Assembly (NCBI RefSeq): GCF_964204865.1
Contig: NC_135262.1
Coordinates: forward strand, 3,286,001-3,350,000
DNA: 64,000 nt
Reading direction: 5' to 3'
Source: Styela clava
Lineage: Eukaryota > Chordata > Ascidiacea > Stolidobranchia > Styelidae
This document shows positions 1 through 64,000 of the stretch, one piece after another. A program made the translations under genes and the position numbers. Positions within the stretch are counted from its first letter, which is position 1. Each line of letters starts with the position of its first letter. Under the pieces are notes generated by a model. The model saw nothing but the letters and a program-made list of their open reading frames with translations, was not told the origin of the DNA and searched no databases.

Positions 1-95
1 GGCGCCGACTGCAACTATGCATGGAACAAGATTATGTATAGATTTCATTAACTAATTGTAAGGTTTGTTGTTTCATTTATTCGATAGTTAAACAT

Positions 96-102
96 AAAAA
101 AA
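96..102 (-). terminator. Pol III T-run terminator
   Basis: Seven T on the minus strand, 11 nt beyond the 3' end of the tRNA at 114-185. Most UGU and C33-CGU units have a comparable run of T4 or more in the same place. Confidence 0.8.
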
Positions 103-124
103 TGGGAACCAAAGCCACCAGTGA

Positions 125-134
125 GGATCGAACT
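125..134 (-). promoter_or_regulatory. Pol III box B of tRNA-Thr(UGU)
   Basis: AGTTCGATCC matches the core of box B (GGTTCGANTCC) bound by TFIIIC. Given as the reference example for the array. Confidence 0.85.
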
Positions 135-167
135 CACGACCCCTGGTTTACAAGACCAGTGCTCTAA

Positions 168-178
168 CCACTGAGCTA
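168..178 (-). promoter_or_regulatory. Pol III box A of tRNA-Thr(UGU)
   Basis: TAGCTCAGTGG fits the internal box A consensus TRGCNNAGYNGG. Given as the reference example; the same box recurs in every consensus UGU and CGU unit and is lost in the units with a decayed D arm. Confidence 0.85.
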
Positions 179-199
179 TGGCGGCGACTGAAAACGCTA

Positions 200-226
200 A
201 TGAAACAAGACAATGTTTGGATTTGA
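200..226 (-). promoter_or_regulatory. Conserved 5' flank block of the tRNA units
   Basis: On the minus strand this reads AATCCAAACATTGTCTTG, about 21-42 bp upstream of the tRNA. Related blocks (AAATCTATACATTATCTTG and similar) precede nearly every unit type, even where the rest of the spacer differs. It may be a TATA-like upstream Pol III element or only shared descent. Confidence 0.4.
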
Positions 227-386
227 TTAATTAATTCCACTCGTTCGGATTTGATTGGCGCCGACTATGGTGCCGACTGAAACTATTCATGGAACAAGAT
301 AATGTATAGATTTCAGTAACTAATTGTCAGGTGTGTTGTTTCATTTTCTCGATAGATAAGACATAAAAAAAAAACAAAGAACCAAA

Positions 387-458
387 GCCACCAGTGAGGA
401 TCGAACTCACGACCCCTGGTATACAGGACCAGTGCCCTAACCACTGAGCTATTGCGGC
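387..458 (-). tRNA. tRNA-Thr (UGU)-like, C33 variant
   Basis: Body as 114-185, but the anticodon loop is CCTGTAT (C33, U38) and acceptor position 6 is A opposite G67. A long A-rich stretch downstream gives a T-run. Function is doubtful. Confidence 0.5.
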
Positions 459-639
459 GACTAAAATCGCGAATGAAACAATACAATGTGTGGATTTGAT
501 TAACTAATTTCACTCGTTCGGATCCGATTGGCGCCAACTAGAACTATGCAAGGAGCAAGACAATGTATAGATTTCATTAACTATGAATGTCATTTTTTTA
601 ATTTCTTGATATATAGACAACACAAAGGGAGCATCCAAA

Positions 640-711
640 GCCTCCAGTGAGTATCGACCTCTCGACACTTGGTTTACAAGACCAGCGCCCTAACAGCTGA
701 GCTATGGCTGC
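640..711 (-). pseudogene. Divergent tRNA-Thr(UGU)-like unit, GCAGCC type
   Basis: First of a family that sits 156 bp from a consensus CGU gene. It keeps anticodon UGU, but the acceptor is GCAGCCA/TGGAGGC, giving two adjacent purine mismatches (A3-G70, G4-A69). C27-A43 fails to pair and the T loop reads GTCGATC, damaging box B. The T stem of this copy is further broken. No T4 run lies near its 3' end, unlike the neighbouring genes. Confidence 0.65.
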
Positions 712-770
712 GACTGAAAACGCGGGTGGAACATGACAATGTGTGGATTTGATTGATTTGTTGATAAAGC

Positions 771-774
771 AAAA
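771..774 (-). terminator. Pol III T4 terminator of the CGU gene
   Basis: TTTT in the context CTGCTTTTGC, 22 nt downstream of the CGU gene at 796-867. The same motif follows nearly all CGU units. Confidence 0.6.
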
Positions 775-795
775 GCAGTCAAAGACAACAATACA

Positions 796-867
796 GCCAC
801 CAGCGAGATTCGAACTCGCGACCCCTGCTTTACGAGAGCAGTGCTCTAACCACTGAGCTATGGCGGC
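796..867 (-). tRNA. tRNA-Thr (anticodon CGU), consensus copy
   Basis: Reads ACG threonine codons. Acceptor, D arm and box A equal those of the UGU gene. The anticodon arm is CTGCT-CTCGTAA-AGCAG (CGU, U33 present) and the T arm GCGAG-TTCGAAT-CTCGC, all paired. N73 is U, with no CCA and no intron. A T4 run lies 22 nt downstream at 771-774. Thirteen copies have exactly this body: 796, 1662, 2529, 4197, 5847, 8655, 10309, 13277, 20728, 22174, 30271, 39189 and 50167. The difference from UGU copies is concentrated in matched stem changes, so the two are old isoacceptors rather than recent mutants of each other. Confidence 0.94.
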
Positions 868-967
868 GTCGAAAATCAATTGGAACGAAACAATTTATAG
901 ATTTCAATAACTAATTGCCATTTTCTTATTTTCTTGATAGATAGACATCACGGATCGAGCATGCAAA

Positions 968-1223
968 TCCAACAGTGAGGATCGAACTCACGACCCCTGG
1001 TTTACAAGACCAGTGCTCTAATTACGGATGTATGGTGATTACTGAAAAAACCGTTGGAAAAGGACTATGAATAGATTTGATTAACTACTTTCACTCGTTC
1101 GGATTCGATTGATTGGTTGATAGAGCAAAAGCAGTTAAAGTCAACAATTAAGCCACCAGTGTGGATCGAACTCGCGACCCCTGCTTTACGAGAGCAGTGC
1201 ACTAACCAACGAACTATGGCGTT
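968..1223 (-). pseudogene. Two tRNA-Thr pseudogenes (968-1039, 1152-1223)
   Basis: 968-1039 keeps the UGU anticodon arm and T arm, but its 5' third (acceptor and D arm) has decayed so that box A is gone. 1152-1223 is a CGU unit with acceptor AACGCCA (positions 1 and 2 unpaired), box A TAGTTCGTTGG and a mismatched T stem. Confidence 0.8.
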
Positions 1224-1331
1224 GACTGAAACTATGCATGGAACAAGATAATGTGTAGATTTCATTAACTAATTGTAAGGTTTGTTGTTTCATTTACTCG
1301 ATAGATGGACATCAAAAAACTAGGACCCAAA

Positions 1332-1403
1332 GCCACCAGTGAGGATCGAACTCACGACCCCTGGTTTACAAGACCAGTGCTCTAACCACTGAGCTATGGC
1401 GGC
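1332..1403 (-). tRNA. tRNA-Thr (UGU)
   Basis: Identical to the consensus body at 114-185, with a T6 run downstream. Confidence 0.95.
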
Positions 1404-1505
1404 GACTGAACACGCGAACGAAACAAGACAATATAGATTTCATTAACTATGAATGTCATTTTTTTTATTTCTTTATAGATAGACAATACAAAGGGAGCAT
1501 CCAAA

Positions 1506-1577
1506 GCCTCCAGTGAGGATCGAACTCACGACCTTGGGTTTACAAAACCAGCGCCCTAACAGCTGAGCTATGGCTGC
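1506..1577 (-). pseudogene. Divergent tRNA-Thr(UGU)-like unit, GCAGCC type
   Basis: Acceptor mismatches A3-G70 and G4-A69. Loop TTTGTAA with 3' strand ACCCA leaves two unpaired positions at the base of the anticodon stem. The T arm is intact. Lies 156 bp from the CGU gene at 1662. Confidence 0.65.
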
Positions 1578-1661
1578 GACTGAAAACGCGGGTGGAACAT
1601 GACAATGTATGGATTTGATTGATTGGTTGATAAAGCAAAAGCAGGCAAATACAACAATACA

Positions 1662-1733
1662 GCCACCAGCGAGATTCGAACTCGCGACCCCTGCTTTACG
1701 AGAGCAGTGCTCTAACCACTGAGCTATGGCGGC
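1662..1733 (-). tRNA. tRNA-Thr (CGU)
   Basis: Identical to the consensus CGU body at 796-867, with a T4 run downstream. Confidence 0.94.
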
Positions 1734-1834
1734 GTCGAAAATGCAAATGGAACGAAACAATTTATAGATTTCAATGACTAATTGCCATTTTCTTATTTTC
1801 TTGATAGATAGACATCACGGAACAAGCATGCAAA

Positions 1835-2090
1835 GCCACCAGTGAGGATCGAACTCACGACCCCTGGTTTACAAGACCAGTGCTCTAACTACGGATGTAT
1901 GGTGATTACTGAAAAAACCGTTGGGAAAGGACTATGAATAGATTTGATTAACTACTTTCACTCGTTCGGATTCGATTGATTGGTTGATAGAGCAAAAGCA
2001 GTTAAAGTCAACAATTAAGCCACCAGTGTGGATCGAACTCGCGACCCCTGCTTTACGAGAGCAGTGCACTAACCAACGAACTATGGCGTT
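1835..2090 (-). pseudogene. Two tRNA-Thr pseudogenes (1835-1906, 2019-2090)
   Basis: A second copy of the pair at 968-1223: a UGU unit with decayed acceptor and D arm, then a CGU unit with acceptor AACGCCA. Confidence 0.8.
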
Positions 2091-2198
2091 GACTGAAACT
2101 ATGCATGGAACAAGATAATGTGTAGATTTCATTAACTAATTGTAAGGTTTGTTGTTTCATTTACTCGATAGATGGACATCAAAAAACTAGGACCCAAA

Positions 2199-2270
2199 GC
2201 CACCAGTGAGGATCGAACTCACGACCCATGGTTTACAAGACCAGTGCTCTAACCACTGAGCTATGGCGGC
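2199..2270 (-). tRNA. tRNA-Thr (UGU), one stem mismatch
   Basis: Differs from the consensus only at position 43 (G to U), which opens the C27-G43 pair. A T6 run lies downstream. Confidence 0.75.
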
Positions 2271-2372
2271 GACTGAACACGCGAAGGAAACAAGACAATA
2301 TAGATTTCATTAACTATGAATGTCATTTTTTTTATTTCTTTATAGATAGACAATACAAAGGGAGCATCCAAA

Positions 2373-2444
2373 GCCTCCAGTGAGGATCGATCTCACGACC
2401 TTGGGTTTACAAAACCAGCGCCCTAACAGCTGAGCTATGGCTGC
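2373..2444 (-). pseudogene. Divergent tRNA-Thr(UGU)-like unit, GCAGCC type
   Basis: Same subfamily as 1506-1577, here with a further T-arm change. Lies 156 bp from the CGU gene at 2529. Confidence 0.65.
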
Positions 2445-2528
2445 GACTGAAAACGCGGGTGGAACATGACAATGTATGGATTTGATTGATTGGTTGATAA
2501 AGCAAAAGCAGGCAAATACAACAATACA

Positions 2529-2600
2529 GCCACCAGCGAGATTCGAACTCGCGACCCCTGCTTTACGAGAGCAGTGCTCTAACCACTGAGCTATGGCGGC
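2529..2600 (-). tRNA. tRNA-Thr (CGU)
   Basis: Identical to the consensus CGU body. Confidence 0.94.
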
Positions 2601-2701
2601 GTCGAAAATGCAAATGGAACGAAACAATTTATAGATTTCAATGACTAATTGCCATTTTCTTATTTTCTTGATAGATAGACATCACGGAACAAGCATGCAA
2701 A

Positions 2702-3321
2702 GCCACCAGTGAGGATCGAACTCACGACCCCTGGTTTACAAGACCAGTGCTCTAATTACAGATGTATGGCGGCTACTGAAAAGACCGTTGAAACAGGACA
2801 ATGTATAGATTTGAATAACTACTTTCACTCGTTCGGATTTGACGGATTGTTAGATATACCATAAGAAGCCGTCCAGAAAAGCAATAAAGCCACCTGCTCG
2901 GTAACAATTCGCAACTCCTGCTTTACGAGAGCATTGCACTAACCATTGAACTATGGCGTCGAATGAAACTATACATGAAAGAGGCTAAGGTATAGATTTT
3001 GTTAAATAGTTGTTATTTTTTAATTTTCTTGAAAGATAGACATAAACAAAGGGATATCCAAAGCCACTAGTAATGATCGAACTCACGACCCCTGGTTTAC
3101 AAGACCAGTGCTCTAATTGCGGATGTATATCGGCTACTGAAAAGACCGTTGGAAAAGGACAATGTATGGATTTGATTAACTACTTTCACTCGTTCGGATT
3201 TGACGGATTGTTAGATATACCATAAGAAGCCGTCCAGAACAGCAATAAAGCCACCTGCTCGGTTACAATTCGCGACTCCTGCTTTACGAGAGCACTGCAC
3301 TAACCATTGAAATATGGCGTC
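2702..3321 (-). pseudogene. Run of four decayed tRNA-Thr units
   Basis: 2702-2773 and 3063-3134 are UGU units with lost box A (D arm replaced by ACATCTGTAAT-like sequence). 2889-2960 and 3250-3321 are CGU units with ruined T arms (no TTCGA core) and acceptor GACGCCA. The period alternates between 174 and 187 bp. Confidence 0.8.
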
Positions 3322-3424
3322 GATTGAAACTATGCATGGAACAAGATAATATGTAGATTTCGTTAAATAGTTGTTCTTTTTTGATTTTCTCGAAAGATAG
3401 ACATAAACAAAAGTGACATCCAAT

Positions 3425-3496
3425 GCCACCAGTGAGAATCGAACTCACGACCCCTGGTTTACAAGACCAGTGCTCTAACCACTGAGCTATGGCGGC
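3425..3496 (-). tRNA. tRNA-Thr (UGU)
   Basis: One T-loop change from the consensus (TTCGATT), compatible with box B. All stems pair. T4 downstream. Confidence 0.85.
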
Positions 3497-3605
3497 GACT
3501 GAAAAGACTGAAACAAGACAATGTGTGAATTTGATTAACTACTTTCACTCGTTCGGATTTGATTGATTGGTTGATAGAGCAAAAGCAGTTGAAGACAGCA
3601 ATTAA

Positions 3606-3677
3606 GCCACCAGTGAGGATCGAACTCGCGACCCCTGCTTTATGAGAGCAGTGCACTTAGCAATGAACTATGGCGTT
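3606..3677 (-). pseudogene. tRNA-Thr-derived unit with CAU anticodon
   Basis: The CGU anticodon has become CAU (loop CTCATAA), and the 5' end is AACGCCA with a damaged box A. CAU would read AUG, but the broken acceptor argues against a working tRNA. Confidence 0.75.
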
Positions 3678-3788
3678 GACTGAAACTATGCATGGAACAA
3701 GGTAATGTGTAGATTTCATTAACTAATTGTAAGGTTTGTTGTTTCATTTACTCGATAGATAAGACATAAAAAAAAACAAAGAACCAAA

Positions 3789-3860
3789 GCCACCAGTGAG
3801 GATCGAATTCACGACCCCTGGTTTACGGAACCAGTGCCCTAACCACTGAGCTATGGCGGC
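3789..3860 (-). tRNA. tRNA-Thr (CGU), C33 family
   Basis: UGU-type anticodon stem (CTGGT/ACCAG) carrying CGU, with loop TCCGTAA. The near-universal U33 is C, which should weaken the U-turn. The remaining stems are close to consensus and a long T-run follows. The T stem has one mismatch. Confidence 0.55.
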
Positions 3861-4040
3861 GACTAAAATCGCGAATGAAACACGACAATGTGTGGATTTG
3901 ATTAACTAATTTCACTCGTTCGGATCCGATTGGCGCCAACTGAAACTATGCATGGAACAAGACAATGTATAGATTTCATTAACTATGAATGTCATTTTTT
4001 TATTTCTTTATAGATAGACAATTCAAAGGGAACATCCAAA

Positions 4041-4112
4041 GCCTCCAGTGAGGATCGAACTCACGACCTTGGGTTTACAAAACCAGCGCCCTAACAGCTG
4101 AGCTATGGCTGC
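4041..4112 (-). pseudogene. Divergent tRNA-Thr(UGU)-like unit, GCAGCC type
   Basis: Same subfamily as 1506-1577. 156 bp from the CGU gene at 4197. Confidence 0.65.
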
Positions 4113-4196
4113 GACTGAAAACGCGGGTGGAACATGACAATGTGTGGATTTGATTGATTGGTTGATAAAGCAAAAGCAGGCAAAGACAACAATACA

Positions 4197-4268
4197 GCCA
4201 CCAGCGAGATTCGAACTCGCGACCCCTGCTTTACGAGAGCAGTGCTCTAACCACTGAGCTATGGCGGC
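4197..4268 (-). tRNA. tRNA-Thr (CGU)
   Basis: Identical to the consensus CGU body. Confidence 0.94.
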
Positions 4269-4369
4269 GTTGAGAATGCAAATGGAACGAAACAATTTAT
4301 AGATTTCAATGACTAATTGCCATTTTCTTATTTTCTTGATAGATAGACATCACGAAACGAGCATGCAAA

Positions 4370-4808
4370 GCCACCAGTGAGGATCGAACTCGCGACTCCT
4401 ATTTAATGAGAGCAGTGCATTAACCAATGAACTATGGCGTTGACTTAAACTATGCATGGAACAAGATTATGTGTAGATTTCATTAACAAATTGTAAGGTT
4501 TGATGTTTCATTTACTTGCTAGATGGACATCAAAAAACTAGGAACCAAAGCCACCAGTGAGGATCGAACTCACGAGCCCAGGTTTACAAGACCAGTGCTC
4601 TAACCAGTGAGCTGTGGCGGCGACTGAAAACGCTAATGAAACAAGACAATGTGTAGATTTGATTATCTACTTTTACTTGTTCGGATTTGATTTATTGGTG
4701 GATATACCAAGAGAAGCCGTCCAAAACAGCAATGAAGTCACCAGCGAGGTTCCAACTCGGGACTCCTGCTTCACGACAGCAGTGCACACACCAATGAACT
4801 ATGGCGTC
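4370..4808 (-). pseudogene. Three decayed units (4370-4441, 4550-4621, 4737-4808)
   Basis: 4370-4441 has loop CTCATTA (CAU) and acceptor AACGCCA. 4550-4621 keeps UGU, but its variable-loop side reads CCTGGGCTC and the acceptor and D arm have mismatches. 4737-4808 is a CGU derivative with a destroyed T loop (TTGGAAC). Confidence 0.75.
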
Positions 4809-4910
4809 GACTGAAACTATCCGTGGAAGAAGATAATGTATAGATTTCGTTAAATAATTGTCATTTTTTTATTTCTTGAAAGACAGACATAAACAAAAGG
4901 GACATCCAAA

Positions 4911-4982
4911 GCCACCAGTGAGGATCGAACTCACGACCCCTGGTTTGCAAGACCAGTGCTCTAACCACTGAGCTATGGCGGC
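4911..4982 (-). tRNA. Thr-bodied tRNA with UGC anticodon
   Basis: Identical to the consensus tRNA-Thr(UGU) except for U36 to C, so the loop is CTTGCAA and the anticodon UGC, which reads alanine GCA codons. All stems pair, and both box A and box B are intact. A T4 run follows. It lacks the G3-U70 pair that alanyl-tRNA synthetase needs (it has C3-G70), and threonyl-tRNA synthetase normally uses G35 and U36, so its charging is unclear. Eight such units occur in the window: 4911, 16899, 18958, 20059, 27527, 35634, 40034 and 41983. Confidence 0.8.
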
Positions 4983-5167
4983 GACTCAACACGCGAAGGA
5001 AACAAGATAATGTGTAGATTTGATTAACTAATTTCACTCGTTCGGATTTGATTGGCGCCGACTGAAACTATGCATGGAACAAGATAATGTATAGATTTCA
5101 TTAACTAATTGTAAGGTTTGTTGTCTCATTTAAACGATAGATGAACATAAAAAAACTAGGAACGAAA

Positions 5168-5239
5168 GCCACCAGTGAGGATCGAACTCACGACCCCTGG
5201 TTTACAAGACCAGTGCTCTAACCACTGAGCTATGGCGGC
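5168..5239 (-). tRNA. tRNA-Thr (UGU)
   Basis: Identical to the consensus at 114-185, with a T6 run downstream. Confidence 0.95.
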
Positions 5240-5437
5240 GACCGAAAACGCTAATGAAACAAGACAATGTTTGGATTTGATTAACTAATTCCATTCGTTT
5301 GGATTTGATTGGCGCCGACTATGGCGCCGACTGAAACTATTCATGGAACAAGATAATGTATAGATTTCTGTAACTAATTGTCAGGTGTGTTGTTTCATTT
5401 TCTCGACAGATAAGACATAAAAAAACAAAGAACCAAA

Positions 5438-5509
5438 GCCACCAGTGAGGATCGAACTCACGACCCCTGGTTTACGGGACCAGTGCCCTTACCACTGAGC
5501 TATGGCGGC
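5438..5509 (-). tRNA. tRNA-Thr (CGU), C33 family, reference copy
   Basis: Equals the UGU consensus except that positions 33-34 are CC instead of UU (loop CCCGTAA, anticodon CGU), plus small D-loop changes. Stems, box A and box B are intact, and a T-run follows. About 23 units share this change, which points to one founding mutation spread by duplication. Because U33 is nearly invariant in elongator tRNAs, decoding by these units is doubtful. Confidence 0.6.
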
Positions 5510-5690
5510 GACTAAAATCGCGAATGAAACAATACAATGTGTCGATTTGATTAACTAATTTCACTCGTGCGGATCCGATTGGCGCCAACTGAAACTATGC
5601 ATGGAGCAAGACAATGTATAGATTTCATTAACTATGAATGTCATTTTTTTAATTTCTTGATAGATAGACAACACAAAGGGAGCATCCAAA

Positions 5691-5762
5691 GCCTCCAGTG
5701 AGGATCGACCTCACGACACTTGGTTTACAAGACCAGCGCCCTAACAGCTGAGCTATGGCTGT
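5691..5762 (-). pseudogene. Divergent tRNA-Thr(UGU)-like unit, GCAGCC type
   Basis: Same subfamily as 640-711, with T loop GTCGATC. Position 1 is also changed (ACAGCC), so the acceptor is further weakened. 156 bp from 5847. Confidence 0.65.
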
Positions 5763-5846
5763 GACTGAAAACGCGGGTGGAACGTGACAATGTGTGGATT
5801 TGATTGATTGGTTGATAAAGCAAAAGCAGTCAAAGACAACAATACA

Positions 5847-5918
5847 GCCACCAGCGAGATTCGAACTCGCGACCCCTGCTTTACGAGAGCAGTGCTCTAA
5901 CCACTGAGCTATGGCGGC
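5847..5918 (-). tRNA. tRNA-Thr (CGU)
   Basis: Identical to the consensus CGU body. Confidence 0.94.
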
Positions 5919-6019
5919 GTCGAAAATGCAGATGGAACGAAACAATTTATATATTTCAATAACTAATTGCCATTTTCTTATTTTCTTGATAGATAGACAT
6001 CACGGATCGAGCATGCAAA

Positions 6020-6091
6020 GCCAACAGTGAGGATCGAACTCACGACCCCTGGTTTACAAGACCAGTGCTCTAACCACTGAGCTATGGCGGC
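6020..6091 (-). tRNA. tRNA-Thr (UGU), one acceptor mismatch
   Basis: Consensus except G68 to U, opposite C5. The 5' half is intact although the 3' flank matches that of the D-arm pseudogenes, so this unit looks recombinant. Confidence 0.7.
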
Positions 6092-6275
6092 GACTGAACA
6101 CGCGAAGGAAACAAGACATTGTGTGGATTTGATTAACTAATTTAACTCGTTCGGATTTGATTGGCGCCGACTGCAACTATGCATGGAACAAGATAATGTA
6201 TAGATTTCATTAACTAATTGTAAAGTTTGTTGTTTCATTTTCTCGATAGTTAAACATAAAAAAATTGGAACCAAA

Positions 6276-6347
6276 GCCACCAGTGAGGATCGAACTCACG
6301 ACCCCTGGTTTACAAGACCAGTGCTCTAACCATTGAGCTATGGCGGC
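6276..6347 (-). tRNA. tRNA-Thr (UGU)
   Basis: One D-loop change (box A TAGCTCAATGG). Otherwise consensus, with a T7 run downstream. Confidence 0.75.
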
Positions 6348-6532
6348 GACTCAACACGCGAAGGAAACAAGACAATGTGTAGATTTGATTAACTAATTTC
6401 ACTCGTTCGGATTTGATTGGCGGCGACTGAAACTACGCATGGAACAAGATAATGTATAGATTTCATTAACTAATTGTAAGGTTTGTTGTTTCATTTAAAC
6501 GATAGATGGACATCAAAAAACTAGGAACCCAA

Positions 6533-6604
6533 GCCACCAGTGAGGATCGAACTCACGACCCCTGGTTTACAAGACCAGTGCTCTAACCACTGAGCTATGG
6601 CGGC
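6533..6604 (-). tRNA. tRNA-Thr (UGU)
   Basis: Identical to the consensus at 114-185. Confidence 0.95.
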
Positions 6605-6743
6605 GACTGAAAACGCTAATGAAACAAGACAATGTTTGGATTTGATTAACTAATTCCACTCGTTCGGATTTGATTGGCGCCGACTGAAACTATTCATGGA
6701 ACAAGATAATGTATAGATTTCAGTAACTAATTGTCAGGTGTGT

Positions 6744-6772
6744 CAGCGCCCTAACAGCTGAGCTATGGCTGC
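6744..6772 (-). pseudogene. 5' half of a GCAGCC-type unit
   Basis: Only the acceptor 5' strand and D arm remain. The copy stops in the anticodon stem and joins the spacer of a C33-type unit, so a C33 unit and the 3' half of this one were deleted together. Confidence 0.8.
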
Positions 6773-6856
6773 GACTGAAAACGCGGGTGGAACGTGACAA
6801 TGTGTGGATTTGATTGATTGGTTGATAAAGCAAAAGCAGTCAAAGACAACAATACA

Positions 6857-6928
6857 GCCACCAGCGAAATTCGAACTCGCGACCCCTGCTTTACGAGAGC
6901 AGTGCTCTAACCACTGAGCTATGGCGGC
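6857..6928 (-). tRNA. tRNA-Thr (CGU)
   Basis: One T-stem substitution from consensus, leaving one mismatch. Confidence 0.78.
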
Positions 6929-7029
6929 GTCAAAAATGCAGATGGAACGAAACAATTTATAGATTTCAATAACTAATTGCCATTTTCTTATTTTCTTGAT
7001 AGATAGACATCACGGATCGAGCATGCAAA

Positions 7030-7285
7030 TCTAACAGTGAGGATCGAACTCACGACCCCTGGTTTACAAGACCAGTGCTCTAATTACGGATATATGGTGA
7101 TTACTGAAAAGACCGTTGGAAAAGGACTATGAATAGATTTGATTAACTACTTTCACTCGTTCGGATTCGATTGATTGGTTGATAGAGCAAAAGCAGTTAA
7201 AGACAACAATTAAGCCACCAGTGTGGATCGAACTCGCGACCCCTGCTTTACGAGAGCAGTGCACTAACCAACGAACTATGGCGTT
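7030..7285 (-). pseudogene. Two tRNA-Thr pseudogenes (7030-7101, 7214-7285)
   Basis: Same pair type as 968-1223: a UGU unit without box A, and a CGU unit with acceptor AACGCCA. Confidence 0.8.
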
Positions 7286-7393
7286 GACTGAAACTATGCA
7301 TGGAACAAGATAATGTGTAGATTTCATTAACTAATTGTAAGGTTTGTTGTTTCATTTACTCGATAGATGGACATCAAAAAACTAGGAACCAAA

Positions 7394-7465
7394 GCCACCA
7401 GTGAGGATCGAACTCACGACCCCTGGTTTACAAGACCAGTGCTCTAACCACTGAGCTATGGCGGC
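7394..7465 (-). tRNA. tRNA-Thr (UGU)
   Basis: Identical to the consensus. Confidence 0.95.
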
Positions 7466-7649
7466 GACTGAACACGCGAAGGAAACAAGACATTGTGTGG
7501 ATTTGATTAACTAATTTAACTCGTTCGGATTTGATTGGCGCCGACAGCAACTATGCATGGAACAAGATAATGTATAGATTTCATTAAATAATTGTAAGGT
7601 TTGTTGTTTCATTTACTCGATAGTTAAACATAAAAATATTGGAACCAAA

Positions 7650-7721
7650 GCCACCAGTGAGGATCGAACTCACGACCCCTGGTTTACAAGACCAGTGCTC
7701 TAACCACTGAGCTATGGCGGC
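7650..7721 (-). tRNA. tRNA-Thr (UGU)
   Basis: Identical to the consensus body. The downstream T-run is T5. Confidence 0.95.
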
Positions 7722-7905
7722 GACTGAACACGCAAAGGAAACAAGACATTGTGTGGATTTGATTAACTAATTTAACTCGTTCGGATTTGATTGGCGCCGA
7801 CTGCAACTATGCATGGAACAAGATAATTTATAGATTTCATTAAATAATTGTAAGGTTTGTTGTTTCATTTACTCGATAGTTGAACATAAAAAAATTGGAA
7901 CCAAA

Positions 7906-7977
7906 GCCACCAGTGAGGATCGAACTCACGACCCCTGGTTTACAAGACCAGTGCTCTGACCACTGAGCTATGGCGGC
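7906..7977 (-). tRNA. tRNA-Thr (UGU)
   Basis: One D-loop substitution (GGTCAGAGC). Stems intact, T7 downstream. Confidence 0.87.
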
Positions 7978-8089
7978 GACTGAAAACGCTAATTAAACAA
8001 GACAATGTTTGGATTTGATTAACTACTTTCACTCGTTCGGATTCGATTGATTGGTTGATAGAGCAAAAGCAGTTAAAGACAACAATTAG

Positions 8090-8161
8090 GCCACCAGTGT
8101 GGATCGAACTCGCGACCCCTGCTTTACGAGAGCAGTGCACTAACCAACGAACTATGGCGCC
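8090..8161 (-). pseudogene. tRNA-Thr(CGU) pseudogene
   Basis: Anticodon arm intact, but acceptor GGCGCCA does not pair at position 2, the T stem is mismatched and box A is altered. Confidence 0.75.
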
Positions 8162-8271
8162 GACTGAAACTATTCATGGAACAAGATAATGTATAGATTT
8201 CAGTAACTAATTGTCAGGTATGTTGTTTCATTTACTCGATAGTTAAGACATAAAATAAACAAAGAACCAAA

Positions 8272-8343
8272 GCCTCCAGTGAGGATCGAACTCACGACCC
8301 CTGGTTTACGGGACCAGTGCCCTAACCACTGAGCTATGGCGGC
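8272..8343 (-). tRNA. tRNA-Thr (CGU), C33 family
   Basis: As 5438-5509, but with 3' acceptor strand GGAGGC, giving one mismatch at position 69. Loop CCCGTAA. T4 downstream. Confidence 0.5.
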
Positions 8344-8515
8344 GACTAAAATCGCGAATGAAACCAGACAATGTGTGGATTTGATTAACCAGTTCGGATC
8401 CGATTGGCGCCAACTGAAACTATGCATGGAGCAAGACAATGTATAGATTTCAATACATATGAATGTCATTTTTTTAATTTCTTGAGAGATAGACGATACA
8501 AACGAAGCATCCAAA

Positions 8516-8587
8516 GCCTCCAGTGAGGATCTAACCCACGACCCTTGGTTTACAAGACCAGCGCCCTAACAACTGAGCTATGGCTGC
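8516..8587 (-). pseudogene. Divergent tRNA-Thr(UGU)-like unit, GCAGCC type
   Basis: T arm and box B are broken (TTAGATCC), and the acceptor has the family A3-G70 and G4-A69 mismatches. 139 bp from the CGU gene at 8655. Confidence 0.7.
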
Positions 8588-8654
8588 GACTGAAAACGCG
8601 GGTGGAACATGACAATGTGTGGGTTTGATTGATTGATAGATAAAGCAAATTATA

Positions 8655-8726
8655 GCCACCAGCGAGATTCGAACTCGCGACCCCTGCTTTACGAGAGCAG
8701 TGCTCTAACCACTGAGCTATGGCGGC
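8655..8726 (-). tRNA. tRNA-Thr (CGU)
   Basis: Consensus CGU body. The downstream spacer is about 17 bp shorter than usual and lacks the T4 motif found at the other CGU copies. Confidence 0.9.
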
Positions 8727-8827
8727 GTCGAAAATGCAAATGGAACGAAACAATTTATAGATTTCAATGACTAATTGCCATTTTCTTATTTTCTTGATAG
8801 ATAGACATCACGGAACGAGCATGCAAA

Positions 8828-9447
8828 GCCACCAGCGAGGATCGAACTTACGACCCCTGGTTTACAAGACCTGTGCTCTAATTTCAGATGTATGGCGGCT
8901 ACTGAAAAGACCGTTGGAACAGGACAATGTATAGATTTGAATAACTACTTTCACTCGTTCGGATTTGACGGATTGTTAGATATGCCATAAGAAGCCGTCC
9001 AGAACAGCAATAAAGCCACCTGCTCGGTTACAATTCGCGACTCCTGCTTTACGAGAGCATTGCACTAACCATTGAACTATGGCGTCGAATGAAACTATAC
9101 ATGAAAGAGTCTAAGGTATAGATTTTGTTAAATAGTTGTTATTTTTTAATTTTCTTGAAAGATAGACATAAACAAAGGGATATCCAAAGCCACTAGTGAT
9201 GATCGAACTCACGACCCCTGGTTTACAAGACCAGTGCTCTAATTGCGGATGTATATCGGCTACTGAAAAGACCGTTGGAAAAGGACAATGTATGGATTTG
9301 ATTAACTACTTTCACTCGTTCGGATTTGTCGGATTGTTAGATATACCATAAGAAGCCGTCCAGAACAGCAATGAAGCCACCTGCTCGGTTACAACTCGCG
9401 ACTCCTGCTTTACGAGAGCACTGCACTAACCATTGAACTATGGCGTC
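8828..9447 (-). pseudogene. Run of four decayed tRNA-Thr units
   Basis: 8828-8899 and 9189-9260 are UGU units without box A. 9015-9086 and 9376-9447 are CGU units with ruined T arms. Same order as 2702-3321. Confidence 0.8.
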
Positions 9448-9550
9448 GATTGAAACTATGCATAGAACAAGATAATATGTAGATTTCGTTAAATAGTTGT
9501 TCTTTTTTGATTTTCTTGAAAGATAGACATAAACAAAAGCGACATCCAAT

Positions 9551-9622
9551 GCCACCAGTGAGAATCGAACTCACGACCCCTGGTTTACAAGACCAGTGCT
9601 CTAACCACTGAGCTATGGCGGC
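9551..9622 (-). tRNA. tRNA-Thr (UGU)
   Basis: As 3425-3496: a single T-loop change and all stems paired. Confidence 0.85.
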
Positions 9623-9731
9623 GACTGAAAAGACTGAAACAAGACAATGTGTGGATTTGATTAACTACTTTCACTCGTTCGGATTTGATTGATTGGTTGA
9701 TAGAGCAAAAGCAGTTAAAGACAGCAATTAA

Positions 9732-9970
9732 GCCACCAGTGAGGATCGAACTCGCGACCCCTGCTTTATGAAAGCAGTGCACTAACCAATGAACTATGGC
9801 GTTGACTGAAACTATGCATGGAACAAGGTAATGTGTAGATTTCATTAACTAATTGTAAGGTTTGTTGTTTCATTTACTCGATAGATAAGACATAAAAAAA
9901 AACAAAGAACCAAAGCCACCAGTGAGGATCGAATTCACGACCAGTGCCCTAACCACTGAGCTATGGCGGC
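9732..9970 (-). pseudogene. CAU unit (9732-9803) and anticodon-arm deletion (9915-9970)
   Basis: 9732-9803 has loop TTCATAA and acceptor AACGCCA. 9915-9970 is a C33-type unit reduced to 56 nt by a 16-nt deletion that removes the anticodon arm, with ACC microhomology at the junction. Confidence 0.85.
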
Positions 9971-10152
9971 GACTAAAATCGCGAATGAAACACGACAATG
10001 TGTGGATTTGATTAAATAATTTCACTCGTTCGGATCCGATTGGCGCCAACTGAAACTATGCATGGAACAAGACAATGTATAGATTTCATTAACTATGAAT
10101 GTCATTTTTTTTTATTTCTTCATAGATAGACAATACAAAGGGAGCATCCAAA

Positions 10153-10224
10153 GCCTCCAGTGAGGATCGAACTCACGACCTTGGGTTTACAAAACCAGCG
10201 CCCTAACAGCTGAGCTATGGCTGC
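10153..10224 (-). pseudogene. Divergent tRNA-Thr(UGU)-like unit, GCAGCC type
   Basis: Same subfamily as 1506-1577. Confidence 0.65.
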
Positions 10225-10308
10225 GACTGAAAACGCGGGTGGAACATGACAATGTGTGGATTTGATTGATTGGTTGATAAAGCAAAAGCAGGCAAAGACG
10301 ACAATACA

Positions 10309-10380
10309 GCCACCAGCGAGATTCGAACTCGCGACCCCTGCTTTACGAGAGCAGTGCTCTAACCACTGAGCTATGGCGGC
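10309..10380 (-). tRNA. tRNA-Thr (CGU)
   Basis: Identical to the consensus CGU body. Confidence 0.94.
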
Positions 10381-10481
10381 GTCGAAAATGCAAAAGGAAC
10401 GAAACAATTTATAGATTTCAATGACTAATTGCCATTTTCTTATTTTCTTGATAGATAGACATCACGGAACGAGCATGCAAA

Positions 10482-10740
10482 GCCACCAGCGAGGATCAAA
10501 CTCACGACCCCTGGTTTACAAGACCTGTGCTCTAATTACAGATGTATGGCGGCTACTGAAAAGACCGTTGGAACAGGACAATGTATAGATTTGAATAACT
10601 ACTTTCACTCGTTCGGATTTGACGGATTGTTAGATATACCATAAGAAGCCGTCCAGAAAAGCAATAAGGCCACCTGCTCGGTTACAATTCGCGACTCCTG
10701 CTTTACGAGAGCATTGCACTAACCATTGAACTATGGCGTC
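10482..10740 (-). pseudogene. Two decayed units (10482-10553, 10669-10740)
   Basis: A UGU unit with lost D arm and a T-loop change, then a CGU unit with a ruined T arm. Confidence 0.8.
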
Positions 10741-10843
10741 GAATGAAACTATACATGAAAGAGGCTAAGGCATAGATTTTGTTAAATAGTTGTTATTTTT
10801 TAATTTTCTTGAAAGATAGACATAAACAAAAGCGACATCCAAT

Positions 10844-10915
10844 GCCACTAGTGAGAATCGAACTCACGACCCCTGGTTTACAAGACCAGTGCTCTTACCA
10901 CTGAGCTATGGAGGC
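10844..10915 (-). pseudogene. tRNA-Thr(UGU) with two acceptor mismatches
   Basis: Anticodon arm intact, but the acceptor GCCTCCA/TAGTGGC has U4-U69 and C6-A67 mismatches. Recently damaged. Confidence 0.5.
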
Positions 10916-11024
10916 GACTGAAAAGACTGAAACAAGACAATGTGTGGATTTGATTAACTACTTTCACTCGTTCGGATTTGATTGATTGGTTGATAGAGCA
11001 AAAGCAGTTAAAGAGAGCAATTAA

Positions 11025-11271
11025 GCTACCAGTGAGGATCGAACTCGCGACCCCTGCTTTATGAAAGCAGTGCACTAACCAATGAACTATGGCGTTGACT
11101 GAAACTATGCATGGAACAAGGTAATGTGTAGATTTCATTAACTAATTGTAAGGTTTGTTGTTTCATTTACTCGATAGATAAGACATAAAAAAAAAACAAA
11201 GAACCAAAGCCACCAGTGAGGATCGAATTCACGACCCCTGGTTTACGGAACCAGTGCCCTAACATGGCGGC
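11025..11271 (-). pseudogene. CAU unit (11025-11096) and D-arm deletion (11209-11271)
   Basis: 11025-11096 resembles 9732-9803. 11209-11271 is a C33-type unit of 63 nt with a 9-nt deletion removing box A. Confidence 0.85.
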
Positions 11272-11453
11272 GACTAAAATCGCGAATGAAACACGACAAT
11301 GTGTGGATTTGATTAAATAATTTCACTCGTTCGGATCCGATTGGCGCCAACTGAAACTATGCATGGAACAAGACAATGTATAGATTTCATTAACTATGAA
11401 TGTCATTTTTTTTTATTTCTTCATAGATAGACAATACAAAGGGAGCATCCAAA

Positions 11454-11525
11454 GCCTCCAGTGAGGATCGAACTCACGACCTTGGGTTTACAAAACCAGC
11501 GCCCTAACAGCTGAGCTATGGCTGC
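11454..11525 (-). pseudogene. Divergent tRNA-Thr(UGU)-like unit, GCAGCC type
   Basis: Same subfamily as 1506-1577. Confidence 0.65.
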
Positions 11526-11609
11526 GACTGAAAACGCGGGTGGAACATGACAATGTGTGGATTTGATTGATTTGTTGATAAAGCAAAAGCAGGCAAAGAC
11601 GACAATACA

Positions 11610-11681
11610 GCCACCAGCGAGATTCGAATTCGCGACCCCTGCTTTACGAGAGCAGTGCTCTAACCACTGAGCTATGGCGGC
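11610..11681 (-). tRNA. tRNA-Thr (CGU), T-stem mismatch
   Basis: Consensus except for one T-stem substitution next to the T loop. Confidence 0.7.
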
Positions 11682-11782
11682 GTCGAAAATGCAAAAGGAA
11701 CGAAACAATTTATAGATTTCAATGACTAATTGCCATTTTCTTATTTTCTTGATAGATAGACATCACGGAACGAGCATGCAAA

Positions 11783-12402
11783 GCCACCAGCGAGGATCGA
11801 ACTCACGACCCCTGGTTTACAAGACCTGTGCTCTAATTACAGATGTATGGCGGCTACTGAAAAGACCGTTGGAACAGGACAATGTATAGATTTGAATAAC
11901 TACTTTCACGCGATCGGATTTGACGGATTGTTAGATATACCATAAGAAGCCGTCCAGAACAGCAATAAAGCCACCTGCTCGGTTACAATTCGCGACTCCT
12001 GCTTTACGAGAGCATTGCACTAACCATTGAACTATGACGTCGAATGAAACTATACATGAAAGAGTCTAAGGTATAGATTTTGTTAAATAGTTGTTATTTT
12101 TTAATTTTCTTGAAAGATAGACATAAACAAAGGGATATCCAAAGCCACTAGTGATGATCGAACTCCCGACCCCTGGTTTACAAGACCAGTGCTCTAATTG
12201 CGGATGTATATCGGCTACTGAAAAGACCGTTGGAAAAGGACAATGTATGGATTTGATTAACTACTTTCACTCGTTCGGATTTGACGGATTGTTAGATATA
12301 CCATAAGAAGCCGTCCAGAACAGCAATAAAGCCACCTGCTCGGTTACAACTCGCGACTCCTGCTTTACGAGAGCACTGCACTAACCATTGAACTATGGCG
12401 TC
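11783..12402 (-). pseudogene. Run of four decayed tRNA-Thr units
   Basis: 11783-11854 and 12144-12215 lack box A. 11970-12041 and 12331-12402 have ruined T arms. Same order as 8828-9447. Confidence 0.8.
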
Positions 12403-12505
12403 GATTGAAACTATGCATGAAACAAGATAATATGTAGATTTCGTTAAATAGTTGTTCTTTTTTGATTTTCTTGAAAGATAGACATAAACAAAAGCGACAT
12501 CCAAT

Positions 12506-12577
12506 GCCACTAGTGAGAATCGAACTCACGACCCCTGGTTTACAAGACCAGTGCTCTAACCACTGAGCTATGGCGGC
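12506..12577 (-). tRNA. tRNA-Thr (UGU), one acceptor mismatch
   Basis: As 3425-3496 plus G67 to A opposite C6. Confidence 0.7.
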
Positions 12578-12686
12578 GACTGAAAAGACTGAAACAAGAC
12601 AATGTGTGGATTTGATTAACTACCTTCACTCGCTCGGATTTGATTGATTGGTTGATAGAGCAAAAGCAGTTAAATACAGCAATTAA

Positions 12687-12758
12687 GCCACCAGTGAGGA
12701 TCGAACTCGCGACCCCTGCTTTATGAAAGCGGTGCACTAACCAATGAACTATGGCGTT
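12687..12758 (-). pseudogene. tRNA-Thr-derived unit with CAU anticodon
   Basis: Loop TTCATAA, acceptor AACGCCA, and a further change in the anticodon stem. Confidence 0.75.
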
Positions 12759-12867
12759 GACTGAAACTATTCATGGAACAAGATAATGTATAGATTTCAG
12801 TAACTAATTGTCACGTGTGTTGTTTCATTTTCTCGATAGATAAGACATAAAAAAACAAAGAACCAAA

Positions 12868-12939
12868 GCCACCAGTGAGGATCGAACTCACGACCCCTGG
12901 TTTACGGGACCAGTGCCCTTACCACTGAGCTATGGCGGC
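12868..12939 (-). tRNA. tRNA-Thr (CGU), C33 family
   Basis: As 5438-5509, with loop CCCGTAA and intact stems. Confidence 0.58.
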
Positions 12940-13120
12940 GACTAAAATCGCGAATGAAACAATACAATGTGTGGATTTGATTAACTAATTTCACTCGTTC
13001 GGATCCGATTGGCGCCAACTGAAACTATGCATGGAGCAAGACAATGTATAGATTTCATTAACTATGAATGTCATTTTTTTAATTTCTTGATAGATAGACA
13101 ACACAAAGGGAGCATCCAAA

Positions 13121-13192
13121 GCCTCCAGTGTGGATCGACCTCACGACACTTGGTTTACAAGACCAGCGCCCTAACAGCTGAGCTATGGCTGC
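13121..13192 (-). pseudogene. Divergent tRNA-Thr(UGU)-like unit, GCAGCC type
   Basis: Same subfamily as 640-711, with an extra T-stem change. Confidence 0.65.
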
Positions 13193-13276
13193 GACTGAAA
13201 ACGCGGGTGGAACGTGACAATGTGTGGATTTGAGTGATTGGTTGATAAAGCAAAAGCAGTCAAAGACAACAATACA

Positions 13277-13348
13277 GCCACCAGCGAGATTCGAACTCGC
13301 GACCCCTGCTTTACGAGAGCAGTGCTCTAACCACTGAGCTATGGCGGC
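13277..13348 (-). tRNA. tRNA-Thr (CGU)
   Basis: Identical to the consensus CGU body. Confidence 0.94.
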
Positions 13349-13448
13349 GTCGAAAATGCAACGGAACGAAACAATTTATAGATTTCAATGACTAATTGCC
13401 ATTTTCTCATTTTCTTGATAGATACACATCACGGAACGAGCATGCAAA

Positions 13449-13704
13449 GCCAACAGTGAGGATCGAACTCACGACCCCTGGTTTACAAGACCAGTGCTCT
13501 AATTACGGATGTATGGCGATTACTGAAAAGAACGTTGGAAAAGGACAATGAATAGATTTGATTAACTACTTTCACTCGTTCGGATTCGATTGATTGGTTG
13601 ATAGAGCAAAAGCAGTTGAAGACAACAATTAAGCCACCAGTGAGGATCAAACTCACGACCCCTGCTTTACGAGAACAGTGCACTAACCAACGAACTATGG
13701 CGTT
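13449..13704 (-). pseudogene. Two tRNA-Thr pseudogenes (13449-13520, 13633-13704)
   Basis: A UGU unit without box A, then a CGU unit with acceptor AACGCCA and a TTTGATC T loop. Confidence 0.8.
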
Positions 13705-13812
13705 GACTGAAACTATGCATGGAACAAGATAATGTGTAGATTTCATTAACTAATTGTAAGGTTTGTTGTTTCATTTACTCGATAGATGAATATCAAAAAA
13801 CTAGGAACCAAA

Positions 13813-13884
13813 GCTACCAGTGAGGATCGAACTCACGACCTCTGGTTTACAAGACCAGTGCTCTAACCACTGAGCTATGGCGGC
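13813..13884 (-). tRNA. tRNA-Thr (UGU), acceptor C3-A70 mismatch
   Basis: Two substitutions: position 70 G to A (mismatch) and one in the variable loop. Confidence 0.65.
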
Positions 13885-14068
13885 GACTGAACACGCGAAG
13901 GAAACAAGACATTGTGTGGATTTGATTAACTAATTTAACTCTTTCGGATTTGATTGGCGCCGACTGCAACTATGCATGGAACAAGATAATGTATAGATTT
14001 CATTAACTAATTGAGAGGTTTGTTGTTTCATTTTCTCGATAGTTAAACATAAAAAAATTGGAACCAAA

Positions 14069-14139
14069 GCCACCAGTGAGGATCGAACTCACGACCCCTG
14101 GTTTACGGGACCAGTGCCCTAACCACTGAGCTCTGGCGC
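14069..14139 (-). pseudogene. C33-family unit with one-base acceptor deletion
   Basis: 71 nt. One base is missing from the acceptor 5' strand and another is changed near box A, so the acceptor cannot pair fully. Confidence 0.65.
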
Positions 14140-14311
14140 GACTAAAATTGCGAATGAATCAAGACAATGTGCGGATTTGATTAACTAGTTCGTATCCGAT
14201 TGGCGCCAACTGGAACTATGCATGGATCAAGACAATGTATAGATTTCATTAACTATGAATGTCATTTTTTTAATTTCTTGTGAGATAGACAATACAAAGG
14301 GAGCATCCAAA

Positions 14312-14383
14312 GCCTCCAATGAGGATCTAACTCACGACCCTTGGTTTACAAGACCAGCGCCCTAACAACTGAGCTATGGCTGC
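14312..14383 (-). pseudogene. Divergent tRNA-Thr(UGU)-like unit, GCAGCC type
   Basis: As 8516-8587: box B TTAGATCC, with an additional change in the acceptor/T region. Confidence 0.7.
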
Positions 14384-14467
14384 GACTGAAAACGCGGGTG
14401 GAACATCACAATTTGTGGATTTGATTGATTGGTGGACAATGCAAAAGCAGTCAAAGACAACAATACA

Positions 14468-14539
14468 GCCACCAGCGAGATTCGACCTCGCGACCCCTGC
14501 TTTACGAGAGCAGTGCTCTAACCACTGAGCTATGGCGTC
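14468..14539 (-). tRNA. tRNA-Thr (CGU), altered acceptor
   Basis: Acceptor GACGCCA leaves A2-G71 unpaired, and the T loop has U54 to G. Anticodon arm intact. Confidence 0.5.
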
Positions 14540-14641
14540 GACTGAAACTATCCGTGGAAGAAGATAATGTATAGATTTCGTTAAATAATTGTCATTTTTT
14601 TATTTCTTGAAAGACAGACATAAACAAAAGGGACATCCAAA

Positions 14642-14713
14642 GCCACCAGTGAGGATCGAACTCACGACCCCTGGTTTGAAAGACCAGTGCTCTAACCACT
14701 GAGCTATGGCGGC
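14642..14713 (-). tRNA. Thr-bodied tRNA with UUC anticodon
   Basis: Spacer and body match the UGC family, but the loop is CTTTCAA, so the anticodon reads UUC (glutamate GAA codons). It differs from UGC by one base (G35 to U). All stems pair and both boxes are intact. Charging cannot be predicted: threonine determinants G35 and U36 are both lost. Confidence 0.7.
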
Positions 14714-14898
14714 GACTCAACACGCGAAGGAAACAAGACAATGTGTAGATTTGATTAACTAATTTCACTCGTTCGGATTTGATTGGCGCCGACTGAAACT
14801 ACGCATGGAACAAGATAATGTATAGATTTCATTAACTAATTGTAAGGTTTGTTGTTTCATTTAAACGATAGATGGACATCAAAAAACTAGGAACCAAA

Positions 14899-14970
14899 GC
14901 CACCAGTGGAGATCGAACTCACGACCCCTGGTTTACAAGACCAGTGCTCTAACCACTGAGCTATGGCGGC
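14899..14970 (-). tRNA. tRNA-Thr (UGU), T-stem changes
   Basis: Two adjacent substitutions swap GA to AG in the T stem and leave it weakened. The remainder is consensus. Confidence 0.65.
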
Positions 14971-15169
14971 GACTGAAAACGCTAATGAAACAAGACAATG
15001 TTTGGATTTGATTAACTAATTCCACTCGTTCGGATTTGATTGGCGCCGACTATGGCGCCGACTGAAACTATTCATGGAACAAGATAATGTATAGATTTCA
15101 GTAACCAATTGTCAGGTGTGTTGTTTCATTTTCTCGATAGATAAGACATAAAATAAACAAAGAACCAAA

Positions 15170-15241
15170 GCCTCAAGTGAGGATCGAACTCACGACCCCT
15201 GGTTTACGGGACCAGTGCCCTTACCACTGAGCTATGGCGGC
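15170..15241 (-). tRNA. tRNA-Thr (CGU), C33 family
   Basis: As 5438-5509, with 3' acceptor TTGAGGC, giving mismatches at 67 and 69. Confidence 0.45.
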
Positions 15242-15422
15242 GACTAAAATCGCGAATGAAACAATACAATGTGTGGATTTGATTAACTAATTTCACTCGT
15301 TCGGATCCGATTGGCGCCAACTGAAACTATGCATGGAGCAAGACAATGTATAGATTTCATTAACTATGAATGTCATTTTTTAAATTTCTTGATAGATAGA
15401 CAACACAAAGGGAGCATCCAAA

Positions 15423-15494
15423 GCCTCCAGTGAGGATCGACCTCACGACACTTGGTTTACAAGACCAGCGCCCTAACAGCTGAGCTATGGCTGC
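15423..15494 (-). pseudogene. Divergent tRNA-Thr(UGU)-like unit, GCAGCC type
   Basis: Same subfamily as 640-711, with an intact T stem. Confidence 0.6.
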
Positions 15495-15578
15495 GACTGA
15501 AAACGCGGGTGGAACGTGACAATGTGTGGATTTGATTGATTGGTTGATAAAGCAAAAGCAGTCAAAGACAACAATACA

Positions 15579-15650
15579 GCCACCAGCGAGATTCGAAATC
15601 GCGACCCCTGCTTTACGAGAGCAGTGCTCTAACCACTGAGCTATGGCGGC
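15579..15650 (-). tRNA. tRNA-Thr (CGU), T-stem mismatch
   Basis: One substitution at the top of the T stem. Otherwise consensus. Confidence 0.7.
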
Positions 15651-15751
15651 GTCGAAAATGGAGATGGAACGAAACAATTTATAGATTTCAATAACTAATT
15701 GCCATTTTCTTATTTTCTTGATAGATAGACATCACGGATCGAGCATGCAAA

Positions 15752-16007
15752 GCCAACAGTGAGGATCGAACTCACGACCCCTAGTTTACAAGACCAGTGC
15801 TCTAATTACGGATGTATGGCGATTACTGAAAAGACCGTTGGAAAAGGACAATGAATAGATTTGATTAACTACTTTCACTCGTTCGGATTCGATTGATTGG
15901 TTGATAGAGCAAAAGCAGTTAAAGACAACAATTAAGCCACCAGTGAGGATCGAACTCGCGACCCCTGCTTTACGAGAACAGTGCACTAACCAACGAACTA
16001 TGGCGTT
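15752..16007 (-). pseudogene. Two tRNA-Thr pseudogenes (15752-15823, 15936-16007)
   Basis: Same pair type as 13449-13704. Confidence 0.8.
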
Positions 16008-16115
16008 GACTGAAACTATGCATGGGACAAGATAATGTGTAGATTTCATTAACTAATTGTAAGGTTTGTTGTTTCATTTACTCGATAAATGGATATCAAA
16101 AAACTAGGAACCAAA

Positions 16116-16187
16116 GCCACCAGTGAGGATCGAACTCACGACCCCTGGTCTACAAGACCAGTGCTCTAACTACTGAGCTATGGCGGC
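16116..16187 (-). tRNA. tRNA-Thr (UGU)
   Basis: A38 to G in the anticodon loop and one D-loop change. Stems pair and a T6 run follows. Confidence 0.72.
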
Positions 16188-16371
16188 GACTGAACACGCG
16201 AAGGAAACAAGACATTGTGTGGATTTGATTAACTAATTTAACTCGTTCGGATTTGATTGGCGCCGACTGCAACTATGCATGGAACAAGATAATGTATAGA
16301 TTTCATTAACTAATTGTAAGGTTCGTTGTTTTATTTTCTCGATAGTTAAACATAAAAAAATTGGAACCAAA

Positions 16372-16443
16372 GCCACCAGTGAGGACCGAACTCACGACCC
16401 CTGGTTTACAAGACCAGTGCTCTAACCACTGAGCTATGGCGGC
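16372..16443 (-). tRNA. tRNA-Thr (UGU), T-loop change
   Basis: The conserved A58 is G (TTCGGTC). Otherwise consensus. Confidence 0.72.
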
Positions 16444-16627
16444 GACTCAACACGCGAAGGAAACAAGACAATGTGTAGATTTGATTAACTAATTTCACTC
16501 GTTCGGATTTGATTGGCGCCGACTGAAACTATGCATGGAACAAGATAATGTATAGATTTCATTAACTAATTGTAAGGTTTGTTGTTTCATTTTCTAGATA
16601 GGTAAACATAAAAAAATTGGAACCAAA

Positions 16628-16699
16628 GCCACCAGTGAGGATCGAACTCACGACCCCTGGTTTACAAGACCAGTGCTCTAACCACTGAGCTATTGCGGC
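16628..16699 (-). tRNA. tRNA-Thr (UGU), one acceptor mismatch
   Basis: Acceptor position 6 is A opposite G67. The rest is consensus. Confidence 0.72.
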
Positions 16700-16898
16700 G
16701 ACTGAAAACGCTAATTAAACAAGACAATGTTTGGATTTGATTAACTAATTCCACTCGTTCGGATTTGATTGGCGCCGACTATGGCGCCGACTGAAACTAT
16801 TCATGGAACAAGATAATGTATAGATTTCAGTAACTAATTGTCAGGTATGTTGTTTCATTTACTCGATAGTTAAGACCTAAAATAAAAAAAGAACCAAA

Positions 16899-16970
16899 GC
16901 CACCAGTGAGGATCGAACTCACGACCCCTGGTTTGCAAGACCAGTGCTCTAACCACTGAGCTATGGCGGC
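16899..16970 (-). tRNA. Thr-bodied tRNA with UGC anticodon
   Basis: Same body as 4911-4982 (loop CTTGCAA). Its 3' flank is of the C33 type rather than the usual flank of this family, so it arose by exchange within the array. Confidence 0.78.
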
Positions 16971-17155
16971 GACTCAACACGCGAAGGAAACAAGACAATG
17001 TGTAGATTTGATTAACTAATTTCACTCGTTCGGATTTGATTGGCGCCGACTGAAACTATGCATGGAACAAGATAATGTATAGATTTCATTAACTAATTGT
17101 AAGGTTTGTTGTTTCATTTAAACGATGTATGGACATCAAAAAACTAGGAACCAAA

Positions 17156-17227
17156 GCCACCAGTGAGGATCGAACTCACGACCCCTGGTTTACAAGACCA
17201 GTCTTCTAACCACTGAGCTATGGCGGC
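17156..17227 (-). tRNA. tRNA-Thr (UGU), D-stem changes
   Basis: The GAGC strand of the D stem reads GAAG. The rest is consensus. Confidence 0.62.
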
Positions 17228-17426
17228 GACTGAAAACGCTAATGAAACAAGACAATGTTTGGATTTGATTAACTAATTCCACTCGTTCGGATTTGATTGG
17301 CGCCGACTATGGCGCCGACTGAAACTATTCATGGAACAAGATAATGTATAGATTTCAGTAACTAATTGTCAGGTGTGTTGTTTCATTTTCTCGATAGATA
17401 AGACATAAAATAAACAAAGAACCAAA

Positions 17427-17498
17427 GCCTCAAGTGAGGATCGAACTCACGACCCCTGGTTTACGGGACCAGTGCCCTCACCACTGAACTATGGCGGC
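17427..17498 (-). tRNA. tRNA-Thr (CGU), C33 family
   Basis: As 15170-15241, with one further box A change. Confidence 0.42.
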
Positions 17499-17679
17499 GA
17501 CTAAAATCGGGAATGAAACAATACAATGTGTGGATTTGATTAACTAATTTCACTCGTTCGGATCCGATTGGCGCCAACTGAAACTATGCATGGAGCAAGA
17601 CAATGTATAGATTTCATTAACTATGAATGTCATTTTTTAAATTTCTTGATAGATAGACAACACAAAGGAAGCATCCAAA

Positions 17680-17751
17680 GCCTCCAGTGAGGATCGACCT
17701 CACGACACTCGGTTTACAAGACCAGCGCCCTAACAGCTGAGCTATGGCTGC
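17680..17751 (-). pseudogene. Divergent tRNA-Thr(UGU)-like unit, GCAGCC type
   Basis: Same subfamily as 640-711. 156 bp from 17836. Confidence 0.62.
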
Positions 17752-17835
17752 GACTGAAAACGCGGGTGGAGCGTGACAATGTGTGGATTTGATTGATTGG
17801 TTGATAAAGCAAAAGCAGTCAAAGACAACAATACA

Positions 17836-17907
17836 GCCACCAGCGAGATTCGAACTCGCGACCCCTGCTTTACGAGAGCAGTGCTCTAACCACTGAGCTA
17901 TGGAGGC
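17836..17907 (-). tRNA. tRNA-Thr (CGU), one acceptor mismatch
   Basis: Acceptor position 4 is U, opposite U69. Otherwise consensus. Confidence 0.72.
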
Positions 17908-18008
17908 GTCGAAAATGCAAATGGAACGAAACAATTTATAGATTTCAATACCTAATTGCCATTTTCTTATTTTCTCGATAGATAGACATCACGGATCGAG
18001 CATGCAAA

Positions 18009-18264
18009 GCCAACAGTGAGGATCGACCTCACGACCCCTGGTTTACAAGACCAGTGCTCTAATTACGGATGTATGGCGATTACTGAAAAGACCGTTGGAA
18101 AAGGACAATGAATAGATTTGATTAACTACTTTCACTCGTTCGGATTCGATTGATTGGTTGATAGAGCAAAAGCAGTTAAAGACAACAATTAAGCCACCAG
18201 TGAAGATCGAACTCGCGACTCCTGCTTTACGAGAACAGTGCACTAACCAACGAACTATGGCGTT
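18009..18264 (-). pseudogene. Two tRNA-Thr pseudogenes (18009-18080, 18193-18264)
   Basis: Same pair type as 13449-13704. Confidence 0.8.
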
Positions 18265-18372
18265 GACTGAAACTATGCATGGAACAAGATAATGTGTAGA
18301 TTTCATTAATTAATTGTAAGGTTTGATGTTTCAATTACTCGATAGATGGATATCAAAAAACTAGGAACCAAA

Positions 18373-18444
18373 GCCACCAGTGAGGATCGAACTCACGACC
18401 CCTGGTTTACAAGACCAGTGCTCTAACCACTGAGCTATGGCGGC
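18373..18444 (-). tRNA. tRNA-Thr (UGU)
   Basis: Identical to the consensus. Confidence 0.95.
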
Positions 18445-18629
18445 CACTCAACACGCGAAGGAAACAAGACAATGTGTAGATTTGATTAACTAATTTCACT
18501 CGTTCGGATTTGATTGGCGCCGACTGAAACTATGCATGGAACAAGATAATGTATAGATTTCATCAACTAATTGTAAGGTTTGTTATTTCATTTAAACGAT
18601 AGATGGACATCAAAAAACTAGGAACCAAA

Positions 18630-18701
18630 GCCACCAGTGAGGATCGAACTCACGACCCCTGGTTTACAAGACCAGTGCTCTAACCACTGACCTATGGCGG
18701 C
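18630..18701 (-). tRNA. tRNA-Thr (UGU), D-stem change
   Basis: Box A reads TAGGTCAGTGG, with one D-stem mismatch. The rest is consensus. Confidence 0.65.
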
Positions 18702-18957
18702 GACTGAAAACGCTAATGAAACAAGACAATGTTTGGATTTGATTAACTAATTCCACTCGTTCGCATTTGATTGGCGCCGACTATGCCGCCGACTGGAACA
18801 ATTCGTGGAACAAGATAATGTATAGATTTCAGTAACTAATTGTCAGGTGTGCGTCGACTGAAACTATCCGTGGAAGAAGATAACGTATAGATTTCGTTAA
18901 ATAATTGTCATTTTTTTATTTCTTGAAAGACAGACATAAACAAAAAGGACATCCAAA

Positions 18958-19029
18958 GCCACCAGTGGGGATCGAACTCACGACCCCTGGTTTGCAAGAC
19001 CAGTGCTCCAACCACTGAGCTATGGCGGC
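18958..19029 (-). tRNA. Thr-bodied tRNA with UGC anticodon
   Basis: As 4911-4982, with one T-stem and one D-loop substitution. Confidence 0.72.
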
Positions 19030-19214
19030 GACTCAACACGCGAAGGAAACAAGACAATGTGTAGATTTGATTAACTAATTTCACTCGTTCGGATTTGATT
19101 GGCGCCGACTGAAACTATGCATGGAACAAGATAATGTATAGGTTTCATTAACTAATTGTAAGGTTTGTTGTTTCATTAAAACGATAGATGGACATCAAAA
19201 AACTAGGAACCAAA

Positions 19215-19286
19215 GCCACCAGTGAGGATCGAACTCACGACCCCTGGTGTACAAGACCAGTGCTCTAACCACTGAGCTATGGCGGC
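19215..19286 (-). tRNA. tRNA-Thr (UGU)
   Basis: A38 to C in the anticodon loop. Otherwise consensus. Confidence 0.75.
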
Positions 19287-19473
19287 GACTGAAAACGCTA
19301 ATGAAACAAGACAATGTTGTGTGGATTTGATTAACTAATTTCACTTGTTCGGATTTGATTGGCGCCGACTGCAACTATGCATGGAACAAGATAATGTATA
19401 AATTTCATTAACTAATTGTAAGGTTTGTTGTTTCATTTTCTCGATAGTTAAACATAAAAAAATTGGAACCAAA

Positions 19474-19545
19474 GCCACCAGTGAGGATCGAACTCACGAC
19501 CCCTGGTTTACAAGACCAGTGCTCTAACCACTGAGCTATGGCGGC
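19474..19545 (-). tRNA. tRNA-Thr (UGU)
   Basis: Identical to the consensus. Confidence 0.95.
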
Positions 19546-19730
19546 CACTCAACACGCGAAGGAAACAAGACAATGTGTAGATTTGATTAACTAATTTCAC
19601 TCTTTCGGATTTGATTGGCGCCGACTGAAACTATGCATGGAACAAGATAATGTATAGATTTCATTAACTAATTGTAAGGTTTGTTATTTCATTTGAACGA
19701 TAGATGGACATCAAAAAACTAGGAACCAAA

Positions 19731-19802
19731 GCCACCAGTGAGGATCGAACTCACGACCCCTGGTTTACAAGACCAGTGCTCTAACCACTGAGCTATGGCG
19801 GC
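19731..19802 (-). tRNA. tRNA-Thr (UGU)
   Basis: Identical to the consensus. Confidence 0.95.
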
Positions 19803-20058
19803 GACTGAAAACGCTAATGAAACAAGACAATGTTTGGATTTGATTAACTAATTCCACTCGTTCGGATTTGATTGGCGCCGACTATGGCGCCGACTGAAAC
19901 TATTCGTGGAACAAGATAATGTATAGATTTCAGTAACTAATTGTCAGGTGTGCGTCGACTGAAACTATCCGTGGAAGAAGATAACGTATAGATTTCGTTA
20001 AATAATTGTCATTTTTTTATTTCTTGAAAGACAGACATAAACAAAAGGGACATCCAAA

Positions 20059-20130
20059 GCCACCAGTGGGGATCGAACTCACGACCCCTGGTTTGCAAGA
20101 CCAGTGCTCTAACCAATGAGCTATGGCGGC
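20059..20130 (-). tRNA. Thr-bodied tRNA with UGC anticodon
   Basis: As 18958-19029, with a different D-loop change. The two share a T-stem substitution and flanks, marking a local duplication of about 1.1 kb. Confidence 0.72.
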
Positions 20131-20315
20131 GACTCAACACGCGAAGGAAACAAGACAATGTGTAGATTTGATTAACTAATTTCACTCGTTCGGATTTGGT
20201 TGGCGCCGACTGAAACTATGCATGGAACAAGATAATGTATAGGTTTCATTAACTAATTGTAAGGTTTGTTGTTTCATTTAAACGATAGATGGACATCAAA
20301 AAAGTAGGAACCAAA

Positions 20316-20387
20316 GCCACCAGTGAGGATCGAACTCACGACCCCTGGTTTACAAGACCAGTGCTCTAACCACTGAGCTATGGCGGC
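20316..20387 (-). tRNA. tRNA-Thr (UGU)
   Basis: Identical to the consensus. Confidence 0.95.
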
Positions 20388-20571
20388 GACTGAAAACGCT
20401 AATGAAACAAGACAATGTTGTGTGGATTTGATTAACTAATTTCACTCGTTCGGATCCGATTGGCGCCAACAAGAACTATGCATGGAGCAAGACAATGTAT
20501 AGATTTCATTAACTATGAATGTCATTTTTTTAATTTCTTGAAAGATAGACAACACAAAGGGAGCATCCAAA

Positions 20572-20643
20572 GCCTCCAGTGAGGATCGACCTCACGACAC
20601 TTGGTTTACAAGACCAGCGCCCTAACAGCTGAGCTATGGCTGC
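20572..20643 (-). pseudogene. Divergent tRNA-Thr(UGU)-like unit, GCAGCC type
   Basis: Same subfamily as 640-711. 156 bp from 20728. Confidence 0.62.
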
Positions 20644-20727
20644 GACTGAAAACGCGGGTGGAACATGACAATGTGTGGATTTGATTGATTGGTTGATAAA
20701 GCAAAAGCAGTCAAAGACAACAATACA

Positions 20728-20799
20728 GCCACCAGCGAGATTCGAACTCGCGACCCCTGCTTTACGAGAGCAGTGCTCTAACCACTGAGCTATGGCGGC
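20728..20799 (-). tRNA. tRNA-Thr (CGU)
   Basis: Identical to the consensus CGU body. Confidence 0.94.
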
Positions 20800-20899
20800 G
20801 TCGAAAATCAAATGGAACGAAACAATTTATAGATTTCAATAACTAATTGCCATTTTCCTATTTTCTTGATAGATAGACATCACGGATCGAGCATGCAAA

Positions 20900-21155
20900 T
20901 CCAACAGTGAGGATCGAACTCACGACCCTTTGTTTACAAGACCAGTGCTCTAATTACGGATGTATGGTGATTACTGAAAAGACCGTTGGTAAAGGAAAAT
21001 GAATAGATTTGATTATCTACTTTCACTCGTTCGGATTCGATTGATTGGTTGATAGAGCAAAAGCAATTAAAGACAACAATTAAGCCACCAGTGAGGATCG
21101 AACTCGCGACCCCTGCTTTACGAGAGCAGTGCACTAACCAACGAACTATGGCGTT
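20900..21155 (-). pseudogene. Two tRNA-Thr pseudogenes (20900-20971, 21084-21155)
   Basis: Same pair type as 968-1223. Confidence 0.8.
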
Positions 21156-21263
21156 GAATGAAACTATGCATGGAACAAGATAATGTGTAGATTTCATTAA
21201 CTAATTGTAAGGTTTGTTGTTTCATTTACTCGATAGATGGACATCAAAAAACTAGGAACCAAA

Positions 21264-21335
21264 GCCACCAGTGAGGATCGAACTCACGACCCCTGGGTTA
21301 CAAGACCAGTGCTTTAACCACTGAGCTATGGCGGC
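21264..21335 (-). tRNA. tRNA-Thr (UGU), anticodon-stem mismatch
   Basis: A39 to C breaks the pair closing the anticodon loop, and there is one D-loop change. Confidence 0.62.
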
Positions 21336-21519
21336 GTCTGAACACGCAAAGGAAACAAGACATTGTGTGGATTTGATTAACTAATTTAACTCGTTCGGAT
21401 TTGATTGGCGCCGACTGCAACTATGCATGGAACAAGATAATGTATAGATTTCATTAACTAATTGTAAGGTTTCATGTTTCATTTACTCGATAGTTAAACA
21501 TAAAAAAATTGGAACCATA

Positions 21520-21591
21520 GCCACCAGTGAGAATCGAACTCATGACCCCTGGTTTACAAGACCAGTGCTCTAACCAGTGAGCTATGGCGGC
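21520..21591 (-). tRNA. tRNA-Thr (UGU), T-stem mismatch
   Basis: Changes in the T stem, T loop and D loop. The anticodon arm and acceptor are consensus. Confidence 0.6.
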
Positions 21592-21790
21592 GACTGAAAA
21601 CGCTAATTAAACAAGACAATGTTTGGATTTGATTAACTAATTCCACTCGTTCGGATTTGATTGGCGCCGACTATGGCGCCGACTGAAACTATTCATGGAA
21701 CAAGATAATGTATAGATTTCAGTAACTAATTGTCAGGTATGTTGCTTCATTTACTCGATAGTTAAGACATAAAATAAACAAAGAACCAAA

Positions 21791-21862
21791 GCCTCAATTG
21801 AGGATCGAACTCAGGACCCCTGGTTTACGGGACCAGTGCCCTAACCACTGAGCTATGGCGGC
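21791..21862 (-). tRNA. tRNA-Thr (CGU), C33 family
   Basis: Loop CCCGTAA, with mismatches in the acceptor 3' strand and T stem. Confidence 0.42.
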
Positions 21863-22034
21863 GACTAAAATCGCGAATGAAACAAGATAATGTGTGGATT
21901 TGATTAACTAGTTCGGATCCGATTGGCGCCAACTGAAACTATGCATGGAGCAAGACAATGTATAGATTTCATTAACTATGAATGCCATTTTTTTAATTTC
22001 TTGAGAGATAGACAATACAAACGTAGCATCCAAA

Positions 22035-22106
22035 GCCTCCAGTGAGGATTTAACTCACGACCCTTGGTTTACAAGACCAGCGCCCTAACAACTGAGATAT
22101 GGCTGC
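22035..22106 (-). pseudogene. Divergent tRNA-Thr(UGU)-like unit, GCAGCC type
   Basis: As 8516-8587, with T loop broken (TTAAATCC) and a box A change. Confidence 0.7.
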
Positions 22107-22173
22107 GACTGAAAACGCGGGTGGAACATGACAATGTGTGGGTTTGATTGATTGATAGATAAAGCAAAATATA

Positions 22174-22245
22174 GCCACCAGCGAGATTCGAACTCGCGAC
22201 CCCTGCTTTACGAGAGCAGTGCTCTAACCACTGAGCTATGGCGGC
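22174..22245 (-). tRNA. tRNA-Thr (CGU)
   Basis: Identical to the consensus CGU body. Shortened downstream spacer as at 8655, but here a T4 run is present. Confidence 0.92.
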
Positions 22246-22346
22246 GTTGAAAATGCAAATGGAACGAAACAATTTATAGATTTCAATGACTAATTGCCAT
22301 TTTCTTATTTTCTTGATAGATAGACATCACGGAACGAGCATGCAAA

Positions 22347-22966
22347 GCCACCAGTGAGGATCGAACTCACGACCCCTGGTTTACAAGACCAGTGCTCTGA
22401 TTACAGATGTATGGCGGCTACTGAAAAGACCGTTGGAACAGGACAATGTATAGATTTGAATACCTACTTTCACTCGTTCGGATTTGACGGATTGTTAAAT
22501 ATACCATAAGAAGCCGTCCTGAACAGCAATAAAGCCACCTGCTCGGTTACAATTCGCGACTCCTGCTTTACGAGAGCATTGCACTAACCATTGAACTATG
22601 GCGTCGACTGAAACTATACATGAAAGAGGCTAAGGTATAGATTTTGTTAAATAGTTGTTATTTTTTAATTTTCTTGAAAGATAGAAATAAACAAAGGGAT
22701 ATCCAAAGCCACTAGAGATGATCGAACTCACGACCCCTGGTTTACAAGACCAGTGCTCTAATTGCGGATGTATATCGGCTACTGAAAAGACCGTTGGAAA
22801 AGGATAATGTATAGATTTGATTAACTACTTTCACTCGTTTGGATTTGACGGATTGTTAGATATACCATAAGAAGCCGTCCAGAACAGCAATAAAGCCACC
22901 TGCTCGGTTACAACTCGCGACTCCTGCTTTACGAGAGCACTGCACTAACCATTGAACTATGGCGTC
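22347..22966 (-). pseudogene. Run of four decayed tRNA-Thr units
   Basis: 22347-22418 and 22708-22779 (UGU, no box A); 22534-22605 and 22895-22966 (CGU, ruined T arm). Confidence 0.8.
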
Positions 22967-23069
22967 GATTGAAACTATGCATGGAACAAGATAATATGTA
23001 GATTTCGTTAAATAGTTGTTATTTTTTAATTTTCTTGAAAGATAGACAAAAACAAAAGCGACACCCAAT

Positions 23070-23141
23070 GCCACCAGTGAGAATCGAACTCACGACCCCT
23101 GGTTTACAAGACCAGTGCTCTAACCACTGAGCTATGGCGGC
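23070..23141 (-). tRNA. tRNA-Thr (UGU)
   Basis: As 3425-3496: one harmless T-loop change and all stems paired. Confidence 0.85.
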
Positions 23142-23250
23142 GACTGAAAAGACTGAAACAAGACAATGTGTGGATTTGATTAACTACTTTAGCTCGTTCG
23201 GATTTGATTGATTGGTTGATAGAGCAAAAGCAGTTAAAGCCAGCAATTAA

Positions 23251-23322
23251 GCCATCAGTGAGGATCGAACTCGCGACCCCTGCTTTATGAGAGCAGTGCA
23301 CTAACCATTGAACTATAGCGTT
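23251..23322 (-). pseudogene. tRNA-Thr-derived unit with CAU anticodon
   Basis: Loop CTCATAA. Acceptor decayed on both strands. Confidence 0.75.
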
Positions 23323-23431
23323 GACTGAAACTATGCATGGAACAAGATAATGTGTAGATTTCATTAACTAATTGTAAGGTTTGTTGTTTCATTTACTCGA
23401 TAGATAAGACATAAAAAAACAAAGAACCAAA

Positions 23432-23503
23432 GCCACCAGTGAGGATCGAATTCACGACCCCTGGTTTACGGGACCAGTGCCCTGACCACTGAGCTATAGC
23501 GGC
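23432..23503 (-). tRNA. tRNA-Thr (CGU), C33 family
   Basis: Loop CCCGTAA, a T-stem mismatch, and an acceptor change absent from its duplicate at 31529. Confidence 0.45.
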
Positions 23504-23684
23504 GACTAAAATCGCGAATGAAACAAGACAATGTGTGGATTTGATTAACTAATTTCACTCGTTCGGATCCGATTGGCGCCAACTGAAACTATTCATGGAG
23601 CAAGACAATGTATGGATTTCATTAACTATGAACGTCATTTTTTTAATTTCTTTATAGATAGACAATACAAGGAGAGCATCCAAC

Positions 23685-23756
23685 GCCTCCAGTGAGGATC
23701 GAACTCACGACCTTGGGTTTACAAAACCAGCGCCCTAACAGCTGAACTATGGCTGC
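23685..23756 (-). pseudogene. Divergent tRNA-Thr(UGU)-like unit, GCAGCC type
   Basis: Subfamily of 1506-1577, with box A TAGTTCAG. Confidence 0.65.
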
Positions 23757-23840
23757 GACTGAAAACGCGGGTGGAACATGACAATGTGTGGATTTGATTG
23801 ATTGGTTGATAAAGCAAAAGCAGTCAAAGACAACAATACA

Positions 23841-23912
23841 GCCACCAGCGAGATTTGAACTCGCGACCCCTGCTTTACGAGAGCAGTGCTCTAACCACTG
23901 AGCTATGGCGGC
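23841..23912 (-). tRNA. tRNA-Thr (CGU)
   Basis: One T-loop substitution (TTCAAAT), a form also found in vertebrate tRNA-Thr. All stems pair. Confidence 0.85.
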
Positions 23913-24013
23913 GTCGAGAATGCAAATGGAACGAAACAATTTAGAGATTTCAATGACTAATTGCCATTTTCTTATTTTCTTGATAGATAGACATCACGGA
24001 ACGAGCATGCAAA

Positions 24014-24447
24014 GCCACCAGTGAGGATCGAACTCGCGACCCCTACTTAATGAGAGCAGTGCACCAACCAATGAACTATGGCGTTGACTGAAACTATGCA
24101 TGGAACAAGATTATGTGTAGATTTCATTAACAAATTGTAAGGTTTGATGTTTCATTTACTTGCTAGATGGACATCAAAAAACTAGGAACCAACGCCACCA
24201 GCGAGGACTCACGTGCCCTGGTTTACAAGACCAGTGTTCTAACCACTGAGCTATGGCGGCGACTCAAAACGCTAATGAAACAAGACAATGTGTAGATTTG
24301 ATTAACTACTTTCACTCGTTCGGATTTGACGGATTGTTAGATATACCATAAGAAGCCGTCCAGAACAGCAATAAAGCCACCTGCTCGGTTACAACTCGCG
24401 ACTCCTGCTTTACGAGAGCACTGCACTAACCATTGAACTATGGCGTC
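24014..24447 (-). pseudogene. Three decayed units (24014-24085, 24194-24260, 24376-24447)
   Basis: A CAU unit with loop CTCATTA; a 67-nt UGU unit whose T arm is rearranged; and a CGU unit with a ruined T arm. Confidence 0.8.
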
Positions 24448-24550
24448 GATTGAAACTATGCATGGAACAAGATAATATGTAGATTTCGTTAAATAGTTGT
24501 TATTTTTTAATTTTCTTGAAAGATAGACATAAACAAAAGCGACATCCAAT

Positions 24551-24622
24551 GCCACCAGTGAGAAACGAACTCACGACCCCTGGTTTACAAGACCAGTGCT
24601 CTAACCACTGAGCTATGGCGGC
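24551..24622 (-). tRNA. tRNA-Thr (UGU), T-loop change
   Basis: T loop TTCGTTT, losing conserved A58. Otherwise consensus. Confidence 0.65.
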
Positions 24623-24731
24623 GACTGAAAAGACTGAAACAAGACAATGTGTGGATTTGATTAACTACTTTAGCTCGTTCGGATTTGATTGATTGGTTGA
24701 TAGAGCAAAAGCAGTTAAAGACAGCAATTAA

Positions 24732-24803
24732 GCCACCAGTGAGGATCGAACTCGCGACCCCTGCTTTATGAGAGCAGTGCACTAACCATTGAACTATGGC
24801 GTT
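24732..24803 (-). pseudogene. tRNA-Thr-derived unit with CAU anticodon
   Basis: Loop CTCATAA, acceptor AACGCCA. Confidence 0.75.
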
Positions 24804-24912
24804 GACTGAAACTATGCATGGAACAAGATAATGTGTAGATTTCATTAACTAATTGTAAGGTTTGTTGTTTCATTTACTCGATAGATAAGACATAAAAAAA
24901 CAAAGAACCAAA

Positions 24913-24984
24913 TCCACCAGTGAGGATCGAATTCACGACCCCTGGTTTACGGGACCAGTGCCCTGACCACTGAGCTATGGCGGC
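24913..24984 (-). tRNA. tRNA-Thr (CGU), C33 family
   Basis: Loop CCCGTAA. The terminal acceptor base is changed (pair 1-72 lost). Confidence 0.42.
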
Positions 24985-25165
24985 GACTAAAATCGCGAAT
25001 GAAACAAGACAATGTGTGGATTTGATTAACTAATTTCACTCGTTCGGATCCGATTGGCGCCAACTGAAACTATTCATGGAGCAAGACAATGTATGGATTT
25101 CATTAACTATGAACGTCATTTTTTTAATTTCTTTATAGATAGACAATAGAAGGAGAGCATCCAAC

Positions 25166-25237
25166 GCCTCCAGTGAGGATCGAACTCACGACCTTGGGTT
25201 TACAAAACCAGCGCCCTAACAGCTGAACTATGGCTGC
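25166..25237 (-). pseudogene. Divergent tRNA-Thr(UGU)-like unit, GCAGCC type
   Basis: As 23685-23756. Confidence 0.65.
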
Positions 25238-25321
25238 GACTGAAAACGCGGGTGGAACATGACAATGTGTGGATTTGATTGATTGGTTGATAAAGCAAAA
25301 GCAGTCACAGACAACAATACA

Positions 25322-25393
25322 GCCACCAGCGAGATTTGAACTCGCGACCCCTGCTTTACGAGAGCAGTGCTCTAACCACTGAGCTATGGCGGC
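25322..25393 (-). tRNA. tRNA-Thr (CGU)
   Basis: Same body as 23841-23912. Confidence 0.85.
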
Positions 25394-25494
25394 GTCGAGA
25401 ATGCAAATGGAACGAAACAATTTAGAGATTTCAATGACTAATTGCCATTTTCTTATTTTCTTGATAGATAGACATCACGGAACGAGCATGCAAA

Positions 25495-25938
25495 GCCACC
25501 TGTGAGGATCGAACTCGCGACCCCTACTTAATGAGAGCAGTGCACTAACCAATGAACTATGGCGTTGACTGAAACTATGCATGGAACAAGATTATGTGTA
25601 GATTTCATTAACAAATTGTAAGGTTTGATGTTTCATTTACTTGCTAGATGGACATCAAAAAACTAGGAACCAACGCCACCAGCGAGGACCAGTGAGGACT
25701 CACGAGCCCTGGTTTACAAGACCAGTGCTCTAACCACTGAGCTATGGCGGCGACTCAAAACGCTAATGAAACAAGACAATGTGTAGATTTGATTAACTAC
25801 TTTCACTCGTTCGGATTTGACGGATTGTTAGATATACCATAAGAAGCCGTCCAGAACAGCAATAAAGCCACCTGCTCGGTTACAACTCGCGACTCCTGCT
25901 TTACGAGAGCACTGCACTAACCATTGAACTATGGCGTC
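25495..25938 (-). pseudogene. Three decayed units (25495-25566, 25675-25751, 25867-25938)
   Basis: As 24014-24447, except that the middle unit is 77 nt, with a duplicated piece in its T arm. Confidence 0.8.
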
Positions 25939-26041
25939 GATTGAAACTATGCATGGAACAAGATAATATGTAGATTTCGTTAAATAGTTGTTATTTTTTA
26001 ATTTTCTTGAAAGATAGACATAAACAAAAGCGACATCCAAT

Positions 26042-26113
26042 GCCACCAGTGAGAAACGAACTCACGACCCCTGGTTTACAAGACCAGTGCTCTAACCACT
26101 GAGCTATGGCGGC
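26042..26113 (-). tRNA. tRNA-Thr (UGU), T-loop change
   Basis: Same body as 24551-24622. Confidence 0.65.
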
Positions 26114-26222
26114 GACTGAAAAGACTGGAACAAGACAATGTGTGGATTTGATTAACTACTTTAGCTCGTTCGGATTTGATTGATTGGTTGATAGAGCAAA
26201 AGCAGTTAAAGACAGCAATTAA

Positions 26223-26294
26223 GCCACCAGTGAGGATCGAACTCGCGACCCCTGCTTTATGAGAGCAGTGCACTAACCATTGAACTATGGCGTT
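26223..26294 (-). pseudogene. tRNA-Thr-derived unit with CAU anticodon
   Basis: Same as 24732-24803. Confidence 0.75.
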
Positions 26295-26403
26295 GACTGA
26301 AACTATGCATGGAACAAGATAATGTGTAGATTTCATTAACTAATTGTAAGGTTTGTTGTTTCATTTACTCGATAGATAAGACATAAAAAAACAAAGAACC
26401 AAA

Positions 26404-26475
26404 GCCACCAGTGAGGATCGAATTCACGACCCCTGGTTTACGGGACCAGTGCCCTGACCACTGAGCTATGGCGGC
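26404..26475 (-). tRNA. tRNA-Thr (CGU), C33 family
   Basis: Loop CCCGTAA, intact acceptor, one T-stem mismatch. Confidence 0.48.
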
Positions 26476-26656
26476 GACTAAAATCGCGAATGAAACAAGA
26501 CAATGTGTGGATTTGATTAACTAATTTCACTCGTTCGGATCCGATTGGCGCCAACTGAAACTATTCATGGAGCAAGACAATGTATGGATTTCATTAACTA
26601 TGAACGTCATTTTTTAAATTTCTTTATAGATAGACAATACAAGGAGAGCATCCAAA

Positions 26657-26728
26657 GCCTCCAGTGAGGATCGAACTCACGACCTTGGGTTTACAAAACC
26701 AGCGCCCTAACAGCTGAGCTATGGCTGC
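26657..26728 (-). pseudogene. Divergent tRNA-Thr(UGU)-like unit, GCAGCC type
   Basis: Subfamily of 1506-1577, with normal box A. Confidence 0.65.
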
Positions 26729-26812
26729 GACTGAAAACGCGGGTGGAACATGACAATGTGTGGATTTGATTGATTGGTTGATAAAGCAAAAGCAGTCAAA
26801 GACAACAATACA

Positions 26813-26884
26813 GCCACCAGCGAGATTCGAACTCGCGACCCCTGCTTCACGAGAGCAGTGCTCTAACCACTGAGCTATGGCGGC
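26813..26884 (-). tRNA. tRNA-Thr (CGU)
   Basis: A37 to G in the anticodon loop. Otherwise consensus. Confidence 0.78.
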
Positions 26885-26985
26885 GTCGAGAATGCAAATG
26901 GAACAAAACAATTTAGAGATTTCAATGACTAATTGCCATTTTCTTATTTTCTTGATAGATAGACATCACGGAACGAGCATGCAAA

Positions 26986-27429
26986 GCCACCAGTGAGGAT
27001 CGAACTCGCGACCCCTACTTAATGAGAGCAGTGCACCAACCAATGAACTATGGCGTTGACTGAAACTACGCATGGAACAAGATTATGTGTAGATTTCATT
27101 AACAAATTGTAAGGTTTGATGTTTCATTTACTTCCTAGATGGACATCAAAAAACTAGGACACAACGCCACCAGCGAGGACCAGTGAGGACTCACGAGCCC
27201 TGGTTTACAAGACCAGTGCTCTAACCACTGAGCTATGGCGGCGACTGAAAACGCTAATGAAACAAGACAATGTGTAGATTTGATTAACTACTTTCACTTG
27301 TTCGGATTTGATTGATTGGTGGATATACCAAGAGAAGCCGTCCAAAACAGCAATGAAGTCACCAGCGCGGTTCCAACTCGCGACTTCTGCTTCACGACAG
27401 CAGTGTACAAACCAATGAACTATGGCGTC
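26986..27429 (-). pseudogene. Three decayed units (26986-27057, 27166-27242, 27358-27429)
   Basis: A CAU-type unit; a 77-nt UGU unit with rearranged T arm; and a CGU derivative with loop GTCGTGA and a lost T loop. Confidence 0.78.
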
Positions 27430-27526
27430 GACTGAAACTATCCGTGGAAGAAGATAATGTATAGATTTCGTTAAATAATTGTCATTTTTTATTTCTTGAA
27501 AGACATAAACAAAAGGGACATCCAAA

Positions 27527-27598
27527 GCCACCAGTGAGGATCGAACTCACGACTCCTGGTTTGCAAGACCAGTGCTCTAACCACTGAGCTATGGCGGC
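27527..27598 (-). tRNA. Thr-bodied tRNA with UGC anticodon
   Basis: As 4911-4982, with one variable-loop change. All stems pair. Confidence 0.78.
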
Positions 27599-27783
27599 GA
27601 CTTAACACGCGAAGGAAACAAGACAATGTGTAGATTTGATTACCTAATTTCACTCGTTCGGATTTGATTGGCGCCGACTGAAACTATGCATGGAACAAGA
27701 TAATGTATAGATTTCATTAACTAATTGTAAGGTTTGTTGTTTCATTTAAACGATAGATGGACATCAAAAAACTAGGAACCAAA

Positions 27784-27855
27784 GCCACCAGTGAGTATCG
27801 AACTCACGACCCCTGGTTTACAAGACCAGTGCTCTAACCACTGAGCTATGGCGGC
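27784..27855 (-). tRNA. tRNA-Thr (UGU), T-stem mismatch
   Basis: One T-stem substitution next to the loop. Otherwise consensus. Confidence 0.7.
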
Positions 27856-28053
27856 GACTGAAAACGCTAATAAAATAAGTCAATGTTTGGATTTGATTAA
27901 CTAATTCCACTCGTTCGGATTTGATTGGCGCCGACTATGGCGCCAACTGAAACTATTCATGGAACAAGATAATGTATAGATTTCAGTAAGTAATTGTCAG
28001 GTGTGTTGTTTCATTTATTCGATAGATAACACATAAAAAAACAAAGAACCAAA

Positions 28054-28125
28054 GCCACCAGCGGGGATCGAACTCACGACCCCTGGTTTACGGCACCAGT
28101 GCCCTAGCCACAGAGCTATGACGGC
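28054..28125 (-). pseudogene. C33-family unit, degraded
   Basis: Loop GCCGTAA, with D-arm changes (CTCTGTGGCTAG) and acceptor and T-stem mismatches. Confidence 0.55.
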
Positions 28126-28306
28126 GACTAAAATCGCGAATGAAACAAGACAATGTGTGAATTTGATTAACTACTTCCACTCGTTCGGATCCGATTGGCG
28201 CAAACTGAAACTATGCACGGAGCAAGACAATGTATAGATTTCATAAGCTATGAATGTCATTTTCTTAATTTCTTGATAGATAGACAACACAAAGGGGGCA
28301 TCCAAA

Positions 28307-28378
28307 GCCTCCAGTGAGGATCGAACTCACGATCTTTGGTTTACAAGACCAGCGTCCAAACAGCTGAGCTATGGCTGC
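28307..28378 (-). pseudogene. Divergent tRNA-Thr(UGU)-like unit, GCAGCC type
   Basis: Family acceptor mismatches, plus changed D loop (TTTGGAC) and variable loop. Confidence 0.68.
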
Positions 28379-28462
28379 GACTGAATACGCGGGTGGAACA
28401 TGACAATGTGTGGATTTGATTGATTGGTTGATAAAGCAAAAGCAGTCAAAGACAACAATACA

Positions 28463-29252
28463 GCCACCAACGAGATTCGAACTCGCGACCCCTGCTTTAG
28501 AAAGCAGTGCTCTAACCACTGAGCTATGGCGGCGTCGAAAATTCAACGGAACCCGAACAATTTATAGATTTCATTGACTAATTGCCATTTTCTTATTTTA
28601 TTGATAGATAGACATCACGGAACGAGCATGCAAAGCCACCAGTGAGGATCGAACTCACGACCCCTGGTTTACAAGACCAGTGCTCTAATTACGGATGTAT
28701 ATCGGCTACTGAAAAGACCGTTGGAAAAGGACAATATATAGATTTGATTAACTACCTTCACTCGTTCGGATTTGACGGATTGTTAAATATACCATAAGAA
28801 GACGTCCAGAACAGCAATAAAGCCACCTGCTCGGTTACAACTCGCGAATCCTGCCTTACGAGAGCATTGCACTGACCATTGAACTAGGGCGTCGACTGAA
28901 GCTATACATGAAAGAAGATAAGGTATAGATTTTGGTAAATAGTTGTTATTTTTCAATTTTCTTGAAAGATGGACATAAACAAAAGGGACATCCAGAGCCA
29001 CCAGTGAGGACCGAACTCACGACCCCTGGTTTACAAGACCAGTGCTCTAATTACGGATGTATATCGGCTACTGAAAAGACCGTTGAAAAAGGATAATGTA
29101 TAGATTTGATTAACTACTTTCACTCGTTCGGATTTGATTGATTGGTTGATAGAGCAAAAGCAGCTAAAGACAGCAATTAAGCCACCAGTGAGGATCGAAC
29201 TCGCGACCCCTGCTTTATGAGAGCAGTGCACTAACCAATGAACTATGGCGAT
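28463..29252 (-). pseudogene. Run of five pseudogenes
   Basis: 28463-28533 is a CGU unit of 71 nt whose anticodon loop is only six bases (TTCTAA), with everything else near consensus. Then 28635-28706 (UGU, no box A), 28822-28893 (ruined T arm), 28997-29068 (UGU, no box A) and 29181-29252 (CAU). Confidence 0.82.
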
Positions 29253-29360
29253 GACTGAAACTATGCATGGAACAAGATAATGTGTAGACTTCATTAACTA
29301 ATTGTAAGGTTTGTTGTTTCATTTACTCGATAGATGGACATCAAAAAACTAGGAACCAAA

Positions 29361-29432
29361 GCCACCAGTGAGGATCGAACTCACGACCCCTGGGTTACAA
29401 GACCAGTGCTTTAACCACTGAGCTATGGCGGC
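29361..29432 (-). tRNA. tRNA-Thr (UGU), anticodon-stem mismatch
   Basis: Duplicate of 21264-21335. Confidence 0.62.
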
Positions 29433-29616
29433 GTCTGAACACGCAAAGGAAACAAGACATTGTGTGGATTTGATTAACTAATTTAACTCGTTCGGATTTG
29501 ATTGGCGCCGACTGCAACTATGCATGGAACAAGATAATGTATAGATTTCATTAACTAATTGTAAGGTTTCATGTTTCATTTACTCGATAGTTAAACATAA
29601 AAAAATTGGAACCATA

Positions 29617-29688
29617 GCCACCAGTGAGAATCGAACTCATGACCCCTGGTTTACAAGACCAGTGCTCTAACCAGTGAGCTATGGCGGC
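29617..29688 (-). tRNA. tRNA-Thr (UGU), T-stem mismatch
   Basis: Duplicate of 21520-21591. Confidence 0.6.
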
Positions 29689-29887
29689 GACTGAAAACGC
29701 TAATTAAACAAGACAATGTTTGGATTTGATTAACTAATTCCACTCGTTCGGATTTGATTGGCGCCGACTATGGCGCCGACTGAAACTATTCATGGAACAA
29801 GATAATGTATAGATTTCAGTAACTAATTGTCAGGTATGTTGCTTCATTTACTCGATAGTTAAGACATAAAATAAACAAAGAACCAAA

Positions 29888-29959
29888 GCCTCAATTGAGG
29901 ATCGAACTCAGGACCCCTGGTTTACGGGACCAGTGCCCTAACCACTGAGCTATGGCGGC
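29888..29959 (-). tRNA. tRNA-Thr (CGU), C33 family
   Basis: Duplicate of 21791-21862. Confidence 0.42.
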
Positions 29960-30131
29960 GACTAAAATCGCGAATGAAACAAGATAATGTGTGGATTTGA
30001 TTAACTAGTTCGGATCCGATTGGCGCCAACTGAAACTATGCATGGAGCAAGACAATGTATAGATTTCATTAACTATGAATGCCATTTTTTTAATTTCTTG
30101 AGAGATAGACAATACAAACGTAGCATCCAAA

Positions 30132-30203
30132 GCCTCCAGTGAGGATTTAACTCACGACCCTTGGTTTACAAGACCAGCGCCCTAACAACTGAGATATGGC
30201 TGC
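30132..30203 (-). pseudogene. Divergent tRNA-Thr(UGU)-like unit, GCAGCC type
   Basis: Duplicate of 22035-22106. Confidence 0.7.
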
Positions 30204-30270
30204 GACTGAAAACGCGGGTGGAACATGACAATGTGTGGGTTTGATTGATTGATAGATAAAGCAAAATATA

Positions 30271-30342
30271 GCCACCAGCGAGATTCGAACTCGCGACCCC
30301 TGCTTTACGAGAGCAGTGCTCTAACCACTGAGCTATGGCGGC
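30271..30342 (-). tRNA. tRNA-Thr (CGU)
   Basis: Consensus CGU body; duplicate of 22174-22245. Confidence 0.92.
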
Positions 30343-30443
30343 GTTGAAAATGCAAATGGAACGAAACAATTTATAGATTTCAATGACTAATTGCCATTTT
30401 CTTATTTTCTTGATAGATAGACATCACGGAACGAGCATGCAAA

Positions 30444-31063
30444 GCCACCAGTGAGGATCGAACTCACGACCCCTGGTTTACAAGACCAGTGCTCTGATTA
30501 CAGATGTATGGCGGCTACTGAAAAGACCGTTGGAACAGGACAATGTATAGATTTGAATACCTACTTTCACTCGTTCGGATTTGACGGATTGTTAAATATA
30601 CCATAAGAAGCCGTCCTGAACAGCAATAAAGCCACCTGCTCGGTTACAATTCGCGACTCCTGCTTTACGAGAGCATTGCACTAACCATTGAACTATGGCG
30701 TCGACTGAAACTATACATGAAAGAGGCTAAGGTATAGATTTTGTTAAATAGTTGTTATTTTTTAATTTTCTTGAAAGATAGAAATAAACAAAGGGATATC
30801 CAAAGCCACTAGAGATGATCGAACTCACGACCCCTGGTTTACAAGACCAGTGCTCTAATTGCGGATGTATATCGGCTACTGAAAAGACCGTTGGAAAAGG
30901 ATAATGTATAGATTTGATTAACTACTTTCACTCGTTTGGATTTGACGGATTGTTAGATATACCATAAGAAGCCGTCCAGAACAGCAATAAAGCCACCTGC
31001 TCGGTTACAACTCGCGACTCCTGCTTTACGAGAGCACTGCACTAACCATTGAACTATGGCGTC
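30444..31063 (-). pseudogene. Run of four decayed tRNA-Thr units
   Basis: Duplicate of 22347-22966: members 30444-30515, 30631-30702, 30805-30876 and 30992-31063. Confidence 0.8.
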
Positions 31064-31166
31064 GATTGAAACTATGCATGGAACAAGATAATATGTAGAT
31101 TTCGTTAAATAGTTGTTATTTTTTAATTTTCTTGAAAGATAGACAAAAACAAAAGCGACACCCAAT

Positions 31167-31238
31167 GCCACCAGTGAGAATCGAACTCACGACCCCTGGT
31201 TTACAAGACCAGTGCTCTAACCACTGAGCTATGGCGGC
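31167..31238 (-). tRNA. tRNA-Thr (UGU)
   Basis: Duplicate of 23070-23141. Confidence 0.85.
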
Positions 31239-31347
31239 GACTGAAAAGACTGAAACAAGACAATGTGTGGATTTGATTAACTACTTTAGCTCGTTCGGAT
31301 TTGATTGATTGGTTGATAGAGCAAAAGCAGTTAAAGCCAGCAATTAA

Positions 31348-31419
31348 GCCATCAGTGAGGATCGAACTCGCGACCCCTGCTTTATGAGAGCAGTGCACTA
31401 ACCATTGAACTATAGCGTT
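31348..31419 (-). pseudogene. tRNA-Thr-derived unit with CAU anticodon
   Basis: Duplicate of 23251-23322. Confidence 0.75.
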
Positions 31420-31528
31420 GACTGAAACTATGCATGGAACAAGATAATGTGTAGATTTCATTAACTAATTGTAAGGTTTGTTGTTTCATTTACTCGATAG
31501 ATAAGACATAAAAAAACAAAGAACCAAA

Positions 31529-31600
31529 GCCACCAGTGAGGATCGAATTCACGACCCCTGGTTTACGGGACCAGTGCCCTGACCACTGAGCTATGGCGGC
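31529..31600 (-). tRNA. tRNA-Thr (CGU), C33 family
   Basis: Duplicate of 23432-23503, but with the normal acceptor GCCGCCA. Confidence 0.48.
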
Positions 31601-31781
31601 GACTAAAATCGCGAATGAAACAAGACAATGTGTGGATTTGATTAACTAATTTCACTCGTTCGGATCCGATTGGCGCCAACTGAAACTATTCATGGAGCAA
31701 GACAATGTATGGATTTCATTACCTATGAACGTCATTTTTTTAATTTCTTTATAGATAGACAATACAAGGAGAGCATCCAAC

Positions 31782-31853
31782 GCCTCCAGTGAGGATCGAA
31801 CTCACGACCTTGGGTTTACAAAACCAGCGCCCTAACAGCTGAACTATGGCTGC
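31782..31853 (-). pseudogene. Divergent tRNA-Thr(UGU)-like unit, GCAGCC type
   Basis: Duplicate of 23685-23756. Confidence 0.65.
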
Positions 31854-31937
31854 GACTGAAAACGCGGGTGGAACATGACAATGTGTGGATTTGATTGATT
31901 GGTTGATAAAGCAAAAGCAGTCAAAGACAACAATACA

Positions 31938-32009
31938 GCCACCAGCGAGATTTGAACTCGCGACCCCTGCTTTACGAGAGCAGTGCTCTAACCACTGAGC
32001 TATGGCGGC
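31938..32009 (-). tRNA. tRNA-Thr (CGU)
   Basis: Duplicate of 23841-23912. Confidence 0.85.
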
Positions 32010-32110
32010 GTCGAGAATGCAAATGGAACGAAACAATTTAGAGATTTCAATGACTAATTGCCATTTTCTTATTTTCTTGATAGATAGACATCACGGAACG
32101 AGCATGCAAA

Positions 32111-32554
32111 GCCACCAGTGAGGATCGAACTCGCGACCCCTACTTAATGAGAGCAGTGCACCAACCAATGAACTATGGCGTTGACTGAAACTATGCATGG
32201 AACAAGATTATGTGTAGATTTCATTAACAAATTGTAAGGTTTGATGTTTCATTTACTTGCTAGATGGACATCAAAAAACTAGGAACCAACGCCACCAGCG
32301 AGGACCAGTGAGGACTCACGTGCCCTGGTTTACAAGACCAGTGTTCTAACCACTGAGCTATGGCGGCGACTCAAAACGCTAATGAAACAAGACAATGTGT
32401 AGATTTGATTAACTACTTTCACTCGTTCGGATTTGACGGATTGTTAGATATACCATAAGAAGCCGTCCAGAACAGCAATAAAGCCACCTGCTCGGTTACA
32501 ACTCGCGACTCCTGCTTTACGAGAGCACTGCACTAACCATTGAACTATGGCGTC
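32111..32554 (-). pseudogene. Three decayed units (32111-32182, 32291-32367, 32483-32554)
   Basis: Duplicate of 24014-24447, but the middle unit is 77 nt rather than 67, which shifts the offset of the duplication by 10. Confidence 0.8.
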
Positions 32555-32657
32555 GATTGAAACTATGCATGGAACAAGATAATATGTAGATTTCGTTAAA
32601 TAGTTGTTATTTTTTAATTTTCTTGAAAGATAGACATAAACAAAAGCGACATCCAAT

Positions 32658-32729
32658 GCCACCAGTGAGAAACGAACTCACGACCCCTGGTTTACAAGAC
32701 CAGTGCTCTAACCACTGAGCTATGGCGGC
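32658..32729 (-). tRNA. tRNA-Thr (UGU), T-loop change
   Basis: Duplicate of 24551-24622. Confidence 0.65.
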
Positions 32730-32838
32730 GACTGAAAAGACTGAAACAAGACAATGTGTGGATTTGATTAACTACTTTAGCTCGTTCGGATTTGATTGAT
32801 TGGTTGATAGAGCAAAAGCAGTTAAAGACAGCAATTAA

Positions 32839-32910
32839 GCCACCAGTGAGGATCGAACTCGCGACCCCTGCTTTATGAGAGCAGTGCACTAACCATTGAA
32901 CTATGGCGTT
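32839..32910 (-). pseudogene. tRNA-Thr-derived unit with CAU anticodon
   Basis: Duplicate of 24732-24803. Confidence 0.75.
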
Positions 32911-33019
32911 GACTGAAACTATGCATGGAACAAGATAATGTGTAGATTTCATTAACTAATTGTAAGGTTTGTTGTTTCATTTACTCGATAGATAAGACAT
33001 AAAAAAACAAAGAACCAAA

Positions 33020-33091
33020 TCCACCAGTGAGGATCGAATTCACGACCCCTGGTTTACGGGACCACTGCCCTGACCACTGAGCTATGGCGGC
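33020..33091 (-). pseudogene. C33-family unit with extra mismatch
   Basis: Duplicate of 24913-24984, with a further anticodon-stem substitution. Confidence 0.5.
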
Positions 33092-33272
33092 GACAAAAAT
33101 CGCGAATGAAACAAGACAATGTGTGGATTTGATTAACTAATTTCACTCGTTCGGATCCGATTGGCGCCAACTGAAACTATTCATGGAGCAAGACAATGTA
33201 TGGATTTCATTAACTATGAACGTCATTTTTTTAATTTCTTTATAGATAGACAATAGAAGGAGAGCATCCAAC

Positions 33273-33344
33273 GCCTCCAGTGAGGATCGAACTCACGACC
33301 TTGGGTTTACAAAACCAGCGCCCTAACAGCTGAACTATGGCTGC
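33273..33344 (-). pseudogene. Divergent tRNA-Thr(UGU)-like unit, GCAGCC type
   Basis: Duplicate of 25166-25237. Confidence 0.65.
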
Positions 33345-33428
33345 GACTGAAAACGCGGGTGGAACATGACAATGTGTGGATTTGATTGATTGGTTGATAA
33401 AGCAAAAGCAGTCACAGACAACAATACA

Positions 33429-33500
33429 GCCACCAGCGAGATTTGAACTCGCGACCCCTGCTTTACGAGAGCAGTGCTCTAACCACTGAGCTATGGCGGC
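33429..33500 (-). tRNA. tRNA-Thr (CGU)
   Basis: Duplicate of 25322-25393. Confidence 0.85.
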
Positions 33501-33601
33501 GTCGAGAATGCAAATGGAACGAAACAATTTAGAGATTTCAATGACTAATTGCCATTTTCTTATTTTCTTGATAGATAGACATCACGGAACGAGCATGCAA
33601 A

Positions 33602-34045
33602 GCCACCTGTGAGGATCGAACTCGCGACCCCTACTTAATGAGAGCAGTGCACTAACCAATGAACTATGGCGTTGACTGAAACTATGCATGGAACAAGATT
33701 ATGTGTAGATTTCATTAACAAATTGTAAGGTTTGATGTTTCATTTACTTGCTAGATGGACATCAAAAAACTAGGAACCAACGCCACCAGCGAGGACCAGT
33801 GAGGACTCACGAGCCCTGGTTTACAAGACCAGTGCTCTAACCACTGAGCTATGGCGGCGACTCAAAACGCTAATGAAACAAGACAATGTGTAGATTTGAT
33901 TAACTACTTTCACTCGTTCGGATTTGACGGATTGTTAGATATACCATAAGAAGCCGTCCAGAACAGCAATAAAGCCACCTGCTCGGTTACAACTCGCGAC
34001 TCCTGCTTTACGAGAGCACTGCACTAACCATTGAACTATGGCGTC
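33602..34045 (-). pseudogene. Three decayed units (33602-33673, 33782-33858, 33974-34045)
   Basis: Duplicate of 25495-25938. Confidence 0.8.
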
Positions 34046-34148
34046 GATTGAAACTATGCATGGAACAAGATAATATGTAGATTTCGTTAAATAGTTGTTA
34101 TTTTTTAATTTTCTTTAAAGATAGACATAAACAAAAGCGACATCCAAT

Positions 34149-34220
34149 GCCACCAGTGAGAAACGAACTCACGACCCCTGGTTTACAAGACCAGTGCTCT
34201 AACCACTGAGCTATGGCGGC
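34149..34220 (-). tRNA. tRNA-Thr (UGU), T-loop change
   Basis: Duplicate of 26042-26113. Confidence 0.65.
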
Positions 34221-34329
34221 GACTGAAAAGACTGGAACAAGACAATGTGTGGATTTGATTAACTACTTTAGCTCGTTCGGATTTGATTGATTGGTTGATA
34301 GAGCAAAAGCAGTTAAAGACAGCAATTAA

Positions 34330-34401
34330 GCCACCAGTGAGGATCGAACTCGCGACCCCTGCTTTATGAGAGCAGTGCACTAACCATTGAACTATGGCGT
34401 T
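34330..34401 (-). pseudogene. tRNA-Thr-derived unit with CAU anticodon
   Basis: Duplicate of 26223-26294. Confidence 0.75.
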
Positions 34402-34510
34402 GACTGAAACTATGCATGGAACAAGATAATGTGTAGATTTCATTAACTAATTGTAAGGTTTGTTGTTTCATTTACTCGATAGATAAGACATAAAAAAACA
34501 AAGAACCAAA

Positions 34511-34582
34511 GCCACCAGTGAGGATCGAATTCACGACCCCTGGTTTACGGGACCAGTGCCCTGACCACTGAGCTATGGCGGC
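34511..34582 (-). tRNA. tRNA-Thr (CGU), C33 family
   Basis: Duplicate of 26404-26475. Confidence 0.48.
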
Positions 34583-34763
34583 GACTAAAATCGCGAATGA
34601 AACAAGACAATGTGTGGATTTGATTAACTAATTTCACTCGTTCGGATCCGATTGGCGCCAACTGAAACTATTCATGGAGCAAGACAATGTATGGATTTCA
34701 TTAACTATGAACGTCATTTTTTAAATTTCTTTATAGATAGACAATACAAGGAGAGCATCCAAA

Positions 34764-34835
34764 GCCTCCAGTGAGGATCGAACTCACGACCTTGGGTTTA
34801 CAAAACCAGCGCCCTAACAGCTGAGCTATGGCTGC
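34764..34835 (-). pseudogene. Divergent tRNA-Thr(UGU)-like unit, GCAGCC type
   Basis: Duplicate of 26657-26728. Confidence 0.65.
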
Positions 34836-34919
34836 GACTGAAAACGCGGGTGGAACATGACAATGTGTGGATTTGATTGATTGGTTGATAAAGCAAAAGC
34901 AGTCAAAGACAACAATACA

Positions 34920-34991
34920 GCCACCAGCGAGATTCGAACTCGCGACCCATGCTTCACGAGAGCAGTGCTCTAACCACTGAGCTATGGCGGC
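34920..34991 (-). tRNA. tRNA-Thr (CGU), stem mismatch
   Basis: Duplicate of 26813-26884, with one new substitution at the base of the anticodon stem. Confidence 0.65.
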
Positions 34992-35092
34992 GTCGAGAAT
35001 GCAAATGGAACAAAACAATTTAGAGATTTCAATGACTAATTGCCATTTTCTTATTTTCTTGATAGATAGACATCACGGAACGAGCATGCAAA

Positions 35093-35536
35093 GCCACCAG
35101 TGAGGATCGAACTCGCGACCCCTACTTAATGAGAGCAGTGCACCAACCAATGAACTATGGCGTTGACTGAAACTACGCATGGAACAAGATTATGTGTAGA
35201 TTTCATTAACAAATTGTAAGGTTTGATGTTTCATTTACTTCCTAGATGGACATCAAAAAACTAGGACACAACGCCACCAGCGAGGACCAGTGAGGACTCA
35301 CGAGCCCTGGTTTACAAGACCAGTGCTCTAACCACTGAGCTATGGCGGCGACTGAAAACGCTAATGAAACAAGACAATGTGTAGATTTGATTAACTACTT
35401 TCACTTGTTCGGATTTGATTGATTGGTGGATATACCAAGAGAAGCCGTCCAAAACAGCAATGAAGTCACCAGCGCGGTTCCAACTCGCGACTTCTGCTTC
35501 ACGACAGCAGTGTACAAACCAATGAACTATGGCGTC
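35093..35536 (-). pseudogene. Three decayed units (35093-35164, 35273-35349, 35465-35536)
   Basis: Duplicate of 26986-27429. Confidence 0.78.
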
Positions 35537-35633
35537 GACTGAAACTATCCGTGGAAGAAGATAATGTATAGATTTCGTTAAATAATTGTCATTTTTTATT
35601 TCTTGAAAGACATAAACAAAAGGGACATCCAAA

Positions 35634-35705
35634 GCCACCAGTGAGGATCGAACTCACGACTCCTGGTTTGCAAGACCAGTGCTCTAACCACTGAGCTATG
35701 GCGGC
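35634..35705 (-). tRNA. Thr-bodied tRNA with UGC anticodon
   Basis: Duplicate of 27527-27598. Confidence 0.78.
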
Positions 35706-35890
35706 GACTTAACCCGCGAAGGAAACAAGACAATGTGTAGATTTGATTACCTAATTTCACTCGTTCGGATTTGATTGGCGCCGACTGAAACTATGCATGG
35801 AACAAGATAATGTATAGATTTCATTAACTAATTGTAAGGTTTGTTGTTTCATTTAAACGATAGATGGACATCAAAAAACTAGGAACCAAA

Positions 35891-35962
35891 GCCACCAGTG
35901 AGTATCGAACTCACGACCCCTGGTTTACAAGACCAGTGCTCTAACCACTGAGCTATGGCGGC
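35891..35962 (-). tRNA. tRNA-Thr (UGU), T-stem mismatch
   Basis: Duplicate of 27784-27855. Confidence 0.7.
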
Positions 35963-36160
35963 GACTGAAAACGCTAATAAAATAAGTCAATGTTTGGATT
36001 TGATTAACTAATTCCACTCGTTCGGATTTGATTGGCGCCGACTATGGCGCCAACTGAAACTATTCATGGAACAAGATAATGTATAGATTTCAGTAAGTAA
36101 TTGTCAGGTGTGTTGTTTCATTTATTCGATAGATAACACATAAAAAAACAAAGAACCAAA

Positions 36161-36232
36161 GCCACCAGCGGGGATCGAACTCACGACCCCTGGTTTACGG
36201 CACCAGTGCCCTAGCCACAGAGCTATGACGGC
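36161..36232 (-). pseudogene. C33-family unit, degraded
   Basis: Duplicate of 28054-28125. Confidence 0.55.
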
Positions 36233-36413
36233 GACTAAAATCGCGAATGAAACAAGACAATGTGTGAATTTGATTAACTACTTCCACTCGTTCGGATCCG
36301 ATTGGCGCAAACTGAAACTATGCACGGAGCAAGACAATGTATAGATTTCATAAGCTATGAATGTCATTTTCTTAATTTCTTGATAGATAGACAACACAAA
36401 GGGGGCATCCAAA

Positions 36414-36485
36414 GCCTCCAGTGAGGATCGAACTCACGATCTTTGGTTTACAAGACCAGCGTCCAAACAGCTGAGCTATGGCTGC
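36414..36485 (-). pseudogene. Divergent tRNA-Thr(UGU)-like unit, GCAGCC type
   Basis: Duplicate of 28307-28378. Confidence 0.68.
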
Positions 36486-36569
36486 GACTGAATACGCGGG
36501 TGGAACATGACAATGTGTGGATTTGATTGATTGGTTGATAAAGCAAAAGCAGTCAAAGACAACAATACA

Positions 36570-38145
36570 GCCACCAACGAGATTCGAACTCGCGACCCCT
36601 GCTTTAGAAAGCAGTGCTCTAACCACTGAGCTATGGCGGCGTCGAAAATTCAACGGAACCCGAACAATTTATAGATTTCATTGACTAATTGCCATTTTCT
36701 TATTTTATTGATAGATAGACATCACGGAACGAGCATGCAAAGCCACCAGTGAGGATCGAACTCACGACCCCTGGTTTACAAGACCAGTGCTCTAATTACG
36801 GATGTATATCGGCTACTGAAAAGACCGTTGAAAAAGGATAATGTATAGATTTGATTAACTACTTTCACTCGTTCGGATTTGATTGATTGGTTGATAGAGC
36901 AAAAGCAGCTAAAGACAGCAATTAAGCCACCAGTGAGGATCGAACTCGCGACCCCTGCTTTATGAGAGCAGTGCACTAACCAATGAACTATGGCGATGAC
37001 TGAAACTATGCATGGAACAAGATAATGTGTAGACTTCATTAACTAATTGTAAGGTTTGTTGTTTCATTTATTCGATAGATGAACATCAAAAAACAAGGAA
37101 CCAAAGCCACCAGTGAGGATCGAACTCACGAGCCCTGGTGATTTACTACTTTCACTCGTTCGGGTTTGATTGATTGGTTGATAGAGCAAAAGCAGTTACA
37201 GACAGCAATTAAGCCACCAGTGAGGATCGAACTCCCGACCCCTGCTTTATGAGAGCAGTGCACTAACCAACGAACTATGGCGTCGACTGAAACTATCCAT
37301 GGTAGATTTCATTAACTAATTTTAAGGTTTGTTGTTTCATTTACTCGATAGATGTACATCAAAAAACTAGGAACCAAAGTTACCAGTGAGGATAGAACTC
37401 ACGACCCCTGGTTTACGAGACCAGTGCACTAACCACTGAGCTATGGCGGCGACTGTAAACGCTAATGATACAAGACAATGTGTGGATTTGATTAACCACT
37501 TCCAATCGTTCGGATTTTAATGATTGGTATATAAAGCAAAAGCAGTTAAAGACAGCAATAAAGCCATCAGAGAGATTTAAACTTGCGACCCCTGCTTTAC
37601 GAGAGGAGTTTTCTAACCACTGAGCTATGGCGGAATATTTAAAATACGGTTTAACTAATTGTCATTTTTTTAAGGTCTTGTTAGATTAACATCACAAAGG
37701 GAGCATTCAAAGCCACCATTGAAAATCGAAGTCGCGACCCCTGGTTTACAAGACCAGCGCCCTAACAACTGAGCTATGGCGGCAACTGCAAACGCAAATG
37801 AAACAAGACAATGTGTGAATTTGATTAACTACTTTCACTCTTTCGGATTTGATTGATTGGTGGATATACCAAGAGAAGCCGTCCAAAACAGCAATAAAGT
37901 CACCAGCGCGTTTCCAACTCGCGACTCCTGCTTCACGAGAGAAGTGCACTAACCAATGAACTATGGCGTCGACTGAAACTATGCGTGGAAGAAGATAATG
38001 TATAGATTTCGTTAAATAATTGTCAATTTTTTATTTTATTGAAAGACAGACATAAACAAAAGTGACTCGGTAAGCGACCAGTGAGGATTGAACCCGCGAC
38101 CCCTGCTTTACGAGAGCAGTTCACTAACCAATGAACTATTACGTC
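36570..38145 (-). pseudogene. Run of ten degraded units
   Basis: 36570-36640 (CGU, six-base anticodon loop), 36742-36813 (no box A), 36926-36997 (CAU), 37106-37139 (3' half only), 37213-37284 (CAU), 37379-37450 (CGU in a UGU-type stem, box B broken), 37563-37634 (ruined T arm), 37712-37783 (UGU, broken T loop), 37899-37970 and 38074-38145 (CGU derivatives with bad acceptors). Confidence 0.8.
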
Positions 38146-38253
38146 GACTGAAACTATGCATGAAACAAGATAATGTATAGATTTCATTAACTAGTTGTAA
38201 GGTTTGTTGTTTCATTTACTCGATAGATAAACATTATAAAAATCGGAAACAAA

Positions 38254-38325
38254 GCCACCAGTGAGGATCGAACTCACGACCCCTGGTTTACAAGACCAGT
38301 GCTTGAACCACTGAGCTATGGCGGC
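38254..38325 (-). tRNA. tRNA-Thr (UGU), D-stem change
   Basis: Consensus acceptor, anticodon and T arms. The D stem has one mismatch (CAAGC strand). Confidence 0.68.
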
Positions 38326-38510
38326 GACTGAACACGCGAAGGAAACAAGACATTGTGTGGATTTGATTAACTAATTCAACTCGTTCGGATTTGATTGGCG
38401 CCGACTGCAACTATGCATGGAACAAGATAATGTATAGATTTCATTAACTAATTGTAAGGTTTGTTGTTTCATTTACTCGATAGTTAAACATAAAAAAAAT
38501 TGGAACCAAA

Positions 38511-38581
38511 GCCACCATTGAGGATCGAACTCACGACCCCTGTTTACAAGACCAGTGCTCTAACCACTGAGCTATGGCGGC
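38511..38581 (-). pseudogene. tRNA-Thr(UGU) with one-base anticodon-stem deletion
   Basis: 71 nt. One G of the anticodon 3' stem is missing, plus an acceptor/T-stem change. Shares this deletion with 49487-49557. Confidence 0.6.
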
Positions 38582-38780
38582 GACTGAAAACGCTAATGAA
38601 ACACGACAATGTTTGGATTCGATTAACTAATTCCACTCGTTCGGATTTGATTGGCGCCGACTATGGCGCCGACTGAAACTATTCATGGAACAAGATAATG
38701 TATAGATTTCAGTTACTAATTGTCAGGTGTGTTGTTTCATTTTCTCGATAGATAAGACATAAAAAAAACAAAGAACCAAA

Positions 38781-38851
38781 GCCACAGTGAGGATCAAACT
38801 CACGACCCCTGGTTTACGGGACCAGTGCCCTAACCACTGAGCTATGGCGGC
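38781..38851 (-). pseudogene. C33-family unit with acceptor deletion
   Basis: 71 nt. One acceptor base is missing and the T loop is changed (TTTGATC). Confidence 0.6.
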
Positions 38852-39032
38852 GACTAAAATCGCGAATGAAACAATACAATGTGTGGATTTGATAAACTAA
38901 TTTCACTCGTTCGGATCCGATTGGCGCCAACTGACACTATGCATGGAGCAGGACAATGTATAGATTTCATTAACTATGAATGTCATTTTTTTAATTTCTT
39001 GATAGATAGACAACACAAAGGGAGCATCCAAA

Positions 39033-39104
39033 GCCTCCAGTGAGGATCGACCTCACGACACTTGGTTTACAAGACCAGCGCCCTAACAGCTGAGCTATGG
39101 CTGC
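39033..39104 (-). pseudogene. Divergent tRNA-Thr(UGU)-like unit, GCAGCC type
   Basis: Subfamily of 640-711. 156 bp from 39189. Confidence 0.62.
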
Positions 39105-39188
39105 GACTGAAAACGCGGGTGGAACGTGACAATGTGTGGATTTGATTGATTGGTTGATAAAGCAAAAGCAGTCAAAGACAACAATACA

Positions 39189-39260
39189 GCCACCAGCGAG
39201 ATTCGAACTCGCGACCCCTGCTTTACGAGAGCAGTGCTCTAACCACTGAGCTATGGCGGC
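39189..39260 (-). tRNA. tRNA-Thr (CGU)
   Basis: Identical to the consensus CGU body. Confidence 0.94.
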
Positions 39261-39361
39261 GTCGAAAATGCAAATGGAACGAAACAATTTATAGATTTCA
39301 ATAACTAGTTGCCATTTTCTTATTTTCTTGATAGATAGACATCACGGATCGAGCATGCAAA

Positions 39362-39790
39362 GCCAACAGTGAGGATCGAACTCACGACCTCTGGTTTACA
39401 AGACCAGTGCTCTAATTACGGATGTATGGCGATTATTGAAAAGACCGTTGGAAAAGGACAATGAATAGATTTGATTAACTACTTTCACTCGTTCGGATTC
39501 GATTGATTGGTTGATAGAGCAAAAGCAGTTAAAGACAACAATTAAGCCACCAGTGAGGATCGAACTCGCGACCACTGCTTTACGAGAGCAGTGCACTAAC
39601 CAACGAACTATGGCGTTGACTGAAACTATGCATGGAACAAGATAATGTGTAGATTTCATTAACTAATTGTAAGGTTTATTGTTTCATTTACTCGATAGAT
39701 GGATATCAAAAAACTAGGAACCAAAGTGAGGATCGAACTCACGACCCCTGGTTTACGAGACCAGTGCATTAACTACTGAGCTATGGCTGC
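39362..39790 (-). pseudogene. Three pseudogenes (39362-39433, 39546-39617, 39724-39790)
   Basis: A UGU unit without box A; a CGU unit with acceptor AACGCCA; and a unit that lost most of its 3' acceptor strand and carries loop CTCGTAA in a UGU-type stem. Confidence 0.8.
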
Positions 39791-39859
39791 GACTGAAAAC
39801 GCGGGTGGAACATCACAATGTGTGGATTTGATTGATTGGTGGTCAAATACAACAATACA

Positions 39860-39931
39860 GCCACCAGCGAGATTCGAACTCGCGACCCCTGCTTTACGAG
39901 AGCAGTGCTCTAACCACTGAGCTATGGCGTC
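39860..39931 (-). tRNA. tRNA-Thr (CGU), one acceptor mismatch
   Basis: Acceptor GACGCCA (A2-G71 mismatch). The rest is consensus. The downstream spacer is shortened and lacks the usual T4. Confidence 0.65.
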
Positions 39932-40033
39932 GACTGAAACTATCCGTGGAAGAAGATAATGTATAGATTTCGTTAAATTATTGTCATTTTTTTATTTCTT
40001 GAAAGACAGACATAAACAAAAGGGACATCCAAA

Positions 40034-40105
40034 GCCACCAGTGAGGATCGAACTCACGACCCCTGGTTTGCAAGACCAGTGCTCTAACCACTGAGCTATG
40101 GCGGC
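40034..40105 (-). tRNA. Thr-bodied tRNA with UGC anticodon
   Basis: Same body as 4911-4982, with T4 downstream. Confidence 0.8.
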
Positions 40106-40290
40106 GACTCAACACGCGGAGGAAACAAGACAATGTGTAGATTTGATTAACTAATTTCACTCGTTCGGATTTGATTGGCGCCGACTGAAACTATGCATGG
40201 AACAAGATAATGTATAGATTTCATTAACTAATTGTAAGGTTTGTTGTTTCATTTAAACGATAGATGGACATCAAAAAACTAGGAACCAAA

Positions 40291-40363
40291 GCCACCAGTG
40301 AGGATCGAACTCACGACCCCTGGTTTCACAAGACCAGTGCTCTAACCACTGAGCTATGGCGGC
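40291..40363 (-). pseudogene. tRNA-Thr(UGU) with eight-base anticodon loop
   Basis: 73 nt: a single base inserted in the anticodon loop (CTTGTGAA). Otherwise consensus. Confidence 0.55.
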
Positions 40364-40561
40364 GACTGAAAACGTTAATGAAACAAGACAATGTTTGGAT
40401 TTGATTAACTAATTCCACTCGTTCGGATTTGATTGGCGCCGACTATGGCGCCGACTGAAACTATTCATGGAACAAGATAATGTATAGATTTCAGTAACTA
40501 ATTGTCAGGTGTGTTGTTTCCTTTTCTCGATAGATAAGACATAAAAAAACAAAGAACCAAA

Positions 40562-40633
40562 GCCACCAATGAGAATCGAACTCACGACCCCTGATTTACG
40601 GGACCAGTGTCCTTACCACTGAGCTATGGCGGC
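40562..40633 (-). tRNA. tRNA-Thr (CGU), C33 family
   Basis: Loop CCCGTAA, with changes in the anticodon stem, T stem and D arm. Confidence 0.42.
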
Positions 40634-40815
40634 GACTAAAATCGCGAATGAAACAATACAATGTGTGGATTTGATTAACTAATTTCACTCGTTCGGATCC
40701 GATTGGCGCAAACTGAAACTATGCATGGAGCAAGACAATGTATAGATTTCATTAACTATGAATGTCATTTTTTTTAATTTCTTGATAGATAGACAACACA
40801 AAGGGAGCATCCAAA

Positions 40816-40887
40816 GCCTCCAGTGAGGATCGACCTCACGACACTTGTTTTACAAGACCAGCGCCCTAACAGCTGAGCTATGGCTGC
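40816..40887 (-). pseudogene. Divergent tRNA-Thr(UGU)-like unit, GCAGCC type
   Basis: Subfamily of 640-711, with one extra anticodon-stem change. Confidence 0.65.
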
Positions 40888-40971
40888 GACTGAAGACGCG
40901 GGTGGAACGTGACAATGTGTGAATTTGATTGATTGGTTGATAAAGCAAAAGCAGTCAAAGACAACAATACA

Positions 40972-41043
40972 GCCACCAGCAAGATTCGAACTCGCGACCC
41001 CTGCTTTACGAGAGCAGTGCTCTAACCACTGAGCTATGGCGGC
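40972..41043 (-). tRNA. tRNA-Thr (CGU), T-stem mismatch
   Basis: One T-stem substitution. Otherwise consensus. Confidence 0.75.
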
Positions 41044-41144
41044 GTCGAAAATGCAAATGGAACGAAACAATTTATAGATTTCAATAACTAATTGCCATTT
41101 TCTTATTTTCTTGATAGATAGACATAACGGATCGAGCATGCAAA

Positions 41145-41544
41145 GCCAACAGTGAGGATCGAACTCACGACCCCTGGTTTACAAGATCAGTGCTCTAATT
41201 ACGGATGTATGGCGATTACTGAAAAGACCGTTGGAAAAGGACAATGAATAGATTTGATTAACTACTTTCACTCGTTCGGATTCAATTGATTGGTTGCATG
41301 CAAAGCCAACAGTGAGGATCGAACTCACGACCCCTGGTTTACAAGATCAGTGCTCTAATTACGGATGTATGGCGATTACTGAAAAGACCGTTGGAAAAGG
41401 ACAATGAATAGATTTGATTAGCTACTTTCACGCGTTCGGATTCGATTGATTGGTTGATAGAGCAAAAGCAGTTAAAGACAACAATTAAGCCACCAGTGAG
41501 GATCGAACTCGCGACCCCTGCACTAACCAACGAACTATGGCGTT
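41145..41544 (-). pseudogene. Three pseudogenes (41145-41216, 41305-41376, 41489-41544)
   Basis: The first two are a 160-bp tandem duplication of a UGU unit without box A. The third is 56 nt, a CGU unit that lost its whole anticodon arm in a 16-nt deletion. Confidence 0.85.
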
Positions 41545-41652
41545 GACTGAAACTATGCATGGAACACGATAATGTGTAGATTTCATTAACTAATTGTAAG
41601 GTTTGTTGTTTCATTTACTCGATAGATGGATATCTAAAAACTAGGAACCAAA

Positions 41653-41724
41653 GCCACCAGTGAGGATCGAACTCACGACCCCTGGTTCACAAGACCAGTG
41701 CTCTAACCACTGAGCTATGGCTGC
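41653..41724 (-). tRNA. tRNA-Thr (UGU), hybrid acceptor
   Basis: Its 5' end is of the GCAGCC type while the 3' half is consensus UGU, leaving A3-G70. A37 is G. Looks like a crossover between two families. Confidence 0.55.
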
Positions 41725-41808
41725 GACTGAAAACGCGGGTGGAACATCACAATGTGTGGATTTGATTGATTGGTGGATAATGCAAAAGCAGTCAAAGACA
41801 ACAATACA

Positions 41809-41880
41809 GCCACCAGCGAGATTCGAACTCGCGACCCCTGCTTTACGAGAGCAGTGCTCTAACCACTGAGCTATGGCGTC
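41809..41880 (-). tRNA. tRNA-Thr (CGU), one acceptor mismatch
   Basis: As 39860-39931, with the usual T4 downstream. Confidence 0.65.
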
Positions 41881-41982
41881 GACTGAAACTATCCGTGGAA
41901 GAAGATAATGTATAGATTTCGTTAAATAATTGTCATTTTTTTATTTCTTGAAAGACAGACATAAACAAAAGGGACATCCAAA

Positions 41983-42054
41983 GCCACCAGTGAGGATCGA
42001 AATCACGACCCCTGGTTTGCAAGACCAGTGCTCTAACCACTGAGCTATGGCGGC
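41983..42054 (-). tRNA. Thr-bodied tRNA with UGC anticodon
   Basis: As 4911-4982, with one T-stem substitution. Confidence 0.74.
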
Positions 42055-42240
42055 GACTCAACACGCGAAGGAAACAAGACAATGTGTAGATTTGATTAAC
42101 TAATTTCACTCGTTCGGATTTGATTGGCGCCGTATGAAACTATGCATGGAACAAGATAATGTATAGATTTCAGTAACTAATTGTAAGGTTTGTTGTTTCA
42201 TTTTCTTGATAGATAAGACATAAAAATACTAGGAACCAAA

Positions 42241-42311
42241 GCCACCAGTGAGGATCGAACTCACGACCCCTGGTTCACAAGACCAGGCTCTAACCACTGA
42301 GCTATGGCGGC
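42241..42311 (-). pseudogene. tRNA-Thr(UGU) lacking position 26
   Basis: 71 nt. The base between D and anticodon stems is lost and A37 is G. Stems are otherwise intact. Confidence 0.5.
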
Positions 42312-42495
42312 GACTGAACACGCGAAGGAAACAAGACATTGTGTGGATTTGATTAACTAATTTAACTCGTTCGGATTTGATTGGCGCCGACTGCAACTAT
42401 GCATGGAACAAGATAATGTATAGATTTCATTAACTAATTGTAAGGTTTGTTGTTTCATTTTCTCGATAGTTAAACATAAAAAAATTGGAACCAAA

Positions 42496-42567
42496 GCCAC
42501 CAGTGAGGATCGAACTCACGACCCCTGGTTTACAAGACCAGTGCTCTGACCACCGAGCTATGGCGGC
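42496..42567 (-). tRNA. tRNA-Thr (UGU)
   Basis: Two D-loop substitutions. Stems intact, T7 downstream. Confidence 0.8.
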
Positions 42568-42751
42568 GACTGAAAACGCTAATGGAACAAGACAATGTTT
42601 GGATTTGATTAATTAATTCCACTCGTTCGGATTTGATTGGCGCCGACTGCAACTATGCATGGAACAAGATAATGTATAGATTTCATTAACTAATTGTAAG
42701 GTTTGTTGTTTCATTTTCTCGATAGTTAAACATAAAAAAATTGGAACCAAA

Positions 42752-42823
42752 GCCACCAGTGAGGATCGAACTCACGACCCCTGGTTTACAAGACCAGTGC
42801 TCTAACCACTGAGCTATGGCGGC
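42752..42823 (-). tRNA. tRNA-Thr (UGU)
   Basis: Identical to the consensus. Confidence 0.95.
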
Positions 42824-43016
42824 GACTGAAAACGCTAATGAAACAAGACAATGTTTGGATTTGATTAATTAATTCCACTCGTTCGGATTTGATTGGCGCC
42901 GACTATGGCGCCGACTGAAACTATGCATGGAGCAAGACAATGTATAGATTTCATTAACTATGAATGTCATTTTTTTAATTTCTTGAGAGATAGACAATAC
43001 AAAGGGAGCATCCAAA

Positions 43017-43088
43017 GCCTCCAGTGAGGATCTAACTCGCGACCCTTGGTTTACAAGACCAGCGCCCTAACAACTGAGCTATGGCTGC
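43017..43088 (-). pseudogene. Divergent tRNA-Thr(UGU)-like unit, GCAGCC type
   Basis: As 8516-8587, but without its usual CGU partner, which was deleted. Confidence 0.7.
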
Positions 43089-43272
43089 GACTGAACACGC
43101 GAAGGAAACAAGACATTGAGTGGATTTGATTAACTAATTTAACTCGTTCGGATTTGATTGGCGCCGACTGCAACTATGCATGGAACAAGATAATGTATAG
43201 ATTTCATTAACTAATTGTAAGGTTTGTTGTTTTATTTTCTCGATAGTTAAACATAAAAAAATTGGAACCAAA

Positions 43273-43344
43273 GCCACCAGTGAGGATCGAATTCACGACC
43301 CCTGATTTACAAGACCAGTGCTCTAACCACTGAGCTATGGCGGC
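43273..43344 (-). tRNA. tRNA-Thr (UGU), stem changes
   Basis: A G-U wobble in the anticodon stem and one T-stem mismatch. Confidence 0.62.
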
Positions 43345-43528
43345 GACTGAAAACGCTAATGAAACAAGACAATGTTTGGATTTGATTAATTAATTCCACT
43401 CGTTCGGATTTGATTGGCGCCGACTGCAACTATGCATGGAACAAGATAATGTATAGATTTCATTAACTAATTGTAAGGTTTGTTGTTTCATTTTCTCGAT
43501 AGTTAAACATAAAAAAATTGGAACCAAA

Positions 43529-43600
43529 GCCACCAGTGAGGATCGAACTCACGACCCCTGGTTTACAAGACCAGTGCTCTAACCACTGAGCTATGGCGGC
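43529..43600 (-). tRNA. tRNA-Thr (UGU)
   Basis: Identical to the consensus. Confidence 0.95.
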
Positions 43601-43785
43601 GACTGAACACGCAAAGGAAACAAGACATTGTGTGGATTTGATTAACTAATTCAACTCGTTCGGATTTGATTGGCGCCGACTGCAACTATTCATGGAACAA
43701 GATAATGTATAGATTTCATTAACTAATTGTGAAGGTTTGTTGTTTCATTTACTCGATAGTTAAACATAAAAAAATAGGAACCAAA

Positions 43786-43857
43786 GCCACCAGTGAGGAT
43801 CGAACTCACGACCCCTGGTTTACAAGACCAGTGCTCTAACCACTGAGCTATGGCGGC
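43786..43857 (-). tRNA. tRNA-Thr (UGU)
   Basis: Identical to the consensus. Confidence 0.95.
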
Positions 43858-44055
43858 GACTGAAAACGCTAATGAAACAAGACAATGTTTGGATTTGATT
43901 AACTAATTCCACTCGTTCGGATTTGATTGGCGCCGACTATGGCGCCAACTGAAACTATTCATGGAACAAGATAATGTATAGATTCCAGTAAGTAATTGTC
44001 AGGTGTGTTGTTTCATTTACTCGATAGATAACACATAAAAAAACAAAGAACCAAA

Positions 44056-44127
44056 GCCACCAGCGGGGATCGAACTCACGACCCCTGGTTTACGGCACCA
44101 GTGCCCTAGCCACAGAGCTATGGCGGC
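44056..44127 (-). pseudogene. C33-family unit, degraded
   Basis: Loop GCCGTAA with D-arm changes. Same lineage as 28054-28125. Confidence 0.55.
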
Positions 44128-44308
44128 GACTAAAATCGCGAATGAAACAAGACAATGTGTGGATTTGATTAACTACTTCCACTCGTTCGGATCCGATTGG
44201 CGCAAACTGAAACTATGCACGGAGCAAGACAATGTATAGATTTCATAAGCTATGAATGTCATTTTTTTAATTTCTTGATAGATAGACAACACAAAGGGGG
44301 CATCCAAA

Positions 44309-44380
44309 GCCTCCAGTGAGGATCGAACTCACGATCCTTGGTTTACAAGACCAGCGTCCAAACAGCTGAGCTATGGCTGC
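44309..44380 (-). pseudogene. Divergent tRNA-Thr(UGU)-like unit, GCAGCC type
   Basis: Same lineage as 28307-28378. Confidence 0.68.
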
Positions 44381-44464
44381 GACTGAAAACGCGGGTGGAA
44401 CATGACAATGTGTGGATTTGATTGATTGGTTGATAAAGCAAAAGCAGTCAAAGACAACAATACA

Positions 44465-46127
44465 GCCACCAACGAGATTCGAACTCGCGACCCCTGCTTT
44501 AGAAAGCAGTGCTCTAACCACTGAGCTATGGCGGCGTCGAAAATTCAACGGAACCCGAACAATTTATAGATTTCATTGACTAATTGCCATTTTCTTATTT
44601 TCTTGATAGATAGACATCACGGAACGAGCATGCAAAGCCACCAGTGAGGATCGAACTCACGACCCCTGATTTACAAGACCAGTGCTCTAATTACGGATGT
44701 ATATCGGCTACTGAAAAGACCGTTGGAAAAGGACAATATATAGATTTGATTAACTACCTTCACTCGTTCGGATTTGACGGATTGTTAGATATACAATAAG
44801 AAGACGTCCAGAACAGCAATAAAGCCACCTGCTCGGTTACAACTCGCGAATCCTGCCTTACGAGAGCATTGCACTAACCATTGAACTAGGGCGTCGACTG
44901 AAGCTATACATGAAAGAAGATAAGGTATAGATTTTGGTAAATAGTTGTTATTTTTCAATTTTCTTGAAAGATGGACATAAACAAAAGGGACATCCAGAGC
45001 CACCAGTGAGGACCGAACTCACGACCCCTGGTTTACAAGACCAGTGCTCTAATTACGGATGTATATCGGCTACTGAAAAGATCGTTGAAAAAGGATAATG
45101 TATAGATTTGATTAACTACTTTCACTCGTTCGGATTTGATTGATTGGTTGATAGAGCAAAAGCAGCTAAAGACAGCAATTAAGCCACCAGTGAGGATCGA
45201 ACTCCCGACCCCTGCTTTATGAGAGCAGTGCACTAACCAACGAACTATGGCGTCGACTGAAACTATTCATGGAACAAGATAATGTGTAGCTTTCACTAAC
45301 TAATTTTAAGGTTTGTTGTTTCATTCACTCGATAGATGGACATCAAAAAACTAGGAACCAAAGCCACCAGAGAGGATAGAACTCACGACCCCTGGTTTAC
45401 GAGACTAGTGCACTAACCACTGAGCTATGGCGGCGACTGTAAACGCTAATGAAACAAGACAATGTGTGGATTTGATTAACCACTTCCACTCGTTCGGATT
45501 TTAATGATTGGTATATAAAGCAAAAGCAGTTAAAGACAGCAATAAAGCCATCAGCGAGATTTAAACTTGCGACCCCTGCTTTACGAGAGGAGTGCTCTAA
45601 CCACTGAGCTATGGCGGAAAATTAAAATACGGTTTACTAAGTGTCATTTTTTTAAGTTCTTGATAGATTAACATCACAAAGGGTGCATCCAAAGCCACCA
45701 GTGAAAATCGAAGTCACGACCCCTGGTTTACAAGACCAGCGCCCTAACAACTGAGCTATGGCGGCAACTGCAAACGCAAATGAAACAAGACAATGTGTGA
45801 ATTTGATTAACTACTTTCACTCTTTTGGATTTGATTGATTGGTGGATATAACAAGAGAAGCCGTCCAAAACAGCAATAAAGTCACCAGCGCGTTTCCAAC
45901 TCGCGACTCCTGCTTCCCGAGAGAAGTGCACTAACCAATGAACTATGGCGTCGACTGAATCTATGCGTGGAAGAAGATAATGTATAGATTTCGTTAAATA
46001 ATTGTCAATTTTTTATTTTCTTGAAAGACAGACATAAACAAAAGTGACATGGTAAGCGACCAGTGAGGATTGAACCCGCGACCCCTGCTTTACGAGAGCA
46101 GTGCACTAACCAATGAACTATTACGTC
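44465..46127 (-). pseudogene. Run of ten degraded units
   Basis: 44465-44535 (CGU, six-base anticodon loop), 44637-44708, 44824-44895, 44999-45070, 45183-45254 (CAU), 45363-45434 (CGU in UGU-type stem, broken box B), 45547-45618, 45694-45765 (UGU, broken T loop), 45881-45952 and 46056-46127. All have a lost box or unpaired acceptor. Confidence 0.8.
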
Positions 46128-46235
46128 GACTGAAACTATGCATGAAACAAGATAATGTATAGATTTCATTAACTAATTTTAAGGTTTGTTGTTTCATTTA
46201 CTCGATAGATAAACATCAAAAAAATCGGAACCAAA

Positions 46236-46307
46236 GCCACCAGTGAGGATCGAACTCACGACCCCTGGTTTACAAGACCAGTGCTCTAACCACTGAGCTA
46301 TGGCGGC
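46236..46307 (-). tRNA. tRNA-Thr (UGU)
   Basis: Identical to the consensus. Confidence 0.95.
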
Positions 46308-46492
46308 GACTGAACACGCAAAGGAAACAAGACATTGTGTGGATTTGATTAACTAATTCAACTCGTTCGGATTTGATTGGCGCCGACTGCAACTATTCAT
46401 GGAACAAGATAATGTATAGATTTCATTAACTAATTGTGAAGGTTTGTTGTTTCATTTACTCGATAGTTAAACATAAAAAAATAGGAACCAAA

Positions 46493-46564
46493 GCCACCAG
46501 TGAGGATCGAACTCAGGACCCCTGGTTTACAAGACCAGTGCTCTAACCACTGAGCTATGGCGGC
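46493..46564 (-). tRNA. tRNA-Thr (UGU), T-stem mismatch
   Basis: One T-stem substitution. Otherwise consensus. Confidence 0.72.
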
Positions 46565-46762
46565 GACTGAAAACGCTAATGAAACAAGACAATGTTTGGA
46601 TTTGATTAACTAATTCCACTCGTTCGGATTTGATTGGCGCCGACTATGGCGCCAACTGAAACTATTCATGGAACAAGATAATGTATAGATTTCAGTAAGT
46701 AATTGTCAGGTGTGTTGTTTCATTTACTCGATAGATAACACATAAAAAAACAAAGAACTAAA

Positions 46763-46834
46763 GCCACCAGCGGGGATCGAACTCACGACCCCTGGTTTAC
46801 GGCACCAGTGCCCTAGCCACAGAGCTATGGCGGC
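46763..46834 (-). pseudogene. C33-family unit, degraded
   Basis: Duplicate of 44056-44127. Confidence 0.55.
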
Positions 46835-47015
46835 GACTAAAATCGCGAATGAAACAAGACAATGTGTGGATTTGATTAACTACTTCCACTCGTTCGGATC
46901 CGATTGGCGCAAACTGAAACTATGCACGGAGCAAGACAATGTATAGATTTCATAAGCTATGAATGTCATTTTTTTAATTTCTTGATAGATAGACAACACA
47001 AAGGGGGCATCCAAA

Positions 47016-47087
47016 GCCTCCAGTGAGGATCGAACTCACGATCCTTGGTTTACAAGACCAGCGTCCAAACAGCTGAGCTATGGCTGC
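47016..47087 (-). pseudogene. Divergent tRNA-Thr(UGU)-like unit, GCAGCC type
   Basis: Duplicate of 44309-44380. Confidence 0.68.
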
Positions 47088-47171
47088 GACTGAAAACGCG
47101 GGTGGAACATGACAATGTGTGGATTTGATTGATTGGTTGATAAAGCAAAAGCAGTCAAAGACAACAATACA

Positions 47172-49122
47172 GCCACCAACGAGATTCGAACTCGCGACCC
47201 CTGCTTTAGAAAGCAGTGCTCTAACCACTGAGCTATGGCGGCGTCTAAAATTCAACGGAACCCGAACAATTTATAGATTTCATTGACTAATTGCCATTTT
47301 CTTATTTTCTTGATAGATAGACATCACGGAACGAGCATGCAAAGCCACCAGTGAGGATCGAACTCACGACCCCTGATTTACAAGACCAGTGCTCTAATTA
47401 CGGATGTATATCGGCTACTGAAAAGACCGTTGGAAAAGGACAATATATAGATTTGATTAACTACCTTCACTCGTTCGGATTTGACGGATTGTTAGATATA
47501 CAATAAGAAGACGTCCAGAACAGCAATAAAGCCACCTGCTCGGTTACAACTCGCGAATCCTGCCTTACGAGAGCATTGCACTAACCATTGAACTAGGGCG
47601 TCGACTGAAGCTATACATGAAAGAAGATAAGGTATAGATTTTGGTAAATAGTTGTTATTTTTCAATTTTCTTGAAAGATGGACATAAACAAAAGGGACAT
47701 CCAGAGCCACCAGTGAGGACCGAACTCACGACCCCTGGTTTACAAGACCAGTGCTCTAATTACGGATGTATATCGGCTACTGAAAAGATCGTTGAAAAAG
47801 GATAATGTATAGATTTGATTAACTACTTTCACTCGTTCGGATTTGATTGATTGGTTGATAGAGCAAAAGCAGCTAAAGACAGCAATTAAGCCACCAGTGA
47901 GGATCGAACTCGCGACCCCTGCTTTATGAGAGCAGTGCACTAACCAATGAACTATGGCGATGACTGAAACTATGCATGGAACAAGATAATGTGTAGACTT
48001 CATTAACTAATTGTAAGGTTTGTTGTTTCATTTATTCGATAGATGAACATCAAAAAACAAGGAACCAAAGCCACCAGTGAGGATCGAACTCACGAGCCCT
48101 GGTGATTTACTACTTTCACTCGTTCGGGTTTGATTGATTGGTTGATAGAGCAAAAGCAGTTACAGACAGCAATTAAGCCACCAGTGAGGATCGAACTCCC
48201 GACCCCTGCTTTACGAGAGCAGTGCACTAACCAACGAACTATGGCGTCGACTGAAACTATCCATGGAACAAGATAATGTGTAGATTTCATTAACTAATTT
48301 TAAGGTTTGTTGTTTCATTTACTCGATAGATGTACATAAAAAAACTAGGAACCAAAGTTACCAGTGAGGATAGAACTCACGGCCCCTGGTTTACGAGACC
48401 AGTGCACTAACCACTGAGCTATGGCGGCGACTGTAAACGCTAATGATACAAGACAATGTGTTGATTTGATTAACCACTTCCAATCGTTCGGATTTTAATG
48501 ATTGGTATATAAAGTAAAAGCAGTTAAAGACAGCAATAAAGCCATCAGAGAGATTTAAACTTGCGACCCCTGCTTTACGAGAGGAGTTCTCTAACCACTG
48601 AGCTATGGCGGAATATTTAAAATACGGTTTAACTAATTGTCATTTTTTAAGGTCTTGTTAGATTAACATCACAAAGGGAGCATCCAAAGCCACCATTGAA
48701 AATCGAAGTCACGACCCCTGGTTTACAAGACTAGCGCCCTAACAACTGAGCTATGGCGGCAACTGCAAACGCAAATGAAACAAGACAATGTGTGAATTTG
48801 ATTAACTACTTTCACTCTTTCGGATTTGATTGATTGGTGGATATACCAAGAGAAGCCGTCCAAAACAGCAATAAAGTCACCAGCGCGTTTCCAACTCGCG
48901 ACTCCTGCTTCCCGAGAGAAGTGCACTAACCAATGAACTATGGCGTCGACTGAAACTATGCGTGGAAGAAGATAATGTATAGATTTCGTTAAATAATTGT
49001 CAATTTTTTATTTTATTGAAAGACAGACATAAACAAAAGTGACTTGGTAAGCGACCAGTGAGGATTGAACCCGCGACCCCTGCTTTACGAGAGCAGTTCA
49101 CTAACCAATGAACTATTACGTC
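47172..49122 (-). pseudogene. Run of twelve degraded units
   Basis: 47172-47242 (six-base anticodon loop), 47344-47415, 47531-47602, 47706-47777, 47890-47961 (CAU), 48070-48103 (3' half only), 48177-48248 (CGU), 48357-48428 (CGU in UGU-type stem), 48541-48612, 48689-48760, 48876-48947 and 49051-49122. From 48,070 on it parallels 37,106-38,145. Confidence 0.8.
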
Positions 49123-49230
49123 GACTGAAACTATGCATGAAACAAGATAATGTATAGATTTCATTAACTAGTTGTAAGGTTTGTTGTTTCATTTACTCGA
49201 TAGATAAACATTATAAAAATCGGAAACAAA

Positions 49231-49302
49231 GCCACCAGTGAGGATCGAACTCACGACCCCTGGTTTACAAGACCAGTGCTTAAACCACTGAGCTATGGCG
49301 GC
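49231..49302 (-). tRNA. tRNA-Thr (UGU), D-stem change
   Basis: Counterpart of 38254-38325, with one further D-loop difference. Confidence 0.66.
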
Positions 49303-49486
49303 GACTGAACACGCGAAGGAAACAAGACATTGTGTGGATTTGATTAACTAATTCAACTCGTTCGGATTTGATTGGCGCCGACTGCAACTATGCATGGAAC
49401 AAGATAATGTATAGATTTCATTAACTAATTGTAAGGTTTGTTGTTTCATTTACTCGATAGTTAAACATAAAAAAATTGGAACCAAA

Positions 49487-49557
49487 GCCACCATTGAGGA
49501 TCGAACTCACGACCCCTGTTTACAAGACCAGTGCTCTAACCACTGAGCTATGGCGGC
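49487..49557 (-). pseudogene. tRNA-Thr(UGU) with one-base anticodon-stem deletion
   Basis: Counterpart of 38511-38581, with the same missing base. Confidence 0.6.
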
Positions 49558-49756
49558 GACTGAAAACGCTAATGAAACAAGACAATGTTTGGATTCGATT
49601 AACTAATTCCACTCGTTCGGATTTGATTGGCGCCGACTATGGCGCCGACTGAAACTATTCATGGAACAAGATAATGTATAGATTTCAGTTACTAATTGTC
49701 AGGTGTGTTGTTTCATTTTCTCGATAGATAAGACATAAAAAAAACAAAGAACCAAA

Positions 49757-49828
49757 GCCACCAGTGAGGATCAAACTCACGACCCCTGGTTTACGGGACC
49801 AGTGCCCTAACCACTGAGCTATGGCGGC
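49757..49828 (-). tRNA. tRNA-Thr (CGU), C33 family
   Basis: Counterpart of 38781-38851, but with a complete acceptor. T loop TTTGATC. Confidence 0.45.
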
Positions 49829-50010
49829 GACTAAAATCGCGAATGAAACAATACAATGTGTGGATTTGATTAACTAATTTCACTCGTTCGGATCCGATTG
49901 GCGCCAACTGAAACTATGCATGGAGCAAGACAATGTATAGATTTCATTAACTATGAATGTCAATTTTTTTAATTTCTTGATAGATAGACAACACAAAGGG
50001 AGCATCTAAA

Positions 50011-50082
50011 GCCTCCAGTGAGGATCGACCTCACGACACTTGGTTTACAAGACCAGCGCCCTAACAGCTGAGCTATGGCTGC
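50011..50082 (-). pseudogene. Divergent tRNA-Thr(UGU)-like unit, GCAGCC type
   Basis: Subfamily of 640-711. 156 bp from 50167. Confidence 0.62.
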
Positions 50083-50166
50083 GACTGAAAACGCGGGTGG
50101 AACGTGACAATGTGTGGATTTGATTGATTGGTTGATAAAGCAAAAGCAGTCAAAGAAAACAATACA

Positions 50167-50238
50167 GCCACCAGCGAGATTCGAACTCGCGACCCCTGCT
50201 TTACGAGAGCAGTGCTCTAACCACTGAGCTATGGCGGC
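50167..50238 (-). tRNA. tRNA-Thr (CGU)
   Basis: Identical to the consensus CGU body. Confidence 0.94.
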
Positions 50239-50339
50239 GTCGAAAATGCAAATGGAACGAAACAATTTATAGATTTCAATAACTAATTGCCATTTTCTAA
50301 TTTTCTTGATAGATAGACATCACGGATCGAGCATGCAAA

Positions 50340-50595
50340 GCCAACAGTGAGGATCGAACTCACGACCCCTGGTTTACAAGATCAGTGCTCTAATTACGGA
50401 TGTATGGCGATTACTGAAAAGACCGTTGGAAAAGGACAATGAATAGATTTGATTAACTACTTTCACTCGTTCGGATTCGATTGATTGGTTGATAGAGCAA
50501 AAGCAGTTAAAGACAACAATTAAGCCACCAGTGAGGATCGAACTCGCGCCCCCTGCTTTACGAGAACAGTGCACTAACCAACGAACTATGGCGTT
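50340..50595 (-). pseudogene. Two tRNA-Thr pseudogenes (50340-50411, 50524-50595)
   Basis: Pair of the 968-1223 type, a counterpart of 39362-39617. Confidence 0.8.
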
Positions 50596-50703
50596 GACTG
50601 AAACTATGCATGAAACAAGATAATGTATAGATTTCATTAACTAATTTTAAGGTTTGTTGTTTCATTTACTCGATAGATAAACATTAAAAAAATCGGAACC
50701 AAA

Positions 50704-50775
50704 GCCACCAGTGAGGATCGAACTCACGACCCCTGGTTTACAAGACCAGTGCTCTAACCACTGAGCTATGGCGGC
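50704..50775 (-). tRNA. tRNA-Thr (UGU)
   Basis: Identical to the consensus. Confidence 0.95.
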
Positions 50776-50973
50776 GACTGAAAACGCTGATGAAACAAGA
50801 CAATGTTTGGATTTGATTAACTAATTCCACTCGTTCGGATTTGATTGGCGCCGACTATGGCGCCGACTGAAACTATTCATGGAACAAGATAATGTATAGA
50901 TTTCAGTAACTAATTGTCAGGTGTGTTGTTTCATTTACTCGATAGATAAGACATAAAAAAACAAAGAACCAAA

Positions 50974-51045
50974 GCCACCAGTGAGGATCGAATTCACGAC
51001 CCCTGGTTTAGGGGATCAGTGCCCTATCCTCTGCGCTTTGGCGGC
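50974..51045 (-). pseudogene. Degraded C33-family unit
   Basis: Loop CCCCTAA, with many changes in the D arm and acceptor. Confidence 0.75.
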
Positions 51046-51201
51046 GACTAAAATCGCGAATGAAACAAGACAATGTGTGAATTTGATTTACTACTTTTAC
51101 TCGTTCGGATCCGATTGGCGCCAACTGAAACTATGCATGGAGCAAGACAATGTATAGATTTAATTAACTATGAATGTCAAGCAGTCAAAGACAACAATAC
51201 A

Positions 51202-51273
51202 GCCACCAGTGAGATTCGAACTCGCGACCGCTGCTTTACGAGAGCAGTGCTCTAACCACTGAACTATGGCGGC
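51202..51273 (-). tRNA. tRNA-Thr (CGU), several substitutions
   Basis: Anticodon arm intact, with changes in the T stem, variable loop and D arm. The GCAGCC partner normally beside it has been deleted, with a junction near 51,180. Confidence 0.5.
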
Positions 51274-51373
51274 GTCGAAAATGCAACGGAACGAAAAAAT
51301 TTATAGATTTCAATCACTTATTGCCATTTTCTAATTTTCTTGATAGATAGACATCACGGAACGAGCATGCAAA

Positions 51374-51445
51374 GCCACCAGTGAGGGTCGAACTCACGAC
51401 CCCTGGTTTACAAGACCAGTGCTCTAATTACGGATGTATGGCGGC
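51374..51445 (-). pseudogene. tRNA-Thr(UGU) pseudogene
   Basis: Lost box A. T loop TTCGACC. Confidence 0.78.
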
Positions 51446-51622
51446 TACTGAAAAGACCGTTGGAACAGGACAATGTATAGATTTGAATAACTACTTTCAC
51501 TCGTTCGAACTATGGCGTCGACTGAAACTATCCATGGAAGAAGATATTGTATAGATTTCGTTAAATAATTGTCATTTTTTTATTTTCTTGAAAGACAAAC
51601 ATAAACAAAAGGGACAACCAGA

Positions 51623-51694
51623 GCCACCAGTGAGGATCGAACTCACGACCCCTGGTTCACAAGACCAGTGCTCTAACCACTGAGCTACGGCCGC
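51623..51694 (-). tRNA. tRNA-Thr (UGU), acceptor changes
   Basis: Acceptor GCGGCCG has two non-pairing positions and A37 is G. The T arm is intact. Confidence 0.48.
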
Positions 51695-51806
51695 GACAGA
51701 AAACGCTAATGAAACAAGACAATGTGTGGATTTGATTAACCACTTCCACTCGTTCGGATTTTAATGACTGGTATATAAAGCAAAAGCAGTTAAAGACAGC
51801 AATTAA

Positions 51807-52951
51807 GCCATTAGCGAGATTTAAACTCGCGACTCCTGCTTCACGGGAGAAGTGCACTAACCAATGAACTATGGCGTCGACTGAGTCTATGCGTGGAAGG
51901 AGATAATGTAAAGATTTCGTTAAATAATTGTCAATTTTTTATTTTCTTTAAAGACAGACATAAACAAAAGGGACATGGTAAGCCACCAGTGAGGATTGAA
52001 CTCGCGACCCCTGCTTTACGAGAGCAGTGCACTAACCAATGAACTATTACGTCGACTGAAACTATGCATGAAACAAGATAATGTATAGATTTCATTAACT
52101 AATTGTAAGGTTTGTTGTTTCAGTTACTCGATAGATAAACATTAAAAAAATCGGAACCAAAGCCATCAGTGAGGATCGAACTCACGACCCGTGGTTTACA
52201 AGACCAGTGCTCTAACCATTGAACTATGACGTCGACTGAAACTATGCAAGGAAGAAGATAAGGTATAGATTTCGTTAAATAGTTGTTATTTTTTAATTTT
52301 CATGAAAGATAGACATAAACAAAAGGGACATCCAAAGCCACCAGTGAGGATCGAACTCACGATCCCTGGTTTACAAGACCAGTGCTCTAATTACGGATGT
52401 ATATCGGGTACTGAAAAGACCGTTGGAAAAGGACAATGTATAGATTTGATTACCTACTTTCACTCGTTCGGATTTGACGGATTCTTAGATATACCATAAG
52501 AAGCCATCCAGAACAGCAATAAAGCCACCTGCTCGGTTACAACTCGCGACTCCTGCTTTACGAGAGCATTGCTCTAACCATTGAACTATGGCGTCGACTG
52601 AAACTATGCAAGGAAGAAGATAAGGTATAGATTTCGTTAAATAGTTGTTATTTTTTAATTTTCTTGAAAGATATACATAAACAAAAGGGACATTCAAAGC
52701 CACCAATGAGAATCTATGTCACGACCCCTGGTTTACAAGACCAGTGCTCTAACCACTGAGCTATGGCGGCGACTGAAAAGACTGAAAGAAGACAATGTTT
52801 GGATTTGATTAACTACTTTCACTCGTTCGGATTTGATTGATTGGTTGATAGAGCAAAAGTAGTTAAAGACAGCAATTAAGCCACCAGTGAGGATCGAACT
52901 CGCGACCCCTGTTTTATGAGAGCAATGCATTAACCAATAAACTATGGCGTT
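51807..52951 (-). pseudogene. Run of seven degraded units
   Basis: 51807-51878, 51982-52053, 52162-52233 (UGU 3' half joined to a decayed 5' end), 52337-52408, 52524-52595, 52699-52770 (UGU with intact 5' half but destroyed T loop) and 52880-52951 (CAU). Confidence 0.78.
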
Positions 52952-53059
52952 GACTGAAACTATGCATGGAACAAGATAATGTGTAGAATTCATTAACTAA
53001 TTGTAATGTTTGTTGTTTCATTTACTCGATAGATGGACATCAAAAAACTAGGAACCAAA

Positions 53060-53315
53060 GCCACCAGTGAGGATCGAACTCACGAGCCGTGGTTTACAAG
53101 ACCATTGCTCTAACCATTGAGCTATGGCGGCGGCTGAAAACGCTAATGAAACAAGACAATGTGTGGATTTGATTAACTACTTCCACTCTTTCGGATTTTA
53201 ATGATTGGTATAAAAAGCAAAAGCAGTTAAAGACAGCAATAAAGCCACCAACGAGATTCAAACTTGCGACCCCTGCTTTACGAGAGGAGTGCTCTAACCA
53301 CTGAGCTATGGCGAA
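53060..53315 (-). pseudogene. Two degraded units (53060-53131, 53244-53315)
   Basis: A UGU unit with anticodon-stem mismatches, and a CGU unit with a broken T arm and acceptor. Confidence 0.7.
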
Positions 53316-53392
53316 AAATTAAAATACGGTTTAACTAAGTGTCATTTTTTTAATTTTCTGAAAGATTAACATCACAAAAGGGAGCATCCAAA

Positions 53393-53464
53393 GCCACCAG
53401 TGAGAATCGAACTCACGACCCCTGGTTTACAAGACCAGTGCTCTAACCACTGAGCTATGGCGGC
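53393..53464 (-). tRNA. tRNA-Thr (UGU)
   Basis: As 3425-3496: one T-loop change and all stems paired. The 3' flank differs from other UGU genes, with T4 downstream. Confidence 0.85.
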
Positions 53465-53576
53465 GACTGAAAAGACTGAAACAAGACAATGTGTAGATTT
53501 GATTAACTACTTCCACTTTTTCGGATTTGATTAATTGGTGGATATACCAAGAAAAGCCGTCCAAAACAGCAATGAA

Positions 53577-53822
53577 GTCACCAGCGCGGTCCCAACTCGC
53601 GACGCCTGCTTCACGAGAGCAGTGCACTAACCAATGAACTATGGCGTCGACTGAAACTATCCGTGGAAGAAGATAATGTATAGATTTCGTTAAATAATTG
53701 TCATTTTTTATTTTTTGAAAAGACAGACATAAACAGAAGGGACATCCAAAGCCACCAGTGAGGATCGAACACGCGACTCCTGCTTTACGAGAGCAGTGCA
53801 CTAACCAATGAACTACGGCGTC
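53577..53822 (-). pseudogene. Two degraded CGU units (53577-53648, 53751-53822)
   Basis: The first has lost its T loop. Both have mismatched acceptors. Confidence 0.75.
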
Positions 53823-53930
53823 GACTAAAACTATGCATGAAACAAGATAATGTATAAATTTCATTAACTAATTGTGAGGTTTGTTGTTTCATTTACTCGA
53901 TAGATAAACATCAAAAAAATCGGAACCAAA

Positions 53931-54002
53931 GCCACCAGTGAGGATCAAACTCACGACCCCTGGTTTACAAGACCAGCGCCCTAACAACTGAGCTATGGCG
54001 GC
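53931..54002 (-). pseudogene. tRNA-Thr(UGU)-like unit
   Basis: Good acceptor and anticodon arm, but T loop TTTGATC (C56 lost) and a changed D loop. Confidence 0.5.
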
Positions 54003-54117
54003 AACAGGAGACGCAAATGAAACAAGACAATGTGTGAATTTGATTACCTACTTTCACTCGTTCGGATTTGACTCATTGGTGGATATACCAAGAGAAGCCG
54101 TCCAAAACAGCAATAAA

Positions 54118-54180
54118 GTCACCAGCGCGGATCCAACTCGCGACTCCTGCTTCACGAGAGAAGTGCACTAACCAATGAAA
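54118..54180 (-). pseudogene. 5'-truncated CGU unit
   Basis: The acceptor 5' strand and part of the D arm are missing, and the T loop is lost. Confidence 0.7.
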
Positions 54181-54275
54181 CTATGCATAGAACAAGATAA
54201 TGTATAGATTTCGTTAAAGAATTGTCAATTTTTAATTTTCTTGAAAGATAGACATAAACAAAAGGAACATCCGAC

Positions 54276-54347
54276 GCCACCAGTAAGGATCGAACTCATG
54301 GCCTTTGGTTTACAAGACCAGTGCTCTAACTACTGAGCTATGGCGGC
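54276..54347 (-). pseudogene. tRNA-Thr(UGU) with T-arm and variable-loop changes
   Basis: Acceptor and anticodon loop intact, but the T stem has two mismatches. Confidence 0.5.
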
Positions 54348-54544
54348 GACTCAGCACGCGAATGAAACAGGACAATGTGTGGATTGGATTACCTAATTTC
54401 ACTTTTTCGGATTTGATTAGCGCCGACCATGGCGTCGACTGAAACCATGCATGGAACAAGATAATGTATTGATTTCATTAACTAATTGTAAGGTTTGTTG
54501 TTTCATTTACTCGATAAATGGACATCAAAAAACTAGGAACCAAA

Positions 54545-55344
54545 GTCAAAAGTCAGGATCAAACTCACGACCCCTGGTTCACAAGACCATTGCTCTAACC
54601 ACTGAGCTAAGACGGCACCTGAAAACGCTAATGAAACAAGACAATGTGTAGATTTGATTAACCACTTTCACTTGTTCGGATTTGATTGATTGGTGGATAT
54701 ACCAAGAGAAGCTGTCCAAAACAGCAATGAAATCACCAGCGCGGTTCCAACTCGCGACTCCTGCTTCACGAGAGCAGTGCACTAACCAATGAACTACGGC
54801 GTCGACTGAAACTATGCATGAAACAAGATAATGTATAAATTTCATTAACTAATTGTGAGGTTTGTTGTTTCATTTACTCAATAGATAAACATAAAAAAAA
54901 TCGGAACCAAAGCCAACAGAGAGGATCAAACTCACGACCCCTGATTTACAAGACCAGCGCCCTATCAACTGAGCTATGGCGGCAACTGGAGGCTCGAATG
55001 AAACAAGACAATGTGTGAATTTGATTAACTACTTTCACTCGTTCGGATTTGATTCATTGGTGGATATACCAAGAGAAGCCGTCCAAAACAGCAATAAAGT
55101 CACCAGCGCGGTTCCAACTCGCGACTCCTGCTTCACGAGAGAAGTGCACTAACCAAAGAACTATGGCGTTGACTGAAACTATGCGTGGAAGAAGATAATG
55201 TATAGCTTTCGTTAAATAATTGTCATTTTTTATTTTCTTGAAAGACAGACATAAACAAAAGGGACATGGTAAGCCACAAGTAAGGATCGAACTCGCGACC
55301 CCTGCTTTACGAGAACAGTGCACTAACCAATGAACTATTACGTC
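54545..55344 (-). pseudogene. Run of five degraded units
   Basis: 54545-54616 and 54912-54983 (UGU), 54732-54803, 55099-55170 and 55273-55344 (CGU derivatives). All have broken acceptors or T loops. Confidence 0.75.
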
Positions 55345-55452
55345 GACCTAAACTATGCATGAAACAAGATAATGTATAGATTTCATTAACTAATTGTAAG
55401 GTTTGTTGTTTCATCTACTCGATAGATAAACATTAAAAAAATCGGAACCAAA

Positions 55453-55524
55453 GCCACCAGTGAGGATCGAACTCACGACCCCTGGTTTACAAGACCAGTG
55501 CTCTAACCACTGAGCTATGGCGGC
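55453..55524 (-). tRNA. tRNA-Thr (UGU), last consensus copy
   Basis: Identical to the consensus. The rightmost perfect copy before the array decays. Confidence 0.95.
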
Positions 55525-55708
55525 GACTGAACACGCGAAGGAAACAAGACAATGTTTGGATTTGATTAATTAATTCCACTCGTTCGGATTTGATTGGCGC
55601 CGACTGAAACTATTCATGGAACAAGATAATGTATAGATTTCATTAGCAATTGTCAGGTTTGTTGTTTCATTTACTCGATAGATAGACATCAAAAAACAAG
55701 GAACCAAA

Positions 55709-55780
55709 GCCATCAGTGAGGATCGAACTGACGACCCCCGGTCTACAGTACCAGTGCCCTAACCACTGAGCTATGGCGGC
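55709..55780 (-). tRNA. tRNA-Thr (UGU), divergent
   Basis: Loop ACTGTAG (UGU, U33 replaced by C), with T-stem and acceptor mismatches. Confidence 0.4.
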
Positions 55781-55965
55781 GATTAAAAACGCGAATGAAA
55801 CAAGACAATGTGTGAATTTGATTAACTTATTTCACTCGTTCGGATTTGATTGGCGCCGACTGAAACTATGCATGGAACAAGACAATGTATAGATTTCATT
55901 AACTAATTGTCAGGTTTGTTGTTTCATTTACTCGATAGATAGACATCAAAAAACAAGGCACCAAA

Positions 55966-56185
55966 GCCACCAGTAAGAATCGAACACACGACTACTGGTT
56001 TACAAAACCAGTGCTACAACCATTGAGCTATGACAGCAAATTTAAATACGGTTTACCTAAATGTCATTTTTTTAATTTCTTGACAGATAGACATCACAAA
56101 AGGAGCATCCAAAGCCACCAGTGAGGATCGAACGTCCGACCCTTGGTTTACAAGACCAGTGCCCTAACAGCTGAGATATGGCTGC
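55966..56185 (-). pseudogene. Two degraded UGU units (55966-56037, 56114-56185)
   Basis: Multiple stem mismatches in each. The second is of the GCAGCC family. Confidence 0.7.
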
Positions 56186-56269
56186 GACTGAAAACGCGGT
56201 TGGAACAAGACAATGTGTGGATTTGATTGATTTGTTGATAAAGCAAAAGCAGTCAAAGACAACATTACA

Positions 56270-57009
56270 GCCACCAGTGAGATTCGAACTCGCTACCCCC
56301 GCTTTACGAGAGCAGTGCCTTATCCACTACGCTATGACGACTACTGTAATCGCGAATGGAACGCGACAATGTATAGATTTCATTAACTAATTGCCATTTT
56401 CCTTTTTCCTTGATAGTTAGGCATCACAAAACAAACATGCAAAGTCATCAGTGAGGATAAAAATAACGACGCTTGGTTGCCAGACCAGTGCTCTAACCGC
56501 TGAGCTATGGTGGCGACTGAGAAACGCGGATGGAACAGGACAATGTATAGATTTGATTAACAGATTTAAAAAAAAATTTTACTTGATAGAAAGACATCAC
56601 AAAGGTGGGGATCGAACTCACGAAACGTGGTTCACATGACCAGTGCTCTAACCACCGAGCTATGGCGGCGACTGAAAACGAAGTTGGAACAAGACAATGT
56701 ATAAATTCCAACTAATTGCTCTCGCTTGGATTTGCTCAATTGATATAGCAAAAGAAGCGGTCAAAACAGCAATAATACCACCAGCGAGATTCGAACTCGC
56801 GACCCCTGCTTTACGAGAGCAGTGCTCTAACCCCTGAGACTGAAAACTTTAATACAGCACGACAATGTTTGGCTTTCATTCAAATTTCTTAATTAACTTG
56901 ATTGATGAATATTTCAAAAAAGGCAACCGAAAGCAAAATTCATCAGCGAGGATCGAGCCCTCGACGCTGGTTTACAAGACCAGTGTTCTAACCACTGAGC
57001 TAAAGCGGC
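56270..57009 (-). pseudogene. Right-edge run of five worn units
   Basis: 56270-56341 (CGU), 56444-56514 (71 nt), 56605-56669 (acceptor truncated), 56777-56838 (CGU with intact T and anticodon arms but no 5' acceptor strand) and 56939-57009 (UGU). Divergence is higher than anywhere else in the array. Confidence 0.78.
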
Positions 57010-57423
57010 GACTGAATGTGTGATTGCAACAAGACAAGTAGATTTAATCAACTACATTTCAGTGATTTGGATGTACTTGATTCATAAATAGCCTATAACA
57101 AAAGAAGCAGTCAAATGTAGGAATAAAGGTACAAGCAAGGTTCGAAGAGCGGGTAACCCGGGCGTGACTATGAGTCCAGCATTCCTTGGTTAAGTAGATG
57201 GGGCGAGCTTCAGGACTAGGAAAGAAAGTTTTTCGAACCTCGTTCTCTCCAATTCTGCCCATCTCTTTCACTTTGAGATTTCGTGGGTTTTGAAAAATCT
57301 CCGTGCGCTACGACTCATTTAAAAGTTTTTGGTAGGTGTGATTGAGCAAACAATAAGCAACTACCTTTTCTTAGTACGACCGCGTGATTATCTTTTTAAC
57401 GAATATTGTATATGGTTGATATT
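57010..57423. other. Unique AT-rich transition sequence
   Basis: No supported gene. Around 57,128-57,205 there is a weak tRNA-like stretch on the minus strand with a TTCGAACC box-B-like motif but no convincing cloverleaf. Confidence 0.6.
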
Positions 57424-57785
57424 TTACAGGTTGGAAAATATCAGAGCATAACATTTCCTCAAGCGTGGAAGACGCAGTGACCCGTAACCATTCTACGAAT
57501 CCGAATTTTCGTGCAGTTTTGTGTTACAGTCAATTACGGGCTTCAGTTGGGTTTTCATTGGACAGAAGTGTGAATTATAACAAAATACAAAACATTATGT
57601 CCGTATTACGCAGGCCGGGAATGTATAACGTTGAATATTGCAAATAAAGCGTAGATGTGTTTTTTGTTACGATGAGATTATTATGATTGGTCATAATGAG
57701 TTTCACACAGGCTGACAGGCGTGTGGGTCTAAATTGGTGCAGAAGTACCAAGTACGGTACCTGACCTGTGGTACCGGTATGTTGT
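57424..57785 (+). repeat. Dispersed repeat, copy 1
   Basis: Aligns in the same orientation with 63,240-63,600. Shared blocks include GCAGTGA-CCGTAA, ACATTCTAC and GTGCAGTTTTGTGTT, and both copies end near a GGTACCGGTATG motif. Short open frames run across both but are broken differently, so this is most likely an old transposon or repeat fragment. Family not recognised. Confidence 0.75.
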
Positions 57786-58490
57786 TCATGGTAAAAAACA
57801 TTTGGTTGTCACTTCCCACTGACAGCCGAGATGTCTTTATGTATTTCAGACTAATGTTTTCCAGGGGGAGGGGGAAGTCGATAAGACGGCTCACTCAGTC
57901 ATATGACCAACCACGCCCTCCCATTTCTGCATTTGATTATTCAGCCAGATCTGCTCTAGCAGATGATAAATAAGAATGCATGAAACATTTCACAAAGTCT
58001 CACATTCATTTAGTGCTAAGTTAGTTTAATTTTATACAATAAGAACAATATTATGAGTGCAACAAATTTGAAGCTGTGATGAACATCATTTGTCAACAAG
58101 AGGGAAACTGGTATTATATTTCTGCTCGTTCGGAGTTGAACTTTGATTTAACTAGTACATTTCGAATGGGACAGTAAATCAGTTTTTAATTTAGAATTTG
58201 AAACCAGTAGAACTTGAAAGTACCCAAAAGGCTTACTTTGGAGTCTTGCTTATGCTTTGTTTTTTTATGGGCCATAGTGTATATATATATATACCTCTAT
58301 ATAGAGAACACTTATGCTTGGTGGCAAGAATTTGTTTGAGAATTTGTTGTAAGCACAATCTGTGCTACAAATCAAATCTAATATGTGATAAAACAGCAAA
58401 ACATCACGAGAGTGAACAATTAAAGAAATGCTCCAAAGATGAAGGACCTTCGAAAAGACATAAACGTATTCTCAAAAGAGACCTGCAGAC
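57786..58490. other. Non-coding AT-rich sequence
   Basis: Nothing recognisable up to the zinc-finger relic. A (TA)n run lies at about 58,280-58,292. The open frame entering the relic from about 58,198 has no convincing start. Confidence 0.5.
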
Positions 58491-58494
58491 ATTT

Positions 58495-58837
58495 TGTAAA
58501 ATTTGTAAAAAACGGTTTTCTTCAACAAGTACCTACAGGCTTCCCACTCGAATTCATACTGCACAGAAGCCATATACCTGTAAACAATGTGGAAAGTGTT
58601 TTTCATATAAATCTTCGCTTGAAAGGCACGTTAAAATCCATACCGGTGAGAAGCCATATACCTGTCAACATTGTGGAAAGTGTTTTTCGCAGAATTCCAA
58701 TTGGCAAAAACATATTCGAATCCATACAGGAGAAAAATCTACATACATGCCAACATTGTAGAAAGAACTTTTCGAAAAATTCCCACCTGAAAAGGCATAA
58801 TAGTATTCATACCGATGAAAATCCATTTGAATGTTAG
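58495..58837 (+). pseudogene. C2H2 zinc-finger relic, four fingers, frameshifted
   Basis: DNA-binding zinc-finger family. Finger 1 (58495-58557) has both cysteines, but its first zinc-binding histidine is replaced by proline. Finger 2 (58579-58641) and finger 3 (58663-58725) are complete CX2C-X12-HX3H fingers joined by the HTGEKPY linker. Finger 4 (58748-58810) is complete but lies in another frame: one extra base in the A-run of the linker near 58,733-58,737 shifts the frame, which otherwise stops at 58,761. The shifted frame stops at 58,837. Without a start, introns or other domains in view, this could be one exon of a decayed gene, or of a real gene if the extra base is a sequencing error. 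Confidence 0.8.
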
Positions 58838-59172
58838 CGTTGTCTAATTTTTTTCTGATGCTAGATGCTTCAAATTGCTTCTGTGTCGAGACTGCGACCA
58901 GATGTGGCATGAGGTATCGGCGTGATAAGTATGTTATTAATGGTAATTTCTGCGCACCAGACCTTATTCTACATAAAATCAAGCTGCTATTAGTTCATGA
59001 AGACAAAGATTTGTACCTCGTTGCCTTTCCATTGCTTGCTAAACATCGAAAACAATTAGGTGCATATTTTGTAGACGAGTTCAGCTGTAATCCACTGGAG
59101 CTACTTAATTGCAATGGACTTCTGGATAAATACCTGGAGTTTCAAAAAGTCGTTCATCATCTGCATGAGTAA
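58831..59172 (+). CDS. Unrecognised 113-codon ORF
   Basis: Opens with an ATG overlapping the stop of the shifted zinc-finger frame. No family recognised. The middle is mixed charged and hydrophobic (a KIKLLLVHEDKDLYLVAFPLL stretch) and does not look like low-complexity translation. It could be the tail of the zinc-finger gene in a third frame, an exon, or chance. Confidence 0.25.
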   Translation: MLALSNFFLMLDASNCFCVETATRCGMRYRRDKYVINGNFCAPDLILHKIKLLLVHEDKDLYLVAFPLLAKHRKQLGAYFVDEFSCNPLELLNCNGLLDKYLEFQKVVHHLHE

Positions 59173-61153
59173 TTGAAACGATTAGATCTGTTGATCCAAT
59201 GTTTTTGTTTTATTGCATACATTGCGCAGTAAAAAATATCAAAACCATTGTGTTGTGTGTGACATGGTCCGATCAGAGTGTGTGGGTATAAGCAAGCCCC
59301 ATAATATAATTGGATTTTCTCCACCAGAAAGCTAAAGGAAGGGAAGGTTTTGGACTTCAACTTAATGGAATGACTACAGAGAGACAGTTGGAATAAATCC
59401 CTGCAGATAGACAATAAATCCCTGGAACAGTTGTTCCAAGCCTCCGCACGCACATGTTTGAACTAATGAGGTTTATACTCTGTATATAAACGAGCATCGG
59501 GGGAAAAAATAAAGATACTAATAAAACCAATAATCCCGATTGCTTGGAAAACGTCGCTGTAGTGTAGTAAAGTGTTGAAAATCGCTAAGCTTTTGTAATT
59601 GATATGTACTGATATTTCGAAATAGGCCAATAAAAGATATGAGAAACTAACACGATATTTGCGAAATTTGTATCTTTGCTCTGTTTCATGTAAACTTATA
59701 AACACTTACAAGATAGTTAACTTGTAAAATTAAAACATTTTGCAAAAAATGGATTCATTTTCTGCAGTTAAACCGAATTTAAAAGCAGCTGCAGAACATG
59801 AAACTGGCAACGGTTTTTAAAGCCAGTTACGATGCCTACGATTTTAAACCAGATCGAAATTCAATGGTGTCTATGTAAACACGAGACTTATTTCGGCGTT
59901 CGATTCTCCGAAATACTATGAGGGAACGTTTTGTTAGACATGGAAGTGGTCTTATAGATTGTTTTAATATTATGTTGTTCTTGGACACGTTTTTAAAAAG
60001 TCGCTTTTCTCTTAGATTACTCGACCAATTGCTTTGAAATTTTCAGTATTTGAAGATGGAATTTTTTTTCAGAAAGCTATAACTTTTATTTATTGCTAAA
60101 TTTTGTATGAATTCTATAAAGACTGATAGTTCATACAAAATTTCATTGTATAAATTTTTAATTATGGGAGCACTGTTTTTAATCTGCCGAGCGTGACGAC
60201 GGATTCTGAAAATCGTTGCTACTCAAAACGCAAGTTTTATGAGGTTACCGGTGTATAAGTTTATTTCGACTCCATAATCAGCAATAGACGATAAAGCAAT
60301 TAATAAAAACAAAAGAAATAAAACTGATTATAGGGCCGGGAAAGCAAACGAAACCTCTAGCAAGGTTTAAAACGTACATATTTTAGTTGGCGCGGTATTG
60401 ATAAATGAAGTAGTACGTGTTCGCTCAACCAAAAGTATTAAAACTAATTAACGCACCCATACAAACATACGATCATCAAGACATGATAATCAGTAAGTAC
60501 GAAAATATACAATAAAATAAAATTAATAAATTCTTTTGCCACACCAAATTAATAATTTTATGAGGATGATGCGGTGATGCTGAAGGTACGGTAAACCGTA
60601 CTGTAAACTGCTTCGCTTGGTGTAAATATATTTGTAAACCGTGGTATCTGCTGTTATAATACCGTGATAAATCGAATGAGAAGCGTCTGGCATGACAGGT
60701 ATATTGGTAAATTAACGTATGTGATTATCTGGGAACAGAATATTTTTCACAAATTTTGTTCCAATAATGAAGAAGGGAATGGAACGGATTGCTTAGTATT
60801 TCAATTCATGTTGCAATTGAATGGAGAAGAATAGATCATTGCCACGGGACATGTGAAATGGGAGGCAGACAACTCGACTACACACGGACAACTCGACTAC
60901 AAATAGGCCTGGTGATTTGTCCGTGTAGTTGACTTGTTCATCAGCCCTAAACGGCTATGAAAGTCACTGTACCGAAATTTGTACCCCGATTGAGATGGTG
61001 TTAAGTTGACGCATGTTATTTTGTAACGTTTTATGTGAAATGTTTGACTGTGGTTCGGTACCTGATCCGGTAATACGGTACATAATTGACTCATATCACA
61101 AGATATTATATTTGATATTTCAATATGATCAAGAAGAATGAACCATTGTCACA
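59173..61153. other. Unique AT-rich non-coding region
   Basis: No gene, tRNA or recognised repeat. Short ORFs on both strands show no family features. Short CGGTAC/GTACCG motifs appear near 60,587-60,605 and 61,057-61,083. Confidence 0.5.
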
Positions 61154-61185
61154 GAACCTAAAATATCTATGACAGTCACTGTACC
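61154..61185 (+). repeat. 32-bp inverted repeat, left arm
   Basis: Perfect reverse complement of 61,641-61,672. The arms flank the 5' part of the LINE fragment. Confidence 0.9.
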
Positions 61186-61515
61186 ATCACGGTACCCCGA
61201 TACAGGTACTGGTAAGTCACCGCATATGATTTTTGGGAAACTGTTCTGCGTGTCCATATATTTGAGCATTGCTCTCTTGTTTGATAAAACGATTATCATG
61301 TCCTGTAAGAATCAGTAACATTAGGTGTGGCACAGGGGTCGGTTTTAGGACCCCTGCTTTTTCTGATTTATGTGAATTATTTACCAGGAGAGATTGTATC
61401 ACATGCACAACTTTTTGCTGATGATCTGAAACTAATTACAAACCCTAACAATAGTCATGATATCTTGCAAGATTTAAAAGCATTGGAATCCTGACAGGAA
61501 GATTGGAAACTTTCA

Positions 61516-61800
61516 TTCAATCTGCAAAAGTGTAGGGTTCTGTATCAAACCCTGCGAATGAGTATCCCGTTATGGATGGAGTCCTGACAGGCGAGAACTG
61601 TGAATGTGATCAATACGAATTTAAAGTTTTCCGGTACAGTGGTACAGTGACTGTCATAGATATTTTAGGTTCAATCTGCAAAAGTGTAGGGTTCTGTATC
61701 AAACCCTGCGAATGAGTATCCCGTTTTGGATGGAGTCCTGACAGGCGAGAACAGTGAATGTGATCTAGGAGTTACTATCAATACGAATTTAAAGTTTTCC
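61516..61800 (+). repeat. Direct duplication inside the LINE fragment
   Basis: 61,516-61,632 repeats at 61,670-61,800. The first copy lacks 14 nt present in the second. The 37-bp insert between them holds the right arm of the inverted repeat. Confidence 0.9.
61641..61672 (-). repeat. 32-bp inverted repeat, right arm
   Basis: Perfect reverse complement of 61,154-61,185, inserted at the junction of the direct duplication. Confidence 0.9.
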
Positions 61801-62410
61801 ACTCACATAAATACAATTGTTGCACGTGCAAAAGGACAAATAGCATGGTTATTACTCAGTATAATAAGTAGGGATAATGATGTAATGTTGAATGTTTACA
61901 AGACTTTAGTGAGGCCAAACCTTGAATATTGTACACAATCATGGGCGCCATTACCAAAACATGAGAACTGGGACGATATAATGAATCTAGAAGCAGTTCA
62001 GAGGAAGTTTACAGCACAAATAAGCTGCTGCAGAAGACAGAGTCATGAAAACCGCTTGGAGACTCTGGGACTGACAACATTTTTAGAAAGAAGAATGAGA
62101 GGTGACTTAACAGAAGCCTTCAAAATACTAAATGGTTTTTGTACATATGGGCAACAATTTTTCAACAAGTCTCCCAGAACTGGTAATCTTGTCATAAGGC
62201 AATATCAGCGTTCAAAATTGAACTTTTTTTGGAAACTAAAAAACAGTCGTAAAATACTGGAACAGCTTACCATTAAATGTGAGGTCAGGTGCATCTGTGA
62301 ATATTTTCAAACATAATTTGGATAAATACAGAGATTCCCAGGCGTCCAACCCAAGGACACTTGGACAATACTGGGAATTGTCAAATATGATATTGGAGAA
62401 AATTAGATAG

Positions 62411-63100
62411 TCTAGTTTTCGACATTTGTGTATTAAATGGGTTAGCAATACTATTGGGTACTTGTCTAATGTCCTTTCCAGTGCTTTTACTAGTCATAAT
62501 TTGTTAGTCCTAATTGTAGTAAATTTTTGTGATACTGTGATAAATTGTTGTTATACAGGTGTTATAGATGTTTATACTGTGGTATATTATATTGTAGATT
62601 TTTAATTTGTACTAGGTGTGATACCCAAAGAGGTATTATTTTTTTTTATTTTTTTTCACCAAGTCGAATTAGGCATGACATTCAATGCTCACCGCCCTAA
62701 CACAAATCCAAAATGACTACCGGTACCCACCTTCAAGAACAACTTACAGACTCACCTCTGAAACTACAAGTCTAGAAGTCAGCAAGTGCAAAATCTGAAC
62801 AGTGCTGAATTCGAAAAGGATTCTCAAAACAAGCATTCAATTTATACTCACATATTTGAATTCCAAAATAAATTTAAAAGCGACAAATGGTAAATTCCTA
62901 ACTCAACGAACTTTTTAGTTGTTCATGATAATAAAATCCTCCAACCATTATACCAGAACACAAGACCGAAGCTTGTTCCTTTGCTTCAAGATATAGCAAA
63001 ACCATGACGAATCTTTCGTCACTCAAGCGTAGCAATGCCTTCCTGGAAAGCATAGACTAAAAGTTTATATCGTCAGCCGAAATTGAAAACATATACAAAA
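62411..63100. other. Probable LINE 3' tail, then unique non-coding DNA
   Basis: 62,411 to about 62,658 is T-rich and ends in GATACCCAAAGAGGTATTA followed by long T tracts, which could be the 3' end of the LINE. Beyond that nothing is recognised. Confidence 0.4.
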
Positions 63101-63114
63101 TAATTTGATTTTTT

Positions 63115-63225
63115 TCAAAATCCGGATGAATCCGGCTCAGTGTCGGATTTTCGAATCCGGATCCAATCCGGGAGCGGAAAATTCATGAAAATCCGGATGG
63201 ATTTAAATCCGGCAACCGGACACTG
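63115..63225. repeat. Cluster of TCCGGAT-type short repeats
   Basis: About nine imperfect ATCCGG or its complement occur in about 110 bp, several as palindromic TCCGGA. Confidence 0.7.
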
Positions 63226-63239
63226 CACAGCACTATTAC

Positions 63240-63600
63240 GAACTACGGGTTGAGAAATATCTGAGCATAGTATTTCCTTTGGCATGGCCAAACGCAGTGA
63301 TCCGTAAACATTCTACAAATCCGAACTTCTGTGCAGTTTTGTGTTGGACTTGATCCGGGCTTCGCTTAGGTGTTTGTTAGACAGGAGTGTGATTTACGCC
63401 CGGATTATACAGGCTAGAAATGTTACACAAAACACAGAAATGTTTTCTGTTAGGATTATTATGATACTGGTAAATCAGAGTTTCCCACAAGCGTTTGAGT
63501 CTAAACATGTGAATCATATCCTGAATCGGTGCAGATGTGGAATTATTACCGGTACGGTTACTGTACAGGTCAGGTTGCGGTACCGGTATGGCAGTACGGC
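63240..63600 (+). repeat. Dispersed repeat, copy 2
   Basis: Counterpart of 57,424-57,785 in the same orientation, about 5.8 kb away, with visible substitutions and small indels. Confidence 0.75.
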
Positions 63601-64000
63601 CCACTATCCCGAATCTGGATTTGCGTCTACATTCCGGAAGAGCCAAAAAATGAATAGGCGTCTGTGAAACGGGGGGCGTCGAGTCGTCTGCGAGCTCGAT
63701 GCGTGAGAACGTCAGATGTCTGGATATGACGTCAAAGAAAGTCACGCACAGATCTGCAGTTCGGCACGGCTCTCGAATTTTGCTAATTTGATTTTCGTTT
63801 TTTGCCGATGTATACTGACCTATATGGTTAGATATACGATGTATTTCTGAATCATTATATTCAGTCTACTGTTGGTAGTGCCTAATTAAAATAATGTCGC
63901 GTAAATGCAAACGTCTGTGGATAAAATAATTACTTTTAAATAATATCAAGAGATTACAAAATTATGCGTTTCGATTAATACGTCTACGAGTCAACCTAAT
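63601..64000. other. Unique non-coding end of window
   Basis: Nothing recognisable beyond GC-richer sequence at 63,660-63,700 and AT-rich sequence to the end. Confidence 0.5.

What the first reader, a model, noticed from the sequence alone, without database searches (positions are those of the whole stretch)
1..57009. Threonine-tRNA megasatellite of about 290 units on one strand
At least 57 kb is a single-orientation tandem array of tRNA-Thr genes and pseudogenes, including 16 identical UGU and 13 identical CGU copies with intact boxes and usually T-runs. Large tRNA clusters are known (zebrafish, Xenopus, Entamoeba), but an array made of one amino-acid family with two isoacceptors interleaved is unusual. 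Possible roles, all inference: high threonine demand, a TFIIIC-rich chromatin domain, a source of tRNA fragments, or a selfish satellite that merely uses a tRNA gene.
Basis: partly seen in the sequence, partly recalled or inferred. Interest (0 to 1): 0.88.

Follow-up and report, generated by a model that had tools for sequence, protein, structure and literature searches.

The report
Threonine tRNA gene tandem array
A long one-strand tandem array of threonine tRNA genes and their decayed copies, in what is probably a sea-squirt genome, is real but is one of several such tRNA arrays in that genome and belongs to a known kind of tRNA gene cluster.

Summary
Sequence to the left extends the array to C17:3266126-3343009: 76.9 kb, 386 units, none on the other strand. 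The units fit descent from a dimer, [UGU gene + A-type spacer][CGU gene + C-type spacer], amplified into nested repeats of about 0.36, 1.5, 3, 4.9 and 8.1 kb. Only part is intact: 105 of 290 window units keep at least 20 of 21 stem pairs and 51 pass a stricter test; other slots are fixed pseudogenes. The exact UGU gene also sits in about five other flanking contexts, so it is a real gene; the tested spacer was listed only inside the array (truncated list). Against current constraint, recent duplicates show the gene changing no slower than the spacer. The genome, probably a tunicate, has further Thr-AGU/Gln, Lys and Cys arrays. Large tandem tDNA clusters are known, also in some tunicates (PMC5006418, PMC2888827). 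Verdict: new member of a known kind. Expression and copy number are untested.

The parts
1..57009 (-). part of the tRNA-Thr tandem array inside the window (290 units at 113-57009); the array continues left of the window to C17:3266126
113..185 (-). reference tRNA-Thr(UGU) gene; 16 identical copies in the window, 23 in the whole array
   Evidence: Rfam 71.4 bits
795..867 (-). reference tRNA-Thr(CGU) gene, of the D-E slot kind; 13 identical copies in the window; this slot is intact in 26 of 32 units of the whole array
   Evidence: Rfam 71.3 bits
1505..1577 (-). example of a fixed pseudogene slot (E-B kind): 0 of 29 intact in the whole array
   Evidence: (43.7 bits)
2701..2773 (-). example of a pseudogene slot with a changed A box (C-D kind): 0 of 26 intact
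   Evidence: (43.8 bits)
2888..2960 (-). example of the commonest pseudogene slot (A-C kind, CGU body): 0 of 76 intact; coordinates read off the sequence listing
20717..29030 (.). first copy of an 8.1-kb higher-order duplication
   Evidence: 98.0% identity to 28811-37139
28811..37139 (.). second copy of the 8.1-kb higher-order duplication
22551..27670 (.). nested 1.48-kb higher-order repeats inside the first 8.1-kb copy
   Evidence: 95.4% identity at a distance of 1480 bases
56443..57009 (-). decayed right edge of the array; the four outermost units match their best partner at only 0.55-0.76 of their length
16898..16970 (-). one of eight intact Thr-bodied copies with anticodon UGC (here the only change is T36C)
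14641..14713 (-). intact Thr-bodied copy with anticodon UUC (G35T, T36C)
   Evidence: Rfam 71.9 bits
57010..64000 (.). right flank outside the array: C2H2 zinc-finger fragments and a reverse-transcriptase fragment; no tRNA called

Best explanation
This is a nuclear multigene array that supplies tRNA-Thr(UGU) and tRNA-Thr(CGU). An ancestral dimer of one UGU gene and one CGU gene, about 0.36 kb, was amplified by unequal exchange into nested higher-order repeats (inferred from the repeat structure). Most likely each intact unit is transcribed singly by Pol III from its own A and B boxes and stops at a T-run just downstream (inferred; not shown). Selection probably acts on keeping enough working copies in the array as a whole, so single copies are free to decay (inferred). 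Decayed copies that share a repeat with good ones are copied along and become fixed pseudogene slots. The host, probably a tunicate, keeps several other tRNA families in arrays too.
For: 386 units, one strand, 76.9 kb. Body and spacer class go together in the window: A/B/D/F spacers follow UGU-type bodies in 175 of 186 units, C/E/G follow CGU-type bodies in 84 of 91. Higher-order duplications of 8.1, 4.9 and 1.5 kb at 95-98% identity. Best-partner identity by bins of 20 units is 0.95-1.00 inside and drops gradually at the right edge. Slots, whole array: D-E 26 of 32 intact, B-A 27 of 35, B-B 34 of 50, C-A 17 of 43; A-C 0 of 76, E-B 0 of 29, C-D 0 of 26. Nine further exact copies of the UGU gene lie in other loci, in about five kinds of flank; of their 18 flanks of 150 nt two have short matches to the array at E up to 0.001. 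The tested B spacer: every listed match lies in this array (list truncated, 40 of 70 candidates scored). T-runs follow 120 of 125 intact units. Longer-term divergence of gene relative to spacer is 0.44-0.72 in the four large intact slots and 0.73-1.64 in the three large decayed ones. Other family arrays in the same genome.
Against: Among mutual-best (most recent) duplicate pairs the gene is not more conserved than the spacer: intact slots 48/3640 against 108/13393 (gene faster, p=0.0058), decayed slots 21/3431 against 44/10110, no difference between slot kinds (p=0.87). So no current slot-level constraint is visible, and many intact genes may be surplus. The longer-term ratios nearly touch (C-A 0.72, C-D 0.73), and one small decayed slot, A-G (n=5), has a low ratio of 0.27. 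Spacer classes were defined by similarity, which biases spacer divergence. Gene conversion could also keep gene copies alike in different flanks. No expression, chromatin or read data.
Confidence: 0.75

Rival explanations
1. Mostly inert satellite DNA: a tRNA dimer that spread by unequal exchange and is now largely silent, while copies elsewhere supply the cell.
For: Most units are decayed (185 of 290 in the window by the 20-pair test); recent duplicates show no constraint on the gene; nested repeats with a decayed right edge are what satellites show.
Against: 63 of 386 units pass a strict test of structure and invariant bases. Of 15 exact CGU copies listed genome-wide, 13 are in this array and 2 in a small plus-strand cluster nearby (40 of 261 candidates scored), so few exact CGU genes were seen elsewhere.
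Confidence: 0.2
2. A tRNA-derived SINE or other dispersed repeat that happens to be tandem here.
For: tRNA-like promoter and many decayed copies.
Against: The 184-nt B spacer gives listed matches only inside the array (truncated list); copies are head to tail on one strand; most other exact gene copies have flanks without a match to the array.
Confidence: 0.02
3. An assembly artefact that multiplied a smaller array.
For: Highly repeated sequence; no read evidence available.
Against: The large duplications differ by 2-9% and have different internal orders of units, which simple duplication of reads would not give; the right edge runs gradually into other sequence.
Confidence: 0.05

Closest known systems
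Tandem tDNA clusters of some tunicates (Ciona savignyi, C. intestinalis, Botryllus schlosseri; PMC5006418, its section on transfer RNAs read)
   Same: Probably the same subphylum; the paper gives 90% of tDNA in clusters for C. savignyi and about 40% for the other two, predominantly direct tandem copies.
   Different: The section gives no unit structure, no array of this size and no isoacceptor dimer, so homology is untested. It also says that Didemnum vexillum (almost 99% unclustered) and Oikopleura dioica lack such clustering.
Large tDNA clusters of eukaryotes (survey PMC2888827, passages and cluster section read)
   Same: Neighbouring tDNAs within 1 kb, mostly parallel; homogeneous clusters defined by one amino acid; clusters of fifty and more members in Nematostella and teleosts.
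   Different: This one has 386 units of one amino acid with two isoacceptors and nested higher-order repeats.
Arabidopsis Ser-Tyr-Tyr tDNA cluster (PMC12308677, abstract and section headings read) and tRNA-Cys cluster (PMC10701932, search listing only)
   Same: Tandem tDNA repeats; a Cys unit of 0.4 kb; a heading says that the Ser/Tyr core region expanded by tandem duplication.
   Different: Plant; other amino acids; the Ser/Tyr cluster is silent in most tissues and active in root-cap cells, which is unknown here.
Entamoeba tRNA arrays (PMC2652664, search listing only)
   Same: tRNA genes in tandem arrays (over 10% of that genome).
   Different: There array units hold up to five tRNA genes, some with 5S RNA, with short tandem repeats between genes; here one amino acid, and the shortest period that TRF reported in the array was 65 bases.
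Human tRNA tandem repeat at 1q23.3 (PMC4041453, search listing only)
   Same: A tandem repeat carrying tRNA genes, variable in copy number.
   Different: Unit of 7.3 kb, 9-43 copies, binds CTCF; here short units with only Thr-like genes.

Membership tests
Homogeneous tandem tDNA cluster (definition of PMC2888827) | neighbouring tDNAs less than 1000 nt apart | tested here: met
   largest gap between window units 256 nt; in the whole array one gap of 2014 nt near the left edge, the rest at most 256
Homogeneous tandem tDNA cluster (definition of PMC2888827) | all tDNAs of the same isoacceptor family (same amino acid) | tested here: inconclusive
   all units match a Thr profile, but some carry CAU, UGC, UUC or other anticodons
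Homogeneous tandem tDNA cluster (definition of PMC2888827) | parallel orientation (typical, not required) | tested here: met
   386 on one strand, 0 on the other
Functional multicopy tRNA gene family | intact cloverleaf and invariant bases in a set of copies | tested here: met
   125 of 386 with at least 20 of 21 pairs; 63 of 386 by the strict test, 57 of them with a UGU or CGU anticodon
Functional multicopy tRNA gene family | transcribed and aminoacylated | not testable with these tools
   no RNA or ChIP data
Functional multicopy tRNA gene family | purifying selection on gene relative to spacer | tested here: inconclusive
   lower longer-term ratio in intact slots but none between recent duplicates, where the gene is slightly faster
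Satellite with higher-order repeats | nested multi-unit repeats | tested here: met
Satellite with higher-order repeats | homogenised middle and decayed edges | tested here: inconclusive
   clear at the right edge; at the left edge only the last two units score low, and one of these scores is distorted by the 2-kb interruption
Satellite with higher-order repeats | heterochromatic or centromeric location | not testable with these tools
   no chromatin data; the array lies at 3.27-3.34 Mb of a 20.3-Mb contig
tRNA-derived SINE | dispersed copies of tRNA-like head plus tail through the genome | tested here: not met
   one spacer (B) tested; every listed match is within the array (list truncated, 40 of 70 candidates scored)

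The most novel reading that the evidence does not exclude
A lineage of intact Thr-bodied tRNA genes with the alanine anticodon UGC has itself been amplified in the array (8 intact copies, 5 of them passing the strict test). If expressed and charged with threonine they would place threonine at alanine codons, a built-in source of missense decoding that could be tuned by array copy number.
Probability: 0.04. Interest if true: 0.7.

Novelty: new member of a known kind. Interest (0 to 1): 0.3.

Why it matters
It gives an ordered case in which working genes and dead copies hold fixed places in higher-order repeats, so the balance of unequal exchange, decay and selection on a tRNA family can be measured. 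Several tRNA families of this genome lie in long arrays, which bears on how tRNA gene dosage evolves. It does not call for a new kind of system.

Tried and rejected
Scan of viral contigs for a 21-base spacer motif: 0 matches. COX1 search, to find the mitochondrial genome: 0 matches. GFP search, as a test for anthozoan or lancelet: 0 matches, but the tool warned that its controls were also empty. The 18S rRNA search gave no usable answer and I did not repeat it. TFIIIC or boundary-element idea: exact B boxes persist in many decayed slots (81 of 169, against 89 of 164 in intact slots; exact A boxes 6 of 169 against 123 of 164), but B-box diversity is not specially low in the decayed slots and in A-C it is the highest region, so shared descent is enough. 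Slot-level purifying selection in recent duplicates: not found. Literature: 'tRNA gene + tandem array + tRNA-Thr + satellite' gave 0 papers and 'tRNA genes + tunicate + tandem + chromosome-level' one paper, on a gastropod. I make no claim that this array is unpublished beyond these searches.

The species was not identified. 'Tunicate' rests on one cellulose-synthase-like exon on C9 (open frame of 274 aa; PF03552 at 26.6 and 28.3 bits, PF13632 at 60.9 bits; best PDB match a putative cellulose synthase, E=7e-22), together with my recalled knowledge that among animals this enzyme is known from tunicates and that the PDB entry is bacterial. Contamination or another origin was not excluded.
Full report
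What is there. The window is C17:3286001-3350000 of a 376.6-Mb, 379-contig genome. A Thr profile finds 290 tRNA-like units at window 113-57009. Rfam gives 212 tRNA matches at gathering score and ARAGORN 148 genes, all on the minus strand. Exact copies of the two reference genes number 16 (UGU) and 13 (CGU), all on the minus strand. With three adjacent stretches to the left, the array covers C17:3266126-3343009: 386 units on one strand and none on the other at E up to 0.01, with one 2014-nt interruption near the left edge. Chance is not an issue.

Architecture. Spacers fall into a few classes; five (A-E) hold 269 of 290 window units. UGU-type bodies are followed by A/B/D/F spacers in 175 of 186 units and CGU-type bodies by C/E/G spacers in 84 of 91. 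UGU and CGU bodies alternate more than shuffling allows (230 against a mean of 173.9 and a maximum of 203 in 1000 shuffles), and TRF reports periods of about 356-367 among others. I read this as an ancestral UGU-CGU dimer. The B spacer looks like an A spacer, a GGCGCC scar of a tRNA start, and a C-type tail, that is, a unit whose second gene was deleted (read from the sequences; inference). Larger repeats at distances of 1.48, 2.9-3.0, 4.85 and 8.1 kb recur at 91-98% identity. By bins of 20 units, mean best-partner identity is 0.95-1.00 inside the array, with single units as low as 0.52; it falls to 0.55-0.76 in the four outermost units at the right edge. At the left edge only the last two units score low, and the 2-kb interruption distorts that measure.

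Working and dead copies. In the whole array 125 of 386 units keep at least 20 of 21 stem pairs without indels and 78 keep all 21; 63 also keep the invariant bases tested, 34 with UGU, 23 with CGU, 5 with UGC and 1 with UUC. In the window the numbers are 105, 63 and 51 of 290. The choice of invariant positions is from general knowledge of tRNAs. Intactness depends on position in the repeat: D-E 26 of 32, B-A 27 of 35, B-B 34 of 50 and C-A 17 of 43, but A-C 0 of 76, E-B 0 of 29 and C-D 0 of 26. T-runs follow 120 of 125 intact units within 40 nt (shuffled 90.2) and 146 of 261 others (shuffled 146.6).

Gene family or satellite? Both descriptions fit parts of the structure. For genes: the exact UGU sequence occurs at other sites on C17 and C13. 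Nine such copies were examined, in about five kinds of flank (four C13 copies share one flank, two C17 copies another); of their 18 flanks two have short matches to the array. So the 73 nt are kept while most surroundings are not, although gene conversion could add to that. Two exact CGU copies in a nearby plus-strand cluster do have related downstream flanks (81-83%), so that cluster is kin to the array. The 184-nt B spacer was listed only within the array (the list was truncated and 40 of 70 candidates were scored). Against current constraint: between mutual-best duplicates the gene changes at least as fast as the spacer in both kinds of slot, 48/3640 against 108/13393 in intact slots and 21/3431 against 44/10110 in decayed ones, without a difference between the kinds (p=0.87). 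Pairs with both copies intact have a ratio of 0.98 and pairs with neither intact 1.93, but that split is partly circular. Longer-term divergence of gene relative to spacer is 0.44-0.72 in the four large intact slots and 0.73-1.64 in the three large decayed ones; among small slots the decayed A-G (n=5) is an exception at 0.27. I infer that selection holds a pool of working genes, not each copy.

Anticodon variants. Eight intact copies have UGC and one UUC on a Thr body. Seventeen intact copies have CGU on a UGU-type body; none of these passes the strict test, and seven at least change U33, so they may not work. From general knowledge threonyl-tRNA synthetase reads the anticodon, so the UGC copies may be poorly charged; not tested.

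Context. The genome holds other arrays, seen by search hits and sampled slices, not end to end. Thr-AGU hits, with Gln genes beside them in the four loci looked at, spread over C9:18.865-19.137 Mb, all 40 scored on one strand. Lys-UUU genes run on C2 from 15.883 to about 15.995 Mb, with a strand switch near 15.9897. Cys-GCA genes, with Trp-like genes on the other strand, run on C10 from at most 6.860 to about 6.930 Mb. Thr-UGU genes lie among Gly or Ile genes at two places on C13. A cellulose-synthase-like exon suggests a tunicate. In print, about 40% of tDNAs in C. intestinalis and B. schlosseri and 90% in C. savignyi lie in clusters, mostly direct tandem copies, whereas D. vexillum and O. 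dioica lack such clustering (PMC5006418, tRNA section). Clusters of fifty and more are described in other animals (PMC2888827, cluster section). A plant tRNA-Ser/Tyr cluster is silent in most tissues but active in root-cap cells (PMC12308677, abstract), a reminder that expression here must be measured.

Verdict. It is a new member of a known kind, notable for its size, its two-isoacceptor dimer and the fixed places of working and dead copies.

Noticed in passing
G000 contigs C54, C98, C125, C131, C138, C154, C191, C216, C296, C318, C340, C360 and others; L028:4357-4913 (from C154): Several small contigs carry a strong tRNA match that recurs every 44-46 kb. The one slice examined (C154) has a tight cluster of seven bacterial-type tRNA genes, Shine-Dalgarno-like motifs, and open frames that lengthen when TGA is read as Trp. 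Probably a mollicute phage or plasmid assembled head to tail.
   Followed up: partly
G000:C9:18864979-19136973: Thr-AGU hits over 272 kb with Gln genes beside them, spacing often about 1455 bases.
   Followed up: partly
G000:C2:15882721 to about 15995000: Lys-UUU array over 100 kb as sampled; the strand switches near 15.9897 Mb.
   Followed up: partly
G000:C10:6860001-6930000: Cys-GCA array as sampled, with opposite-strand Trp-like genes, some with anticodon UCA that ARAGORN labels SeC.
   Followed up: partly
window 58195-58840: C2H2 zinc-finger coding sequence split between frames, perhaps a pseudogene or sequence errors.
   Followed up: no
window 61309-62410: Reverse-transcriptase fragment (PF00078, 30.2 bits, at 61309-61494) followed by further open pieces, probably a decayed LINE-like element.
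   Followed up: no
recent duplicate pairs across the array: Gene bodies differ more than spacers between the newest duplicates where neither copy is intact (40/5174 against 64/15946, p=0.0018), which might reflect mutation linked to transcription; not tested.
   Followed up: no
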